A DNA stretch of 64,000 bases from Rhodocyclales bacterium. Its GTDB lineage: Bacteria; Pseudomonadota; Gammaproteobacteria; Burkholderiales; Rhodocyclaceae. Each line of letters starts with the position of its first letter. The stretch's first letter is position 1. Location: NCBI GenBank assembly GCA_016235165.1, contig JACRLX010000020.1, forward strand, positions 1 through 64,000, read 5' to 3'. A program made the position numbers and the translations under genes. The notes under the pieces are model-generated. The model was not told the DNA's origin, searched no databases, and was given only the letters and a program-made list of their open reading frames with translations. Below, piece by piece: positions 1 through 64,000 of this stretch.

Positions 1-135
1 ATCGGGGGTTGGGGGTGGTCCGTCCAGAATTCGCCAGATTGATCAAAATTCGATCAGCTCGCCTTGGCGGCACCCAACTCTATCCGTTACCCATATCTCC
101 CGGCCACTCCTTCACGGGCCTGTGAAATATCCGGG

Positions 136-1611
136 CTAGCCCGATTTCTGCCCCAGCGGCACATCCACCACCACGCGCAGGCCGCAACGGCCACCCGCCT
201 GCAACCGCAGGCTGCCGCCAAGCGCCCGCACCCGCTCGCGCATCACGATCAGGCCATAGCCGGAATGCGAGGCGGCAACATCCATGCCGCAACCGTCGTC
301 GCGCACCACCAGACGCAGCCAGCGACCGTCGCTCCGCGAACGCTGGCCAAGGAAGAGGCGTACCCGCCGTGCCCCTGAATGCGCATGCACATTGGCCAGG
401 CATTCCTGAACGATGCGAAACAGGTTGATGCGTCCCAGGTCATCCTCCGGCTCGACGTCGCCGGCCAGGCGCAGCCAGGCCCGGGTTTCCGGATGCGTCG
501 TGCCCCAGCGCGCCAGGAGCAGGCAGATCGCGGCGGACAGGCCGGCGCTGTCGAGCACCTGGGGGTGCAGGCCTTCCACGAGGCGGTGCGAAGCGTCATA
601 GATTTCGCCCACCGCGCTTTCGATCGCAGCGGCATTCGCTTCGCTGCGCGCAGGGTCGCCCGCATTGCGCCGGATCGCCCCGGCATAGGCGCGGATTGCC
701 ACCAGTTGCTGACTCAGGTCGTCGTGCAGTTCCTGCGCCAGATGCTGGCGCTCGACCTCCTGCAGGCGGATCAGTTCGCGCCCGAGACGGGTGTTTTCTT
801 CCAGCAGAAGCCGCAACCGCTCCTCGGCCGTCACCCGTTCCGTGATGTCGCGGCCGACGGACTGGATCTCGACCAGGTTTCCGGCGGCGTCGAAAAATCC
901 GCGATTGACGAAGTGCATCCAGCGCAAGCCGCCTTCCGCTCCATACACGCGATTTTCGATGCTCACCACCGGGTTGTCGGGCGCCAGCCTGGCCAATTGG
1001 CGCCCGATCATGGCCAGATCGTCGGGATGCGCCACGGGCTGCCAGCGCCGTCCCAGAAGTTCCTCCGCCCGGCGACCGAAAAAGCGGCAATAGGCGTCAT
1101 TCACGTAGAGAAAGTCACCGTCCGCCGTGAAGCGGCTGATGAGTTCCGTCTGATCCTCCAACACGCCACGATGGCGCGCCTCGCTCGCCTGTAGCGCCTG
1201 TTCCATCGATCGCGTCGCGGTGATGTCGGTATGCACCACGACAAGCCCGCGTGTCGGCGCCGTCAGCCGATGGGCGCTCATCCGGAACCAGCGCGCGGCC
1301 CGCGACCAATGGCTGGGGTAATCCAGTTCCAGCAGCACCTGCTCGCCGGCCAGCAAGCGGCGGATGCCGTCGGCGACACGCCTCGCGCATTCGGCATCCT
1401 CGCCGTGGGTCGCCGCGCACACGCTCAGGTAATCGAGGCCCAGGCAGGTCGGCCTGCCGCCTCCCCATCCAAGGCTTTCCCAGGCCCGGTTGACGGCCAC
1501 GATAACGCCCCGTTGGTCGAGTACGGCGGCGCTGTGCGGCAGGGCGTCGAATGCGGCAAGCACGGCGTCGTCGGCCGGCAAGGCCGGCTGATCTGGGCGG
1601 TTGGTCTCCAT
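136..1611 (-). CDS. PAS-domain sensor histidine kinase (NarX/HisKA_3 type)
   Basis: Soluble two-component sensor kinase of 491 residues. Two PAS domains fill the N-terminal half. A HisKA_3 dimerisation helix follows, with the phospho-acceptor in RQHLAQELHDDLSQQL, and then a HATPase_c domain with the N box near IVQECLANVHAHSGA and the G box DDGCGMD. No membrane segment is evident, so the signal is probably cytoplasmic. The chosen ATG (METNRPD) leaves out a 24-residue arginine-rich GTG-started extension that has no domain. HisKA_3 kinases normally pair with a NarL/LuxR-type regulator, but none is adjacent, so its partner is unknown. It is divergent from the PAS/hybrid-kinase pair that begins at 1779. 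Confidence 0.85.
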   Translation of the reverse strand: METNRPDQPALPADDAVLAAFDALPHSAAVLDQRGVIVAVNRAWESLGWGGGRPTCLGLDYLSVCAATHGEDAECARRVADGIRRLLAGEQVLLELDYPSHWSRAARWFRMSAHRLTAPTRGLVVVHTDITATRSMEQALQASEARHRGVLEDQTELISRFTADGDFLYVNDAYCRFFGRRAEELLGRRWQPVAHPDDLAMIGRQLARLAPDNPVVSIENRVYGAEGGLRWMHFVNRGFFDAAGNLVEIQSVGRDITERVTAEERLRLLLEENTRLGRELIRLQEVERQHLAQELHDDLSQQLVAIRAYAGAIRRNAGDPARSEANAAAIESAVGEIYDASHRLVEGLHPQVLDSAGLSAAICLLLARWGTTHPETRAWLRLAGDVEPEDDLGRINLFRIVQECLANVHAHSGARRVRLFLGQRSRSDGRWLRLVVRDDGCGMDVAASHSGYGLIVMRERVRALGGSLRLQAGGRCGLRVVVDVPLGQKSG

Positions 1612-1778
1612 GCGCCGGAATGCTACGCGATCAGGCCGGAAAAGCGGCCGACCAGTCGCGACGCTCGACCGCCACCAGCACACATTGTGCAGCGGGAATT
1701 TTTCCCGGCGATACCGGGATCACCAGTTGCCCCGAGTGGCCTGCCGCCGGCCATAATCCAGTATTTAATTCATGGCCC

Positions 1779-3626
1779 ATGGCCGCATTCGCATTACGTC
1801 GTTTCGCGGCCATTTCGGTACTCCGGGACACCGCGGCAATGCACGTATTCGACGCCAGCGCGCGCGATCAGGACGCCAGTGCCCTGCGCATCGTCCTGAT
1901 TTATGCCAGCTTCGCCGCGCTCTGGATCCTGCTTTCCGACAAGCTGGTCAGCGCCCTGCTGAGCGAGCCTTTTCATGTCCTGCTGGCCAGCATGTTGAAG
2001 GGCTGGCTGTTCGTTGCCATCACCTCGCTCCTGCTGTATGGCCTGATCCGGGGACGCGGGCCAAAAGTCGGCGCCGGCGACACGCCGATTTCGCGCCACG
2101 GCACCCTGTTGCTCGCCACGCTGGCCATCCTGCCATTGGCCGCCGCCGGGATCGGGCACAGTTTCCAGCGCCAGCGCGAAATCCAGCTCGCCAACCTGCA
2201 ATCGATTGCCACCGCGAAAAGCCAGCAGATCGGCGACTGGCTGATCGAACGCCAGGGCGACGCGGAATTGATGCGGATCAGTCGTTTCGTCGCCGACAAC
2301 TTCCGCAACTGGCAAGGCGGCACCGCCAGCGCCGAGCGGAACCTGAAAACCCACATCGATAGCTGGCTCGAACTTCGACCCTACGATGCCCTCAGCCTGA
2401 TCGACCCCGGCGGCGGCCGGCGCTGGCGCAGCGAGCGCGCCCCGCGGGAACCGGCGCCCCAGCTGCAAGCGGCACTCGCCATGGCAAGCGCCGAACACCG
2501 GGTGGTCGCCAGCCCGCCCTACCTCGACACCGCCGGCAAGCGCCGGATCGACTTCATCGCTCCGCTGGAGTTCGCCGGCCCGAGGCCCGCGCTCGCGGTA
2601 CTCCACGTCGATCTGGACAAGCGGTTCCTGCCCCTGGTGCGCGACTGGCCCTATCCCCTGGCCGGTTATGAAGCGCAGCTGCTGCGCGCCGAAGGCGAAC
2701 GCCTGGAGTTCCTCACTCCCATCCCTGGCGAGGGGAGCGGAATCCCCGCGCCGTCACCGACGCTGAAAGACAGCGGGCTGATTGCGGTGCGCGCCGTGTC
2801 CGACACCGCCACCGAACCCATGATGCTGCGGGGCGTCGATCATCGCGGCGCCGCCCAGATCGGCGTGGTGCGCCGCGTACCCGGCACGGACTGGCGGCTA
2901 CTGATCCGCCTCGGCGAAGCAGACCTGTATGCCGCCGCGGCCACGGATGCGGCGTGGATCGCGCTGTCCAGCCTGCTGGCGATGTTCATGGCCCTGACCG
3001 TTTTCGTCCTCCTGCGCCAGCGCGATCGTCTCGGCCTGATGAGCAACATGGTGGCAGCGCGCGAGGAGAAGCTGCGCGCCCTGCAATTGCTCGACGCGAT
3101 CGCCGAGCAGTCGGACGATGCCATTTTCGCCAAGGACCTCGACGGCCGTTACCTGTTGTTCAATCGTGCCGCCGCCGGTTTCGTCGGCAAGCCGGCGACG
3201 ACGGTGATCGGCAAGGACGACCGCGCCCTGTTTCCGGCCGACCAGGCGGCACGAATCCAGGCCAACGACCAGCGCGGCATCAGGGAGGCACGCGTCGTGG
3301 TCAGCGAGGAGCTTCTGGACACCGTGCTCGGGCCTCGCGTATTCCACTCCACCAAGGGCCCGCTGCATGATTCCACCGGCAAGGTCATCGGCAGTTTCGG
3401 CATCTCGCGCGACGTCACCGACGCCACCCGCGCCGAGGAAGAACTGCGCCAGCGCAACGAGGAACTGGAACGTTTCAATCGCGCCACGGTCGGCCGCGAG
3501 CTCGACATGATAGAGCTGAAGCGGGAGATCAATCGCCTCTCGCGCGAACTCGGCCGCGCGGAACCGCATGCGCTGGACTTCGACCGCGCCGAGGGCGCAG
3601 CCTCCGCGCCGACGAAACGCAACTGA
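1779..3626 (+). CDS. Membrane-anchored PAS sensor protein without a kinase domain
   Basis: 615-residue protein. Two N-terminal membrane helices (IVLIYASFAALWILL and a segment ending LLLYGLI) precede a third (HGTLLLATLAILPLAAAGIG). An extracytoplasmic sensor region of about 270 residues, another helix (AWIALSSLLAMFMALTVFVLL), one cytoplasmic PAS domain and a short helix (MIELKREINRLSRELG) follow. That last motif normally leads into a histidine kinase, but the protein ends there. It stops one base before the next gene, a hybrid kinase, so the pair probably works as sensor and kinase. A copy of the dispersed 27-bp repeat (2064-2090) encodes KVGAGDTPI between helices 2 and 3. The ATG at 1839 (MHVFDAS) is an alternative start; neither has a convincing ribosome site. 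Confidence 0.75.
   Translation: MAAFALRRFAAISVLRDTAAMHVFDASARDQDASALRIVLIYASFAALWILLSDKLVSALLSEPFHVLLASMLKGWLFVAITSLLLYGLIRGRGPKVGAGDTPISRHGTLLLATLAILPLAAAGIGHSFQRQREIQLANLQSIATAKSQQIGDWLIERQGDAELMRISRFVADNFRNWQGGTASAERNLKTHIDSWLELRPYDALSLIDPGGGRRWRSERAPREPAPQLQAALAMASAEHRVVASPPYLDTAGKRRIDFIAPLEFAGPRPALAVLHVDLDKRFLPLVRDWPYPLAGYEAQLLRAEGERLEFLTPIPGEGSGIPAPSPTLKDSGLIAVRAVSDTATEPMMLRGVDHRGAAQIGVVRRVPGTDWRLLIRLGEADLYAAAATDAAWIALSSLLAMFMALTVFVLLRQRDRLGLMSNMVAAREEKLRALQLLDAIAEQSDDAIFAKDLDGRYLLFNRAAAGFVGKPATTVIGKDDRALFPADQAARIQANDQRGIREARVVVSEELLDTVLGPRVFHSTKGPLHDSTGKVIGSFGISRDVTDATRAEEELRQRNEELERFNRATVGRELDMIELKREINRLSRELGRAEPHALDFDRAEGAASAPTKRN
2064..2090 (+). repeat. Dispersed 27-bp repeat, copy 1 (in coding sequence)
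   Basis: Matches the core AAAGTCGGCGCYRGCGAYAC followed by GCCGATT. It lies inside the PAS sensor gene in sense orientation and encodes KVGAGDTPI in the loop between membrane helices 2 and 3. Confidence 0.8.
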
Positions 3627-3627
3627 C

Positions 3628-6600
3628 ATGGCCTTCCCGGATATCCGCAGCCTCAGCATCCTGAGCCTGGTTTCCAGCCTGCTGCTGGCCCTGGCCATGC
3701 TGATGCTCGGCCGAATTTGCGGGCGCCAGCCGGCTGTACTCGCCTGGATCAGGGGCGCCGGCCTGCTGGCAGCGGGCTTCGTCCTGATTGCCTTGCGCGG
3801 CATTGCCCACGATGCGCTGAGCATCGTCCTGGCCAACGTTGTCATCGCCAGCGGCGCGGCCTGGCTGTACATGGCCACCCGCCTCACCATCGGCCTGACG
3901 CGCGGTCCGCGCCTGGACATCGCCGCGGGTCTGCTGGTGCTGCTGCTGTTCCCCTACCTGACGTTCATCCAGCCCAGCCTGGGGGCGCGGATATTCGTCA
4001 ATTCGCTGATCATCGCCGGCTTCGGACTGGCCAGCGCCTGGCTCGCCCTGGCCCACAGCGCAAGCCGCCGCGACGATAACCGGCGAATCCTGGCAGCCAT
4101 CGGCCTGGCGTTTGCGATCTGCGGCGGGGTCTACCTGGCGCGCGCCCTGATGACGCCGATTTCGCTCCAGGACGGCAGCCTGATGGCGCTCACCGACGGC
4201 GTGCACAAGGCGACTTTCATCGCCGTATTGCTGCTCAATGCAACGCTGACCCTTAGCGTCACCTACATCGTCGGCTCGCGCACCGAACGCAAGCTGCGCG
4301 CGGCCAATGCACGCTTCGACGCCACCTTCGAGCAGGCCGCGGTGGGCATCGGCACGTTCGACCTCGCGGGAAACTGGATGCGCGCCAATCGCAAGCTGTG
4401 CGCGATGCTCGGGCTCGACGAGCGAAGCTTCGGCGCCACGCCCGAAGGCCAGGCCCAGCTCGCCGACGATTCCATGGCCGACCCGGCCGAACGGCGACGG
4501 ATGCTGGCCGGAGCGATGCCCAGCGCGACCCGCGAACTGCTGCGGCACGATGGCGCCGGAAACCACCTCTGGATGCGGCGCACCACAACGCTGGTCAGGC
4601 GCGCGGACGGCACGCCCGATCACTTCGTCGCCGTGATCGAGGATATCCAGCAGCGCAAGCTGGCCGAGGAGGCGCTGCAAAAATCGCAGGCCGACGCCCT
4701 CGCCGAGCAGGTCAAGGCACGCCGCGCCGCCCTGTCGCTGATGGAAGACGCAGTGGCCGCGCGACTGAATCTGGAAGCCGCGAACCTTGCCTTGCGCGAA
4801 GGCGAAGCCAGCTACCGCGAAATGTTCGGCGCCAATCCACATCCGATGTGGGTATTCGACCTGGAGACCCTGGACTTCCTCGCCGTCAATGACGCCGCGG
4901 TCGCCAAGTACGGCTGGTCGCACCAGGAGTTCCTGGCCTTGAACCTGCGCGACATCCGCGATCCCGATCAAGTGCCACCGATGATCGAATCAATCGCCAG
5001 CGCCGCCGAAAACGCCACCGCAGACGCCGCCGAACGGGGGATCTGGCGTCACCGCACCCGCAACGGACGCGAACTGCTGGTCGAGATCACCGCCCACGGC
5101 ATACAGTACGGTGGGCGCCGCGCCATGGTGGTGCTGGCGCACGACGTGACGCAGCGCCTGCGCTCCGAGGAACAGTTGCGCAAGCTCTCGCTGGCGGTCG
5201 AGCAGAGCCCGGACTGCGTGGTCATCACCGACGTCGATGCCCGCATCGAGTACGTCAACGCCGCCTTCGTGCGGGTCACCGGCTACAGCCGCGAGCAGGT
5301 GATGGGCCAGAATCCGCGCATCCTGCATTCCGGCGGCACGCCGCGTGCGACCTACGAATCGATGTGGCGGACCCTGATGGCCGGGGAGTCCTGGAAGGGC
5401 GAGTTCCACAATCGCCGCGCCGACGGCAGCGACTACATCGAGTTCGCCATCATCACGCCGATACGCCAGACCGATGGCCGCATCACCCACTACGTGGCGA
5501 TCAAGGAAGACGTCACCGAAAAGAAGCGCATCGCCGCCGAGCTCGACGCCCATCGCCATCACCTCGAAGAGCTGGTGGCCAGCCGCACCGCCGAACTCGA
5601 CGAGGCACGCCGGCGGGCCGACAGCGCCAACCAGGCCAAGAGCACGTTTCTCGCCAACATGAGCCACGAAATCCGCACCCCGATGAACGCCATCATCGGC
5701 CTCACCCACCTGTTGCAGCAATCGCCGCTGAACGACGCGCAACGCGAGCGGCTGAGCAAGATCGACGGCGCCGCCTACCACCTGCTGGCCATCATCAACG
5801 ACGTGCTCGACCTGTCCAAGATCGAGGCTGGCCGCATGCAGCTGGAGGACACGGAGTTCCAGCTCGACGAACTGATGGAGCAGGTCCGCACCCTGATCGC
5901 CGCGGATGCCGAGGCCAAGGGCCTGTCGCTGCGCATCGAGTTCGGCGCCACGCCGCGCTGCCTGCGTGGCGATCCCACCCGCTTGCGCCAGGGCCTGCTC
6001 AACTTTGCCGGCAATGCACTGAAGTTCACCGAACGAGGCGGCATCGTCCTGCGCGCCATTGCCGAAGCCAGGGAAAACGATGGGGTACTGCTGCGGCTGG
6101 AGGTGGAAGACACCGGTATCGGCATCGCGGACGACACGATGGCGACGCTGTTCGCCGCCTTCGAGCAGGGCGACCGCTCGACCACGCGCAAGTATGGCGG
6201 CACCGGCCTCGGCCTCGCGATTACCCGCCGCCTGGCGCGCATGATGGGCGGCGACGCCGGCGGTGAAAGCCGTCCCGGCGTCGGCAGCCGCTTCTGGCTC
6301 ACCGCCCGCCTGCGCCACGGCAGCGGCCAGCCACCGCGTGCGCCGGCCGCGCCGCCAAGCAGCGGGCCGGTCGCGGAACCGGTAGACAGTTGTGCCGGCA
6401 GGCAGATCCTGCTGGCGGAGGACAACCCGATCAACCGCGAAGTCGCGACCGAGCTGCTGCACGCCATCGGACTGCGGGTGGATGTCGCGGAAAACGGCCG
6501 CCAGGCGCTGGAGCGCATCGCCGGCGCAACCTACGATCTGGTCCTGATGGACATGCAGATGCCGGTGCTCGACGGTGTCGAGGCCACGCGCGCGATCCGC

Positions 6601-7182
6601 GCCCGGCCCGATGGCGGCACGATTCCGATCATCGCCATGACCGCCAACGCCTTCGACGACGACCGCCGGCGCTGCTTCGAGGCCGGCATGAACGACTTCA
6701 TCGCCAAGCCGGTGGATCCGGCGCAACTGCATGCCATCTTGCTGAAATGGCTGCCGGCGCGCTCGCGCGCGGCCAGCCCCGGCGCGAACGCGGAACCGGT
6801 GCCACCCATCTCGCCCGACGCGATGCTGCGCCAGCGCCTGGCCGCCATTCCCGGCCTCGACCTTGAGACCGGCCTGGCCATGACGCTCAATCGCTTCGTC
6901 TTTTACCTGCGCATCCTGCGCCTGTTCACCGACAAGAATCGCGATGTGCCGCGCCAGCTGCGGGACGCCACCGCACAGGGCAAGCTTGGGAGCGTGCAGG
7001 AGATCGCCCACGGGCTGAAGACCGCGGCCGGCACCATAGGCGCAATCGACATGAGCCGCCAGGCCGATGCCTTGATGCAGGCCGCGCGCGAAGGCAACAG
7101 CGGACCGAACGCCACCGCCCTGCGCCTGGCCGACGATCTGGAACAACTGATCCGCCAGCTGGACGCCGCACTGGCGATCTGA
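3628..7182 (+). CDS. Hybrid sensor histidine kinase (7TM-PAS-PAS-PAS-HisKA-HATPase-REC-Hpt)
   Basis: 1184-residue phosphorelay kinase. About seven membrane helices occupy residues 1-210. PAS domains follow at roughly 225-350, 415-530 and 535-650. The HisKA helix contains SHEIRTPMNAIIGL, and the ATPase domain has the GGTGLGLAI box. The receiver domain has the acidic pair in LLAEDNPINREV, the phospho-acceptor Asp in LVLMDMQMPVLDG and the conserved Lys in FIAKPVDP. A C-terminal Hpt domain keeps its histidine in EIAHGLKTAAGTIGA. All four phosphotransfer modules are therefore intact, and a separate DNA-binding regulator is expected elsewhere. The start one base after the upstream stop and the shared strand indicate an operon. 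The ligand is unknown. Confidence 0.9.
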   Translation: MAFPDIRSLSILSLVSSLLLALAMLMLGRICGRQPAVLAWIRGAGLLAAGFVLIALRGIAHDALSIVLANVVIASGAAWLYMATRLTIGLTRGPRLDIAAGLLVLLLFPYLTFIQPSLGARIFVNSLIIAGFGLASAWLALAHSASRRDDNRRILAAIGLAFAICGGVYLARALMTPISLQDGSLMALTDGVHKATFIAVLLLNATLTLSVTYIVGSRTERKLRAANARFDATFEQAAVGIGTFDLAGNWMRANRKLCAMLGLDERSFGATPEGQAQLADDSMADPAERRRMLAGAMPSATRELLRHDGAGNHLWMRRTTTLVRRADGTPDHFVAVIEDIQQRKLAEEALQKSQADALAEQVKARRAALSLMEDAVAARLNLEAANLALREGEASYREMFGANPHPMWVFDLETLDFLAVNDAAVAKYGWSHQEFLALNLRDIRDPDQVPPMIESIASAAENATADAAERGIWRHRTRNGRELLVEITAHGIQYGGRRAMVVLAHDVTQRLRSEEQLRKLSLAVEQSPDCVVITDVDARIEYVNAAFVRVTGYSREQVMGQNPRILHSGGTPRATYESMWRTLMAGESWKGEFHNRRADGSDYIEFAIITPIRQTDGRITHYVAIKEDVTEKKRIAAELDAHRHHLEELVASRTAELDEARRRADSANQAKSTFLANMSHEIRTPMNAIIGLTHLLQQSPLNDAQRERLSKIDGAAYHLLAIINDVLDLSKIEAGRMQLEDTEFQLDELMEQVRTLIAADAEAKGLSLRIEFGATPRCLRGDPTRLRQGLLNFAGNALKFTERGGIVLRAIAEARENDGVLLRLEVEDTGIGIADDTMATLFAAFEQGDRSTTRKYGGTGLGLAITRRLARMMGGDAGGESRPGVGSRFWLTARLRHGSGQPPRAPAAPPSSGPVAEPVDSCAGRQILLAEDNPINREVATELLHAIGLRVDVAENGRQALERIAGATYDLVLMDMQMPVLDGVEATRAIRARPDGGTIPIIAMTANAFDDDRRRCFEAGMNDFIAKPVDPAQLHAILLKWLPARSRAASPGANAEPVPPISPDAMLRQRLAAIPGLDLETGLAMTLNRFVFYLRILRLFTDKNRDVPRQLRDATAQGKLGSVQEIAHGLKTAAGTIGAIDMSRQADALMQAAREGNSGPNATALRLADDLEQLIRQLDAALAI

Positions 7183-7454
7183 GGCGCTCCCACACCATAT
7201 CGTGTCCTGCGATCGCCGTGTCGCCGGCGCCGACTTTCGCCACCCTCCTTTAACGTGAAACAACACGCTGGGATGCTGCCGGTTTCGAGCGCAGCGAGCC
7301 GTTCAGGAACCCCCGCGAGGGGGGCGAAGGGGGGCGGGCCGAGCTTGCCCGCTCCGGACAAGGCAAAGGCACGGGCGGTTCATGCTCCGTGGCTGGCTGT
7401 CGAAGTCATGAGCGATAGAATGCCGGCCAGCGCGCCGTTCGCGCCACCACGACC
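7183..7454. other. Intergenic region with a dispersed repeat copy
   Basis: 272 bp between the hybrid kinase and the FAD dehydrogenase. It holds repeat copy 2 (7211-7237) and a G/C-rich stretch near 7310-7360 with runs of C then G that could fold. No gene or clear promoter was recognised. Confidence 0.5.
7211..7237 (-). repeat. Dispersed 27-bp repeat, copy 2 (intergenic)
   Basis: On the minus strand it reads AAAGTCGGCGCCGGCGACAC followed by GGCGATC, identical to the inferred consensus. It lies just downstream of the hybrid kinase stop codon, outside any gene. Confidence 0.85.
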
Positions 7455-9071
7455 ATGCGCCTCACCGAACTCCGCCTTCCCCTCGACCACAGCGACAGCG
7501 ATCTGCGCGCGGCCATTCTCAAGCGCCTCGACCTCGCCGCCGGCGAGCTGATCGACTATACGGTATTCCGTCGCGGCCATGACGCACGCAAGCGTGCCGC
7601 GATCGTGCTGACCTATACCCTTGACATAACGCTGCGGGACGAAGCGGCGGTGCTGGCGCGCCTGTGCGGCGACACGCACGTGGGGCCGACGCCGGATACC
7701 GCCTACCGCTTCGTCACCCGCGCTCCCGAGCCGGCGCCGACGCCGCGCCCGGTGGTGATCGGCAGCGGCCCCTGCGGCCTGTTCGCCGCGCTGCTGCTGG
7801 CGCAGATGGGTTTTCGGCCGCTGCTGCTGGAACGCGGCAAGGCGGTGCGCGAGCGCACCCGGGACACCTGGGGCCTGTGGCGCCAGAAGCAGCTCAACCC
7901 GGAATCCAACGTGCAGTTCGGCGAGGGCGGTGCCGGCACCTTTTCCGACGGCAAGCTCTACAGCCAGATCAAGGACCCGGCCTGGCGCGGACGCAAGGTG
8001 CTGACGGAATTCGTCAAGGCCGGCGCACCGGCGGAAATCCTCTACCTCGGCAAGCCGCACATCGGCACCTTCAAGCTGGTGGCGATGGTGGAGAACATGC
8101 GCGCCGAGATCGAGGCCCTGGGCGGCGAGATCCGCTTCAACGCCCGCGTCGAGGACATCGCGATCGAAGCCGGCCAGCTGCGCGGCCTGCGCCTGGCCGA
8201 TGATGAATTCATCGCCGCCAACCATGTCGTGCTCGCCATTGGCCACAGCGCGCGCGACAGCTTCCGCATGCTGCATGCGCGCGGCGTGCAGATCGAGGCC
8301 AAACCGTTTTCCATCGGCCTGCGCATCGAACACCCGCAGTCGCTGATCGACCGCGCCCGCTTCGGCAAGTTCGCCGGCCACAGGCTGCTCGGCGCCGCCG
8401 ACTACAAGCTGGTACACCATTGCAGCAACGGCCGCTCGGCCTACAGTTTCTGCATGTGTCCGGGCGGCACCGTGGTCGCCGCCACCTCCGAGCCGGGGCG
8501 CGTGGTGACCAACGGCATGAGCCAGTACTCGCGCAACGAGCGCAACGCCAACGCCGCGCTGGTGGTCGATGTCGCGCCGGCCGATTTCCCCGGCATCGAA
8601 TCCGACCCCCTGGCCGGCATCGAATTCCAGCGCCATTGGGAAAGCCTCGCCTTCGCCGCCGGCGGCGGCGACTACAGCGCCCCGGCGCAGCGCGTCGGCG
8701 ACTTTCTCGCCGGGCGGCCATCCACCACACTGGGCAGCGTGCTGCCCTCCTACACCCCCGGCGTGCGCCCAGCCGACCTCGCGCGCTGCCTGCCCGACTA
8801 TGTGGTGGCGGCGCTGCGCGAAGCCCTGCCCGCCTTCGGCCGCCAGATCCGCGGCTTCGACATGGACGATGCCCTGCTCACCGGCGTCGAGACGCGTACG
8901 TCCTCGCCGGTGCGCATCACGCGCGGCGGCGATTTCCAGAGTTTGAACACGCGCGGCCTGTATCCGGCCGGCGAAGGCGCCGGTTACGCCGGCGGCATTC
9001 TCTCGGCGGCGGTCGATGGCATCCGCGTCGCCGAGGCCGTCGCCCTCAGCATGGTCGGCAAGCACTCATAG
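7455..9071 (+). CDS. FAD-dependent dehydrogenase (COG2509 family)
   Basis: 538-residue flavoprotein. After an N-terminal domain of about 90 residues comes the dinucleotide-binding motif GSGPCGLFAALLLAQMG. Next is the family signature NVQFGEGGAGTFSDGKLYS, and the C-terminal FAD-contact region is LYPAGEGAGYAGGILSAA. Length and motifs fit the uncharacterised COG2509 dehydrogenases, whose substrate is not known. It begins with ATG at 7455 (MRLTELRLPLDHS). Its stop codon overlaps the end of the convergent hoxV gene by six bases. Nothing ties it to hydrogen metabolism beyond location. Confidence 0.9.
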   Translation: MRLTELRLPLDHSDSDLRAAILKRLDLAAGELIDYTVFRRGHDARKRAAIVLTYTLDITLRDEAAVLARLCGDTHVGPTPDTAYRFVTRAPEPAPTPRPVVIGSGPCGLFAALLLAQMGFRPLLLERGKAVRERTRDTWGLWRQKQLNPESNVQFGEGGAGTFSDGKLYSQIKDPAWRGRKVLTEFVKAGAPAEILYLGKPHIGTFKLVAMVENMRAEIEALGGEIRFNARVEDIAIEAGQLRGLRLADDEFIAANHVVLAIGHSARDSFRMLHARGVQIEAKPFSIGLRIEHPQSLIDRARFGKFAGHRLLGAADYKLVHHCSNGRSAYSFCMCPGGTVVAATSEPGRVVTNGMSQYSRNERNANAALVVDVAPADFPGIESDPLAGIEFQRHWESLAFAAGGGDYSAPAQRVGDFLAGRPSTTLGSVLPSYTPGVRPADLARCLPDYVVAALREALPAFGRQIRGFDMDDALLTGVETRTSSPVRITRGGDFQSLNTRGLYPAGEGAGYAGGILSAAVDGIRVAEAVALSMVGKHS

Positions 9072-10025
9072 CCATTCCAGCTCCCAGCGCACGCAGGGGT
9101 CGAGCGCGGCGACACAGCGCGCCACCAGACTGCGCAGGGCCTCGCGGTCGCTTGCGTCGCGGCCGAGCAACCAGCGCGGCAACGGCCCCCGCGGATGGAA
9201 GTTCCATTCCGTCGGCGCGACGATGAAGTAATCCGCCACGGTATCGCCGTCGAGCACGATCTCGTGCATCAACAGGCCGCGCGCCGTCTCCACCAGCGCG
9301 CGACCGGCTCCGGGCGCCACCGCGGTCGAACTCGCCGTGCCGCCAGCGCCGACTTTTGTCCGTCCCTCGGCCCAGTCGCGCAACTCCGCCAGCCGCGCCT
9401 GCCAGCGCTGCGCGCATACCCCGCCCGCCGCGCCGCCGCGCCGCGCCAGGGCGCCGGTTTCGGCGGCCCCGCCCAGCCAGGTCGGTTGCACGCAAAATGC
9501 CGCGTCCAGGCGTGGCCAGGCCTTTCGCGACGCTTCGGCATCAATGGCCGGCAGGAAGGTCGGCGCTACTTCCCCGCAATCCGGAAGCGCATCGAGCCGG
9601 CGCACCAGGGCGGCGATCCGCCCATCATCGAGCAGGGCAGCGATCGGCTGACGCTCGTCCCGCGCCAGCCAGCCCACTGCGGCGGCAAATTCGTCTTTCA
9701 GGGGAGGCTGGTCCAGCAGTGGCGGCAGGTCGAGCAGCCAGCGCCAGAGGTGCTCGCGCATGACTTCGGCGGCAACGGCTGGATCGATGTGCGCCGCAAC
9801 CTCATCTCCGCGCGCCGCCGCCAGGGCAAGTTCTGCGGCCCGCCCCTGCGCCCTGCCGCACAAGGCAAACAGCAGGGGCACCAGGCGCACCGCCGCGTCC
9901 GCCGCGCGCCCGCACAGCATGCGCCCCACTTGCGGACGCTCGCTCCCCACCTCGACGGAGTCAACCCGTCCCTCGCGCACCGTCATCCGGAGCCGGACGC
10001 AGCCCGGATCGATGCCGCCGTTCAT
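9066..10025 (-). CDS. hoxV: Hydrogenase assembly protein HoxV/HupK
   Basis: 319-residue degenerate relative of the [NiFe]-hydrogenase large subunit. The C-terminal region keeps the outline of a large subunit (EWNFHPRG, then DPCVRWELEWL). The metal-binding Cys-x-x-Cys pairs are broken, as in HupK/HoxV proteins, which are thought to hold the Fe(CN)2CO centre during assembly. The start codon overlaps the hoxJ stop by four bases (ATGA), so the two genes are translationally coupled. In C. necator hoxV lies between hoxT and hypA; here it sits at the far end, behind hoxJ. Repeat copy 3 (9334-9356) adds TKVGAGGTAS before the conserved C-terminal part. Confidence 0.8.
   Translation of the reverse strand: MNGGIDPGCVRLRMTVREGRVDSVEVGSERPQVGRMLCGRAADAAVRLVPLLFALCGRAQGRAAELALAAARGDEVAAHIDPAVAAEVMREHLWRWLLDLPPLLDQPPLKDEFAAAVGWLARDERQPIAALLDDGRIAALVRRLDALPDCGEVAPTFLPAIDAEASRKAWPRLDAAFCVQPTWLGGAAETGALARRGGAAGGVCAQRWQARLAELRDWAEGRTKVGAGGTASSTAVAPGAGRALVETARGLLMHEIVLDGDTVADYFIVAPTEWNFHPRGPLPRWLLGRDASDREALRSLVARCVAALDPCVRWELEWL
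9334..9356 (-). repeat. Dispersed 27-bp repeat, copy 3 (inside hoxV)
   Basis: Minus-strand sequence begins AAAGTCGGCGCTGGCGGCAC and continues GGC. It is in sense orientation and encodes KVGAGGTA in a poorly conserved linker of HoxV. Confidence 0.75.
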
Positions 10026-11431
10026 GCGCCGCCGGCCGGCGCGCTCGATGCCAGGGGCAGGCGCAAGCTGAACAATGCGCCGCCCCTGGGATGGTTGGCG
10101 GCAGTCAGGCTGCCGCCGTGGCGCTCGACGATGCCATAGCTGATGGCCAGGCCCAGCCCGGTGCCGCGCCCGACCGGCTTGGTGGTGAAGAAGGGATCGA
10201 ACAGCTTGGAAAGATTCTCTTCGGCGATGCCGGGGCCGCTGTCGCGGAACTCGATGATCACCTCGCCGCCCTCGATGCGACCATGGATGTCGAGCCGCCG
10301 CTCGCGCGATTTCTCGGTGGCATCGGCGGCGTTTTGCACCAGGTTCATCACCACTTGTTGCAGTTGGCCCGGCGACCCCGCGACCTCGACCGGGCCGGGC
10401 AGGTCGAGCTTCACCTCGAACTGGCTGCCGGTGGCCTTGCCCACCCACTGCACCGAACGCTCGACCACTTCGGCCAGATCGAAATGCCGGCGCTCGTCGC
10501 GGTCGGTGGCGGAGAATCGCTTCAGGGCATCGACGATGTCGCGCGTGCGCTCGGCGCCTTCCACGGTACCGTCGATCAGCGACGGCAAGTCGTCGAGCAG
10601 GCGGTCAATGCGCAGTTCGCCGCGCAAGGCCTCGCGCGCCTCGTGCGGCATGTCGCCATGCACCGCCGCCAGGTAGCGCGTGATGCGTTCCGCGTAGCGC
10701 TTCATGGCCACGGTGTTGCCGTAGACAAAGCTGATCGGATTGTTGAGTTCGTGGGCGACGCCGGCCACCAGGCGCCCCAGCGAGGCCATCTTTTCTGAAT
10801 GGATCAGTTGCTGCTGGGTGGTCTTGAGGTCTTCGTGGGCGCGGCGCAGGGCCTGGTAGGCGCGCCGCAGCTCGCCCACCGGGCGGCCGGTGATCACCAG
10901 GCCCAGCATCTTGCCGACCCCGTTATAGCGCGGCGTGCAGTTCAAGGACACCGGAATCGCGCTGCCGTTGGCGGCCTTGAGCAGCATCTCGCAGTCCTCG
11001 ACCGCGCTGCCGTCCTGCTCGGCGAACAGGCGCCCGGCGCGCTGGCGCGATTCCTCGTCGGCGAACAGGTCGAACACGGTACGGCCATGCAGCGCCACTG
11101 CATCGACGCCCAGCAGCGAAGCCAGAGCCTCATTGACGCTTTCGATCACGCCGGCGCGGCTGCACACGATCAGCAGGTCGGACATCGAGGTGAGCACCGA
11201 GGAAATGAACTGCTGGGTATCCTCCAGCGTGGCGTTCTTTTCCTCGAGCGCAACTTCATATTGCAGCAGGTCGTTATAGACCTCGTCCATCTTGCGGATC
11301 ACGTCGAGCCAGATGCCGTCCTCGGCGCTGGCACCGGCAGCGGCGAGCATCTCGACCGTCAGCGCCGCGCGCGATTCACCCTGGCGGGATTCCGGCGCGG
11401 CGGGCGGCGATGGCTCGACTGGCGGTTTCAT
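10022..11431 (-). CDS. hoxJ: H2-signalling histidine kinase HoxJ
   Basis: 469-residue soluble kinase that receives the H2 signal from the regulatory hydrogenase HoxBC and controls HoxA. An N-terminal coiled-coil (about residues 40-80) precedes a PAS domain (about 80-195). Next come the phospho-acceptor helix (MASLGRLVAGVAHELNNPI) and an ATPase domain with DSGPGIAEEN and GRGTGLGLAIS. The glycine-rich ATP lid is intact; a glycine substitution in HoxJ is known to abolish H2 sensing in C. necator H16. The gene overlaps hoxV by four bases. It is separated from its usual neighbour hoxC by about 8 kb of unrelated genes. The ATG at 11431 is the only convincing start. Confidence 0.88.
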   Translation of the reverse strand: MKPPVEPSPPAAPESRQGESRAALTVEMLAAAGASAEDGIWLDVIRKMDEVYNDLLQYEVALEEKNATLEDTQQFISSVLTSMSDLLIVCSRAGVIESVNEALASLLGVDAVALHGRTVFDLFADEESRQRAGRLFAEQDGSAVEDCEMLLKAANGSAIPVSLNCTPRYNGVGKMLGLVITGRPVGELRRAYQALRRAHEDLKTTQQQLIHSEKMASLGRLVAGVAHELNNPISFVYGNTVAMKRYAERITRYLAAVHGDMPHEAREALRGELRIDRLLDDLPSLIDGTVEGAERTRDIVDALKRFSATDRDERRHFDLAEVVERSVQWVGKATGSQFEVKLDLPGPVEVAGSPGQLQQVVMNLVQNAADATEKSRERRLDIHGRIEGGEVIIEFRDSGPGIAEENLSKLFDPFFTTKPVGRGTGLGLAISYGIVERHGGSLTAANHPRGGALFSLRLPLASSAPAGGA

Positions 11432-11571
11432 GCGCGGAATTTACCTCAAAGCGCCGCTCCCGGCTGCCCGCTATATCGCGGCGGGAATGCGCGCGCGCCG
11501 GCAGGCCGGCAATCTCGCCGGAATTTGATCCATTACCAATCCCGCGCATACCGATGGGGTAGGATCGCCCT

Positions 11572-14500
11572 ATGGATCGCATGGCCATCATCATTTCCCG
11601 CCGGCTGCTGGCACTGCTGCTGGCCGGCCTGTGTTGTGTTGCATCGGCCGCCGACAGTCCGCGTCCCGCGCCAGCCGAGGCGGGCGCCGAGGCCGCCTTG
11701 CGTATCGGCGTGCTGGCCTACCGGGGCCTGGACAGGGCACGCGCCGAGTGGCAGGCTCACGCCGATTACCTGAATGCCAGGCTGGCGCCGCACCGATTTC
11801 GCATCATTCCCCTGACCCTGGGCGAATTCGCCCCGGCGATCGCGGATCGCCGCATCGATCTGTTGGTGACCAACACCGGGCACTACGTGGAACTCGAAGT
11901 CGGCGGCCGCATCTCGCGCATCGCCACGATGCGCGTCGCCGGACCGAACGGGCCGGTGGATCGCTTTGGCGGCACCGCCATCGCCCGCGCCGAACGCGAC
12001 GACCTCAAGACCTACGCCGACCTGCGCGGCAAGCGCCTGGCGGTGCCCGACATCCACGCCTTTGGTGGCTGGCAGGTGCATCTGCCGGAAGCCCGCGACG
12101 CCGGCATCGACCTCGACCGCGATCCGGCCGAGGTGCTTGAATTGCAGGCCCAGGACAAGGTAGTCGCCAGTGTCATCGCCGGGCGCTCCGACATCGGCTT
12201 CGTCCGCTCCGACCTGATCGAGGCGATGGCGGCCACCGGCAAGCTCGACCAGGCCAAACTGAAGGTGGTCGGCGAACGAAATACCGTCGGCTACCCCTAC
12301 CGCCACAGCACCCGGCTCTATCCGCACTGGCCCTTTGCCCGCCTCGACCATGTCGCCGACGAGGTCACCAAGGACTTGCTGATCGCCCTGCTCAGCCTGC
12401 CGCCGGACCACCCGGCGGCCCGCGCCGCCGGCATATACGGCTGGACCCTGCCGCAAAACTACCAGCCGGTGCATGAGCTGTTCCTCGAATTCCGGCTTGG
12501 CCCTTATGCCGACCTGCCAGTGGAATTCGACGATTTGATGTCGCGCTATGGCCAGCGCCTGGCCCTGGCCGGCGCCGCCGTGATCTCGCTGCTGCTGACG
12601 GTGCTATGGTGGATCTCGCGCACCAACCTGGAGCTGCGCCGCAATCGCGACCGCCTGCAACTGGCTGCCGGCGTTTTCGAGCATGCCCAGGAGGGCATTG
12701 TCATCGCCGATGCCGCCGGCAACATCGTCGACGTCAATGACACTTTCGTTGCCCTCACCGGCTACCGGCGCGAGGAAGCCTTGGGCCGCAACCCGCGCTT
12801 CCTTGCCTCCGGCGAGCACGATGCCGAGTTCTATCGAGCGATGTGGGGGGAACTTGACCAGCGCGGCTTCTGGCGCGGCGAGCTGGTCAATCGGCGCCAC
12901 GACGGCACGCGCTACGTGCAGCAAACCAGCATCTCGGCGGTCAAGGACCGCAATGGCCGGGTGCGTAATTACGTTGGCCTGTCGAGCGACATCACCTCCT
13001 TGAAGGAATCGCGCGAGCGGCTGGAACAGATGGCCTACTTCGATGCCCTCACCGGCCTGCCCAACCGGCGCCTGCTCTCCGACCGCCTGACGCAGGCCAT
13101 TGGCCAGGCCAGCCGCAGCGACCGCCTGCTGGCGATCTGCTACCTCGATCTCGACGGCTTCAAGCCGATCAACGACCAGTGGGGCCACGCCGCCGGCGAC
13201 CTGCTGCTGATCGATGCCGCGCGCCGGCTATCGTCCAATGTCCGTGCCGGTGACACCGTCAGCCGGCTCGGCGGCGACGAGTTCGTCGTACTGCTCGGCA
13301 ACATGGCACATTTCGACGAATGCGAGATTGCCCTGGAGCGCATTCGCACCGCACTCAACAAACCCTTCCAGTTGGCGGACGGTGAAGCGCGCATTTCGGC
13401 CAGCATGGGCGTGACCCTGTTCCCGCTCGACGGCGCCGACCCCGACATGCTGCTGCGCCATGCCGACCAGGCCATGTACCAGGCCAAGCAGACCGGCCGC
13501 AATCGTTACGCCCTGTTCGACGCCGAGCACGATCGCCTCTCGGAACTGCGCCGCGCTTCGCTGGAAAGCATCCAGCGCGCGATATCGGGCAGCCAGTTGC
13601 AGCTCGTCTATCAACCCAAGGTCAATATGCGCAGCGGCGAAGTGCTCGGCATGGAAGCCCTGATCCGCTGGCAACATCCGGAAAGAGGGCTGCTCGATCC
13701 GGCCGAATTCCTGCCCATGGTGGATTTCGTCGGGCTGCACGGGCAGGTCGGCGAGTGGGTGCTGGAAACAGCCCTGGCGCAGGCCGAGGCCTGGGCCGCG
13801 GCGGGCAGGCCGCTGGCCATCGGCATCAACGTCGCCGCCGAACAGTTGCAGGGCTTGGGCTTCGCCGAGCGGCTGCGCGATGCGCTGGCACGCCATCCAC
13901 GGCTGCCGCCCGCCCTGGTCGAACTGGAGATCCTCGAAACCGCGGCGCTCAACGACCTGGAAAAAGTCGCCGCAGTGATGGCCGAATGCCAGGCGCTGGG
14001 GGTCAGCTTCGCCATCGACGATTTCGGCACCGGCTATTCCTCGCTCACCTACCTCAAGCAATTGCAGGCCGGCACGCTGAAAATCGACCAGTCCTTCGTC
14101 AACGACATGCTCTCCGACCCGGACGACCTGTCCATCGTCGATAGCATCATCGGCCTGGCCGCCTCCTTCCGTCGTCGCGTGATCGCCGAAGGCGTGGAAA
14201 CCGTGGCCCACGGTACCCTGCTGCTGCGTCTGGGCTGCGACCTGGCCCAAGGCTACGGCATCGCCCGACCCATGCCGGCCGCCAAGCTTGACGCGTGGCT
14301 ACACACCTGGCATCAACCCGAGGAGTGGCGCCACGTCGCGCTCTGGCCGCGCGAGGATCTGCCGCTGCTGACCGTCGAGATCGATCACCTGCGCTGGATC
14401 GACCTGTTGCGCCAGGCCGTGGAAGCCGCGCCGGGCAGCGCCTCGCCACCGCCCCTGAACCCCCATGATTGCCGCTTCGGCCATTGGCTGGATTCGATCG

Positions 14501-14709
14501 GACTGGAACGCTACGGCCACTATCCGTCGTTTGGCAAACTGGTCGCGGCGCATCGCGAGGTCCATGAAGCCGGCAAGGAAATCGAGGCCCTGGCGCGTTC
14601 CGACCGCGCCAGCGCGGGAAACCGGCTCGAGCAACTCGACCAAGGCCGCGACTCGCTGCTGGCGGCGCTGGGAGAACTACGCCACGAGGTGCTGTGCAGC
14701 GCCTGCTGA
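11572..14709 (+). CDS. PhnD-type sensor / PAS / GGDEF / EAL / CZB cyclic-di-GMP protein
   Basis: 1045-residue membrane protein. A signal peptide (LLALLLAGLCCVASAA) leads into a periplasmic phosphonate-binding-like (PhnD) domain, about residues 40-310. A membrane helix (LALAGAAVISLLLTVLWWI), a PAS domain, a GGDEF domain with intact RLGGDEFV, and an EAL domain with GMEALIRW and DDFGTGYSSL follow. The last 130 residues form a chemoreceptor zinc-binding (CZB) domain with HLRW, DCRFGHW and HREVH. Both catalytic domains look active, so it may make or degrade cyclic di-GMP in response to a periplasmic ligand and to zinc or an oxidant such as HOCl. A possible ribosome site (AGGA) lies eight bases before the ATG. 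Confidence 0.88.
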   Translation: MDRMAIIISRRLLALLLAGLCCVASAADSPRPAPAEAGAEAALRIGVLAYRGLDRARAEWQAHADYLNARLAPHRFRIIPLTLGEFAPAIADRRIDLLVTNTGHYVELEVGGRISRIATMRVAGPNGPVDRFGGTAIARAERDDLKTYADLRGKRLAVPDIHAFGGWQVHLPEARDAGIDLDRDPAEVLELQAQDKVVASVIAGRSDIGFVRSDLIEAMAATGKLDQAKLKVVGERNTVGYPYRHSTRLYPHWPFARLDHVADEVTKDLLIALLSLPPDHPAARAAGIYGWTLPQNYQPVHELFLEFRLGPYADLPVEFDDLMSRYGQRLALAGAAVISLLLTVLWWISRTNLELRRNRDRLQLAAGVFEHAQEGIVIADAAGNIVDVNDTFVALTGYRREEALGRNPRFLASGEHDAEFYRAMWGELDQRGFWRGELVNRRHDGTRYVQQTSISAVKDRNGRVRNYVGLSSDITSLKESRERLEQMAYFDALTGLPNRRLLSDRLTQAIGQASRSDRLLAICYLDLDGFKPINDQWGHAAGDLLLIDAARRLSSNVRAGDTVSRLGGDEFVVLLGNMAHFDECEIALERIRTALNKPFQLADGEARISASMGVTLFPLDGADPDMLLRHADQAMYQAKQTGRNRYALFDAEHDRLSELRRASLESIQRAISGSQLQLVYQPKVNMRSGEVLGMEALIRWQHPERGLLDPAEFLPMVDFVGLHGQVGEWVLETALAQAEAWAAAGRPLAIGINVAAEQLQGLGFAERLRDALARHPRLPPALVELEILETAALNDLEKVAAVMAECQALGVSFAIDDFGTGYSSLTYLKQLQAGTLKIDQSFVNDMLSDPDDLSIVDSIIGLAASFRRRVIAEGVETVAHGTLLLRLGCDLAQGYGIARPMPAAKLDAWLHTWHQPEEWRHVALWPREDLPLLTVEIDHLRWIDLLRQAVEAAPGSASPPPLNPHDCRFGHWLDSIGLERYGHYPSFGKLVAAHREVHEAGKEIEALARSDRASAGNRLEQLDQGRDSLLAALGELRHEVLCSAC

Positions 14710-14869
14710 CAGGTCTAATGCACGGTGCATACCATATGGGCTGGCTTCGATGCAACAAATTGCTTGATATTCATGGCCATAGCTCGTTGCCCATGCCCCT
14801 GCAAACCACACCGATTCAGCACGGCACGCACCATAAGAATCAAACGCTTACGAACGGGTTTTACAAGGG

Positions 14870-16639
14870 TCATTTTGCGAATGTCATCGAACGGACGACG
14901 TCATCCAGCAACTTGATGAAATTCCGTTTCGGCTTGAACTGCACGCGCAACTCGGCCAGGTAGTCGCCGAATGCGCCCAACTTATTCTTTGCCTTCATCA
15001 GGTCACCGACCCTACGGACCAGCCGCACGCCTTCTTCATAGGCCGAGTTCTTGGTCTCGTCGACGATGGCCGGAATCACCCGCCGGTACAAGCTGATCGC
15101 ATCGTCAGCGCGATCCTTTTCGAGCTTCCCGGCCAACGTGATCAACAGGCTGCGGTCGCAGGTACCCTGGTGGGCGGCTGTCCAAGCGGCATCCAGATCC
15201 TTTTCCCACAAGGCAATCGATACCCGCAGGCTGTAATTGGGCGTCGATGGCTTGGGCTTCCAGCGGCTGGTCGATGCGGCCTCCTTGGTGATCGCCTGAT
15301 CGAGCCAGGCCAGCGCACGCTCGCGCTGCGCCGGCCAGATGCCGAGCTTGCCGGCAACCTCGTGCAGCTTCTTGTAGGGCTCCAGACCGGAACGTTCCTC
15401 GAACTGAATCCAGGTGAGTTGCAGCGCCTCGTCGTTGCGCTTGCGCTTGAGGTAGGCAGCCACCAGAAAATCCCGCAGGTCATCGTGCGGTCGGTCCGGA
15501 AACGCTTTCAGGCCCCGCTCGGCCCAGTCAAGGGCTTCGTCGTGGCGCTTTGCCTTGGCCAGAATTTCAGCGATGCCGAGGTAACGATAGCTGGACGAGA
15601 GATCCTTGGCCTTGATCGCCACCAGTTCATCAACATCGCCGCTGGCCTCGGCAAGACGCTCCATGATGCGGGTGATCGCCGAGCGATGGGTGTCATAGCC
15701 TTTGTCGTCGGTGCGCGGCTTGATTTTATGCCATTCGACTTCTGCCAGTTCCCGGTAGCGCTGCAGGCCTTTCTTGCCGAGTGGAGTCTTGTAGGTGGCG
15801 GCGTCGAAACTGCACAGGCCGAAGGGTAGCGTGGTTTCAAAACGGAACAGGCGTTCCGCGAGTGCCGCCGGATCGGGCTTGGCCATGGTGCAGGCCTTGA
15901 GGTGCAGTTCGCCGAGGCGATAGACGATGCCGCCGATCTCGCCGTTCGAGTCATCAACCTGCTCCAGGGCATTCTCGATTTGCTCGATCGCATGTTCGGC
16001 AAGCCCCACCAGCATGGCGGCGGAATCCGGTTGCAGCAGTTCAGCCAGGGAATCGACCACCTGATCGATATTCCCGGCATAGGTGCCAACCTCGCGCCAG
16101 TCGATGAAGCCGCGAATTCGCACAGCGTCGTCGATGGCGCGTCGAAAGGCCTTCTCGGCATTACCGCCACCTTGCGTCCGCTCTGCCTTGAGCAGGAGAG
16201 ACTGGAACAGCCGGTCGTCGCGTTGTGCGACGTCCAGTAAGACCTCGATCAAGGATTCGCTGGGCTGGGTTTCCAGATACTGCCGGATGTCTTTCCATGG
16301 ATCGCGGCGCTTGGCCTTGGCAGATTTTCTGCCGGGGCCATCGCTGGACGGCGATGCCGATCCGAGTTCGTTGAGCCACGCCAGTCCGACGGCAACGCAG
16401 TGCTTACAGAAATAACCGTCGCCAGCGCGCGGGCAGGTGCAGTCGCCGGCAAGTTCCCCATCCTCGTTCCAGAGTTCTACCTGATAGGTCTCGGTGCCCT
16501 CGACTTTGGCGAACACCTTGTCTTCTTGCGCCCGCAGACGCCCGACGGCACCAACGGCGAAATACTCTTCGCCGCGCTGGAAGGCTGTGCCGCCAGCGAG
16601 GGCTTCGAGCGCGTTACGATTGATGAGCGTGTCCAGCAC
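14870..16639 (-). CDS. SWIM zinc-finger protein
   Basis: 589-residue protein with an N-terminal SWIM finger (CTCPRAGDGYFCKHC, about residues 66-80), a zinc-binding fold found in DNA- and protein-binding proteins. The rest is predicted to be mostly helical (TPR-like), with no catalytic motif recognised. Stand-alone SWIM proteins of this size are common but of unknown function. It is the first of three minus-strand genes (14.9-19.4 kb) lying between hoxC and hoxJ. A second SWIM finger occurs in the SNF2 helicase at 60.3 kb. The start at 16639 (MLDTLINRNALEALAGG) fits the usual beginning of the family. Confidence 0.8.
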   Translation of the reverse strand: MLDTLINRNALEALAGGTAFQRGEEYFAVGAVGRLRAQEDKVFAKVEGTETYQVELWNEDGELAGDCTCPRAGDGYFCKHCVAVGLAWLNELGSASPSSDGPGRKSAKAKRRDPWKDIRQYLETQPSESLIEVLLDVAQRDDRLFQSLLLKAERTQGGGNAEKAFRRAIDDAVRIRGFIDWREVGTYAGNIDQVVDSLAELLQPDSAAMLVGLAEHAIEQIENALEQVDDSNGEIGGIVYRLGELHLKACTMAKPDPAALAERLFRFETTLPFGLCSFDAATYKTPLGKKGLQRYRELAEVEWHKIKPRTDDKGYDTHRSAITRIMERLAEASGDVDELVAIKAKDLSSSYRYLGIAEILAKAKRHDEALDWAERGLKAFPDRPHDDLRDFLVAAYLKRKRNDEALQLTWIQFEERSGLEPYKKLHEVAGKLGIWPAQRERALAWLDQAITKEAASTSRWKPKPSTPNYSLRVSIALWEKDLDAAWTAAHQGTCDRSLLITLAGKLEKDRADDAISLYRRVIPAIVDETKNSAYEEGVRLVRRVGDLMKAKNKLGAFGDYLAELRVQFKPKRNFIKLLDDVVRSMTFAK

Positions 16640-16758
16640 CGTTATTACCCTCTTTATTACACTCTTTCACGCTAATTACCTCTTTTGCCAAAGCGCGCCA
16701 GGACCGCAGTCGATGCAGTCGACTGCCTTCCACTTCTGCGTATTCATGACTCGCCAAA

Positions 16759-18372
16759 TCATGTCGCGCCTCTCGGCTGGGTGGCGAGCAAGGCGCGTCC
16801 TTTGTCGGTGGTACGGTAGCGCTGATTCCTGCTCGTCGGTTTGTCCGGAATGGTCATTGCCAGCAGATTGGCGGCCAACAGGGGCTTGAGTACCTGGTTC
16901 CGAAACTTGGTGCGGTCAGCACGTTCCGCGATGGCCATCAGATCGGCAATTTCCGCATCTGCCGAGCATTTGCGCAGGATTTCAACCTGGTGCTGACTTA
17001 GTGCCGACTTGGTGCCGACTTGGTCCCAACCTGGTCCCGACTCAGTCCCGGCTGCCACCGTCCCGCCAGCGCCGACTTTTCCAGGCTCCTGCCCCGTTGC
17101 CGACTCGGCAACCTCCCGTGCTGCCGGGTGAACAGGCAAACGGACCAGAAAATAGCTGTGATCCTCGTCAAACTCGAATTCCGCCGGGGGCGAACCATTC
17201 TTCGCCATCGCTTCGATGATCTTGGGGATGCCGGTGCAGCGGCCTTCGGTAAATTCCAGTTCCTTGAGAAATTCGCCAATGCGGCGATTGCGATAACGCC
17301 GGGGCTGGGCACGTCCCGCTTGCAGTTGATCCAGCCGAACCGAACGATCCGGGCCGGGGTAGCTGATGATCATCATCTCATCGCGCTCAAGCCGGATTTC
17401 GATGGGTTCGCGAGTGTCGTACCCTCTGTGGTAGACGGCATTGACCACGGCCTCCTCGATGGCCGCGTAAGGGAAATTCTCGACGCGCGTCGCTTCGGCG
17501 CGATCGGGATGCTTGATAACGGTTTCGGTGATCAGGTTACGCTTGATGTAGTCGAGCGCGTCGCGGGTCATGCGCGGAATCGGGCCTTTGAAGACCTTTT
17601 CCGAAAATTTGTCGCCGCCCGGGCCTTCCTTGGGAAACCAGACCACATCGATCTGCATGACGGGAAAGAAGCGCCAGGGCTCGGGGTTGAACATCATCAA
17701 GCCGACATTGAGCGGCATCGGCATCTCGCTCGGTCCGCCGATCACGCCCATCGCCCGCCCCGCCTCAAGCACGGAAAGCGCGGGGGTTTGCGTGGCGAGC
17801 TCGCTGCCCACTTGTTGCAGATAGTCCTGCATCAGCTCGCGGGACAGGTCTGCAAGCTTGGCTTGCTGGTTGACGCGGTCATCGTGGGGAATGGTCGTGG
17901 CCAGCGACATCAACTCGGTTTCATCCGCCCCTTTGGCGCGAATGGTACTGGAGCCTTTGCGGATGTAATAAGCGTAATCCCTGCTGTCTTTGCCCAGGCT
18001 GATTTTTGCCTTGTAGGGTCGCGACGGCCCGCCGAGCGCCCACAGCACGAGAATATGCCGCCCATCGATGTCCACCGGTACAGCCAGCGGGTGGTAATAC
18101 GGCGCCATGGCCGAAAAGCCAAGCTCAAGCAGCTCTTTCTGGATGGCATCGATTTGTGCCGGGTCAAGTCCAACCGGCGGCAAAACCGGTCGTCCCTTGT
18201 CTTCGGCAACCCCCAGCACAATGTAGCCGCCGCCCAGGTTGTGAAAATCGTTAGCGAAGGCGCAGAGGGTGTGCAGAACGGCCTCGGGATTCCAGCCGGC
18301 CTTGAATTCAAGACGCTCCCATTCGACAGGCTTGCCGTTGAGGAGGTCGTTGATGTTGATGGGGAGCGGCAT
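16759..18372 (-). CDS. AlbA_2 / COG2865 putative DNA-binding ATP-binding protein
   Basis: 537-residue protein of the COG2865 (RecG-like regulator) group. The N-terminal AlbA_2 (Schlafen-type) domain shows VEWERLEFKAGWN and FANDFHNLGGGYIVLGV. The central HATPase-like part contains AIEEAVVNAVYHRGYD, and a C-terminal winged helix ends in RYRTTDKGRALL. Between them a variable linker carries repeat copy 4 (KVGAGGTVAAG) and six tandem 11-bp units (16981-17046). These proteins often appear with defence or restriction genes, but the role of this one is not established. It lies between the SWIM gene and a NucS-like nuclease-domain gene on the same strand. Confidence 0.78.
   Translation of the reverse strand: MPLPININDLLNGKPVEWERLEFKAGWNPEAVLHTLCAFANDFHNLGGGYIVLGVAEDKGRPVLPPVGLDPAQIDAIQKELLELGFSAMAPYYHPLAVPVDIDGRHILVLWALGGPSRPYKAKISLGKDSRDYAYYIRKGSSTIRAKGADETELMSLATTIPHDDRVNQQAKLADLSRELMQDYLQQVGSELATQTPALSVLEAGRAMGVIGGPSEMPMPLNVGLMMFNPEPWRFFPVMQIDVVWFPKEGPGGDKFSEKVFKGPIPRMTRDALDYIKRNLITETVIKHPDRAEATRVENFPYAAIEEAVVNAVYHRGYDTREPIEIRLERDEMMIISYPGPDRSVRLDQLQAGRAQPRRYRNRRIGEFLKELEFTEGRCTGIPKIIEAMAKNGSPPAEFEFDEDHSYFLVRLPVHPAAREVAESATGQEPGKVGAGGTVAAGTESGPGWDQVGTKSALSQHQVEILRKCSADAEIADLMAIAERADRTKFRNQVLKPLLAANLLAMTIPDKPTSRNQRYRTTDKGRALLATQPRGAT
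16981..17046 (-). repeat. 11-bp tandem repeat, six units, inside a coding sequence
   Basis: 66 bp made of six imperfect 11-bp units (plus-strand unit such as GCCGACTTGGT, two adjacent copies identical). Eleven is not a multiple of three, so gain or loss of one unit would shift the reading frame of the AlbA_2 gene before its C-terminal winged helix. Confidence 0.8.
17054..17079 (-). repeat. Dispersed 27-bp repeat, copy 4 (inside AlbA_2 gene)
   Basis: Minus-strand sequence begins AAAGTCGGCGCTGGCGGGAC. It is in sense orientation and encodes KVGAGGTVA in the linker just upstream of the 11-bp tandem units. Confidence 0.75.
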
Positions 18373-18418
18373 GCCCTATCCCTGCAACAGATTCGTGAGA
18401 CTCTCCAAGCAAGCAAAT

Positions 18419-19393
18419 TCAACGCTCATGGCCGCGCTCCGTTCTGGTTTCAACAGTTCCGCGTCCTTCATAGGCCATACGAATCAGCGGTTTTGCGAGA
18501 TCGAGATCACATGCGCTTGCGATTATCAGCTCCAGATCGCCTGTACCCCAATGGCCACTTTGGCTAACATCGCGACCGATAACAGGGAGCGCGCCAAGCT
18601 TGGCTGGCGACAAATGCAGGTACAGAACCAGACGATTTTTTTGAAGCACCACCGTGGCAAAGTTCTTCAGCCGCTTGAACGCGACGTAGAGCTTCAGTTC
18701 CTTCTTCTGCACATCGTCGCCAAGCGAAACAATGTATTCCTCCAGCGAGGCCAGCAACTCGCGCAGCGAGTCGGAGATCGACTCCAGCCATTCGGCATAA
18801 GTCTTGTCGCCCGTCCCTGCCCTTTCCTTACCCGTCGCCGGTTTAGAAGGCTTACCGTTTCTTGCAGTCGCAACACCGCTGGCGCCAGCGCTGGTCGCAT
18901 TCACCAGTTCGAGCAGCAAAAGGTCGTCGCCGAACAAGCGATAGCGGATCAGCTCAATGTTGCGGTTGATCTGTTGCACGGCATGGCCGTCGTACTTGGT
19001 AAAGTCCGCCGCGACGCAGACCAGGCGTGGTGCGTTCCAGTCGATGCGGTCAGCGGTTTCATGGCCAAGTAGCCGCGTGACAAGCCGCTCGAAATCACCG
19101 CGATGATCCATGAGCCAGTCGAGGTAGAACAAGCCCTGGTTGATGACGTTTTCGCCGGTGGAGCGCTTGTATTCGAGGATCACTGGGCAATCGTTTTCGT
19201 CGAGACCTAGGGTATCGATGCGTCCTGAATGGGTCTTGCCGGTAGAGTATTCGGTCGCCAGGAACCGAATGCCAAGCAAGGGATCGAGGTTAGCCTCGAT
19301 CAGGGTTTGCAACGGCTTTTCCAGGTCGGAGGCGTCACCTTGGAGTTCGGTAACCTTGCCGCTCTTGTGCTGGAAAAGTTTGATGTCGCTCAT
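18419..19393 (-). CDS. NucS-like PD-(D/E)xK domain protein (COG3586, DUF5655)
   Basis: 324-residue protein. The N-terminal half has a PD-(D/E)xK nuclease-like core: the acidic residue in SGRIDTLGLD, then VILEYKR supplying the E-x-K, followed by helix NVINQGLFYLDWL. This resembles NucS/DUF91 proteins. The C-terminal half (about residues 200-310) resembles DUF5655. The family has been labelled predicted transport protein without evidence; the motif argues for a nucleic-acid role. It is the third gene of the minus-strand SWIM/AlbA_2 group and ends 46 bp before the AlbA_2 gene, so co-transcription is likely. Start: ATG at 19393 (MSDIKLFQHKSGK). Confidence 0.78.
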   Translation of the reverse strand: MSDIKLFQHKSGKVTELQGDASDLEKPLQTLIEANLDPLLGIRFLATEYSTGKTHSGRIDTLGLDENDCPVILEYKRSTGENVINQGLFYLDWLMDHRGDFERLVTRLLGHETADRIDWNAPRLVCVAADFTKYDGHAVQQINRNIELIRYRLFGDDLLLLELVNATSAGASGVATARNGKPSKPATGKERAGTGDKTYAEWLESISDSLRELLASLEEYIVSLGDDVQKKELKLYVAFKRLKNFATVVLQKNRLVLYLHLSPAKLGALPVIGRDVSQSGHWGTGDLELIIASACDLDLAKPLIRMAYEGRGTVETRTERGHER

Positions 19394-19523
19394 TGCCCCC
19401 CCTTCAGACCAATACTTCTATCGCGCTTTCTGCCTGCGCACACAGATGCGCAGGACATGACAGCAAATGCACCCTGAACTTTAGCAGCCAATATTCAATC
19501 GACTGTTGTTGCGCAACCTTTCG

Positions 19524-20972
19524 TCAATGCACCGTACACACCATGCACGGGTCAAAGCTGCGCACCACGTGATGGATGGCCGCCGGCAACTGGCCATCGG
19601 CGCTGGCCGCCAAACCGGCCAGCGCCTGCTCCAGCGCCCCCGGCTGGCCCGCTGCATCGCGCGGTGAAAAGTTCCAGGTGGTCGGCGCGATGATCTGGTA
19701 ATTGTGGATGCGGCCGCGGCGCACGGTCAGCCAGTGGCCCAGCGAGCCGCGCGCCGCCTCGATCAGGCCGACGCCCGCGGTTTCATCGGCCGGCTGCGCC
19801 GTGATGCACCAGGGCTCGCCGGGCACGATCCGGTCCAGCCAGGCTTCCATCTGCGGCAGCACCAGGGTGATTTCCAGCAGGCGGGCGACGACGCGCGCCG
19901 CGACGCTGCCCCCGCCATCGGCAAGGATGTCGCGCACCAGCGGATGGCCGGCAACCGCCTGGCGCGCCAGCGCCCCGGTCTCGACCACCTGCCCGCCCAG
20001 GCGCGGCGACTTGCACCAGGAATAGGCGCCTTCCTTGTCCGCCACCGGCAGCGTGCCGCCCTCGGCCGGATGTTGCGGTCGCCCGGTCGCTGCATACCAG
20101 GAATGCGCCGTGTCTTCGGCGATGGCGCCGACATCCAGCGCCAGCCGGCGGCCTTCGTGCCAGACACCGGGCGCGAACAAGCGGCCTTCGTCCAGCGCGT
20201 AACAGCCGTAGCTCATGTAGCGTTCCGTCCCCCGCCCCAGGCCCCACAGCCCGAGGTCGTCGGCTATCGCGAGGAAGCGGCGCAGATCGCCCTCCTGCGC
20301 CTGATCCCGCCAGGCGTCGAGCTGGGCGCGGCCGGTCAGCGCGGCGAATTCCTCCAGCGGCGCGCCAAAGGTGGTGCGTTCGAGGAAACCGCGAAACTCG
20401 CGCAGGATGCGGTGCAGGCGAAACACCTCCGAACTTTGCAGCGGCCGCGTCGAGCCACCGGCCTGCACCGCCAGCGTGTGCGGCCATTTTCCGGCCAGGA
20501 GGCCCATGGACTGCATGAAGCGGGCGCGCGCCGGCAGCACCTCGTTGGGTGCGCTGCCCACGGTGGCGCGAAAGCGCTCCGCCGCGCCGTGGTACCAGCG
20601 CCGACTCTTGTACTCCTCGCGAGCGAAGTCGGGCATGAAGAAGAGGTAAAAGTGCGTCAGGTGGTCGGCGAGGTTTTCCGCCGCCAGGGTCAGGTTCGCT
20701 GCATGGCGGCCGTTGGGCGGCGGCACGATGCCCGCGGCATCAGCCAGCGCCAGCGCGGCCGCGGCCGATTGCGCCACCGAGCAGATGCCGCAGATGCGCG
20801 GCACCAGCACCAGGGCATCGGCCGGCAGCTTGCCCTGCAGGATCTGCTCGAAGCCGCGATACAGCGGCGAATTGACATAGGCCGCGACTACCCGCCCGGC
20901 ATCGATGTCGAGCGTGACTTCGAGGTCGCCTTCGACGCGATTGAAGGGGCCGACTATCCTCCGCGTGCTCAT
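19524..20972 (-). CDS. hoxC: Regulatory [NiFe]-hydrogenase large subunit HoxC
   Basis: 482-residue catalytic subunit of the cytoplasmic H2-sensing hydrogenase. Ligands of the Ni-Fe site are present in RICGICSVAQ and the C-terminal DPCMVCTVH. The protein ends exactly at that histidine, with no C-terminal extension; this is the hallmark of sensor hydrogenases, which need no maturation protease. The ATG overlaps the hoxB stop by four bases. HoxC binds HoxB, and the complex signals to HoxJ. It is the last gene of the continuous hox/hyp run; 130 bp downstream the unrelated NucS-like gene begins. Confidence 0.95.
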   Translation of the reverse strand: MSTRRIVGPFNRVEGDLEVTLDIDAGRVVAAYVNSPLYRGFEQILQGKLPADALVLVPRICGICSVAQSAAAALALADAAGIVPPPNGRHAANLTLAAENLADHLTHFYLFFMPDFAREEYKSRRWYHGAAERFRATVGSAPNEVLPARARFMQSMGLLAGKWPHTLAVQAGGSTRPLQSSEVFRLHRILREFRGFLERTTFGAPLEEFAALTGRAQLDAWRDQAQEGDLRRFLAIADDLGLWGLGRGTERYMSYGCYALDEGRLFAPGVWHEGRRLALDVGAIAEDTAHSWYAATGRPQHPAEGGTLPVADKEGAYSWCKSPRLGGQVVETGALARQAVAGHPLVRDILADGGGSVAARVVARLLEITLVLPQMEAWLDRIVPGEPWCITAQPADETAGVGLIEAARGSLGHWLTVRRGRIHNYQIIAPTTWNFSPRDAAGQPGALEQALAGLAASADGQLPAAIHHVVRSFDPCMVCTVH

Positions 20973-21957
20973 TTCTTGCTGCGCTTGACCGACGGCGCGC
21001 GCAACTGGTGGTCGGCGGTGGCGTTCTCGCGCACCCGCGCCGGCGTCGCCGATTTCGACAGCGCCGCGAGGGCGATGAACCAGGCCTTGGGCATGTCGGC
21101 GGGCAGGCCGATGGGGATGCCGGCCACCTTGGGCGTGCTCTCGAAGGCGTGGCCCGGTTCCTCGAAACCCGGCTCGGTGCAGCGGATGCAGGCGTAGCCG
21201 CCGCGCAGGCAGGAGCCCTCGCCGTTCCACAGCCGCTGGTTGCAATCGGCATGGGCCTGGGTGCCCTTGCAGCCGAGCTGCTCCATCAGGCAGCCCTGGT
21301 CGGAATGCTTCTCGGCGCTGGCCTTGAATTCGTAGTATTCGTTGCGCGGGCAACCGTGATGCACCAATTGATCGGCATAGAAGCGCGGCCGGCCGAAATC
21401 GTCGAGATGTTCGGCGCGCAAGCTGCCATGGGCCAGCATCGCCAGCGTCTCGGTGATCCAGTCCGGATGCGGCGGACAACCGGCGACGTTGATCACAGGC
21501 AGTCCCGCTGAATCGCGAAACTCGGGCCCGAGCAGTCCACCGGCGGCCTCGCCGTCGTATTGCAGGCCGCAGGCGTCGGTGGGATTGATGCCCGCCGCCG
21601 TGATGCCGCCCCAGGCCGAGCAACTGCCGATTGCCACCACATGCTTCGCGCGCCCGGCGATCTGCTTGACCCAGTCGATCATCGGCTTGGCGCCGCCACC
21701 AAAGCGGTGGAAGCCGCCGCTGCCGCGCGGCCCGCGCAGCAGCGAGCCCTCGATGCACAGCACGTCGACCGGTTCGCGGCCGTCGGCGCAGCGCGCAATC
21801 AGCTCGCGCGCGTCGTCGAGGCAGGCCTCGGAAAGGCTGGGATGCCAGAGGATGTCGATGCCTTCGTCGGCCAGCAGGCGGAACAGCGAGCCCTGCTCGC
21901 TGCCCAGCCAGGACAGGGTGCAGCCGCCACAGCCGCCGGACTGGAGCCAGAGCAGCT

Positions 21958-21961
<4 letters not shown>
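20969..21961 (-). CDS. hoxB: Regulatory [NiFe]-hydrogenase small subunit HoxB
   Basis: 330-residue Fe-S subunit of the H2 sensor. Proximal-cluster cysteines lie in GGCGGCTLSWLG, GSCSAWGG and NVAGCPPHPD. The medial and distal cluster ligands fall in HHGCPRNEYYE, CLMEQLGCKG and YACIRCTEPGF. There is no Tat signal peptide, which fits a cytoplasmic sensor. A C-terminal tail of about 50 residues is the part known from C. necator to be needed for contact with HoxJ. It overlaps hoxC and hoxA by four bases each, implying translational coupling. Confidence 0.95.
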
Positions 21962-23390
<1,429 letters not shown>

Positions 23391-23394
<4 letters not shown>

Positions 23395-25103
23395 GCCGGC
23401 ACAGTCCAGCCGAGGTCGCGATGCCGCGCCAGGTGGCGCGGAGTCCATGAGGCGAGCGACTTGCGCACGAAATGGTGGCGCGCGACGTGGTAGCTCGGGT
23501 CGAAGCCGTAGAAGTTGCGCCGCATCTGCGCCAGCTCCTCCTCGCGGTAGGCGGCGAGCGGCTTTTCCGCCTCGTCTTTGGCGCGGCGTTCGCGCTTGGC
23601 GGCCAGGCGATCGTTCAGGTCAGCGGCCGCGGCGATCTCCAGCGCCCGCCGCGCCACGTCGATACGGAAGGCATCGGCATCTCCCGCCAGACAGGCATCG
23701 CTGAAGCCGATATCGACCGCCGCCCGCGCCGTCAGCGGCTGGCGGTTGCGCATGATGTCGCGTGCCCGCTGTTCGCCGACGCGGCGCGGCAGCAGGTAAG
23801 TCCAATACTCCGAACCGTAGAGGTTGCCCATGTTCTTGTAGTGCGGATTGAGCATCACGCCCTCGCGCGCCCAGACGAAGTCGGCGGCACGTGCCAGAAA
23901 GCAGCCGCCGGCACCGGCATTGCCGGCCAGCGCCGCGATGGTGATCTGCCGGCCGCTTTCGATCAGCTCCAGGGCCAGGTCGTCCATGGCATTGATGTTA
24001 TGCCAGGACTCGTCGGCCGGCGACCCGGCCTGTTCGATGACATTCAGGTGGATGCCGTTGGACCAGAAGTCGCTGCCGCCGGCGAGCACGATCACCTTCA
24101 CCGGCCTTGTCTTGGCCCAGGCCAGGGCCTCGCGCAGGCGTCGGCATTGGGCGGTCGACATCGCGCCGTTGTAGAACTCGAAATGCAGGAAGCCGACCCC
24201 GCCGCTCTCCTCCCAGGCGATGTCCTGCCAGGTCGCCTGCTCGATGCGCCACCAGGCGGCGAGCGGCACTTCCGCCAATTCGGCGGTCTCGACGGGAAAG
24301 GCCAGGCTGACCGGCAGCTTGAATCCGTCCTCGCGTCTGGCATGGCCTATCCACACAGCGCCATCCCTGGTGCGCCGCAGAACGGCCGTTTCGCGGCGGC
24401 CGATGACCCGTCCCGCGCCCACCGGCGATACGCCGGCGAGGCTGGCCTCCGGCCAGGCGTCAAAAATCCGGCAGGGCACGCCGAACAAGTGGTCGGCGAC
24501 GCCCGGAAAACCATCCGCCGCGTTGATCTTGCGCAGCACCGTGGCGCTGTCGTCGCGCTGCCAGTCGATGGCTCGGTCAGCCTGTTTCATCAGCGGCCGC
24601 AGGCGACCGCGCGCATCGGGCCGGTCGGCCAGCGGCGTCGGTTTGTCGCCGGCGGCGAATTTCCCGACCGCGGCCAATACCGCCGTCACCGCCGCCCGCG
24701 TCACTTCGTTGCGGTAGATGCTCGACTTCTTCGCCGCGCGCATGGCAAAGCTCGCCGTCGCCCAGACCGGCCCGGCATCCATCTCGGCTTCGGCTTGAAG
24801 CACGGTGACGCCCCACTCCGCCGCGCCTTCCTGCAGGGCCCAGTCCAGCGCCGAGGGACCGCGATCGCCGACGATGCCGGGATGCACGACGAGGCAGACA
24901 TGCCGGCTCCAGATCGACTCCGGAATCGCGCGGCGCAGGTAGGGCGCAACGATCAGGTCCGGCCTGAACAAGGCCACCGCCTCCTCGGCCACGCTGTCGG
25001 CGATGTCGAACTCGATCGATATTTCGTGGCCGCGCTGTTGCAGCTCGGCGCCCAGGCGCTGGGTCAGACTGTTGAAGGCGTGGGTGAGGAGCAGGATACG
25101 CAT
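23391..25103 (-). CDS. hoxX: HoxX, CO-ligand synthesis protein for hydrogenase
   Basis: 570-residue two-domain protein. The N-terminal half resembles formyl-tetrahydrofolate-binding hydrolase/transferases (HPGIVGDRGPSALDWAL). The C-terminal half resembles enoyl-CoA hydratases (IAALAGNAGAGGCFLARAAD). Published work shows HoxX makes the active-site CO ligand under aerobic conditions from formyl-THF via formyl-CoA. Its presence therefore implies hydrogenase maturation in air. Start and stop are tightly packed: the ATG shares one base with the hypE stop, and the end overlaps hoxA by four bases. HoxX is typical of organisms with O2-tolerant hydrogenases. Confidence 0.93.
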
Positions 25104-26167
25104 CAGCAAATCCGCGGCAACTGGTCGCCTGCCAGCCAATCGACGATGCGCTTGCCGCCGAAGGCCGTGGTCATCTGCACGAAGTGGTGGTCGTCGGCGA
25201 TCACGTCGCCGATGAAGCAGGCATCGCGGCCCAGCGGATGGGCGCGCATGGCATTCAGCAGCAGCTCGCCGTCGAGCGCATTGCAGATCACCACCAGTTT
25301 GCCTTCGTTGGCGACGTAGAGCGGATCGAGGCCGAGAAATTCGCAGGCGGCGGAGACCACCGGCTTCACCGGTATCGCCTGCTCGTAAAGCATCATGCCG
25401 ACGCCCGATTGCGTGGCGATTTCGTTGAGCGTGGCAGCCAGCCCGCCGCGCGTCGGATCGCGCAGGCAGCGCAGGCCGGCGCCGGTCGCCAGCATGGCCT
25501 CGATCAGGCCGTTCAAGGCCGCCGTGTCGGATTCGATGGGCGCGTCGAAGCTGAGGTTCTCGCGCTTGCTCATGATCGCCACGCCATGGTCGCCCAGCGA
25601 ACCGGAAACCAGGATCACGTCGCCGGGGCGGGCCAGGCTGCCGCCGAGGTCCAGCCCATCTGGGAGCACGCCGACCCCAGTGGTGGTGATGAAAATGCCG
25701 TCGCCCTTGCCGCGTTCGACCACCTTGGTGTCGCCCGTCACCACCGGCACGCCGGCTTCCTTCGCGGCGCGGGCCATGGACTCGACGATGCGCGCAAGAT
25801 CCGCCAGCGGGAAACCTTCTTCGAGGATGAAGCCGGCGGCAAGGTAGAGCGGCCTCGCGCCCATCACCGCGACGTCATTCACCGTGCCATGCACCGAGAG
25901 GCAGCCGATGTCACCGCCGGGAAAGAACAGCGGCGAGACCACGTGCGAATCGGTGGCCATCACCAGCCGCCCCGGGCGGCCGTTGAGAGTCGGCGCTGGC
26001 AACACGGCGCCGTCGTTGCCCTGGCCCAGGTATTCGTTGCCCAGGTGTTTGGCAAACAGCTCGGAGATCAGTTGCACCATCGAACGCCCGCCGGAACCGT
26101 GGGTCATATCCACACGCCCCTGCTTCAGATCCAGCGGCCGCACGTAGCCTCGTTTTACCTCGCCCAT
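25103..26167 (-). CDS. hypE: Hydrogenase maturation protein HypE
   Basis: 354-residue ATP-dependent dehydratase that turns a carbamoyl group on its C-terminal cysteine into thiocyanate, the source of the cyanide ligands. The PurM-like fold is visible: MTHGSGG near the N-terminus, NDVAVMGARP, and GDVILVSGSLGDHG. The protein ends in the conserved LPRIC, with the acceptor cysteine last. The ATG (MGEVKRGYV) shares one base with the hypD stop; a longer reading frame upstream lies inside hypD and was not used. Confidence 0.95.
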   Translation of the reverse strand: MGEVKRGYVRPLDLKQGRVDMTHGSGGRSMVQLISELFAKHLGNEYLGQGNDGAVLPAPTLNGRPGRLVMATDSHVVSPLFFPGGDIGCLSVHGTVNDVAVMGARPLYLAAGFILEEGFPLADLARIVESMARAAKEAGVPVVTGDTKVVERGKGDGIFITTTGVGVLPDGLDLGGSLARPGDVILVSGSLGDHGVAIMSKRENLSFDAPIESDTAALNGLIEAMLATGAGLRCLRDPTRGGLAATLNEIATQSGVGMMLYEQAIPVKPVVSAACEFLGLDPLYVANEGKLVVICNALDGELLLNAMRAHPLGRDACFIGDVIADDHHFVQMTTAFGGKRIVDWLAGDQLPRIC

Positions 26168-27294
26168 CAGTGCATGTCCTTGTAACGTCCATAGCTGTAG
26201 TGCGCGGCGCAGGCGCCTTCGGAACTCACCATGCACGAGCCGATCGGGTTCTCGGGCGTGCACACCGTGCCGAAGATCTTGCAGTCCTGCGGCCGCTTGA
26301 CGCCGCGCAGGATGGCCCCGCACTCGCAGGCCTTGTTGTCCGGCACCGATTTGTAATCCAGCTTGAAGCGGCGCTCGGCATCGAGTGCGGCATATCTCTG
26401 CCGGATGCGCAGCGCCGAATACGGCACCACCGAGAGGCCGCGCCATTCGAATTCGCGACGCAGCTCGAACACCTCGGCGACGCGGTCCTGCGCCTTGAGG
26501 TTGCCGTCACGCGTCACGGCGCGGGCAAACTCGTTCTCGACCTCGGCGCGGCCTTCATTGACCTGGCGCACCAGCATCAGGATGGCCTGCATCACGTCCA
26601 GCGGCTCGAAGCCGGCGATGACGACGGGCTTGCGATATTCCTCGGCGAAAAATTCGTAGGGCCGGCTGCCGATCACGGTGGACACGTGCGCCGGGCCGAT
26701 GAAGCCATCCAGCGGCACCGTGCCCCACTGCCGCACTTCGGGCGATTCGAGGATGTTGCTGATCGCGGCGGGCGTCAGCACGTGGCAGCACAGCACGCTG
26801 AAATTCTTGAGACCTTCGGCGTCGGCCTGCTGGATCGCCACCGCCGTCGGCGGCGTGGTGGTCTCGAAGCCGATGGCGAAGAACACCACCTCGCGCTCCG
26901 GGTTGTCGCGGGCAATCTGCAGCGCGTCGATGGTCGAATACACCATGCGGATGTCGCCACCGCGCGCCTTCGCCTTCATCAGCGAGAGGCCGTCGGAAGC
27001 CGGCACGCGCAGCGTGTCGCCGTAGGTGCACAGAATCACGCCACGCTCCAGCGCCAGCCGGATCGCCAGGTCGACGCGGCCGATGGGCAGCACGCAGACC
27101 GGGCAACCCGGCCCATGCACCATGCGCACCGTGGACGGCAGCAGCTCGCTCAAGCCATAGCGCGAGATGGCATGGGTATGCCCACCGCAGAATTCCATGA
27201 AGCTGTAATTGCGCCCGGGCTGGACCGTGGCGCCAATGCTGGCGGCGAGGTTCTTCGCCAGTTCGCCGTCACGGAACTCGTCGATGTATTTCAT
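26167..27294 (-). CDS. hypD: Hydrogenase maturation protein HypD
   Basis: 375-residue iron-sulfur scaffold on which, with HypC, the Fe(CN)2CO unit is assembled. Conserved motifs are FCGGHTHAISRYG (iron-binding cysteine), HGPGCPVCVLP and GFETTTPP. The C-terminal 4Fe-4S ligands lie in ACECGAILRG, CKIFGTVCTP and IGSCMVSSEGACAA. Length matches the family. It overlaps hypC by four bases and hypE by one, in the usual C-D-E order. Confidence 0.96.
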   Translation of the reverse strand: MKYIDEFRDGELAKNLAASIGATVQPGRNYSFMEFCGGHTHAISRYGLSELLPSTVRMVHGPGCPVCVLPIGRVDLAIRLALERGVILCTYGDTLRVPASDGLSLMKAKARGGDIRMVYSTIDALQIARDNPEREVVFFAIGFETTTPPTAVAIQQADAEGLKNFSVLCCHVLTPAAISNILESPEVRQWGTVPLDGFIGPAHVSTVIGSRPYEFFAEEYRKPVVIAGFEPLDVMQAILMLVRQVNEGRAEVENEFARAVTRDGNLKAQDRVAEVFELRREFEWRGLSVVPYSALRIRQRYAALDAERRFKLDYKSVPDNKACECGAILRGVKRPQDCKIFGTVCTPENPIGSCMVSSEGACAAHYSYGRYKDMH

Positions 27295-27530
27295 GCGGCG
27301 GCAGCGTCCGCAGCGTCTGCATTCATTTCGGCGAACAGCGCCAGCGTCTTTTCCGCCTCCTCGGGGTCGAGTCTGGTCAGCGCATAGCCGACATGCAGGA
27401 TCACGTAGTCGCCAACCTGCACGTCCGACAGCAACGCGAGCGAAATCTCTTTCCTGACCCCGCCGAGATCAACAATCGCCGTGTCGTTGGCGCCGACTTC
27501 TATTACTTTGACAGGTAGAGCCAAGCACAC
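27291..27530 (-). CDS. hypC: Hydrogenase maturation chaperone HypC
   Basis: 79-residue HypC. The function-critical Met-Cys N-terminus is obtained only with a GTG start at 27530 (MCLALPVKVIEV), preceded by GGAGG with an eight-base spacer. A longer ATG frame adding eight residues would bury Cys2 and is rejected. HypC binds HypD and the large-subunit precursor through Cys2. Repeat copy 5 (27474-27500) encodes EVGANDTAI in the strand normally covering this variable position, so the gene appears to have absorbed or converged on the repeat. The C-terminal tail is alanine-rich (ADAADAAAA). Confidence 0.92.
   Translation of the reverse strand: MCLALPVKVIEVGANDTAIVDLGGVRKEISLALLSDVQVGDYVILHVGYALTRLDPEEAEKTLALFAEMNADAADAAAA
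27474..27500 (-). repeat. Dispersed 27-bp repeat, copy 5 (inside hypC)
   Basis: Minus strand reads GAAGTCGGCGCCAACGACAC then GGCGATT, a close match over the full 27 bp. It is in sense orientation and encodes EVGANDTAI at residues 10-18 of HypC. Confidence 0.7.
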
Positions 27531-27833
27531 TTCATTTGCCTCCGTTGGCGCCAAGGACGGCAGGTATCCGGCTCCGTCCGTGTCCTCCGTCGCGGGCTTT
27601 GCCCGCTCCTCCCCCTTTACCTACCGGATCCGGACACCCACCATCCTTGGCGGGATACGCTTCTGCCTTGCGACCGCAAAACCGCGCCGGCGTCACGGGA
27701 TCGGGATGGTGGGGTGTTCCCCGCAGCGAAGTAAAGAAGGAGGAGGAGCCCGAAGGGCGACGACGGGTGACATGAGCGGAGGGGAATACCCCGCCGTCCC
27801 GATCCCCCAAGAGCCTCAAACGAACAATCGGTT
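27531..27833. other. Gap between hypF and hypC filled by a larger repeat element
   Basis: 303 bp holding the hypC ribosome site (GGAGG) and large-repeat copy A (27548-27812). No gene is supported. Reading frames here give low-complexity peptides that seem to be by-products of the repeat. Confidence 0.7.
27548..27812 (+). repeat. Two-hairpin interspersed repeat, copy A
   Basis: About 265 bp sharing long stretches with copy B at 32.7 kb. Shared blocks include GCGCCAAGGACGGC, CCATCCTTGGCGGGA, CACGCTTCTGCCTTGCGACC (one base differs here), GCAGCGAAGTAAAG, ACATGAGCGGAG and CCGCCGTCCCGATCCCC. Two imperfect inverted repeats are visible: one pairs 27549-27578 with 27624-27654, the other pairs 27697-27721 with 27780-27804. 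It ends about 20 bp from the hypC start. Confidence 0.85.
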
Positions 27834-28952
27834 TCATCGGTTTTCCAAAGTATGCAAAGCCACCCACGCCTGCCCCAACGCCAACCCCGCATCCCCAGGC
27901 ACCAGTTTGATCGGCGCCAAGACACGCAAACCGCGCGCCTCGCAATCGCGGCGCAGGCCGGCAGCCAGCAGGCGGTTGAAGAAGCAGCCGCCACCGAAAA
28001 CCACGGTAGGGATACCGCTCTCCTTGCAGGCATCCTCCGCCCATTGCGCCAGCGCCGCCACCAGCGTGGCATGAAAGACGGCAGCCCCATGTGCGGCATC
28101 GGCCTCGCCTGCCAGCCGCCCCAACAGCGGTCGCAGATCGAGTTCGCCACCGGCCATCGTCCAACCCTCGGCAACGGGCGCCGGCCAGCCATTAACGTCT
28201 ATCCAGCGCGTCGCCGCCTGTTCCAGCCTGATCGCCGCCTCGGCATCCATTTCCATTTTCAGGCACAGACCGAGCAAGCCCGAAGCGGCATCGAACAGCC
28301 GCCCGGCGCTCGACGTGCGCGGGCAGTTCAAGTTCTTCTCCAGCATCGCCAGCACCGTAGCGACGGCCGGTTCGTCCGGATAACGTGCAGTCACCTCGTC
28401 GCCGCGACCGAGGTCGTGCAGCACGGCGGCGGCCATGCGCCAGGGCTCGCGCGCGGCGCGGTCGCCGCCGGGCAGGGCCAGCGGCGCGAGGTGGCCGAGG
28501 CGTTCGAAGCACGCGCCCTCGACCTTGAGCAGTTCGCCGCCCCAGGGCGTGTTGTCGGTACCGAGGCCAACGCCATCCAGCGCCAGACCGATCACCGGGC
28601 CGCGCTCGCCGTGCTCGGCGCAGACCGAGGCGATGTGCGCGTGGTGGTGCTGCACGGGGACCGCGCTCACTCCCAGGCGCGCGGCAATGCCTGCGGCATG
28701 GCGCGAGGAATGGAAGTCGGGATGAAGGTCGTGGGCAATCGCCGCCGGCAGGCCCAGCCAGGTGAGCAGCGCCTCGGCCTCGGCCTCGTGGGCAATGCAG
28801 GCCTCGGGCGTGTTGAGGTCGCCAACCACGCGCGACATGCGCGCCTCGCCGCCCCTGACGCCGCACAAGGCATTCTTGAACCAGGCGCCTGCCGCCAGCA
28901 CCGGCGGCGCGGAAGCCATGGACGCCGGCAGGGAAAGCGCGCCGACGCTCAT
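27834..28952 (-). CDS. hypF: N-terminally truncated HypF (carbamoyltransferase domain only)
   Basis: 372 residues, about half the length of full HypF (around 750). The Kae1-like carbamoyltransferase domain is present: [10 protein letters not shown] (metal-binding histidines), [17 protein letters not shown], and [13 protein letters not shown]. The acylphosphatase domain, the zinc fingers and the YrdC-like domain are missing. The start (MSVGALSLP) overlaps the hypB stop by four bases, so the shortness is a gene property rather than a sequencing break. C. necator HypF1 has the same architecture. The missing carbamoyl-adenylate steps would need a full-length HypF encoded elsewhere. Confidence 0.88.
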
Positions 28953-29908
28953 CGCGCCCCGAGCCTGGCTTCGAGTTCGGCAACTCGCCTCTGCAGCGCA
29001 TCCACGATGGCGAGCTTTCTGGCCGCCGTGTCGCGGGCGCCGACTTCCAGCCACTTCAGCCACTCGTCCATGCCTTGCCCCGTGGTCGCCGAGACCTGGA
29101 TCACCTCGATGCCGGGATTGACGCGGCGGGCGAACTCGATCGCGGCATCGACCTTGAAGCTCAGGTAGGGCAGCAGGTCGCACTTGTTGAGCAGCATCAG
29201 GGTCGCGGCGCGGAACATGTCCGGGTACTTGATCGGCTTGTCCTCGCCTTCGGTGACGGAGAGGATCACCACCTTGTGCGCCTCGCCGAGGTCGAAGGCC
29301 GCCGGGCAGACCAGGTTGCCGACGTTCTCCACCATCAGCAGCGAATCCTCGGCCAGCGCCAGCTTTTCCATGGCGTGGCCGACCATGTGGGCGTCGAGGT
29401 GGCAGCCCTTGCCGGTGTTGATCTGGATCGCCGGCGCGCCGGTGGCGCGGATGCGTTCGGCATCCTGGCTGGTCTGCTGGTCGCCCTCGATCACGGCCAC
29501 CGATGCCTTGCCCTTGAGCATCTCGATGGTCTTGCACAGCAGCGTGGTCTTGCCCGAGCCGGGGCTGGAAACCAGGTTCAGGGCGAAGATGCCGCGCCCG
29601 GCCAGGCGCTCGCGATTCTGCTGCGCGTAGGCGTTGTTCTTGGCCAGGATGTCCTGCTCGATCTGCACCATGCGCTTCGCGCCGATGCCCGGCGCGTGGG
29701 AATGGGCAGGGACATAGCGATGGGCGTGATCGTGCGCGTGGTCGTGGCCATGCCCGTGCCCGTGCTCATGCTGGTGATCGTGGTCATGGCTGTGCCGGGT
29801 GCCATCGTCATGCACGTGCTCATGCCCATGTTCGTGGTCCTCGCCGTGATGGTGGTCATGGCCGTCGATCTTCACTTCGCCGCTGCCGCAGCCGCATGTC
29901 GTACACAT
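28949..29908 (-). CDS. hypB: Nickel-insertion GTPase HypB
   Basis: 319-residue GTPase that delivers nickel with HypA. The N-terminus MCTTCGCG is the high-affinity nickel motif. It is followed by a long His/Asp-rich nickel-storage stretch (about residues 17-70). The G domain has Walker [12 protein letters not shown], the metal site region [14 protein letters not shown] and NKCDLLPY. The C-terminal extension beyond the G domain includes EVGARDTAA from repeat copy 6, then a helix ([18 protein letters not shown]). It starts eight bases after the hypA stop. Confidence 0.95.
29021..29047 (-). repeat. Dispersed 27-bp repeat, copy 6 (inside hypB)
   Basis: Minus strand reads GAAGTCGGCGCCCGCGACAC then GGCGGCC. 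It is in sense orientation and encodes EVGARDTAA in the HypB C-terminal extension. Confidence 0.7.
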
Positions 29909-29916
29909 ATCCCCTC

Positions 29917-30258
29917 CTACGCTACTTCGAGTTCCTTGACCCGCATCTCGGTGCCGCCGGTAACCTGCATCTGGTGGCTGCCGCAGTCCGGGCATTCGCC
30001 GAACACTTCCGTCATCGGCACCGCCTTCGAACACTGCATGCACCAGCCGCTGCCCGGTGTGGCGATGATCTCCAGCCGCGCACCCTCGGCGATGCTGTCC
30101 CTGACCACGGCGTCGAAGCAGAACTTCATGGCCTCGACCTCGACGCCCGACAACTGGCCGATCTCCAGCCAGACCGCCGTGACTTTGGAAAATTCCTGGG
30201 CGCGCGCGGCATCCTCGATGAGCTGCAGCACGCCCTCGGCCAGAGACATTTCATGCAT
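29917..30258 (-). CDS. hypA: Hydrogenase nickel metallochaperone HypA
   Basis: 113-residue partner of HypB. The nickel-binding N-terminus MHEMSLAEG (His2) is intact. The zinc site has the two Cys pairs WCMQC and CPDCGS. Length is typical. It begins the hyp block immediately after hoxT (nine-base gap), and hypB follows after eight bases. Confidence 0.95.
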
Positions 30259-30267
30259 GGCGACAGT

Positions 30268-30783
30268 TTAGCCCTTCAGGCCGCCGAAAACCCCTTGCAA
30301 GAAGCCCCTTCGCGTGGTCGGGATTTGACTCACGGGTCGCCCTGCGAGCCGCGCGGCCTCACGCTCGCCGGCACGATCGGGCTCCGTGTCGGCAAACAGG
30401 GCGGTCATGATCGCCACGGCGGTTTCGACCGCACTGACCTGGTCGCGAAACTCGAAGGCCGGAGAGAACAGCGAACAGAACTGGTAGGCGCCGCATTCCG
30501 GCTCTTCGCCGCCCATGAATTCATAGCTGCCGGAGGGGAAGTCCCAGGTACGGCGCCGGTCCGGGGCGAGATGGAGTTCGCGCGAAGGGGTCGGTGCCAG
30601 CATCACCAGGTTGATCGCCCAGGGCGTGATCAGGACGCCGATCAGGTAGCCCTCGTCCTGCGGCCGGAAACCCACCGCCTGCACCTGCAAGGCCAAATTG
30701 TTCAGCGGCAGCCCCGCCATGCGCGTGGCGGCGATGCGGCGGAAGGCGGCTTCGAGACCGGCAACGGCCTCAGTCGTTACCAT
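30268..30783 (-). CDS. hoxT: HoxT/HupJ hydrogenase chaperone (HybE family)
   Basis: 171 residues of the HybE/HupJ family, thought to act on the hydrogenase small subunit or its joining to the large subunit. Family blocks visible are GYLIGVLITPWAINLVML, RTWDFPSGSYEFMGG and AYQFCSLFSPAFEF. The ATG at 30783 (MVTTEAVAGLEAAF) lies inside the end of hoxR (14-base overlap). A longer frame upstream would overlap most of hoxR and lacks homology. The C-terminus resembles that of the HybE protein at 49.1 kb, ending in an arginine-rich segment. Confidence 0.85.
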   Translation of the reverse strand: MVTTEAVAGLEAAFRRIAATRMAGLPLNNLALQVQAVGFRPQDEGYLIGVLITPWAINLVMLAPTPSRELHLAPDRRRTWDFPSGSYEFMGGEEPECGAYQFCSLFSPAFEFRDQVSAVETAVAIMTALFADTEPDRAGEREAARLAGRPVSQIPTTRRGFLQGVFGGLKG

Positions 30784-31000
30784 CGTCGAGCAGCAGGAAG
30801 CGCTCGCGTGCGGCCTCGCAGCCCGGGCAGACCCAGTTCTCGGGCAGGTCGGCGAAGGCCGTGCCGGCCGGAACCTGGTTGACCGGATCGCCCTCGGTCG
30901 GGTCATACACCTGCCAACAGACGCCGCATTCGAACAGCGCCAGCGGACTTGCCGCCACCTCGCGGCCGGTGCGTTCGAAGGAGCCTACGGGAAACTTCAT
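30770..31000 (-). CDS. hoxR: Rubredoxin-like hydrogenase protein HoxR
   Basis: 76-residue rubredoxin with both Cys-x-x-Cys pairs (ECGVCWQVYDPTEGD and WVCPGCEA). In C. necator, HoxR helps assemble the O2-tolerant membrane hydrogenase under air. Its presence agrees with the six-cysteine HoxK. It overlaps hoxT by 14 bases and starts one base after the hoxQ stop. Confidence 0.92.
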   Translation of the reverse strand: MKFPVGSFERTGREVAASPLALFECGVCWQVYDPTEGDPVNQVPAGTAFADLPENWVCPGCEAARERFLLLDDGND

Positions 31001-31001
31001 C

Positions 31002-31853
31002 TCAATCGCCCAGCGCGCTTTCGATCGACACGATCCATTCGTCCAGCCGAACGATGGTCTCGTCGTAGTCTTCCTGCGCAGCCAGGGCCACGGCGGGGAT
31101 GTCCACGATCTCCAGCGAATTGAGGATCAGCTTTTCCATGTTGTTGAAGTACTGCACCCACCAAACATAGGGCAAGGCCGTCGCGGTGATGCGGCAGTTG
31201 CCGAAGCCGCGCGAGAGGATGGAAAACGAGATGCGCCCGAGTTGCTCGTCGAGCCAGGCCAGGTCGTCGGGTGTCGCCGGCAGCAGCGACAGGTTGATCA
31301 CCTGCGCCGGGCGCCCGACCCGCCACACCCCGGAGAGGCTGCGCACCTCGTGATACAAGGCGGGCGCGTTCATCAGTTCCGGCGGCGGCACGGCAGCCGG
31401 CGTCGCAGGCATTTGCCGCGCCAGCGCCACGGCGCGCAAGGCCAGCGGAAAGGCGCTGGCTTCGACGTCGTCGATGCCCTCGCCGCGGATGCGCCAGATG
31501 CCGGTGAAGGCGGTTTCCTGGGCGCGCAACTCACCGGCCGAGAGCACGCTCACCTCGCCCTCGCCCAGCAGTTCGTTGATTTCGGCGCGCACCGCCGGCG
31601 GATAGTCGAGCAGCGAAAAGCGCACCACCTGCATGGGCGAGAACGGCGTCTCCCGCAGCGCCGCCAGCAAGGTCCGCAGGAAATCCAGCGCCGGGCCGGC
31701 GACCTCGGGCGGCGCATCGAGTTCACTCTGCGGCGGGCGAAAGGCATGCACGTCGTTGGGCACGTCGAGCGTCACCAGCACTTCATCGACCGGCTGCGAT
31801 CCGGGGCCGATAGTGGGCTTGAAGGGGACGACGGGGATCGGAAAAGTCATCAT
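31002..31853 (-). CDS. hoxQ: HoxQ (HyaF/HupH family) assembly chaperone
   Basis: 283-residue member of the HyaF/HupH family. Typical motifs are FALL-like segment FSLLDYPPAVRAEINELLGEGEV, TAFTGIWRI and SRGFGNCRITATALPYVWWVQYFNNMEKLILN. With HoxO it is believed to escort the Tat-signal-bearing small subunit HoxK until its clusters are complete. Only 13 bases separate it from hoxO. Confidence 0.9.
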   Translation of the reverse strand: MMTFPIPVVPFKPTIGPGSQPVDEVLVTLDVPNDVHAFRPPQSELDAPPEVAGPALDFLRTLLAALRETPFSPMQVVRFSLLDYPPAVRAEINELLGEGEVSVLSAGELRAQETAFTGIWRIRGEGIDDVEASAFPLALRAVALARQMPATPAAVPPPELMNAPALYHEVRSLSGVWRVGRPAQVINLSLLPATPDDLAWLDEQLGRISFSILSRGFGNCRITATALPYVWWVQYFNNMEKLILNSLEIVDIPAVALAAQEDYDETIVRLDEWIVSIESALGD

Positions 31854-31866
31854 GGCCGGGCTCCTG

Positions 31867-32319
31867 TCAGTGGCAATGCGTGGCGGCGTTGGCGTTGGTC
31901 ACCGGGATGCCGATGCTCGGTGGGCGCGATGGCGGCGCGGACAGCAGCTCGGGCAGCCGGCGAACATAGCCGCTCCAGTCCTTGAGGCCTTCGACCGTGC
32001 CGAGGTAGTCGCCGTCGCGCAGCGCCAGCAGCGCCGGCCAGATGCGGATGCCATAGCGCGGCGCGAGGCTGCGCGCCAGCGCCGGCGGCAGCAGGCCGAC
32101 GCGCACTTCGCCCTCCATGCGCAGCAGCGCCTCGGGCAGGATGATGGTCAGGTCCCAGGTCTCGGGCACCTTGGCCGGATCGTCGGCAAACAGGATCAGC
32201 GTGTTGCCGGGCGCCCTGGCGAAATCCTCATAGGACTCGGCATTCAGCAACTGATAGCCATAACGGGCCTGGAGGATGGCGAAGCGCTCGTGCAGGCGTT
32301 CGATGCTCGGTGATTGCAT
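31867..32319 (-). CDS. hoxO: HoxO (HyaE/HupG family) assembly chaperone
   Basis: 150-residue thioredoxin-fold chaperone of the HyaE/HupG family without a redox CxxC. Recognisable blocks are LILFADDPAKVPETWDLTIILPELL-like and VGLLPPALARSLAPRYGIRIWPALL. It works with HoxQ on HoxK. The ATG at 32319 (MQSPSIERLHERF) is preferred; an in-frame ATG seven codons upstream would overlap hoxL by 11 bases. Confidence 0.88.
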   Translation of the reverse strand: MQSPSIERLHERFAILQARYGYQLLNAESYEDFARAPGNTLILFADDPAKVPETWDLTIILPEALLRMEGEVRVGLLPPALARSLAPRYGIRIWPALLALRDGDYLGTVEGLKDWSGYVRRLPELLSAPPSRPPSIGIPVTNANAATHCH

Positions 32320-32329
32320 TGCGTGCTCC

Positions 32330-32659
32330 TCAAGTGGCAACCGGCCGGAGGAACTCCGGCAGTTGCGGTTCGCGGTCGATCAGGTCGGCAAAGGCCGCAT
32401 GGATCAAGTCGTCGTTGTTGGCGCCGCCCTGCAGGATGGATTCCAGCGCCACCAGCGCTTCCTCGACCTGGGCGGCGCGCTCGGCATCGATCACCTCGCG
32501 CGCGGCACCGAGGAAACCGAGGATCCACTGACCCGGTTCGAGGGGGCCGGTAAGCATCGTGTCCATGCGTTCGATGCCATTGCGGCTTTGGCAAAGGGCC
32601 GAAGTTCCCCCCTCGGTGCCTTCCATGCGGATGACTTGCATTGGTAGCGCGAGGCACAT
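32330..32659 (-). CDS. hoxL: HoxL, HypC-family chaperone specific for HoxG
   Basis: 109-residue HypC-family protein beginning MCLALPMQVIRM, with the essential Cys2. It is longer than hypC by about 30 residues at the C-terminus. In C. necator HoxL is the dedicated carrier of the iron centre to HoxG and is needed for assembly in air. A copy of the larger repeat lies between it and hoxM, about 50 bases from the start codon, mirroring the position of copy A relative to hypC. Confidence 0.9.
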   Translation of the reverse strand: MCLALPMQVIRMEGTEGGTSALCQSRNGIERMDTMLTGPLEPGQWILGFLGAAREVIDAERAAQVEEALVALESILQGGANNDDLIHAAFADLIDREPQLPEFLRPVAT

Positions 32660-33064
32660 GTCAGTGATTGTTCCGAGGTTGTGCGTGGTTCTGCAAGGTT
32701 CGGCGGGCGCCAAGGACGGCGGGCATCCGTCTCCGTCCATGTCCCCCGGGCCGATAAATCGCAGGCCCGCCCACGGCTTGCCCTGCATGGCAAGCCGGCT
32801 TCGGCAGCGCGGAGCAGTGCTCCGCGAAACCCTGCCTACGCCCTCCTTTACTTACCGGAGACGGATACCCGCCATCCTTGGCGGGACACGCTTCTGCCTT
32901 GCGACCGTCGCAATGCAAAACCGTCACCCGATCGGGAGGGTGGGGTGTTCTGCGCAGCGAAGTAAAGGGGGAGGAGTTGCCCGCAGGGCAACGACGGAGG
33001 ACATGAGCGGAGTAGAACACCCCGCCGTCCCGATCCCCCGCGAGCCAAACCACGCCCAAGGTTT
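32660..33064. other. Gap between hoxM and hoxL occupied by the larger repeat
   Basis: 405 bp in an otherwise tightly packed operon. It contains large-repeat copy B (32708-33042). No gene is supported. Inserted material of about 80 bp near 32745-32840 distinguishes it from copy A. Confidence 0.7.
32708..33042 (+). repeat. Two-hairpin interspersed repeat, copy B
   Basis: About 335 bp. It shares with copy A the blocks GCGCCAAGGACGGC, GCCATCCTTGGCGGGACACG, CTTCTGCCTTGCGACC, GGGTGGGGTGTTC, GCAGCGAAGTAAAG, ACATGAGCGGAG and CCGCCGTCCCGATCCCC, in the same order and orientation. Paired arms include 32709-32735 with 32855-32886, and 32931-32949 with 33013-33038. Like copy A, it lies directly upstream of a hypC-family gene. 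Confidence 0.85.
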
Positions 33065-33679
33065 TCATCCCACGCACCCCAAAACCCGCGAATCGCCAAT
33101 ACGGCTCGCAGCCTCGGCCGACGGACGCCCGGCCTCGTAGGCGGACATTCCTAACGCCGTATCACCAGCGCCGACTTTCGATTCACGCGCCTCGACCGCA
33201 AAACCCCAGTCGCGCAAAGCCGCCACCGCCGCCGCCACGGCATCGTCGAGCCGTGCCTTGACCACATCGCGCAGGCTGCCGCCGTAGTCTTCGAGTTCCT
33301 CGGGCTGGACGCCGATCAGCAACAGCTTTTCCGGCAATTGCCCGGTGAGGTCGGCGGCGGCGATGACTTCCTGGAAGCCGGTCTGGTGCAGGCTCATCTT
33401 CTTGGCGCCCATGAAGCGCGGCACCTCGTCGCCTTCAACACGCTTCATGGTGCCCGGCGGCAGGCCGTAGTCGATGGCATCGAACACGATCAGGCGCTTT
33501 GCGCCCTGCACGTAGGGCAGCAGGTAGAGGCCCTGGGTGCCGCCGTCCATCACCGTCACGCCCGCCGGCACCTGCCATTCCGCCGCCAGCTTTTCGACGC
33601 AGCGCACGCCGAAACCCTCGTCGGCCCACAGCAGGTTGCCGATGCCGAGCACCAGCACCTCGCAGCGCAGCTCGTCCAT
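33065..33679 (-). CDS. hoxM: Hydrogenase maturation endopeptidase HoxM
   Basis: 204-residue nickel-dependent protease that removes the C-terminal peptide of HoxG after metal insertion. Conserved parts are VLGIGNLLWADEGFGVR (metal-binding Asp/Glu), VMDGGTQGLYLLP, VFDAIDYGLPPG and the His in MSLHQTGF. The family C-terminus (AYEAGRPSAEAASRIGD) follows SKVGAGDTAL from repeat copy 7, which sits in the variable linker. The ATG at 33679 (MDELRCEV) is five bases after the hoxZ stop. Confidence 0.92.
   Translation of the reverse strand: MDELRCEVLVLGIGNLLWADEGFGVRCVEKLAAEWQVPAGVTVMDGGTQGLYLLPYVQGAKRLIVFDAIDYGLPPGTMKRVEGDEVPRFMGAKKMSLHQTGFQEVIAAADLTGQLPEKLLLIGVQPEELEDYGGSLRDVVKARLDDAVAAAVAALRDWGFAVEARESKVGAGDTALGMSAYEAGRPSAEAASRIGDSRVLGCVG
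33153..33178 (-). repeat. Dispersed 27-bp repeat, copy 7 (inside hoxM)
   Basis: Minus strand begins AAAGTCGGCGCTGGTGATAC and continues GGCGTT. It is in sense orientation and encodes KVGAGDTAL before the conserved HoxM C-terminus. Confidence 0.8.
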
Positions 33680-33684
33680 GGCCG

Positions 33685-34395
33685 TCACTCGCGGAAGGTC
33701 CGCTGGCCGCTGATCATGGTGCTGATCATGGTCTGGCGGCTCATCACGTCCTCGCGCACTGCCGCATACACATGCAGGATGACGAAGGTGACGATGCCCC
33801 ACATGCCCAGGTGGTGCCAGCTATGCACGGCCTGGCTGCCGCCCAGCAGCGGGATCACCCAGCCGAACAGGCGGTCCTGCCAACTGTCCAGGCCCATGCC
33901 TTCGCCATACAAGGCGAAGCCGGTGCAGATCATCAGCACGGCCGCCACGGTGACGAAGAGGAACATGAACAAGTGGCCCATCGGGTTGTGGCCGACGTAC
34001 TTGTAGGGCTGCTTTTCCAGGAACAGGTACCAGCGCAGCTCGCGCAGCAGGCCGGCCCACCACTTTGCGTCCGTCAGCGGCAGGTAGAACATCTCCCGCG
34101 CGTGATGGTTGCCGACGATGGCCCAGTAGATGCGCACCAGGAAGCCGATGGCAAAGATGTAGGCAGCGGCGAAATGGGCGAAGCGGATGTAGCCCATCAG
34201 GAACTGCTCGGAGGCCTCGCCCGGCGTGCTGGGCAAGGGGCTGCCGATCAGGTAGCCGCTGGTCGCCAGCACCAGGATGGCCAGGGCGTTGATCCAGTGC
34301 CACAGGCGCACCGGGATTTCATACACATACACCGTCCGGCCGGCAGCGGTCTGCGGGTCGCTGTCGAGCTCGGCGGCGGCGGCATTCAGATCCAT
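33685..34395 (-). CDS. hoxZ: Hydrogenase b-type cytochrome HoxZ
   Basis: 236-residue di-heme cytochrome b that anchors HoxKG in the membrane and passes electrons to quinone. Four membrane helices are visible (for example INALAILVLATSGYLIG and MGHLFMFLFVTVAAVLMIC). Heme-ligand histidines occur in RLWHWINA, RFAHFAAAY and SWHHLGMWGIVTFVILHVY. Standard length and position after hoxG (20-base gap). Confidence 0.94.
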   Translation of the reverse strand: MDLNAAAAELDSDPQTAAGRTVYVYEIPVRLWHWINALAILVLATSGYLIGSPLPSTPGEASEQFLMGYIRFAHFAAAYIFAIGFLVRIYWAIVGNHHAREMFYLPLTDAKWWAGLLRELRWYLFLEKQPYKYVGHNPMGHLFMFLFVTVAAVLMICTGFALYGEGMGLDSWQDRLFGWVIPLLGGSQAVHSWHHLGMWGIVTFVILHVYAAVREDVMSRQTMISTMISGQRTFRE

Positions 34396-34415
34396 GATTT
34401 GCTCCTCGTGTTGGG

Positions 34416-36215
<1,800 letters not shown>

Positions 36216-36216
36216 T

Positions 36217-37296
36217 TCAGTTTTCTCCCTTCACTGCGTCAGCCTTCTTCGCCTTCTTCAGCACCGAGGCCGCGGCATGCACCGCCACCGCCGCGCCGGC
36301 CACCGCCGCCGCCGTGCCGCCGACCTTGTCCGCGTTCTGCTCGACGCCGAACTGCTTGATGTCCGTGACGCGGTCGTAGAAGCTGCCCTTGTCCCAGAAA
36401 CCGTCTTCCGAGCAGCCGATGCAGCCGTGGCCCGACTGGATCGGGAAGGAGACGCCGTCGTTCCAGCGCACCGTCGAACAGGCGTTGTAGGTGGTCGGGC
36501 CCTTGCAGCCCATCTTGTAGAGGCAGTAGCCCTTGCGCGCGGCGTCGTCGTCCCATTTCTCGACGAACTGGCCGGCGTCGAAGTGCGGCCGGCGATAGCA
36601 TTTGTCATGGATGCGCTGGCCGTAGAACATCTTCGGCCGGCCCTGGCGGTCCAACTCGGGCAGGCGGTCAAAGGTCAGCAGGTAGGTGACGACGCCGGTC
36701 ATCACCTCGGCGATCGGCGGGCAGCCCGGCACCTTGATGATGGGCTTGCCCGAGATCACCTTGTCGATCGGCGTGGCGCGCGTCGGGTTCGGCTTGGCGG
36801 CCTGCACGCAGCCATAGGAAGCGCAGGCGCCCCAGGCGATCACCGCCTTGGCGTCGGCCGCCGTCTCCTTGAGAATCTCGACGAAGGGCCGGCCGCCCTC
36901 GATGCAGTACATGCCATCCTCATTAAGCGGCGGATTGCCCTCGACGGCGAGGATGTAGTTGCCCTTGTACTTCTTCTTGATTTCTTCGAGCTGCTTCTCG
37001 GCCTGGTGCCCCGCCGCCGCCATCAGCGTGACGTGGTAGTCGAGCGAGAGCATCGACAGGATCACGTCCTTGGTCAGCGGGTGCGCCGAGCGGATGAAGG
37101 ACTCCGAGCAGCAGGTGCATTCCAGGCCTTCGAGCCAGATCACCGGCGTGCGCGGCTTGGTCTCCATCGCATTGGCGATCTTCGCCGCATAGGCGCTGTC
37201 GAGCCCGAGCGACGTCGCGGTGAGGGAACAGAACTTGAGGAAGCTGCGCCGGCTGATGCCCTGGCGCCGCAGCACGTCGTAAAAGGTTTCGGTCAT
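36217..37296 (-). CDS. hoxK: O2-tolerant uptake [NiFe]-hydrogenase small subunit HoxK
   Basis: 359-residue precursor. The Tat signal is SRRSFLKFC, and the mature chain starts at METKPRT. Numbered from that Met, cysteines fall at 17, 19, 20, 115, 120 and 149: [16 protein letters not shown] and VPGCPP. The extra Cys19 and Cys120 are the signature of the 4Fe-3S proximal cluster that gives O2 tolerance. Medial and distal ligands follow ([36 protein letters not shown]). A C-terminal membrane helix ([18 protein letters not shown]) contacts HoxZ. It is the first gene of the operon, preceded by a sigma-54-type promoter. Confidence 0.97.
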
Positions 37297-37335
37297 CTCG
37301 GTCTCCGTCGGTTGTTGTTGCTGTGGAGACCGAAT

Positions 37336-37351
37336 AGCAAGCGCCGGGCCA
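37336..37351 (-). promoter_or_regulatory. Sigma-54 (-24/-12) promoter of hoxK
   Basis: The minus strand reads TGGCCCGGCGCTTGCT, differing from the consensus TGGCACGNNNNTTGCW at one position, with the GG and GC correctly spaced. It predicts a start near 37325, about 30 bases before the hoxK ATG. A ribosome site (GGAG) lies six bases before that ATG. Confidence 0.8.
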
Positions 37352-37380
37352 GCGCCTTAGATTTCGATTATTTAGCCTTC

Positions 37381-37393
37381 AATCAATATGTTG
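37381..37393 (+). promoter_or_regulatory. IHF binding site upstream of hoxK promoter
   Basis: AATCAATATGTTG matches the IHF consensus WATCAANNNNTTR at every defined base. It lies about 55-70 bp upstream of the predicted start, where IHF bends DNA so that a bound activator (HoxA) can reach sigma-54 polymerase. Confidence 0.7.
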
Positions 37394-37536
37394 AGGCCAA
37401 TGGCGGGAAAGTCGGCGGGAAGCCGGGCGGTTAGCGGGTAATCGCGGTGGCCCGGCGCACCGGCTTGATGCGATTTGAACCGGCGTGAATCATGGATTAC
37501 ACTTCGGCCATGAGCCAGGGAATGGAAGGATTGAAC

Positions 37537-37887
37537 ATGGCCGAGAAGTTCACCCGATGGGATGCCGCGGATTACCTCGACACCGAAGAAGACATGGCGC
37601 TTTACCTCGATGCCTGCCTGGACGAAGACCCCGGCGACGGCAGCCTTGTCCGCGCCGCCCTCAATGACATCGCCAGAGCGCGCGGCATGACTCAGCTTGC
37701 CAGAGACACCGGTTTGACGCGTGAAGGCTTGTACCGGGCGCTCTCGACCACGGGCAATCCCGAATTTTCAACCGTGATGAAGGTTATCAAGGCGCTCAAG
37801 ATCAGGTTGCATGCGGCACCCGAAGCGCCGAGCAAGCCGCACCGAACATCGCGCAAGAAGCCCGGCAAGGAACTGGCGACGGCATGA
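37537..37887 (+). CDS. HigA-type addiction-module antidote (COG3636), orphan
   Basis: 116-residue antitoxin-like DNA-binding protein. Typical blocks are RWDAADYLDTEEDMALYLDACL, RARGMTQLARDTGLTREGLYRALS and FSTVMKVIKALKIRL, a helix-turn-helix with its following segment. The ATG at 37537 has GAAGGA upstream; longer in-frame starts exist. The usual HigB/RelE-type toxin gene is absent: upstream lies the hoxK promoter, downstream a regulator remnant. It is probably either an orphan antitoxin or a retained regulator. Confidence 0.8.
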   Translation: MAEKFTRWDAADYLDTEEDMALYLDACLDEDPGDGSLVRAALNDIARARGMTQLARDTGLTREGLYRALSTTGNPEFSTVMKVIKALKIRLHAAPEAPSKPHRTSRKKPGKELATA

Positions 37888-37912
37888 ATGCAATCATCGA
37901 AACCACTCGAAC

Positions 37913-38032
37913 TTCCGCACCGACCTTGCGCGGCTGGAGGAACCCGGTTTGATCGCACGATCCGAGAACGGCACAGTCTCAATGCCAATCGATGCAGTCG
38001 AGATTCGTTTTCCGCTGGCGCAGGTGGCGTGA
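37913..38032 (+). pseudogene. Fragment of a winged-helix regulator (COG4190-like)
   Basis: A short in-frame stretch encodes RTDLARLEEPGLIARSENG followed by IDAVEIRFPL, matching the C-terminal half of small HTH regulators such as the one at 38765-39112. No start or N-terminal half is present. It follows the HigA-like gene and looks like decay debris. Confidence 0.55.
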
Positions 38033-38095
38033 GGGAAATTGCCGCCGTAACGGCCCGATCCAACAACGACCGCCGACCCACAAAGGAGCACGACG

Positions 38096-38422
38096 ATGCC
38101 TGCCACAACCTCCGAATGGGGGCGAGTTTCTGCCCGGGTGCCGGCACAGGTGCTGGAAACCCTTGAACTGGCAGCCGCCATGGTCGGCACGCCCGTCAAT
38201 CAATTCATGGTCCAGACCGCCCTGCGTGAAGCCGAACGCATCATCGAGCAGGAACGGGTGATTCGCCTCTCCGCCCGCGATGCCGAAACCTTCATTCACG
38301 CGCTGGAGAATCCGCCGCCGCCGAGTGCCAGGTTGAAAGCGGCCCTGAAACAGCATCGAAATGCCAACAGCAAGAATGAAGATTCAAGTTTTGACTGGAA
38401 ACCACGTCCGAATCGGGTTTGA
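38096..38422 (+). CDS. DUF1778-type antitoxin-like protein, orphan
   Basis: 108-residue ribbon-helix-helix-like protein. SARVPAQVLETLELAAAMVGTPVNQFMVQTALREAERIIEQ is the DNA-binding and dimer helix region typical of DUF1778 (TacA-type) antitoxins. The C-terminal NPPPPSARLKAAL segment is also typical. Such genes normally precede a GNAT acetyltransferase toxin; here a zinc-ribbon protein follows instead. A ribosome site (AAGGAG) lies upstream. Confidence 0.78.
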   Translation: MPATTSEWGRVSARVPAQVLETLELAAAMVGTPVNQFMVQTALREAERIIEQERVIRLSARDAETFIHALENPPPPSARLKAALKQHRNANSKNEDSSFDWKPRPNRV

Positions 38423-38468
38423 CTGCGCCGTCGATACCCTGAAGTTGTATTTGCCAATTTGGTGACCG

Positions 38469-38696
38469 ATGACCATCGAGTCTCTACCCGATTTCACCAA
38501 GCCCGCCCGTCAGCGCTGGGCATCCATCCCCGCCGCCATCCGCGAGCGCTTGCTGTCCAATGTATGGTGCGGGAAATGCCGCCACGCAGTGACAATCACC
38601 AATTTCAGCGGGACCATCAGGGGCGGCAACCTGCTGCTGCTGGGCGAGTGTGCGGAATGCCACGGTACCGTCGCTCGGGTGATCGAGCACTCGTAG
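38469..38696 (+). CDS. Small zinc-ribbon protein
   Basis: 75 residues with two Cys-x-x-Cys pairs (WCGKCRHA and CAECHG), predicted to bind one zinc. The family is not named; no enzymatic motif is present. It lies 46 bases after the DUF1778 gene on the same strand. Function unknown. Confidence 0.65.
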   Translation: MTIESLPDFTKPARQRWASIPAAIRERLLSNVWCGKCRHAVTITNFSGTIRGGNLLLLGECAECHGTVARVIEHS

Positions 38697-38764
38697 GCAA
38701 GGTTCCCTCACAACGCCGGAAAAACTGATCGCCGATTTCCAGAACGAGATAAAGAGGTGGAACC

Positions 38765-39112
38765 GTGAAAACCTTGACTCTTGATGTACGCGCCCCCGCC
38801 GACGCCATGATGGACTTCTCTCATGCATGGAAAACGGGCAAGCCGCAAAAGACTGCACGCATCAGCTTCTCGACTCCCGAGTTGCTCTGGCGGGTGCTGA
38901 CGCCCAAGCGCTGGGAACTGCTCAAGGCGCTGTGCGGCGCGGGACCGATCTCGATCCGCGAAGCCGCCCGCCGTGTCGGCCGCGACGTCAAGGCCGTCCA
39001 CGGCGACGTCACCGCCCTGCTCCACGCCGGAGTCCTCGACCGCATCGACGACGGGAAAATCGTTTTCCCGTTCGACGCCGTGAAAGTTGAATTTCTGTTG
39101 CGGGCGGCGTAG
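38765..39112 (+). CDS. Winged-helix transcriptional regulator (COG4190 type)
   Basis: 115-residue HTH protein: RWELLKALCGAGPISIREAARRVGRDVKAVHGDVTALLHAG is the winged helix, ending in VFPFDAVKVEFLLRAA. Related proteins act as the antitoxin or regulator beside TumE-like toxins; no such toxin is adjacent. Its last 95 bp are repeated in degraded form at 39911-40004. A weak AAGAGGTGG ribosome site precedes the ATG. Confidence 0.75.
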   Translation: MKTLTLDVRAPADAMMDFSHAWKTGKPQKTARISFSTPELLWRVLTPKRWELLKALCGAGPISIREAARRVGRDVKAVHGDVTALLHAGVLDRIDDGKIVFPFDAVKVEFLLRAA

Positions 39113-39255
39113 CAAACTCAATTCCATCGATCGGCCTGCCGCGCCGGGGCTTCGTCAGCGCCGATTTTTCCGACACGGCCTGCGTAAGGCCGGCCACATC
39201 GAAGTTTTGCTATATGATCTTCGCAAGCAAGCTCACCCGGAACAAGGAAAACACC

Positions 39256-39471
39256 ATGACTGTCGCCGACCTCATTCGCGCTCAAATCGATGCCCTGCCC
39301 GAAGAGATGCAGCGGGAAGCGCTGGATTTCCTTCTTTTCCTGCGCATGAAAGCCGCCCACGCCGGCCACGTCAGCGGCGCCGACCCGGAGATGCTGCGTT
39401 ACTTCGGGGCGGCGCCGGACTTCCCGGACCGCATCGCGGACCAGCCCGCGCCGGAACCTGCGCGCTGGTAA
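39256..39471 (+). CDS. DUF2281-type antitoxin (VapB-like)
   Basis: 71 residues: TVADLIRAQIDALPEEMQREALDFLLFL is the typical DUF2281 region. The ATG at 39256 is preceded by AAGGAAAACACC. The stop (39469-39471) is six bases before the VapC start, so the two form a toxin-antitoxin operon, with this protein presumed to neutralise VapC. Confidence 0.82.
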   Translation: MTVADLIRAQIDALPEEMQREALDFLLFLRMKAAHAGHVSGADPEMLRYFGAAPDFPDRIADQPAPEPARW

Positions 39472-39477
39472 TTTGCG

Positions 39478-39879
39478 GTGCGGCTACTGCTCGACACCAA
39501 CACCTGTATCGAAATTCTGCGCGGCCGAAATGCCGCGCTGCTTGCCATGTATGCCGGCCAAGCCCGCGCCGACATCGCTCTTTCCGCCGTTGTCCGCTCG
39601 GAGCTTCTGGCGGGTGCGCTGCTGTCGGCAAAGCCCGACGAAAATCGCCGCATCGCCGAGGCGTTTTGTGCCTTGTTTCCCTGCCTGCCGTTCGACGCCC
39701 AGGTCGCCGACATTCACGCCGAATGGCATGTGCGCCTGCGCCGCGCCGGAAAAATCATCGGCGCGAACGACCTGATGATTGCCGCCACGGCGCTCGCGCA
39801 CAAGCTCACCGTGGTAACGCACAACGCCGATGAATTCCGGCGAATCGATGGTCTGGTCGTTGAGGATTGGCAGGCGTAG
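39478..39879 (+). CDS. vapC: PIN-domain toxin VapC
   Basis: 133-residue PIN ribonuclease with GTG start. Acidic catalytic residues are in LLLDTNTCIEILRG, VVRSELLAG and GANDLMIAATALAH (conserved Asp), followed by VVTHNADEFRRIDGLVVEDW. All four expected acidic positions are present, so it should be active. It likely cleaves an RNA such as tRNA or rRNA when not held by the upstream antitoxin. Confidence 0.9.
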   Translation: MRLLLDTNTCIEILRGRNAALLAMYAGQARADIALSAVVRSELLAGALLSAKPDENRRIAEAFCALFPCLPFDAQVADIHAEWHVRLRRAGKIIGANDLMIAATALAHKLTVVTHNADEFRRIDGLVVEDWQA

Positions 39880-40198
39880 CGCCGACGATCTGCCGGAATT
39901 CAAGGTCTGTCTTCCCACCCCGGAGTTCTTGACCGCATCGACGGCGTGAAATCGATTTCCCGTTCGACGCAGTGAAAGTTGAATTTCTGTTGCAGGCGGC
40001 GTAAAGATCTTACGTCTGGAGTTCGGCCAAAGGCAACAGCAAGCCGCCATCAAGAGAAAAGAGAAATACCGCTACGCGACTAACTTCGGTCGCTCAATGC
40101 CAAAGGCTGACTTCAGCCAGGTTGGATGGTCAAGACCAACCTGTAGCAATCATTCTTGCTCACCTTAACGAGACTGTCCGCTCCTCAGCACAATGCTA
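39880..40198. other. Gap with a regulator remnant
   Basis: 319 bp between vapC and the convergent STAND gene. It holds the degraded duplicate at 39911-40004; nothing else was recognised. Confidence 0.6.
39911..40004 (+). pseudogene. Frameshifted duplicate of the 3' end of the regulator at 38765
   Basis: About 94 bp resembling 39018-39112 (shared blocks GACCGCATCGACG, TTTCCCGTTCGACGC, GTGAAAGTTGAATTTCTGTT). One base is missing between the first two blocks, which shifts the frame. The two copies are direct repeats on either side of the DUF2281/VapC pair. Confidence 0.75.
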
Positions 40199-43100
40199 TC
40201 AGCAGTTGAACGGGCGCGTCATCTCATTCAGTATCTTTGGCCGACCCGAAGGCTGATAGATCAGCCAAGTAAAAATATCTATCTGGGAGCCATCAGAGCC
40301 CCCCGGCGTGAACAGTCCACGATTGACAAAGCGGTGGTAGACCAACGTACGTTGGTTAGTCGCAAGATAGCAGTTCAGGGCATCTCGGCGGACAAATAGC
40401 CCATTGCGCCTCTTTGCACGCGTTTCGAAAGCGACAAGTTCACCACTGCTGTTGACCCAGCCGTGCTGCCTATCCCACACCAGCCTGAGACGCTTCACAA
40501 GGTCTTGGCACGGCACAGAGATGGACTCCGGTCGTTCCGGCGTTGTGTACGAAAAGTCGTACTCCCACTCGCCGCCACGCAGAAGTTCAACCTCCGCGAA
40601 GTCCATGCCTTTGGGACCGCGGTAAAAATAGCCTTCATCAGCAGCCTGCTCAAAGGCCGAACCGTCTGGATACTCAGCCAAATAGCCTCGATACCAATGT
40701 GCTCCTTGGCTTTCGAAGGCGTCTCGACCTTTACTACCCGGTCCAAAGGCTGGCAACTTTCCTTCCACGAACATGCTCGTGTAAGAGAGGTCAACGCCGA
40801 GATGTGACTCGGTCCAGGAACGCTCTCCCGGTGCTTCGTCGCTGTCCCTGGCGCTCAGAGACAACGCCACCCAATCTGCCCCCGCGCTTGACGTACGGAT
40901 AATGCAGTCGCCATGCGAAGTGAAGTCGTCGGTCCTTACCCACTGTTTGATGTCGCCCGACCGGTCAGGGAAGGTGTACCTTGGCCCTTGGATGATTTCT
41001 TCCGGGTAATCTCGAGGCGGAGTGATATCCCGAACGTCGGTCAGGTCGACCTTGCGAACACCAATAGACCACAGATGCGCCGGGGCGGCCTTCCAGCCGG
41101 AGTACGAAGTCTTGGGCTGGACGTTGTCGGCTAGCAGGCCCAACAAGCGATGAAGCAGTATCCAATAGTACTTCTTGCCGAGTCGGTCGGCGTACCCTTT
41201 GCGGCCGCGGCCACTCCCGAACTCCCCGCTGATGGTGCGGTCGGTCTTGAGCGCGCACTGGTCCGTGCCCGGATAGCCGAGCCGAAGCACCTCGACCATC
41301 AGCCAGCAGGCAATGTTCTCGTATGTGATACCAGCGCTATCGAGGTCAAAGTCCCGAATCTTCGATTCAACTTGGTAGCGCCAGAAGTCAGGCAGCATGC
41401 CCGAGCCCCAAAGTTCCATGTTCGCGGGCAGACGCTCCAACTCCAATAGAGGCTTGGCATCGGGCAGCGTGGGCCAAGTTGTGCATATTGGTGCCTTCGA
41501 TGGAAAGGCATCCATCCGCTTCAGCGTGTCGGCGCCCAGCTTGTCACGGCCGATCAACCGGCCGAGAAGATAGATGGAGTCTCGGACGAGAACGTTGGGG
41601 ACATCGAAGGTTGGGCTTAGCAAACCGCGGAGCGCCGGAATGAACTCGTCTCTGCGGTGGTGCTCCAGCAGACATGCGCTGTAGATGGCAAGGGCAATTG
41701 TCTCGAGGATGTAGTCATCGTCGCAATCCTGGAACTCGACGGTCAAAACCTTGCCGAGGTCGGGTTGGCACGCAAGTAGCCTTGCCATTCCCTTCGCAGA
41801 CAAGTCGCGTACACGGCGGTCGGCAGCTGACGAGAGCCACGCCAATGCCACTACCGCGAGCTCCCTGCTTTCTGCTGGCCAGCGATGAACATTTGCCCTG
41901 AGCACGGCGTTGATGAGGGACCATATGGCACCCTTGGTGTCGAAAGATTTGAAGGCCGCAGCCGAGAGGAAGGCGTCCCGGTCGACCAGCGGTGAGTACT
42001 GCAAGAACGGGCTTAGCCAGTTCGAAGCGTTCAGCCTGTGCCGTGGGACCAAACTCAAGCTGAAGAACATGTCGTAGACCTCGCGCCACAGGCCCGGGGT
42101 ATGCAGTGCCTCGTACAAATGGTCGTCGATGTCGTAGGTGACACTATCCCTGGAGCGCCAAACCATGGCCCGAATCAGCAGGCGGTGCGCGAGTACTGGC
42201 TCTACACAGAGAGCTGCCTCTGTGATTTCGACACCGGCCCTCTCTGGAAGAACTGCAGCCAACGCCTCCAGCACCCCTTCGTCATCAGGGGTGAAACTGG
42301 CGAGTTGGGCCGCCAGGGCCGACGCATCCAGCCCCTTGGGGCCGATCAGTCGTTCGATAATGCTGCTAGCTCGGAGAACGTCTCCGTACCGTTGGTATCC
42401 CAGCCGTACGAACCAAATATCGCGCTCGCCAGCCGATAAGATGACGAGGCCTTCGTGCTCAAGCTCCTTAAGCAAGGACTCTGCGGACACTTCTGTTCCG
42501 ACAACTCCCGCCAACTCAGCTGTGCAGGTCTCCCAAGTCCGCTCCTTCGGAATATTGAAAGTCAGCACATCCGAAAGCCGCAGCATCGCTGCGCGCACCA
42601 AGTTCTTTGGGTTGGAGTAGGCCAGTCTGCGCCTGACAAGGCCGTCACAATGTTTGAGATGACCATCCAGCAGTGCAGCAAAACCTGGAATGGAAACATC
42701 CAAGGACGTTCGTCCTTCGTCCCGCAATGTCTTGCAGGCCAGATGCAGGAACAAGGGGTTACCCAGTTCTGACGAGAACAGGGGAGTGATTTCTGCATCC
42801 AGGCCGTAGTAAGTGGCGAAAGCCTCCAAAGCCTCGAACTCCTGTCCCGCGAAGCCCAAATGCTCAAAGGCATAGCCAGGAAACCTCGCGTCGACGATCA
42901 GGTCGCGATATGTGTCCCGAGTCGAGACGCAGACCTTGATGCCTGGATACGGAGCGCACTGGGCCAGCAGCTCTGGTAGCTTGCTCTTCCAACGAGCATT
43001 CCGCGGGCTTTCGTTGAGCGCGTCGATGTAGACGACAAATGGCAGCCTCGTGTTGTCAGCGCATGCTTGCAGACACTCAAAGAGAGCAGTACGTGCCACA

Positions 43101-44350
43101 TCGGCACCGAAGCCGAACCTGCTGCGGATTACCTCCCATGGCTCGCCTCCGCCAAAATCGTCACCGAAGACGACCAGCGAGTAGCCGCCCGCCGCAAGCC
43201 TGCGAAGGGCGGCACTCACGATCGAGTGCGTTTTCCCGATGCCGGCGGGGCCAACCAGCAACAGAGAGTGTGTCGTGGCAGCCCCCATTTCAGGAGAGGA
43301 GAGCACTGTCTGGAGCGTCTGTGCTGTCATCTCCCATTTGCGTGCCGCGTCCATTTCGCCTGCCGGGAAGTCGCACATGTACTCGGCATGAAATTGCCGA
43401 AACGATGGGGTATCCCGGTCTTGTCCATGCTTATCAAAGAATGCCTGCTCTTGCTTTACACGTGCCTTGGTGAGCAGCGGCAGCACGCTGGAGAGGTGTT
43501 GATTCACGTCAGCAGATTCCGATACCACCGAGGCGACATCGGTCATGCGTTCACTGGCTTCGATGACCCGCCGAAGGGCCGCGCGGACGATGGTGACATC
43601 AGGATCACCCAGAATCTCTAGTGCCTTGTCGCCCCAACCCTTGAGAGAGCGGAGTTCGGCAACTACCGGCTCAAGTGACTCTTCCCGCCAAGCCGTAAAG
43701 TCGCCGATTCCACCGAAGAAGTCCAGCCCGATGTGCGCGTTTGTCACAACGTCCAGCGCGGCCGTGTATCGAGGCCCGGCAAAAGCAATCGCTTCGTCAA
43801 CACATTGCTGAATCTGCGTCTGAGTCAGTACGGAGTCATCAAACCAGTACCGGCGCATACCGCCATGCGGGTCAGATGTATGGATTTGTGTCCGAATGAC
43901 GGCTGCGGTGCAGATGGTCACAGACAGCGGCGAGCCAGCTCCCTCCGCCGCCGCCTCAACCTTCTGCTTCCATGCTTCAAATCGCTCGGCCTGGCTCTTG
44001 CCCCTGACGCCAGCCGCGACCCGACCGGTCAAGTCAAACGGGATGTACACCCAGTAGTCCGACAATGAAGGATGGTTCTTTAGTGCAGCAGTTAGCGAGT
44101 CGTCAATCTGACGCAGTTCTGCATCTCCCAATTGGAAGAAGTACTTGGCTTGCACACCTGCGACGCGGCCGTCAGGCGTTCGGTAGTACGCCTCGACTCC
44201 ACCATCGCCGCCATCTCCACGCAGGCTGAGGAATACCGACCCGGAAGGCGGTTGGAAAGAGACTCGAAATAGCTGAACGGCAAGTGCTTCGAAGCTGTCG
44301 TTTCGGCTTTTTGGGGTGCACCGAATCCTCGCGAAATCAATCACGGTCAT
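40199..44350 (-). CDS. STAND NTPase with N-terminal Mrr-type nuclease domain (Avs-like)
   Basis: 1383-residue protein. The N-terminus (about 1-150) has an Mrr-type PD-(D/E)xK nuclease core: FEALAVQLF, then GDGGDGGVEAYY (Asp49, Glu53) and GVQAKYF (Gln67, Lys69). The NTPase follows: Walker A VGPAGIGKTHS (367-374), Walker B FVVYIDALNES (438-448) and the STRDTY motif (477-482). The remaining 900 residues are probably a helical repeat sensor. This nuclease-STAND-sensor layout is that of Avs anti-phage proteins, in which phage protein recognition switches on the nuclease. It is a single gene with GGAGAGGAG before its ATG, lying among toxin-antitoxin genes and visibly less GC-rich than the hydrogenase genes. 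Family assignment is inferred; other defence NTPases share this layout. Confidence 0.75.
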   Translation of the reverse strand: MTVIDFARIRCTPKSRNDSFEALAVQLFRVSFQPPSGSVFLSLRGDGGDGGVEAYYRTPDGRVAGVQAKYFFQLGDAELRQIDDSLTAALKNHPSLSDYWVYIPFDLTGRVAAGVRGKSQAERFEAWKQKVEAAAEGAGSPLSVTICTAAVIRTQIHTSDPHGGMRRYWFDDSVLTQTQIQQCVDEAIAFAGPRYTAALDVVTNAHIGLDFFGGIGDFTAWREESLEPVVAELRSLKGWGDKALEILGDPDVTIVRAALRRVIEASERMTDVASVVSESADVNQHLSSVLPLLTKARVKQEQAFFDKHGQDRDTPSFRQFHAEYMCDFPAGEMDAARKWEMTAQTLQTVLSSPEMGAATTHSLLLVGPAGIGKTHSIVSAALRRLAAGGYSLVVFGDDFGGGEPWEVIRSRFGFGADVARTALFECLQACADNTRLPFVVYIDALNESPRNARWKSKLPELLAQCAPYPGIKVCVSTRDTYRDLIVDARFPGYAFEHLGFAGQEFEALEAFATYYGLDAEITPLFSSELGNPLFLHLACKTLRDEGRTSLDVSIPGFAALLDGHLKHCDGLVRRRLAYSNPKNLVRAAMLRLSDVLTFNIPKERTWETCTAELAGVVGTEVSAESLLKELEHEGLVILSAGERDIWFVRLGYQRYGDVLRASSIIERLIGPKGLDASALAAQLASFTPDDEGVLEALAAVLPERAGVEITEAALCVEPVLAHRLLIRAMVWRSRDSVTYDIDDHLYEALHTPGLWREVYDMFFSLSLVPRHRLNASNWLSPFLQYSPLVDRDAFLSAAAFKSFDTKGAIWSLINAVLRANVHRWPAESRELAVVALAWLSSAADRRVRDLSAKGMARLLACQPDLGKVLTVEFQDCDDDYILETIALAIYSACLLEHHRRDEFIPALRGLLSPTFDVPNVLVRDSIYLLGRLIGRDKLGADTLKRMDAFPSKAPICTTWPTLPDAKPLLELERLPANMELWGSGMLPDFWRYQVESKIRDFDLDSAGITYENIACWLMVEVLRLGYPGTDQCALKTDRTISGEFGSGRGRKGYADRLGKKYYWILLHRLLGLLADNVQPKTSYSGWKAAPAHLWSIGVRKVDLTDVRDITPPRDYPEEIIQGPRYTFPDRSGDIKQWVRTDDFTSHGDCIIRTSSAGADWVALSLSARDSDEAPGERSWTESHLGVDLSYTSMFVEGKLPAFGPGSKGRDAFESQGAHWYRGYLAEYPDGSAFEQAADEGYFYRGPKGMDFAEVELLRGGEWEYDFSYTTPERPESISVPCQDLVKRLRLVWDRQHGWVNSSGELVAFETRAKRRNGLFVRRDALNCYLATNQRTLVYHRFVNRGLFTPGGSDGSQIDIFTWLIYQPSGRPKILNEMTRPFNC

Positions 44351-44615
44351 ACCCGCTCCTCTCCCGCTTGAGTGAATTCTCTATTCGTTCGACACAACTG
44401 AACTGCCGTGTCCATATTCTTCCCCAGCCGAACTAAATACCGGCTAGAAGTCGGCACCTGACGGCTCAGCATGCAAGCGGCAAGTGGTCTGGTCGTAGCC
44501 CGCGGAATGCTCGCTGCTGTGAACAGTTGCTTCAAGGCCGGTAGCAACTATTGTAGCCCGTTGGCATCAACAGCCGATTTAACCAATCAGCCGCCATCTG
44601 CACATCCCTGCCCAA

Positions 44616-44815
44616 GGCCGAACAGACACAGGCCACCGCCGATTTGGCGGACGCCGAGGCGAGGAGCCGTGCAAGGGGTAGTCCGCTGGCGTTGTCCGAC
44701 GACGATGCTGGCCTCATCGGCATCGGCTAGTTTCGCCGGCGGCCTGGCGCGGCCCCGCAGTGAGGAAACCCGAAGGGCGGGAGCCCATGAGGTGGTGGCC
44801 TGTGTCTGTTCGGCC
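44616..44815. repeat. 25-bp inverted repeat pair spaced by 150 bp
   Basis: The left arm (44616-44640) begins GGCCGAACAGACACAGGCCA. The right arm (44791-44815) is its reverse complement with one mismatch. The 150-bp interior has no recognised gene. It could be the ends of a small non-autonomous element or a large stem-loop. Confidence 0.75.
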
Positions 44816-44850
44816 GGCCAGTGCCAGACAGTTCCAGTTTGGCCTCATTT

Positions 44851-44875
44851 TCGCCGTCCCGCTGGCGCCGACTTT
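44851..44875 (-). repeat. Dispersed 27-bp repeat, copy 9 (intergenic)
   Basis: Minus strand begins AAAGTCGGCGCCAGCGGGAC and continues GGCGA. It lies about 95 bp past the stop codon of the membrane-protein gene at 44969. Confidence 0.75.
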
Positions 44876-44968
44876 CGCATCCTTGTTCAAGCCTGTTTAA
44901 CAGCTCACCGGGTCTCGACGGCGATGCAAAAACCCACACGCATCGCCACCGCCGCCTCACAAGCCCCC

Positions 44969-45817
44969 TCACCCCGCCCCCAACACCCTGACCGCCTCGC
45001 CAACGCTATGCGCCTCCGGCGCCAGCGCATTCAGCCCGTGTCCGACCAGGCCGAGGCCGATCGCGGTGAGCAGGAAGGGCAGCGCCGTGCGGCGCAGCGC
45101 GCTTTCCAGCCAGTGGCGTGTCTGCAGGCCGCGCATGCGGCGGTAGAGGCTGGCCGAGAGCGCGCCGTCGACCAGCAGTTCGGCGAACAGGGCCGGCGCC
45201 AGGTAGATCACGTAGAGCGAGGCCAGCAGCAGCACGGCGGCCAGCGCCGCCACCAGCAGGATCAAGGCCAACGGGATGGCGCCTTCGTCGGCGCCGCCGA
45301 CGACCTCGCCCACTGCCTCGCCGAGTTTGCCGACGCCGTCGCCGCCGACATCGGGCAGCGAGGGTGCGGGCAGGTTGTCATCGAACTGGAAGGACGAGGA
45401 CGCCCCGCCGCCGCCAAAGTTGCCGCCGCCCGGCGATGGCACGGGCATCTCGATGCCCTCGACCGGCGCCGCTCCTCCGCTGCCGCCACTGCTGCCGGAT
45501 GAAAAGTCGGGCACATCAAGCGAGCCATCAACCCAATCCTCGGCGCGGGTGCGCAGCCAGAGCCAGAGCAGGATCAGGAAAACACCATAGGCCGCGCCGG
45601 TTGCCAGCGGATACCTGACGCCCATGGCGTCGACGCCGGCATGCAGCATGAGGAAGGAGGCGAACAATCCCGCCAGGCCGGTCAAGGCCACCAGCAGCGA
45701 CATCTGCAGGCGCGGATAGCCGTCGGCATCGAGCCGGGCCATCAGGCGGCGGATTTCCCTGCCACGGCTGTAGCGCTCCGGCTGGCGCGTTGCCGGCGCG
45801 CGGGAAGGGGCACCCAC
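44969..45817 (-). CDS. Membrane protein with glycine/serine-rich loop
   Basis: About 282 residues, of no family I can name. Two membrane helices (LLVALTGLAGLFASFLML and GAAYGVFLILLWLWL) are followed by a low-complexity Gly/Ser/Pro loop (SSGSSGGSGGAAP, GGGNFGGGGASSSF). Two further hydrophobic segments (LALILLVAALAAVLLLASLYVIYLA in part, and LPFLLTAIGLGLVGHGL) complete the protein. The start is uncertain: a GTG at 45817, five bases after the hemerythrin stop, or an ATG about 29 codons later (MARLDADG). Close coupling to the hemerythrin gene suggests an operon. Confidence 0.6.
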   Translation of the reverse strand: MGAPSRAPATRQPERYSRGREIRRLMARLDADGYPRLQMSLLVALTGLAGLFASFLMLHAGVDAMGVRYPLATGAAYGVFLILLWLWLRTRAEDWVDGSLDVPDFSSGSSGGSGGAAPVEGIEMPVPSPGGGNFGGGGASSSFQFDDNLPAPSLPDVGGDGVGKLGEAVGEVVGGADEGAIPLALILLVAALAAVLLLASLYVIYLAPALFAELLVDGALSASLYRRMRGLQTRHWLESALRRTALPFLLTAIGLGLVGHGLNALAPEAHSVGEAVRVLGAG

Positions 45818-45822
45818 GTCGC

Positions 45823-46218
45823 TCAGAGATTGTTGCGCACGCAGTCCGCGAAGCGCCGATCGCGCGTGGCGATGTGCTTGCCGATGAAGTCCAGGGTTTC
45901 GGCGGCACGGCCGGCCACCAGCGCCGATTCGCCGCGCGCGTGGTCGGCGGCGATGCCGCGCAGGGTGTCGAGCATCTGCGCGTGGTCCTCGACGTGGTCT
46001 TCGTAATCGTCGTAGCTCTTCATGCGCATCAGCAGTTCTTCCGAGGCGAAATGCGCTTCGCTGTAGTCGATCAGGCGCGCGAGGATTTCGCCGACCACGG
46101 CGGGGTCGCCCTGTGCGCCAGCGACCCGGCACAGCTCGCGCAGCAATCCGAGCTGGATGTCGTGTTCGCGCTCGGTGTCCGCGTTCGCGGCGGCGTTGAA
46201 TTCGGTGATGCCTGTCAT
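45823..46218 (-). CDS. Bacteriohemerythrin
   Basis: 131-residue four-helix di-iron O2-binding protein. Iron ligands are recognisable in EREHDIQ, AHFASEELLM, HVEDHAQML and IGKHIATRD. Function is O2 carriage, storage or sensing. It precedes a membrane-protein gene by five bases. A second hemerythrin is encoded at 56122; the two bracket the O2-sensitive hyb operon and its trailing genes. Confidence 0.85.
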   Translation of the reverse strand: MTGITEFNAAANADTEREHDIQLGLLRELCRVAGAQGDPAVVGEILARLIDYSEAHFASEELLMRMKSYDDYEDHVEDHAQMLDTLRGIAADHARGESALVAGRAAETLDFIGKHIATRDRRFADCVRNNL

Positions 46219-46291
46219 CGGGTTCCCCTTTTCAAATTTCTGGCCGCGCGCCGGGTTGGAATCGGCCGGGTTGTCCTGGCTGTTCGCACAC

Positions 46292-46753
46292 TCATTTCCG
46301 CGCCAGCCGCAAATCGGTTACGAAGTCCTGCGCCTCACCGATCACGATATTTCCAAAGGACGGATGACGCGGATTGAGCAGGTAATTGAATTCCGCCGGG
46401 ATTACCACGCTCGGCACCGCCAGCACGGCGCTCGATGCACGTTTCGCCCAGTCGCTGCCGATCGCCTGGAGTTGCCGCCTCGTCGCCAGATCGCGCCAAT
46501 CGGCGGGGAGTTGCTCGGGGAGGATGCGCTCGATCTTGATGCCCTTCGGCACGGTGGCCGGGATCATCACGTAGCGGGCGCGCATGGGTTCGTCCTGCAC
46601 CAGCATTTCCAGCATGGCCAGTGACTGGGTGGCCGAGGCATACACCAGCGACACGCCCTTGACGTTCCAGCGACCACCGTAGAGGCGCGCTCCCTCACCA
46701 GAGAATGCGCTATCGGCGAACCGGGCGGTGACCAGTCGCCAGACCGTGAGCAT
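46292..46753 (-). CDS. RES-domain toxin
   Basis: 153-residue RES protein: VWRLVTARFADSAFSGEGARLYGGRWN contains the conserved Arg and the RLYGGRWN motif. The family Glu lies in SLAMLEMLV, and Ser/Asn residues in NPRHPSFGNI. RES toxins (MbcT/ParT type) deplete NAD+ or modify targets by ADP-ribosyl transfer. The ATG shares one base with the antitoxin stop (TGATG), so translation is coupled. Confidence 0.9.
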   Translation of the reverse strand: MLTVWRLVTARFADSAFSGEGARLYGGRWNVKGVSLVYASATQSLAMLEMLVQDEPMRARYVMIPATVPKGIKIERILPEQLPADWRDLATRRQLQAIGSDWAKRASSAVLAVPSVVIPAEFNYLLNPRHPSFGNIVIGEAQDFVTDLRLARK

Positions 46754-47208
46754 CAGGCAAAGACGCCGTGCTCGATGCGGCCCAGGGTGTCCAGCACGCT
46801 TTCGGCACCGATGTCGGTATCCATCAGCGACAGCGGTGCCGCCCCCGACAGCGCGGCGTTCGGTGCCTTGAGCCAATCCAGCGCCGCATCCATGTCGCCG
46901 AACACCTCTTCGGAACGCTCGACCACACGGGCCAGTCGCACCAGCTTGGCGGACTCCTCGCTGCTGAGGATGCCTTCGCGCTTGCGCCGCGCCAGCGTGC
47001 GCTCGGGGATACCCAGCGCGGCGGCCAACTCGCTCTGCGTGACCCCCAAGGCCCGGGTCAGCGCATCGACGGCGGAAGAGGAGATACCCTGGCGGATGAC
47101 GGCAACCCAATCCAGCGCGGTGCGCGGCTTGGCGCGCAGCACGCGGCCGCCGCCGAGCAGTGATTCGATTTGATTTTTCCCCGGAACGCTTGCGGCGGCG
47201 GTGGTCAT
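46753..47208 (-). CDS. Xre/MbcA/ParS-type antitoxin (DUF2384)
   Basis: 151-residue antitoxin. An HTH-like N-terminal domain (LGVTQSELAAALGIPERTLARRKREG) is followed by the toxin-binding domain with AKLVRLARVVERSEEVFGDMDAALDWL. It lies directly upstream of the RES toxin, the standard order for this type II system. Such antitoxins usually repress their own operon. Confidence 0.9.
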   Translation of the reverse strand: MTTAAASVPGKNQIESLLGGGRVLRAKPRTALDWVAVIRQGISSSAVDALTRALGVTQSELAAALGIPERTLARRKREGILSSEESAKLVRLARVVERSEEVFGDMDAALDWLKAPNAALSGAAPLSLMDTDIGAESVLDTLGRIEHGVFA

Positions 47209-47284
47209 GGACTAACTCCTGGGCTGGCCATATGGCAGCCATTGTAGTCAAAATTGGCATGGCCCGCCAGCGCCGTATCGCAAC

Positions 47285-47310
47285 CGCGCCGTATCTCCGG
47301 CGCCGACTTT
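47285..47310 (-). repeat. Dispersed 27-bp repeat, copy 10 (intergenic)
   Basis: Minus strand begins AAAGTCGGCGCCGGAGATAC and continues GGCGCG. It sits between the ThDP-enzyme stop (47343) and the antitoxin start (47208), in the probable antitoxin promoter region. Confidence 0.75.
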
Positions 47311-47342
47311 CACTCAGGCGATCACCGCGACACGCGGCGGAG

Positions 47343-49001
47343 TCACGGCGCAATTTTCCGCTTCAGAAACCTCGCCACCGGCCGCGGCAGGCCTTCGAGC
47401 GAGCCGAGGATGTGCGGCAGCAGCTTGAGCTTGAGGCCGGCCAGCGAGGGCGGCACCATGGCCTCGATCAGGTGCGGGCCGGAGCTGGCCAGCGCCTGCT
47501 CCAGTGCGCGGGTGAAGTCCTCGGCGGTCTCGGCGCGCACCGAGGGCACGCCCATGCCCTGCCCCAGTTGCGCGAAGTTCAGCACCGGGCCGTGCAGGTC
47601 GAGCTGGCTTTTTGCCTTCGGCCCCGCCTCCTCGGCGCCGACTCGGTTGAGTTCGACATTGAGCACCGAATACGAGGCATTGTTGAAAATGATGGCGATG
47701 ACATTGAGCTTTTCGCGCGCCAGGGTCCATAGCGCCTGGATGGTGTACATCGACGCGCCGTCGCCGATAAGCGCCAGCACCGGGCGATCCGGGCAGGCGA
47801 TGGCGGCGCCCACGGCATTGGGCAGGCCCTGGCCGATGGCGCCGCCGGTCAGGGTGATCAGGTCGTGGCGCGGCGCGCCGGCGGTGAACTTGCCCAGCAT
47901 CAGCCCCGAGGTGATGGCCTCGTCGATGAGGATGGCATTATCGGGCAGCAGGTGGCCGACCGCCTTGCAGACCTTTTCGGCGCTGAGCTTCTTGCCGCGT
48001 GGCCGGCTGGGTCGGTCGGGCTTTGCGAGAGCCGGCGCCGAAGAGTCGGCGCTGACGGCACGGCAAAGCGCCTGCAAGCTGGCGGCCGCATCCTGCGCCG
48101 GACCGGCCAGCTCGTGCAGGGTGCAGGTTTCGGGCACCAGGTAGCTCTGCTTGCCGGGATAGGCGAAGAAGGACACCGGCGCCTTGGCGTCGACCAGCAC
48201 CAGGTGGTCGATGTCGCGCAGTTGCACGTTCGCCAGTTCGGCCAGATAGGCGATGCGCTCCACGGCCGGCAGGCCGGCGCCGCGTTCCAGGCGCGTGGGA
48301 AAGACCTCGCAGTGCAGCTTGGCGCCGGTCTTCGCCGCGATGCGCGCCGCGGCCAGCAGCGCCGGCTCGCGCAGCGCGCTGTGGCCGAGCAGGAAGGCCA
48401 CGCGCTTGCCGGATTGCAGCACCGCCGCGAGCGTCGCGATCGTGGTTTCCTCGGCCACCGGAGCGGCGGCTACGGGGCGCGCCAGCTCGGGCACGCCGCC
48501 CTCGCCCCAGGAGACATCGGCGGGCAGGATCAGCGTGGCCACCTGGCCGGGCCGCGCGCGCGCCGCGGCGATGGCGTCGGCGGCGTCCTTGCACAGATCG
48601 GCGGTGGACTTCGAGGTCCGCAGGAAGCCGGGCGAGACATTGCGCGCCACGGTCTCGATGTCGGATTGCAGCTGCGCATCCAGGGGCACGTGGTAGGTGG
48701 CGTGGTCGCCGACGATGTTGATCACCGGCACCTTGCCCTTGCGCGCATTGTGCAGGTTGGCCAGGCCGTTGCCGAGGCCGCAGCCCAGGTGCAGCAGCGT
48801 GGCGGCCGGCTTGTCGGCCATGCGCGCGTAACCGTCGGCGGCGCCCGTGGCCACGCCCTCGAACAGGCACAGCACGGCACGCAGCCGCGGCGCGGAATCC
48901 AGCGCGGCGACGAAATGCATCTCGCTGGTGCCGGGGTTGGTGAAGCAGACCTCGACCCCGGCATCGACCAGGGTGCGCACCAGCGCATGGGCTCCGTTCA
49001 T
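47343..49001 (-). CDS. Thiamine-diphosphate enzyme, acetolactate synthase / benzoylformate decarboxylase-like
   Basis: 552-residue ThDP enzyme. The catalytic Glu lies in LFEGVATGAADGYAR. The cofactor motif starts at GDGASMYTIQALWTL and ends at the FNNASY asparagines. The central domain is short and lacks an obvious FAD site. The closest families are acetolactate synthase-like large subunits and benzoylformate decarboxylase; the substrate cannot be told from sequence. AGAGGACCACAG precedes the chosen ATG (MNGAHALV); an ATG six codons upstream is also possible. It starts 50 bp after hybE on the same strand, so it may belong to the hydrogenase operon. Confidence 0.82.
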   Translation of the reverse strand: MNGAHALVRTLVDAGVEVCFTNPGTSEMHFVAALDSAPRLRAVLCLFEGVATGAADGYARMADKPAATLLHLGCGLGNGLANLHNARKGKVPVINIVGDHATYHVPLDAQLQSDIETVARNVSPGFLRTSKSTADLCKDAADAIAAARARPGQVATLILPADVSWGEGGVPELARPVAAAPVAEETTIATLAAVLQSGKRVAFLLGHSALREPALLAAARIAAKTGAKLHCEVFPTRLERGAGLPAVERIAYLAELANVQLRDIDHLVLVDAKAPVSFFAYPGKQSYLVPETCTLHELAGPAQDAAASLQALCRAVSADSSAPALAKPDRPSRPRGKKLSAEKVCKAVGHLLPDNAILIDEAITSGLMLGKFTAGAPRHDLITLTGGAIGQGLPNAVGAAIACPDRPVLALIGDGASMYTIQALWTLAREKLNVIAIIFNNASYSVLNVELNRVGAEEAGPKAKSQLDLHGPVLNFAQLGQGMGVPSVRAETAEDFTRALEQALASSGPHLIEAMVPPSLAGLKLKLLPHILGSLEGLPRPVARFLKRKIAP

Positions 49002-49051
49002 CTGTGGTCCTCTCGACATGACGCCGCAATTCGCGGCGCTTGCCGGCAAGC

Positions 49052-49540
49052 TTACCCCAAGGCGAGGAAGCGGCGGCGCGAGAGCGAAGGCTCGTCGCGA
49101 AGAGTTTCTGCGGCCGGCTTGGCGGCCTGACCGGGTGCCGTCAGCAGCGCCTCCAGCGAGGCGCGCGCGGTCAGGCTGGCTTCGTGCTGGGTGGCAAAGC
49201 GGTCCATGGGCGAAAACAGCGGGCAACTCTGGTATTCGCCGAGCTCCGGCTCGCGGCTGCCGAGGAAGGCGAAATCGCCGGCGGGAAAGCGCACGAAGCG
49301 GCGTTTGTTGTCGCCGGTAGCGACCCAGCCCTGCCCGCTGCCGGGCAGCAGCAGCAGGCTCATGCACCACGGCGTCACCACCACGCCCAGCCAGTGTCCC
49401 TGCCAGCGCTGGAAATCGACCGCCTCGACGCTCAGCGTGTGGTTGAGGATGGGCACATCGGCCATCTGTTCGCGCTGGATGCGGAAGAAGGCCGCTTCGA
49501 CGGCGTCGGCGGGGTTTTCCGCCTGGAAGCGGACGTTCAT
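49052..49540 (-). CDS. hybE: HybE-family hydrogenase chaperone
   Basis: 162 residues of the HybE/HupJ family. Shared blocks with HoxT: GHWLGVVVTPWCMSLLLLP, RRFVRFPAGDFAFLGS and YQSCPLFSPMDRFAT. It is presumed to keep the HybO small subunit from premature Tat export until it joins HybC. The ATG overlaps the hybG stop by four bases; an upstream frame continuing into hybG was not used. It ends in an arginine-rich SRRRFLALG. Confidence 0.86.
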   Translation of the reverse strand: MNVRFQAENPADAVEAAFFRIQREQMADVPILNHTLSVEAVDFQRWQGHWLGVVVTPWCMSLLLLPGSGQGWVATGDNKRRFVRFPAGDFAFLGSREPELGEYQSCPLFSPMDRFATQHEASLTARASLEALLTAPGQAAKPAAETLRDEPSLSRRRFLALG

Positions 49541-49791
49541 GCCGCCTCGCCCCAGGCGCGGGCATCGCCGCCCTGCGTCATCAGTTCGCCCATCAGTGCC
49601 AGGGCTTCCAGCGCGCGTTCGGCATCGACCTTCTCGAAGGCGAAGCCGCCGGCCTGGATCAACAGGTAGTCGCCGACGGCGACCTCTTCGCCCATCAGCA
49701 GCAGGCTGACTTCGCGCACCTGGCCGAAACATTCGGTGACGGCCATGCCCTCGCGCAGGTCGATCACCCTCGAGGGCGCGGCGAGGCACAT
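49537..49791 (-). CDS. hybG: HybG, HypC-family chaperone for HybC
   Basis: 84-residue HypC-family protein beginning MCLAAPSRVIDL with Cys2 intact. Other conserved blocks are FGQVREVSLLLMG and VGDYLLIQAGGFAFEKVDAERA. It probably serves HybC in the way that HoxL serves HoxG. One base separates it from hybD; the overlap with hybE is four bases. The window therefore has three HypC-family genes. Confidence 0.92.
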   Translation of the reverse strand: MCLAAPSRVIDLREGMAVTECFGQVREVSLLLMGEEVAVGDYLLIQAGGFAFEKVDAERALEALALMGELMTQGGDARAWGEAA

Positions 49792-49792
49792 C

Positions 49793-50281
49793 TCAGGCGG
49801 CCTGCTTCATGGGCTGGACCGCATAGCCGCGCTGCGCCAGTTCATCGGCCGCCATGGCGGCGAGCACGGGAACCTTCTCCGCGATGGTCGGCGTCATTTC
49901 CAGGCCAAGTTCGAGCGAAATGAATTCGACGCCGAGTATCACGATTTCCCTGGGCAGGGTGCCCAGCAGTTCCAGGCTGGCCAGCACATCAGGCAGCGCG
50001 ATCTGGTGCGGCGAGAGCTTGCTGCGGAAGAACACCGGGATCTCGTCGCCGCTGATTTTCACCAGCGTGCCCGGCGCGGCGCCGGTCTTGACCACGTCGA
50101 GCACGATCAGCAGGTCGAGGTCGGACAGGTCCTCGATCATCTCCATGCCCGAGGTGCCGCCGTCGATGGCCATCACGTTCTGCGGCAGGAGCCAGCCGCG
50201 CTCCAGGGCCTCGACGGCGCGCACGCCGGCGGCCTCGTCGCTGAGGATGATGTTGCCGATGCCAAGGACGACGGCGCGCAT
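49793..50281 (-). CDS. hybD: Hydrogenase maturation endopeptidase HybD
   Basis: 162-residue nickel-dependent protease for HybC. Motifs: VLGIGNIILSDEAAGVRAVEAL (metal-binding Asp-Glu), AIDGGTSGMEMIEDL and LDVVKTGAAPGT, plus the His in LSPHQIALPDVL. The ATG at 50281 has GAGG eight bases upstream; a TTG-started extension of five codons is less likely. A REP-like hairpin element lies between it and hybC. Confidence 0.9.
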   Translation of the reverse strand: MRAVVLGIGNIILSDEAAGVRAVEALERGWLLPQNVMAIDGGTSGMEMIEDLSDLDLLIVLDVVKTGAAPGTLVKISGDEIPVFFRSKLSPHQIALPDVLASLELLGTLPREIVILGVEFISLELGLEMTPTIAEKVPVLAAMAADELAQRGYAVQPMKQAA

Positions 50282-50308
50282 ATGGAATACCCTCAAAATT
50301 GCTCTTGT

Positions 50309-50380
50309 TCGTCACCCCGGCGAAAGCCGGGGTCCAGCGCAGTCGATGGCACTGGATTCCGGCGTTCGCCGGAATGACGA
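50309..50380. repeat. REP-like double-hairpin element
   Basis: Two strong hairpins: CCCCGGCGAAAGCCGGGG (50315-50332) and ATTCCGGCGTTCGCCGGAAT (50356-50375). They are enclosed by the familiar GTCA...TGAC ends and internal GTCCAG/CTGGAT. Elements of this type are common and multi-copy in proteobacterial genomes. Lying between hybC and hybD, it may attenuate transcription or protect the hybC message. Confidence 0.8.
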
Positions 50381-50389
50381 TGGTTGCGT

Positions 50390-52096
50390 TTATACGGCTT
50401 TTACCGAAATCGCGGTATTGCTTTCCTTGTCGGTCAAATGGATCGCGCAGGCGATGCAGGGGTCGAAGGAATGCACGGTGCGCAGCACTTCCAGCGGCTT
50501 CTCGGCATCGGCGATCGGGGTGTTGAGCAGCGAGGCCTCGTAGGGGCCGGGCTCGTCCTTTTCGTTGCGCGGGCAGGCGTTCCAGGTCGAGGGCACGACG
50601 CACTGGTAGTTCTTGATCTTGCCGTTGTCGATCACCACCCAGTGCGACAGCGCGCCACGCGGCGCCTCGTGGAAGCCGACGCCCATCACCTCGTCCTTGG
50701 GGAAGACCGGCGCATTGAAGGTCTTGGTGTCGCCCTTGCCGATGTTCTCCACCAGCGTCGACCACTGCCCGGCCAGCATATCGACCTGCACGGCGGCGGA
50801 CACGGCGCGCGCCGCGTGGCGGCCGATGGTGGAATGCATGGCATCCAGCCCGACCTTGGTCTTGGCCAGCGCCGAGACGGTGTCGAGCGCGGCGGTGGCG
50901 TATTTCTTGGTCGGCTCGTGGCCGGCGGCAAGCATGTTCAGCACGCGCGCCAGCGGACCGACCTGGGCCACCTTGCCGTAGAAGGTCGGCGACTTGAGCC
51001 AGGAATACTTGGCGTCGTCCTTGAAGTCGGTGTAGTTGGGCTTGGTCTCGCCCTTGTAGGGATGCAGAGCGCCGCCCTTGGAATAGTCGTACCAGGAATG
51101 CTTGACCGATTCCTCGACGCCCTTGGTGAAGTACTCGTCGCCGAACTTGCTGATCGGCTTGAATTTGGCGAGGTCGCCGCCCTCGATGAAGCCGCCGGGC
51201 ATGGCGAACTTGGTGCCTTTGGTATCCATCGGGATGTCGGGCACGGCCAGGTAGTTGGTAACGCCCTTGCCGATGGCGGTCCAGTCGGCGTAGAAGGCGC
51301 CGACCGCGGCGACGTCGATCAGGTAGACGTTCTTGACGAAGTCGGACAGCTCGTCGATGTAGCCCTTGATCGCCATCAGGCGCTCGACCGTCAGCACCGC
51401 CTGCGAGTCGGTGGCGATCGGGTTGGCGACGCCGCCCACGGCCACGTTCTGGATGTGCGGGGTCTTGGCGCCCAGTATCGAGACGATCTTGTTGGCCTTG
51501 CGCTGCACTTCCAGCGCCTGCAGGTAGTGGGCCACGGCCATCAGGTTGACCTCGGGCGAGAGCTTCATCGCCGGGTGGCCCCAGTAGCCGTTGGTGAAAA
51601 TACCGAGCTGCCCGCCATTGACGAAATGCTTGAGCCGCTCATGCACGCGGCGCATCTCGTGCTTGCCGTTGAGATGCCAGGACGAGAGGCTCTCGCCCAG
51701 CGCCGCCGCCTTGTCCGGATCGGCCTTCAGGGCGGACGTGACATCGACCCAGTCGAGCGCCGAGAGGTGGTAGAAGTGCACGATCTGGTCATGCACGGCA
51801 TGGGCGAGGATGATCAGGTTGCGGATGTACTGGGCGTTGAGCGGCACTTCCATCTGCAGGGCATTCTCGACGGCGCGCACCGAGGTGATGGCATGCACCG
51901 TGGTGCACACGCCGCAGATGCGCTGGGTGATGGCCCAGGCGTCGCGCGGATCGCGGCCGAGCAGGATGAGTTCGACGCCGCGCCACATCTGGCCCGAGGA
52001 CCAGGCCTTCTTGACGCGACCGCCGTCGACATCGACGTCGATGCGCAGGTGGCCTTCGATGCGGGTGATGGGATCAATCGTTACGCGCTTGGACAT
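50390..52096 (-). CDS. hybC: [NiFe]-hydrogenase large subunit HybC
   Basis: 568-residue catalytic subunit of a second, Hyb-type (group 1c-like) membrane hydrogenase. Ni-Fe ligands: RICGVCTTVH and DPCIACAIH. A 15-residue C-terminal extension (LTDKESNTAISVKAV) is removed by HybD. The ATG at 52096 (MSKRVTIDPITRIEGHL) fits the family; frames further upstream lie in hybB. Hyb enzymes couple H2 to the quinone pool through HybA and HybB. Confidence 0.96.
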   Translation of the reverse strand: MSKRVTIDPITRIEGHLRIDVDVDGGRVKKAWSSGQMWRGVELILLGRDPRDAWAITQRICGVCTTVHAITSVRAVENALQMEVPLNAQYIRNLIILAHAVHDQIVHFYHLSALDWVDVTSALKADPDKAAALGESLSSWHLNGKHEMRRVHERLKHFVNGGQLGIFTNGYWGHPAMKLSPEVNLMAVAHYLQALEVQRKANKIVSILGAKTPHIQNVAVGGVANPIATDSQAVLTVERLMAIKGYIDELSDFVKNVYLIDVAAVGAFYADWTAIGKGVTNYLAVPDIPMDTKGTKFAMPGGFIEGGDLAKFKPISKFGDEYFTKGVEESVKHSWYDYSKGGALHPYKGETKPNYTDFKDDAKYSWLKSPTFYGKVAQVGPLARVLNMLAAGHEPTKKYATAALDTVSALAKTKVGLDAMHSTIGRHAARAVSAAVQVDMLAGQWSTLVENIGKGDTKTFNAPVFPKDEVMGVGFHEAPRGALSHWVVIDNGKIKNYQCVVPSTWNACPRNEKDEPGPYEASLLNTPIADAEKPLEVLRTVHSFDPCIACAIHLTDKESNTAISVKAV

Positions 52097-52109
52097 TCTT
52101 GTATCTCCC

Positions 52110-53282
52110 TTAATGAGCCGCCTGCACGTCTTCCCTCGGTAGCACGGGGAAACGGCGGGTGATGACGATGTAACCGAGAACCTCGATCGCAAACATGCCG
52201 GCAGTGACCAGCACCTCGGCCAGGGTCGGGAAGTAGCTGAAGCCGCCGGCATCGCCGACGTTGGTTTCGTAACCGATCAGGAAACCGTTGAGGCGCAGCA
52301 TCGCGCCGCCCAGCATCAGCAGCAGGCCGGCGAGGAACAGCCGCGCCGGATTGCGGCGATTGCCCTCGGCACCGATCAGGATCAGCGGCGCGGCCATGCT
52401 CAGCATCTCGATCCAGAAACACAGCGCCTCGACCGAGGGCACGAAGGCCTTGGGAAGTGCCCCGCGCACCAGCAGGTCGCCGACGCGTACCACCAGATAC
52501 ACGGCAAGGAAGCCGAGCATGATCTTCGCCAATGGCGTCAGCATGTGGGTTTCGATCTTGCGCCGATAGGCGGTCGAGGTCAGGCAGGATTCGAACAGCA
52601 CCACCGCATAGCCCATGGTGATCGCCGTCAGCAGGTAAAGCAGTGGCTGCAACGGCGTCTGCCACAACGGATGGATCTGCACCCCGAGCACCACCAGCAG
52701 CGTACCCAGCGAGGACTGGTGCATCATCGGCAGCACCGTACCCAGGGCGATGACGAAGAACATCGCCTTGCCTACCTTGCGTCGCGCATCGTCCTTGCCG
52801 AGCTTTTCCAGCACCACCGGCGAGAACTCGATCCACATCACGATCACGTACAGCGTGATGCAGACCGCGACCTCGAACATCACCGAATTCGGGTTGATCG
52901 AGCCTGGCCAGAACATGTTCCACACGTTCCACCAGCGGCCGAGGTCGAAGATCACGCCGGCGGCGGCCAGGGTGTAGCCGAACAGGCTGGCCAGCAGGGC
53001 CGGCCGCACCAGCGGGTGGTATTCGCCGCGGTTGAAGATGTAAACCAGCATCGCCACCGAAAAGCCGCCGCAGGCGAAGGCCGAGCCGATCACCACGTCG
53101 ACCACCACCCAGATGCCCCAGGGATAGCCGTCGTTGAGGCCGGTCACGGCACCGAGGCCGAACAGGAAGCGCACCACCAGGATCGCCGCCATCAGCGCGA
53201 TCAGCACCCCGCAGGTCAGCGTGACGGCATTGACCAGGCTGCCGCCGACGGCTGCCGGACTTGCATGATGATTGTTGGCCAT
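52110..53282 (-). CDS. hybB: Hydrogenase membrane subunit HybB (NrfD-like)
   Basis: 390-residue integral membrane protein with about ten hydrophobic helices, for example VTLTCGVLIALMAAILVV and FGYTLAAAGVIFDLGRWW. NrfD/HybB motifs include NDGYPWGIWV and VLPMMHQSSLGTLL. It has no heme and exchanges electrons with quinone. The ATG at 53282 (MANNHHASP) has GGGAGG nine bases upstream. A GTG two codons earlier overlaps the hybA stop but leaves too little room for that ribosome site. Confidence 0.93.
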   Translation of the reverse strand: MANNHHASPAAVGGSLVNAVTLTCGVLIALMAAILVVRFLFGLGAVTGLNDGYPWGIWVVVDVVIGSAFACGGFSVAMLVYIFNRGEYHPLVRPALLASLFGYTLAAAGVIFDLGRWWNVWNMFWPGSINPNSVMFEVAVCITLYVIVMWIEFSPVVLEKLGKDDARRKVGKAMFFVIALGTVLPMMHQSSLGTLLVVLGVQIHPLWQTPLQPLLYLLTAITMGYAVVLFESCLTSTAYRRKIETHMLTPLAKIMLGFLAVYLVVRVGDLLVRGALPKAFVPSVEALCFWIEMLSMAAPLILIGAEGNRRNPARLFLAGLLLMLGGAMLRLNGFLIGYETNVGDAGGFSYFPTLAEVLVTAGMFAIEVLGYIVITRRFPVLPREDVQAAH

Positions 53283-53284
53283 GG

Positions 53285-54337
53285 TCACTTGCCTCCCTGA
53301 TCGGACGATTCCTCGTCCTTGACGTTGCGCTTGGCGACATAAGTCATCGCGCCGAGCACGGCAAAGGGCATGATGAGGTTGCCGTACAGCGTATGCTGGA
53401 TGGTTTCCGACAGGGCGGCGGCGGCGTCGGGCGGCAGGTCGGGCATGCCGAGCTTCTGGAAATTTACCGCCGAAAGCTTGAGCACCTGGGTGCCGCCGTA
53501 TTCCTTTTCGCCATACACGTGCTGCAGGTAGTTGCCGGCCACCGCTTCATAGGTCTGGTCCGGCTCATTGCGCCAGCCATGGCGGTTCATCGCCCCCTTG
53601 CCCTCGGGCTTGCCGGACAGCATCCTGACCTGCGCCGGGCGCAGGTGCCCGCGCGGCACCTTCATCGGCTGGCCCGGCTTGTGGGCCAGGCGGCGCTTGG
53701 CTTCGGCCAGCAGGTCCTCGGTGCGGCCGAACAGCGTCGCCCCGGTCGGGCAGACCTCGGCACAGGCCGAGTAGTGGCCGTCCTTGTGGCGATGGCGGCA
53801 CAACTCGCACTTTCCGATGCGGCCGGTGGGCGAGTCGTACTGGTACTTGGGGATGCCGAAGGGACAGGCGGCGACGCAGTAGCGGCAGCCGATGCACTTG
53901 TCCGGGTTGTAGCCGACCACGCCGGTTTCCGGATCCTTGGTCATCGCCGAGACCGGACAGGCCGAAACGCAGGACGGGTCGCCGCAATGCATGCAGGAGG
54001 TCTTCATGAAGGCGAAGCCGTTGACCTCCTGATCCTTGGCATCCATGGTGCCGTTGCGGTACATCTTGATCAGGTTGAAGGTATGGCCCGAGGTGTCGAG
54101 CGGTGTGTCCCACAGGTGATCGAGCGTGGAAAACTCGGCCGGGTTGTCGTTGGCCGTCTTGCAGGCGGCAACACAGGCCTTGCAGCCGACGCAGAGCGTC
54201 GAGTCGTAAAGCAGGCCCATCGCCTCGGGCGGACGGGGACGGGTTTCGCGCGCCGCAGCGGGAGCGGAAGCGACACACGCCGTCGCCGCCGCACCGCCTG
54301 CCAGCACGCCCTTGAGGAAGTCGCGCCGGGTGCCCAT
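53285..54337 (-). CDS. hybA: Hydrogenase ferredoxin subunit HybA
   Basis: 350-residue 4x[4Fe-4S] electron-transfer protein. The Tat signal is TRRDFLKGVLAGG. Cluster cysteines occur in STLCVGCKACVAACK, TSCMHCGDPSCVSACP, DKCIGCRYCVAACPFG and KCELCRHRH/CAEVCP. A C-terminal hydrophobic anchor (LIMPFAVLGAMTYVA) is present. It carries electrons from HybO to HybB. The ATG at 54337 is two bases after the hybO stop. Confidence 0.95.
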   Translation of the reverse strand: MGTRRDFLKGVLAGGAAATACVASAPAAARETRPRPPEAMGLLYDSTLCVGCKACVAACKTANDNPAEFSTLDHLWDTPLDTSGHTFNLIKMYRNGTMDAKDQEVNGFAFMKTSCMHCGDPSCVSACPVSAMTKDPETGVVGYNPDKCIGCRYCVAACPFGIPKYQYDSPTGRIGKCELCRHRHKDGHYSACAEVCPTGATLFGRTEDLLAEAKRRLAHKPGQPMKVPRGHLRPAQVRMLSGKPEGKGAMNRHGWRNEPDQTYEAVAGNYLQHVYGEKEYGGTQVLKLSAVNFQKLGMPDLPPDAAAALSETIQHTLYGNLIMPFAVLGAMTYVAKRNVKDEESSDQGGK

Positions 54338-54339
54338 GA

Positions 54340-55548
54340 TCAGGCTCCGGCCTTGTCGTCGCTGGCGGGCTTGGCGGCGGCCTTGGCGCGCTCGGCCTCC
54401 TCGGCGGCGTGGCTCAAGCCGAGGTTGCGCGTCAGCATCACCGCGGCACCGGCGGCGGCACCGGCCACCGCCGCCACCGCAGCGGCGGAGGCGAAGGAAG
54501 CCGCCTTGCCCTGCTCCTCGACGATGCGCGGGTATTGCAGCGGCGGCGTGACATTGAGCATCTTGGCCACCTGATGGATGGGTTTGGTGAAGCCGACACC
54601 CTTCTCGGTACAGCCGATGCAAGGATGGCCGCAGCCCACCGGCCAGTTGTTCTCGCCGGCGTCGCCAAAGCCCAGGGTCGAACAGTTGGCGTAGGTCTCG
54701 GGCCCCTTGCAGCCGAGCTTGTAGAGGCAGTAGCCCTGGCGGTGGCCGCTGTCGCCGAACTCCATGGCGAAGCGGCCGGCGTCGAAGTGGGCACGGCGTT
54801 CGCAGTTCTCGTGGATCAGCCGCGAGTAGGCAAACTTCGGGCGGCCCAGCTTGTCGAGTTCCGGCAGTTTGCCGAAGGTGAGGAAATGCACCACCGCGGC
54901 AAGGAAGTTGTAGGGGTTGGGCGGGCAGCCGGGAATGGTCATCACCGGCTTGCCGAGGATTTCGGCCACTCCCGCGGAACCTGTCGGGCTGGAATCGGCA
55001 CCGGAAATCGAGGGAATCGTCGAGGGCATGCCGCCCCAGGAGGCGCAGGAGCCGATGGCGATCACGGCGGCGGCATCGGCCGCGCATTCCTTGAGCATGT
55101 CGATCGCGGTATGGCCGCCGACCTTGCAGTAGATGCCGTTGGCCTTGGTCGGGATCGCGCCTTCGACCACCAGCACGTACTTGCCCTTGTTGGCCTTCAT
55201 CGCCGCCTTGCGCGCCGCTTCGGCCTGGTGGCCGGCGGCGGCCATCAAGGTCTCGTGGTAGTCGAGCGAGATGACGTCGAGGATCAGTTTCTCCAGCGTC
55301 GGATGCTCGGCGCGCAACAGCGATTCGGAGCAGCCCGTGCATTCCTGGAAATGCAGCCAGATCACCGAGGGCCGTTTGGCCGCTTCGACCGCCTTGGCCA
55401 CCGCCGCCTCGGCGCCGGCCGGCAGGCCCAGCGTGGCGGCGACCGTGGCGCAGAATTGCAGAAACTCACGGCGCGGCATTTGCAGGCGCTGCTCGACTTC
55501 CTGCAAGGCATCGCGGCCAGTATCGAAGAACTCGTTGATGTTGCCCAT
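54340..55548 (-). CDS. hybO: [NiFe]-hydrogenase small subunit HybO (O2-sensitive type)
   Basis: 402-residue precursor with a Tat signal (MPRREFLQFC, a variant of the twin-arginine motif). The proximal-cluster motif is ECTGCSES, and the later position is SCASWGG. Glycine stands where HoxK has Cys19 and Cys120, the pattern of O2-sensitive enzymes. Further cluster ligands: PGCPPNPYN, HENCERRAHF, GCKGPETYANCS and HPCIGCTEKG. A C-terminal hydrophobic helix (AAAVAAVAGAAAGAAVML) precedes a Lys/Ala-rich tail. First gene of the hyb operon. Confidence 0.95.
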   Translation of the reverse strand: MGNINEFFDTGRDALQEVEQRLQMPRREFLQFCATVAATLGLPAGAEAAVAKAVEAAKRPSVIWLHFQECTGCSESLLRAEHPTLEKLILDVISLDYHETLMAAAGHQAEAARKAAMKANKGKYVLVVEGAIPTKANGIYCKVGGHTAIDMLKECAADAAAVIAIGSCASWGGMPSTIPSISGADSSPTGSAGVAEILGKPVMTIPGCPPNPYNFLAAVVHFLTFGKLPELDKLGRPKFAYSRLIHENCERRAHFDAGRFAMEFGDSGHRQGYCLYKLGCKGPETYANCSTLGFGDAGENNWPVGCGHPCIGCTEKGVGFTKPIHQVAKMLNVTPPLQYPRIVEEQGKAASFASAAAVAAVAGAAAGAAVMLTRNLGLSHAAEEAERAKAAAKPASDDKAGA

Positions 55549-56121
55549 TGCGCTGTCCCCCTGGTTGCCAGGTCGGCATAGACCTGATTGGAGAAGGGCT
55601 AACGCAATTACTGCGCCAACAATGACTTAGCGGATTCCAGCCTTAAGTTTCAGTCGCTTGCGAAGATTTGATTTCCACCTAAAGCATTTAAATCGGATAG
55701 TGCCTTATCACCTCACTAACCACATCACCCGGCGAAGGAAGCGACGGACCGGGTTCAGCGTGAATGCCGATCATCATCATGTTCGTTCTCAAGACCTGGC
55801 TGGCCAGGCATGTCGATGAAAGCGATCGCCGTTTTGGGCCTCTATCGCCGCCGACGTCCGCGGCATCGACGACGCACTGAGAATATCCATTATTTTCAAT
55901 GATATAAAAAACAAGTAAGTTTTGTTGCGATTGCAATTATTTGACTGATGTCAATATGCACCGCAACAATCAGGCTAATATTCGGCCGTCCAAGTTGGGT
56001 GAAATCCATTACGAAAGTCATATCCGGACATCACTCGAACAAAGCAGTTCCGCAGGCAACGGGCCGTGGCGAGTCCAATCGCCAAGGCTACCAGGATTCG
56101 ATACGCAAACAGGAGAGGAAA
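55549..56121. other. Divergent intergenic region, AT-richer than surroundings
   Basis: 573 bp between hybO and a hemerythrin gene reading the opposite way. It contains a sigma-54-like site (55603-55618) and an AT-rich stretch near 55890-55960 (ATTATTTTCAATGATATAAA). Short frames within it show no family and are not called. Confidence 0.55.
55603..55618 (-). promoter_or_regulatory. Candidate sigma-54 promoter of the hyb operon
   Basis: The minus strand reads TGGCGCAGTAATTGCG. It matches 13 of 16 consensus positions, with correctly spaced GG and GC. Predicted start about 45 bases before the hybO ATG. It is weaker than the hoxK site but would place both hydrogenases under HoxA. Confidence 0.5.
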
Positions 56122-56607
56122 ATGGCAACCGAAAAACTCTTGGAGTGGAGTGACAGTTACAAAGTAGGCATCCAGGAAGTCGACGAGCAGCACAAGGAGC
56201 TGGTGGGCATGCTCAACGCGCTCCATCAGGCGATTGTCGAACGTCACGCCAAGGAAGCCTCGCGCAAGATCCTCGACCAGCTGGCGGACTACACGCGCAC
56301 CCACTTCCTGCTGGAGGAAAGCCTGATGCGCGTCACCCACTATCCGGGGTTCGAGGCCCACAAGCAGCAGCACGAAGAGTTGATCCGCCAGGTCATCGAC
56401 CTGCAACACAAGCTCGACAGCGGCGGCGCCACCATCACCTTCGAGCTACTCCACTTCCTCAAGGTCTGGCTGGCCCAGCACATCAACGAAACCGACAAGC
56501 GATTCGGCGCGTTTTTCAATCAGAACACCAACCTCCAGACGTATTCGAACTGGTCCGAGGAAGTCAGCACGACCATGAAGAAAAAGGCCTGGTGGAAGTT
56601 CTGGTAA
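56122..56607 (+). CDS. Bacteriohemerythrin
   Basis: 161-residue di-iron O2-binding protein. Ligands are visible in EQHKELVGMLN, HFLLEESLM, HKQQHEEL and QHINETDKRF. A lysine/tryptophan-rich tail (MKKKAWWKFW) extends past the fold and may bind membrane. The ATG at 56122 has a strong AGGAGAGGAAA ribosome site; longer in-frame starts were rejected. It is divergent from the hyb operon and might buffer O2 near an O2-sensitive enzyme. Confidence 0.88.
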   Translation: MATEKLLEWSDSYKVGIQEVDEQHKELVGMLNALHQAIVERHAKEASRKILDQLADYTRTHFLLEESLMRVTHYPGFEAHKQQHEELIRQVIDLQHKLDSGGATITFELLHFLKVWLAQHINETDKRFGAFFNQNTNLQTYSNWSEEVSTTMKKKAWWKFW

Positions 56608-56622
56608 ACGCGACGACACGAC

Positions 56623-56642
56623 GACGCCGGCCGCCCGGCGTC
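56623..56642. terminator. Hairpin between convergent genes
   Basis: Perfect 8-bp stem GACGCCGG/CCGGCGTC with a CCGC loop, between the hemerythrin stop (56607) and the GGDEF-EAL stop (56651). No T-run follows, so it is at best a weak intrinsic terminator for both genes. Confidence 0.4.
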
Positions 56643-56650
56643 TACCGGCG

Positions 56651-59530
56651 TCACCTTCTAGCATAGCCGAGGAAATCAGCCGGCCACAGGGGGTGGCTGT
56701 AAAAATTACCCTGGATCTCGTTGCAACCGGCCCGGCGGATGAAGTCCAGCTGATCCCGTTCTTCGACCCCTTCGGCGATGGCGCGCATGTTCAGCGAGTT
56801 GGCGATGCCGATCACGGCGCGGGTCATGGCCGCGCCCTCTTCGTTGACGCAGCAGTCGGTGACGAAGCCGCGGTCGATCTTCAGCTTGTCGACGCGAAAG
56901 CGCTTGAGGTAGGCCAGGCTGGAATAGCCGGTGCCGAAGTCGTCGATGGCCACCGAGGCGCCGATGGCCTTGAGCCCCCGGATCACCTCCTGCATCAGCA
57001 TGCTGTCCTCGATCAGGATCGACTCGGTGAGCTCCACCTGGATGCAGCTTGGCTCGATTCCCGCGTCCCGCGTCGCGCGCTCCAGGGTATCGACGATGTC
57101 CGAACGATAGATCTGCACGCCGGAAACATTGACGGCGATCTGGCTTTCAAGCCCTTCGCGCCGCCAGCGCGCCACCTGCTCGCAGGCCTCGGCAACAACC
57201 CAGTCGCCTAGCTGGACGATGAGGCCGTTTTCCTCGGCGATCGGAATGAATTCGATCGGCAGAATGGGACTGGCACCGGCCGGGTGCCAGCGCAACAAGG
57301 CCTCGGCGCCGAAAACCTTCCCGCTATCGGCATAGACCTGGGGCTGGTAGGCCAGGCGGAACTCGCGCGTCGCCATCGCGCCGCGCATCCGGTTGGCGAG
57401 ATCGAGCCGGCGTCGCGCCAACTCGTCCATCGACTGATGAAAGAAGCTGAAGGTGCCCCGCGCATGCTCTTTCGAGGCATACATCGCCGTGTCCGCCTTC
57501 TGCATCAGAAGGTCGAAGTCCTCGCCATCGCGCGGCGCCGTGGCGATACCGATCGAGACCGAGGTATTCAGCACGTGCTCGCCGAGTTCGAAGGGCCTGG
57601 CAATCGAATCGATGATCTTTTCCGCAACCTTCGCCGCCGCGTCGGAGCCGTCGATGTTGCGCAGGATCAGGATGAACTCGTCGCCGCCCTGGCGGCTGAG
57701 CGTGTCGGATTCGCGCAGGATGGCTTTCAGGCGGCGTACCACGGCCACCAGCAACTCGTCCCCGACGCGATGTCCGAGCGAATCGTTGATGCGCTTGAAG
57801 TAGTCGAGGTCGAGGAACATGAAGGCCACCGCGCCGCCCCAGCGTCGCAGATGGTCGATAGCACCGTTGAAACGGTCGCGCAGCAATACCCGGTTGGGCA
57901 GGCCGGTCAGGGTATCGTGATGCGCCAGGTACTGGATGCGCTCCTGCGCCTGTTTGCGTTCCGAGATGTCGGAAAACGAACCGATGTAATTCGCCACTCG
58001 ACCTTCATCGTCGCGCACCGTCGAGATCGCCAGCCATTTGGGATACACCTCGCCGTTCTTGCGCCTGTCCCAGACTTCCCCATCCCAGGAGCCGCCTGCG
58101 GCAAGTGCCCGCCACATTTCGTGGAAGAAGGCCGCATCGTGGCGATCCGACTTCATCATGCTTGGCGAATGCCCGAGCACCTCTTCCCGCGCATACCCGG
58201 TAATTCTGCAAAACGCCTGGTTTACATTGACGATGACACCGGCCGGGTCGGTAATCATCAGGGCTTCCGAGGCATGGGCGAAAACGCGTTCCGCGAGCGC
58301 CAGCCGCGCCTGCTGTTGCACGCGCTCGGTGATGTCGGTGTACACCCAGATCGTTCCCTCGCTGACCCGTGCCTGGTCGATCGGCCGCCCGGTGAGCATG
58401 ATCCAGATCGAGGAGCCGTCCCGCCGGCGCATTTCATGTTCCGCCTGTGCCGATCCCGAGGCTTCGAGATCCGCGTACATGGCGCCCACCTGCATCCATT
58501 GCTGATCGGTGGCATACAGTCCGCGCGTCGAGCGGCCCTCCAGATCCGCCGGACCGTCGAAGCCGAACATGTCCGCCATGCGCCGGTTGCAGCTGACGAT
58601 GACGCGCTGCCGCACCCAGATGATGCCGACATGGGCGTTATCAAAAATCAGCCGCTGCTCGGCCAGCAGTCGCGCCAGTTCCGCCTCTGCCCGCTTGCGC
58701 TCGGTGATATCGGTATAGGAGGTGACGAAACCGCCGTCGGGCAGGGGTGTGCCGCGCACTTCGAGCACGGAACCGTCCGGTCGCGAACGTTCGAAGCAGT
58801 GAGGCTCCTGGCACCTGGCAAGATCCATCGCCGCCGCCACATAGGCATCGACATCGACAGCGCCATACTCGCCGCGCTCGGCGTTGAAGCGTATCAGGCG
58901 TTCCAGGGGCACCGGCGTTTCGGCAAACAGTTCGGGCGGGAAATCCAGCGTGCGTCGGCAGCGCTCGTTGTAGCGGACGATGTTCATCGCCGCATCTAAC
59001 ACTGCAATCCCGCTCGGGAAGTGCTCGATGATGGTGTTCTGGATGCCGTGCTCGCGTTCCAGGGCCGCGTCGGCGCGACGGCGCGCCGAGACGTCCTGAA
59101 GCATTTCGATGGCGCCAACGACGGACCCGGCGGCGTCGCGCAAGGGCGCCGCCGTGAAATACAGCCAGGTGCCCCGCGCCCCCATTTCAGGAAAGAAGTC
59201 CTCGGCTTCGTAACAGCCGGGAATCAGTTGCGAACGACGGTATTTGTCGCGATAGTAGGTGTCGATTCCGGTATCGAGTTCACCGGAAACCACCAGATCC
59301 GCCATGACCGGGCGTGGCTTCGGATAAAACGGCAGCCATTGGTCGCGCGTGCCCACCATGCGGGAAGCCGGATGGCCGAGGATGACTTCGCAGGCCCGGT
59401 TCCAGTGCGTGATGCGGTGCGCGACATCGATTACGAAAGTGGGCACGGGTAGCGCCGCAAGGATGTCGCCGATCCGCTCGATCGAGATCGACGCCGCCTC
59501 CGAAGACGCCTGCGGGTGGCCGAACTGCAT
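56651..59530 (-). CDS. PAS4-GGDEF-EAL cyclic-di-GMP protein
   Basis: 959-residue cytoplasmic protein with four PAS domains (about residues 15-150, 160-280, 290-405 and 415-530). Then a GGDEF domain (RQGGDEFILIL, intact) and an EAL domain (GAEALLRWHP, DDFGTGYSSLAYL, intact). No membrane helix is seen. It should make and/or break down cyclic di-GMP in response to a PAS-bound cue such as redox state or O2; ligand unknown. It is convergent with the hemerythrin gene. A strong 11-bp hairpin (59550-59576) lies just upstream of its start. Confidence 0.9.
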   Translation of the reverse strand: MQFGHPQASSEAASISIERIGDILAALPVPTFVIDVAHRITHWNRACEVILGHPASRMVGTRDQWLPFYPKPRPVMADLVVSGELDTGIDTYYRDKYRRSQLIPGCYEAEDFFPEMGARGTWLYFTAAPLRDAAGSVVGAIEMLQDVSARRRADAALEREHGIQNTIIEHFPSGIAVLDAAMNIVRYNERCRRTLDFPPELFAETPVPLERLIRFNAERGEYGAVDVDAYVAAAMDLARCQEPHCFERSRPDGSVLEVRGTPLPDGGFVTSYTDITERKRAEAELARLLAEQRLIFDNAHVGIIWVRQRVIVSCNRRMADMFGFDGPADLEGRSTRGLYATDQQWMQVGAMYADLEASGSAQAEHEMRRRDGSSIWIMLTGRPIDQARVSEGTIWVYTDITERVQQQARLALAERVFAHASEALMITDPAGVIVNVNQAFCRITGYAREEVLGHSPSMMKSDRHDAAFFHEMWRALAAGGSWDGEVWDRRKNGEVYPKWLAISTVRDDEGRVANYIGSFSDISERKQAQERIQYLAHHDTLTGLPNRVLLRDRFNGAIDHLRRWGGAVAFMFLDLDYFKRINDSLGHRVGDELLVAVVRRLKAILRESDTLSRQGGDEFILILRNIDGSDAAAKVAEKIIDSIARPFELGEHVLNTSVSIGIATAPRDGEDFDLLMQKADTAMYASKEHARGTFSFFHQSMDELARRRLDLANRMRGAMATREFRLAYQPQVYADSGKVFGAEALLRWHPAGASPILPIEFIPIAEENGLIVQLGDWVVAEACEQVARWRREGLESQIAVNVSGVQIYRSDIVDTLERATRDAGIEPSCIQVELTESILIEDSMLMQEVIRGLKAIGASVAIDDFGTGYSSLAYLKRFRVDKLKIDRGFVTDCCVNEEGAAMTRAVIGIANSLNMRAIAEGVEERDQLDFIRRAGCNEIQGNFYSHPLWPADFLGYARR

Positions 59531-59635
59531 ACCCTAGCCTCCTCCCGATGGTATCGCCGTGCGCGACGGCGATACCCCGTTTGCATCTGCTGCCAGCGAT
59601 GGTACTACAGGTGCATTGAAATTAAATGAACTACG

Positions 59636-60292
59636 TCACGCTGCCTTGAAGGTATCAAGCTTGATGCCTTCGCGGGCCATGGCCGAGGCCACCGGAGCCT
59701 GGTCCGCAACACGCTCGACATAGGCCTGGTAGGCCGGCATGGAGGCCGGATCGATGCCGGCGAAACCGCCCCAGCGCATGAAGGTCAGCGCATAGAAATC
59801 GACGAAGGACAGCTTGTCGCCGAGCAACCAGGGCGAGGCATGCGCGACCATGGACTGGATGCGCTCCATGTGCTCGCGGAACTTGCCGACCGCCAGTTGG
59901 CGGACATCGGCCTGGGCCGCCTCGCCCTCGGCAAAATTGGCCGGCCTGAAAACGTGGGTGAAGGTGGGATGCACGGAATTGTTCATCCAGGCCAGCGTCG
60001 ACATGGCTTGTGCCCGTTCCCATGTCCCGGTCGGCAACAGTCCGGCCGGGGAGAAGCGCCGGTCGAGGTAGTCGCAGATGGCGATGATCTGGGTCAGCGG
60101 CTTGCCATCCTCGACCAGCACCGGCACCAGGCCGAGAGGGTTCATCGCCAGATATTCCGGTGTGCGCTGCTCGCCCTTGTGCAGCTTGACGCTTTGCGTC
60201 TCGAAATCGGTGCCGGTGGCGGCCTTGATCACTTCCAGCGCGGCGTGCGGGACGAAGGAACAGGCACCGGGGCCGTAGTAAAGCTTCATCAT
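59636..60292 (-). CDS. Glutathione S-transferase family protein
   Basis: 218 residues. The N-terminal thioredoxin-fold part is MMKLYYGPGACSFVPHAAL (catalytic Ser/Cys region) through NPLGLVPVLVEDGKPLTQIIAICDYLD. The C-terminal helical domain has PWLLGDKLSFVDFYALTFMRW. This resembles bacterial beta-class enzymes. The start at 60292 has AGGAGAACAAG upstream. Substrate unknown. Confidence 0.88.
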   Translation of the reverse strand: MMKLYYGPGACSFVPHAALEVIKAATGTDFETQSVKLHKGEQRTPEYLAMNPLGLVPVLVEDGKPLTQIIAICDYLDRRFSPAGLLPTGTWERAQAMSTLAWMNNSVHPTFTHVFRPANFAEGEAAQADVRQLAVGKFREHMERIQSMVAHASPWLLGDKLSFVDFYALTFMRWGGFAGIDPASMPAYQAYVERVADQAPVASAMAREGIKLDTFKAA

Positions 60293-60347
60293 CTTGTTCT
60301 CCTCTGTATTGGGGGTACTCAACATTGCATTCTCGCACGAGGCAGGT

Positions 60348-63300
60348 TCAGGCCAGCGGCTGGAACAGCACGTCGAGATCGCTGGCGGTGAGCAGGTTGC
60401 CTCCCGCCGCCGTGCCGGCGCCCTGGCGCATCAGTTGGTCGGCCAGGCCGCGCTTGCGGTCCTGCAGGGCAAGGATTTTCTCCTCCACCGTGCCCTGGGT
60501 CATCAGCTTGTATACGAACACCGGCTTGTCCTGGCCGATGCGGTGCGCGCGCGCGGTGGCCTGCTCCTCGACCGCCGGGTTCCACCAGGGATCGTAGTGG
60601 ATCACGGTGTCGGCGGCGGTCAGGTTGAGGCCGGTGCCACCGGCCTTGAGACTTATCAGGAACAGCGGCACGCGGCCTTTCTGGAAATCGTCGATCGGCG
60701 TCTCGCGGTCGCGGGTCTGGCCGGTGAGCTTGACGTAGGGAATGACGAGCTTTTCCAGTTCGGCCTCGATCAGCGCCAGCATCGAGGTGAATTGCGAAAA
60801 CAGCAAGACCTTGCGCCCTTCGTCGAGCAATTCGACCAGCATTTCCATCAGCGTCGCCAGCTTGGCCGAATGCGCATGCCCCTTGCGCACCAGCGCCTCG
60901 GCGGCGGGCAGGCGCACCAGGCGCGGATCGCAGCAGATCTGGCGCAGCTTGAGCAGGGCATCGAAGATCATGATCTGGCTGCGCCCCACGCCCTGCTCCA
61001 CCAGCGCGTGGCGCAGCTTGCGGTCGAAGGCGACGCGCAGCGATTCGTAGAGGTCGCGCTGGCCGCCCTCGATCTCGACCCAGCGCACCATCTCGGTTCG
61101 TGGCGGCAGGTCGTTCAGAACCTGCTCCTTGGTCCGCCGCAGCAGGAAGGGGCGCACGCGCTCGCTGAGCCGATTGCGCGTTTCCTCATCGCCGAGTTTT
61201 TCGATCGGCGTCCGATACACCTGCGTGAAGCGCTTGCCATTGCCCAGCAGGCCCGGCATCAGGTAATCGAACTGGGCCCAGAGTTCGCCGAGGTGGTTTT
61301 CCAGCGGCGTACCTGTCAGCGAAAGGCGATGGCGCGACTTGAGCAGGCGCGCCACCTGGTGCGATTGCGCCTTGGGATTCTTGATGAACTGGGCCTCATC
61401 CATCACCAGCAGGTGCCAGTCCTGCGCCAGCAGGGTCTCGCGGTCGCGCACCAGCAGCGGGTAGGTGGTCAGCACCAGGTCGGCGGCGGCTATCTCGCTG
61501 AACAGTTCCGCCCTGTCCTTGCCGTGCAGGGTCAGCACCTTCAGGCCAGGCGTGAATTGCGCGGCCTCGTTGCGCCAGTTGGCCATCAGGCTGGTGGTCG
61601 CCACCACCAGACTGGGGCGGTCGGCACGACCTGAGGTCTTTTCCAGATGCAGGTGGGCCAGGGTCTGAACCGTCTTGCCGAGCCCCATGTCATCGGCAAG
61701 AATGCCGGCGAGGCCGTACTCGCGCAGGAATTGCAGCCAGTCGAGGCCGTCCTGCTGGTAAGGCCGCAAGGTTGCCAGGAATCCGGGGGCCGGCGGCCGA
61801 TGTTCGATGCCGCGAAAGTCGCGCAGGCGGTGGCCCAGTTGCCGCAGTTCCTCGCCACCGATCCATTGTGTCGGCAGCGCATCGAGTCCGGCCAGCGTCG
61901 CGGCGTGATGGCGGGCCAGGCGCGGCCGTTCGTCATCGAGGAACTCCAGCAAGGGCAACAGCCATGCCTTGAGCCGCCCGGCCGGCACCGGCAGGATGCG
62001 GCGCTCGTCGATGGCGACCGGGAAGTTCTGCGTGTCGTCCAGTCCGCGCACCATGCCGGCCAGGTCCGGTTCCTCGCGCAGCAGGCGCAACAAGGGTGCG
62101 ACGAGGCTGACGCGCTCGCCACCCACGCGCACGCCGAGATCGAGGTCGAACCAGTCGCTGCCGACACTCTCCTCGACCGCCACGAACCAGTCCTCGGCCT
62201 GGGCAATGCTGTAGGGAAAGTCCTCGGCAAACTCGATCGTGACACCCTCGGCTTCAAGCGCGGGAACCCCCTCGTTGAGGAAATCCAGCCAGCCGACGAC
62301 ATCGTTACGCCGCGGCAGCAAGGCCTCCTGGGCGTCCTCCGCGACCAGTTGCGGGCCATAGTGGTGGCCCCAGCTTTGCAGTCCCGCTGCATACATCAGG
62401 TGCCAGCCGCGTGCCTCGGCCTCGACGTCGCGTTGCAGAGTCTGCCAGCGGTCGCCAATGCGCTGGCGCAAAAATGGCGGGGCCGCCTGCACCGCCGCCA
62501 CGCTGACGCCGTCGGGATAATCGAACCAGGGGCGGATCAGCGCCATGCGTTCCTCCAGGCGTGCACCGCCGGAATGGCGGAACCCGCCGCGCGTCAGCAC
62601 CAGGCGCAGCACCGGCGTGCCGGCGGGCACGGCGTCGGGCATCTGCGGCAGCGGCAGGAAGGACTCCTGTTCGCCCAGCAGGCGCGGCAGCTGTTGCCGC
62701 ACCAGGAGGACATCGGCCTCGTTGAGCGGTGGCGTGCGCAGGAGCTGGTCGACGATTTGCGGTGCAACTGCGCTATGCAGTTCGCCGAGCTGGCCGTCGG
62801 CGGGGTCGAGGTAGAACGCGGGCTGGGTGGCCACCACCTCGAAGTTTTCGGGCAGGTCGAGGCGCAGCCGCTGGCGCCCCTGCGCATCATGCGTCCAGTG
62901 CCAGACCGCCGCGCGCGACGGCCCTGCCCGCAGGGAGGTTTCGACCAGCCCGTCGAGATGCAACCTGCCGGTGGCCAAGGCCAGCCGCAGCAACAGGGCG
63001 CCGGTTTCACCCGTCAGATCTACGGCATCGCTGTAGAAATAGCCGCCGCCGCTTTGCAGCGCGAGGAACAGGCGCAAGGGCGCGATGTCGGCATCGGTAA
63101 CCAGGCTGCGATGCGTGCGGCTGCCGGCAAGGTCGTAGGGCTGCGGCCGGTAGGCGGTCGGCTTGCCGTAGCCGCCACGTTTCAGCGGCCGGCTGCGCGC
63201 AACGCGCAGGTTGGGCGGGTCGCCCGGATGCAGCAGGTAGACCACGCGCGCCGCGTCATCCTTGTCGCGCGCGGGCGGGGCGATGCGGTCGCCCAGCTCG

Positions 63301-63701
63301 CGCAGCCATTCGCGGGCCGCAACGCCGGGAACCGGGAATTCGGCATCGGCCGGCAGCGCGATGCCGCCGGCCCGCTCGCGAAGGGTACCGAGCTTGTCGA
63401 GGGTCAGCAGCACCGCAACCACATGCTTGCAGTCCTCCTCGACCGGACACATGCAGACGCCCTCGATATCGCTGATCTCGCCCTGACGATCCCGGTTCAG
63501 CCAGAGGGCAACGCCGTAGGGCTCCGCCAAGCTCCCCTGCACCAGCGCCTCGACGTGGATCTCGCCGGGCTGTTCGCGCACCGACTTGATGGTCACCCGT
63601 TCTTCGGCCGCGTAGTTGCGGCCTCGCTGCAAGGTTACCGCGCTGAAATTACCCCCCGCAATATCGAGCAGGCGGCTGGCGGAGGTGGAAGTTCGAGGCA
63701 T
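60348..63701 (-). CDS. SWIM/SNF2-family DNA helicase (HepA-like)
   Basis: 1117-residue SNF2 ATPase. The N-terminal SWIM finger is CMCPVEEDCKHV (about residues 83-94). The helicase core has motif I GILADDMGLGKTVQTL, motif II MDEAQFIKN and motif III SLTGTPLENHLGELW. The second lobe has LLFSQFTSML, FLISLKAGGTGLNLTAAD and ARAHRIGQDKPVFVYKL. Such proteins remodel DNA- or RNA polymerase-bound complexes; the precise role is unknown. It lies 55 bp downstream of the region before the transferase gene on the same strand. Repeat copy 11 is about 90 bp upstream of its ATG. Confidence 0.92.
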   Translation of the reverse strand: MPRTSTSASRLLDIAGGNFSAVTLQRGRNYAAEERVTIKSVREQPGEIHVEALVQGSLAEPYGVALWLNRDRQGEISDIEGVCMCPVEEDCKHVVAVLLTLDKLGTLRERAGGIALPADAEFPVPGVAAREWLRELGDRIAPPARDKDDAARVVYLLHPGDPPNLRVARSRPLKRGGYGKPTAYRPQPYDLAGSRTHRSLVTDADIAPLRLFLALQSGGGYFYSDAVDLTGETGALLLRLALATGRLHLDGLVETSLRAGPSRAAVWHWTHDAQGRQRLRLDLPENFEVVATQPAFYLDPADGQLGELHSAVAPQIVDQLLRTPPLNEADVLLVRQQLPRLLGEQESFLPLPQMPDAVPAGTPVLRLVLTRGGFRHSGGARLEERMALIRPWFDYPDGVSVAAVQAAPPFLRQRIGDRWQTLQRDVEAEARGWHLMYAAGLQSWGHHYGPQLVAEDAQEALLPRRNDVVGWLDFLNEGVPALEAEGVTIEFAEDFPYSIAQAEDWFVAVEESVGSDWFDLDLGVRVGGERVSLVAPLLRLLREEPDLAGMVRGLDDTQNFPVAIDERRILPVPAGRLKAWLLPLLEFLDDERPRLARHHAATLAGLDALPTQWIGGEELRQLGHRLRDFRGIEHRPPAPGFLATLRPYQQDGLDWLQFLREYGLAGILADDMGLGKTVQTLAHLHLEKTSGRADRPSLVVATTSLMANWRNEAAQFTPGLKVLTLHGKDRAELFSEIAAADLVLTTYPLLVRDRETLLAQDWHLLVMDEAQFIKNPKAQSHQVARLLKSRHRLSLTGTPLENHLGELWAQFDYLMPGLLGNGKRFTQVYRTPIEKLGDEETRNRLSERVRPFLLRRTKEQVLNDLPPRTEMVRWVEIEGGQRDLYESLRVAFDRKLRHALVEQGVGRSQIMIFDALLKLRQICCDPRLVRLPAAEALVRKGHAHSAKLATLMEMLVELLDEGRKVLLFSQFTSMLALIEAELEKLVIPYVKLTGQTRDRETPIDDFQKGRVPLFLISLKAGGTGLNLTAADTVIHYDPWWNPAVEEQATARAHRIGQDKPVFVYKLMTQGTVEEKILALQDRKRGLADQLMRQGAGTAAGGNLLTASDLDVLFQPLA

Positions 63702-63791
63702 GCGAGCGTACTTTGGGCAAAGGGGTCGAAGTTAGCACAAGCGACCGCGTCTGTCGCCGTTGGCGATGTCGGCCAGACGAGCGGGAAAAGG

Positions 63792-63819
63792 AAATCGCCG
63801 TCTCGCCAGCGCCGACTTT
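63792..63819 (-). repeat. Dispersed 27-bp repeat, copy 11 (intergenic)
   Basis: Minus strand begins AAAGTCGGCGCTGGCGAGAC and continues GGCGATTT. It lies upstream of the SNF2 helicase gene. Confidence 0.8.
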
Positions 63820-64000
63820 CGGTAATGCAGCACCCGGCAGGAAAACGCTCAAGGTGATTAGCCGGTAACCGACCTGAAACCGATGGATATCTCCAGGGCA
63901 CTGATTTTGAAGGTTTAATTATCCAGGAAAACAAGGCATGGAACTTGTATGAGGAATCGCCTAGACTTCATACACCTGTTTTCGAGGCCCCCGCGATGGA

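What the first reader, a model, noticed from the sequence alone, without database searches (positions are those of the whole stretch)
2064..63819. A 27-bp repeat scattered through genes and gaps across the whole window
At least ten good copies (2064, 7211, 9334, 17054, 27474, 29021, 33153, 44851, 47285, 63792) share the core AAAGTCGGCGCYRGCGAYAC then GGCGAT. Weaker half-matches occur at 37408 and 39151. That is about one per 6 kb, far above chance for a 20-base core. It is not a classical REP hairpin, not adjacent to a transposase, and occurs beside unrelated genes. It may be a short mobile element, a protein-binding site (nucleoid, replication or uptake signal), or both.
Basis: seen in the sequence. 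Interest (0 to 1): 0.8.

Follow-up and report, generated by a model that had tools for sequence, protein, structure and literature searches.

The report
Candidate DNA-uptake signal in Sulfuritalea relatives
Hundreds of copies of one 24-letter DNA word are scattered through this bacterium's genome and those of its relatives, and they behave like the self-recognition tags that two other bacterial families use when taking up DNA, which would make this a third, independent case; uptake itself has not been tested.

Summary
The repeat is real and genome-wide. A 26-column profile (core AAAGTCGGCGCTGGCGNNACGGCG) finds 14 sites of 20 bits or more in the window and 91 in 464 kb of this genome (about 900 per genome by extrapolation); shuffled or reversed profiles find almost none. 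The genus is inferred to be Sulfuritalea. The same consensus is abundant in 25 of 249 genomes of the family, spread over six genera, and only sporadic elsewhere in the order.

It is not a mobile insert. At orthologous places it is kept, or is replaced in place without length change. It has no replication-strand or promoter bias, is 2.5-fold enriched between genes, prefers two reading frames, is held at third codon positions, and is missing from a 61-kb surface-polysaccharide locus.

These traits match the DNA uptake sequences of Neisseriaceae and uptake signal sequences of Pasteurellaceae, stated in 2025 to be the only families known to use them. Best explanation: a third, independently evolved and unusually long uptake signal, maintained by biased transformation (confidence 0.65). 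Function is inferred. No receptor was identified; ComEC, PilQ and DprA do not separate carriers from non-carriers; and ComEA passed its cut-off in only 2 of 22 genomes, not in this one.

The parts
2064..2089 (+). motif site, 36.8 bits, inside a PAS-domain sensor ORF (1839-3626), sense frame 0
7212..7237 (-). motif site, 39.9 bits, in the gap between predicted genes 3628-7182 and 7455-9071
9331..9356 (-). motif site, 38.8 bits, all 22 fixed positions matched, inside ORF 9066-10025
17054..17079 (-). motif site, 33.3 bits, inside ORF 16759-18372
20583..20608 (-). motif site, 29.1 bits, inside the nickel hydrogenase large-subunit ORF 19524-21758 (the crude gene finder missed this ORF and counted the site as intergenic)
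22311..22336 (-). motif site, 31.8 bits, inside a sigma-54-type response-regulator ORF 21958-23394
25986..26011 (+). motif site, 33.7 bits, antisense inside hypE (25103-26167)
27475..27500 (-). motif site, 33.1 bits, inside hypC (27291-27530), about 10 codons after its start
29022..29047 (-). motif site, 28.9 bits, inside hypB (28949-29875)
33153..33178 (-). motif site, 35.8 bits, inside the hydrogenase maturation protease ORF 33065-33679
44850..44875 (-). motif site, 32.7 bits, in a predicted gap (overlaps an ORF of unknown status, 44471-45502)
47285..47310 (-). motif site, 30.7 bits, at the start region of a RES-domain ORF 46292-47353 (counted as intergenic by the gene finder)
48042..48067 (+). 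motif site, 31.7 bits, antisense inside a thiamine-pyrophosphate enzyme ORF 47343-49226; an overlapping 17.7-bit match lies at 48028-48053
63794..63819 (-). motif site, 40.6 bits, all 22 fixed positions matched, about 90 bp upstream of a SNF2-type helicase ORF 60348-63701

Best explanation
The motif is a DNA uptake sequence: a word on the cell's own DNA that a surface receptor of its natural-transformation machinery prefers. Released DNA of kin carrying the word is taken up more often, recombines into the recipient and spreads or restores the word (molecular drive), so copies accumulate wherever gene function tolerates them: between genes and in the reading frames that give small or flexible residues. 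Shown here: abundance, sharp consensus, clade-restricted distribution, in-place origin and loss, frame and intergenic preference, DNA-level constraint, absence from a polysaccharide locus. Inferred: that the organisms are competent, that a receptor (probably a minor type IV pilin) reads the word, and that uptake bias maintains it.
For: Profile sites 91 in 464 kb at 20 bits or more, against 0 with shuffled or reversed profiles. Both orientations equally common: 90 and 96 exact hits in G000, 148 and 154 in G002; 29 leading to 35 lagging. 110 of 376 sites intergenic (29%) against 11.5% noncoding DNA; frames 101, 72, 37, 26, 9, 3. Orthologous places with flank identity 0.80 or more: 272 of 294 pairs keep the site, 250 of 258 if partners G016 and the motif-poor g43 species are left out. 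Sites missing in an ungapped partner differ by 5-13 positions where flanks predict 2-5; Treangen et al. 2008 report the same for Neisseria (PMC2397512, passages and section 9 seen). Third codon positions in motif columns 94% identical to G018 (n=88) against 68% in flanks (n=589). No site in 61 kb of a polysaccharide locus. In motif-poor G016 18 of 24 compared places are ungapped and 12 of those score under 14 bits. One place upstream of rpoB carries the site at 30 bits or more in 14 of 25 genomes and is eroded in G016 and G209. ComEC in 44 of 44, PilQ in 22 of 22, DprA in 21 of 22 genomes.
Against: No uptake or competence data. ComEA (TIGR00426) passes its cut-off in 2 of 22 genomes, one carrier and one non-carrier, not in G000; DprA was not found in carrier G005. 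Competence genes do not separate carriers from non-carriers, and ComP_DUS pilins occur in 42 of 44 genomes of both kinds; no receptor identified. Close inverted pairs, common in Neisseria, are rare: 6 places in 5 of 31 genomes. The word is much longer (22 fixed positions) than known uptake words. Against G002 only 2 of 5 comparable sites are kept. Carriers G099 and G177 lack the rpoB-upstream site.
Confidence: 0.65

Rival explanations
1. The sites are chromosomal binding sites of a lineage-specific intracellular DNA-binding protein (nucleoid organisation, recombination or segregation factor), kept by ordinary selection.
For: Sharp 24-bp consensus shared by six genera, retention at orthologous places, constraint at silent positions, even spread along C17 apart from the one large gap.
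Against: No bias to promoters or divergent gaps (61 tandem, 25 convergent, 18 divergent of 104 intergenic sites with two called neighbours); no strand bias, which argues against Chi-like or FtsK-guiding words; frame preference shows that sites settle where proteins tolerate them; complete loss in some species of a genus without loss of others.
Confidence: 0.22
2. The word is a packaging or transfer signal for a gene transfer agent, transducing phage or vesicle route, which spreads it as uptake would.
For: Same population-genetic logic; exact sites lie on 8 viral contigs records, two of them with 5-7 sites in about 13-15 kb; sporadic sites in 11 of 386 genomes of other families, some 2-3 to a contig.
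Against: The viral records were not checked for viral genes and may be host DNA; no gene-transfer-agent genes were looked for; the machinery is not known to need a 24-bp word at this density.
Confidence: 0.07
3. A short mobile element inserting into genes and gaps.
For: Many near-identical copies, both orientations.
Against: No empty-site signature: 1 of 688 pairs has a partner gap of 15 or more over the site; no target-site duplication, no extended flank similarity (flank information near zero).
Confidence: 0.03
4. Transcription terminators or another RNA-level element.
For: A few perfect inverted pairs form hairpins followed by T runs.
Against: Most sites are single and inside genes, sense and antisense alike (130 sense, 118 antisense).
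Confidence: 0.03

Closest known systems
DNA uptake sequence (DUS), Neisseriaceae, receptor ComP
   Same: Hundreds of copies, both orientations, in genes and gaps; enriched in gaps; stably kept at orthologous places; new copies face unrelated sequence in relatives; missing from acquired DNA and capsule-type loci (PMC2397512 passages and section 9; PMC7371117 passages).
   Different: 10-12 bp word with CTG core, unrelated in sequence; denser; inverted pairs frequent; several dialects; experimentally shown.
Uptake signal sequence (USS), Pasteurellaceae
   Same: Longer composite word (9-nt core plus downstream segments, up to 32 nt; PMC12616744 introduction) and preference for certain places in coding DNA; copies arise within pre-existing sequence (PMC1939737 passages).
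   Different: Downstream segments are AT-rich and weak, here G+C-rich and strong (ACGGCG 22-24 of 24); different core; experimentally shown.
Chi, KOPS and similar orientation words
   Same: Genome-wide short words at similar density (Chi density recalled).
   Different: Those are about 8 bp and strand-biased (recalled); this is 24 bp and unbiased.
REP/BIME, MITE-type dispersed repeats
   Same: Short, dispersed, many copies.
   Different: No palindrome in the unit, no insertion signature, no transposase link.

Membership tests
DNA uptake sequences (DUS/USS kind) | Strong genome-wide over-representation of one word | tested here: met
DNA uptake sequences (DUS/USS kind) | No strand or replichore bias | tested here: met
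   29 leading, 35 lagging of 64 sites in G002; 8 sites near origin or terminus left out
DNA uptake sequences (DUS/USS kind) | Enriched in intergenic DNA, frame-biased in genes | tested here: met
   110 of 376 intergenic; frame counts 101, 3, 26, 72, 37, 9 (crude gene finder)
DNA uptake sequences (DUS/USS kind) | Arises in place, kept at orthologous sites | tested here: met
DNA uptake sequences (DUS/USS kind) | Under-represented in acquired or diversifying loci | tested here: met
   One 61-kb polysaccharide locus without a site; one locus only, plus fewer sites in low-G+C bins, which is partly expected from the word's own composition
DNA uptake sequences (DUS/USS kind) | Frequent close inverted pairs acting as terminators | tested here: not met
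   6 places in 5 of 31 Sulfuritalea genomes; common in known cases but not required for uptake (PMC2397512 passage)
DNA uptake sequences (DUS/USS kind) | Type IV pilus and transformation machinery in carriers | tested here: inconclusive
   ComEC 44 of 44, PilQ 22 of 22, DprA 21 of 22, ComEA over cut-off only 2 of 22; same in non-carriers
DNA uptake sequences (DUS/USS kind) | Cognate receptor that co-occurs with the word | tested here: inconclusive
   ComP_DUS pilins in 42 of 44 genomes, carriers and non-carriers
DNA uptake sequences (DUS/USS kind) | Experimentally preferred uptake of DNA with the word | not testable with these tools
   needs a transformation or uptake assay
Short mobile element (MITE, REP and the like) | Insertion relative to empty orthologous sites | tested here: not met
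   1 of 688 pairs

The most novel reading that the evidence does not exclude
A third family-level, independently evolved self-DNA uptake system with the longest strongly constrained uptake word known (22 fixed positions over 24 bp), stable without dialect change across six genera of environmental bacteria, with natural loss lines (Sulfuritalea G016; three species of g43) that can be used to find its receptor.
Probability: 0.6. Interest if true: 0.82.

Novelty: new variant of a known kind. Interest (0 to 1): 0.72.

Why it matters
Sequence-specific DNA uptake is described as known from two families only, both rich in host-associated bacteria (PMC12616744, introduction seen). A third case in free-living Betaproteobacteria would show that self-selective transformation evolves repeatedly and outside hosts, would test why it evolves (mating barrier, drive or receptor mechanics), and the motif-poor sister species would allow the receptor to be found by comparing gene content.

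Tried and rejected
Mobile insertion: rejected on ortholog alignments. Replication or segregation word: rejected for lack of strand bias. Terminator: only rare pairs. Protein-coding homology: rejected, since sites lie in several frames, on both strands and in gaps. Plasmid-borne signal: a 30-nt query found 5 weak plasmid matches at E-value limit 1, best E about 0.1. Dialect switch in G016: the 12-mers enriched there are unrelated and no substitute word was evident in 297 kb. Receptor search by ComP_DUS pilins and their neighbours: no lineage tracks the motif. Competence genes as discriminators: not informative. Literature: strings GTCGGCGCTGGCG and CGCCAGCGCCGAC 0 papers; 'DNA uptake sequence' with Rhodocyclaceae 0; 'uptake sequence' with Rhodocyclales 0; 'uptake signal sequence' with Rhodocyclaceae 0; Sulfuritalea with 'natural transformation' 0. 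These cover open-licence PubMed Central papers only.

My notebook entry and says 17 of 24 ungapped places in G016; the recount is 18 of 24, used here.
Full report
Check of the observation. The ten copies exist at the stated places. An iterated profile from window plus contig C17 (464 kb of the same genome G000; the window is G000:C39:1-64000) converged on 103 sites; at 20 bits or more there are 91, against 0 with column-shuffled (3 tries) or reversed profiles, and at 8 bits 111 against 2-5 and 10. Information drops to near zero outside the word, so nothing longer is repeated. In the window 14 sites reach 20 bits. Over 376 sites of 18 bits or more from carriers, 71 match all 22 fixed positions, 97 miss one, 97 two, 65 three, 31 four, 14 five and 1 six.

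Who has it. With AGTCGGCGCTGGCGNNACGGCG, 59 of 249 family genomes have at least one exact hit; 25 have ten or more, in genera g1, g32, g62, g70, g88 and part of g43; the backwards control is 0 in every genome. Within g1 the count runs from 1 (G016) to 302 (G002) among the nine genomes in that call. In the order, 15 of 399 genomes have a hit; 4 are family members and 11 of the 386 others have 1-3. That g1 is Sulfuritalea is an inference: a Sulfuritalea sp. record is 90.5% identical to C17 over 2 kb. NCBI places Sulfuritalea and Rugosibacter in Sterolibacteriaceae.

Consensus and density. Sites of 16 bits or more per Mb: G000 205, G018 183, G002 185, G091 240, G061 230, G165 249, G199 350, G153 200, G259 200, and G016 34. 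The stretches of G091, G061, G165, G199 and part of the others were chosen where hits were known, so those densities lean high and rest on 4-24 sites each; the G002 stretches were evenly spaced. The fixed positions are the same in all; no dialect was seen.

History. An rpoB protein tree of 25 genomes (5 of 30 asked gave no rpoB match, among them the only members of g32 and g62) puts g1, g88, g70, g43 and g47 in one clade with 100/100 support and G016 next to carrier G009 with 93/91. Carrier status (ten or more hits) needs at least 4 changes. One gain with three losses and three gains with one loss cost the same. One gain is favoured by the shared long consensus and by one orthologous place about 1.15 kb upstream of rpoB: 14 of 25 genomes from g1, g88, g70 and g43 have a site of 30 bits or more there, G016 and G209 have eroded versions (23.4 and 19.2 bits), and 9 have none over 14 bits, including carriers G099 and G177 and the four outgroups.

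How copies come and go. Against closest relative G018 (about 87% identity), 21 of 24 comparable sites are kept; third codon positions in constrained motif columns of kept coding sites are 94% identical (n=88) against 68% in flanks (n=589); this is measured on kept sites, which favours the motif side. Against G002 2 of 5 are kept, against anchored loci of other named genomes 10 of 12, against G016 2 of 10, against other genera 0 of 1. Over held sequences, 770 site pairs could be compared (not independent; both directions; 82 with flank identity under 0.60 not tabulated). With flank identity 0.80 or more, 272 of 294 pairs keep the site (104 distinct query places), 250 of 258 without the motif-poor partners. 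Of 22 lost pairs 14 are ungapped; 5 of these are one place (the rpoB neighbourhood). Their mean mismatches are 13.0, 8.2 and 8.8 in the three identity bins where flanks predict 2.1, 3.3 and 4.7. The clearest case is c17:205383, 13 of 26 positions different in a gap-free stretch with about 90% identical flanks. Only 1 of 688 pairs has a partner gap of 15 or more over the site. So copies are written in place rather than inserted, and are either kept or replaced as a block.

Where copies sit. 110 of 376 are intergenic (29%; noncoding 11.5%), 18 overlap a gene end, 248 are inside genes: sense frames 101, 3, 26; antisense 72, 37, 9. The favoured frames read K-V-G-A-G-D-T-A and I-A-V-S-P-A-P-T, small and flexible residues (translated from the consensus by eye); disfavoured frames are arginine-rich. 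The gene finder is my own crude one and missed at least the hydrogenase large-subunit ORF, so the intergenic share is somewhat too high. No strand bias relative to replication in G002. C17 has one 61-kb stretch without a site (265.0-326.3 kb; spacing CV 1.43 against 0.80-1.21 in random placements). Ten of its proteins were scanned: carbamoyltransferase, two asparagine-synthase-like proteins, capsule synthesis, nucleotidyltransferase, two DegT aminotransferases, ATP-grasp, acetyltransferase, one without match, i.e. a surface-polysaccharide locus.

Comparison with the known. Treangen et al. 2008 (PMC2397512; [quoted passage not shown] Those are the properties found here independently. Bakkali 2007 (PMC1939737; passages) adds intergenic excess and origin without whole-sequence insertion in Pasteurellaceae. 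Helsem et al. 2025 (PMC12616744; [quoted passage not shown] Frye et al. 2013 (PMC3630211; passages found by term) do not mention Rhodocyclaceae or Burkholderiales in the terms I searched. No report of this word was found (open-licence PMC only).

What speaks against. ComEC, PilQ and DprA are there but equally in non-carriers; DprA was not found in carrier G005. ComEA passed its cut-off in G199 and G071 only; weaker matches in the others mostly lie in frames of about 800 aa, probably another helix-hairpin-helix protein (recalled: Tex). ComP_DUS-type pilins do not track the motif. Inverted pairs are rare. An intracellular binding protein remains possible. I therefore put 0.65 on uptake, 0.22 on an intracellular protein, and little on the rest.

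Noticed in passing
window 27563-27815 and 32842-33046: Two copies of an intergenic repeat of about 200 nt (86-89% identical in two blocks) flank part of the hydrogenase maturation cluster.
   Followed up: no
window 37492-39879: Cluster of toxin-antitoxin-like small genes (HI1420-type antidote, HVO_A0114, PIN domain), with 80-nt repeats at 39057-39136 and 39949-40028; no good motif site from 33179 to 44849.
   Followed up: partly
window 40199-44350: A 1383-aa ORF without any Pfam match at E 1e-4, in the motif-free stretch.
   Followed up: no
   Followed up: no
L147 and L152 (viral contigs): Two records listed as viral hold 5 and 7 sites in about 14 and 13 kb, above host density; host DNA or prophage edge not decided.
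   Followed up: no
G002:C1:2869149-2869197 and 3611777-3611826: Head-to-head motif pairs with exactly complementary arms, also at free and off-consensus positions, followed by T-rich DNA: likely terminators built from two sites.
   Followed up: partly
G000:C17:265000-326347: A polysaccharide locus of about 61 kb, nearly all genes on one strand, without a single site.
   Followed up: yes
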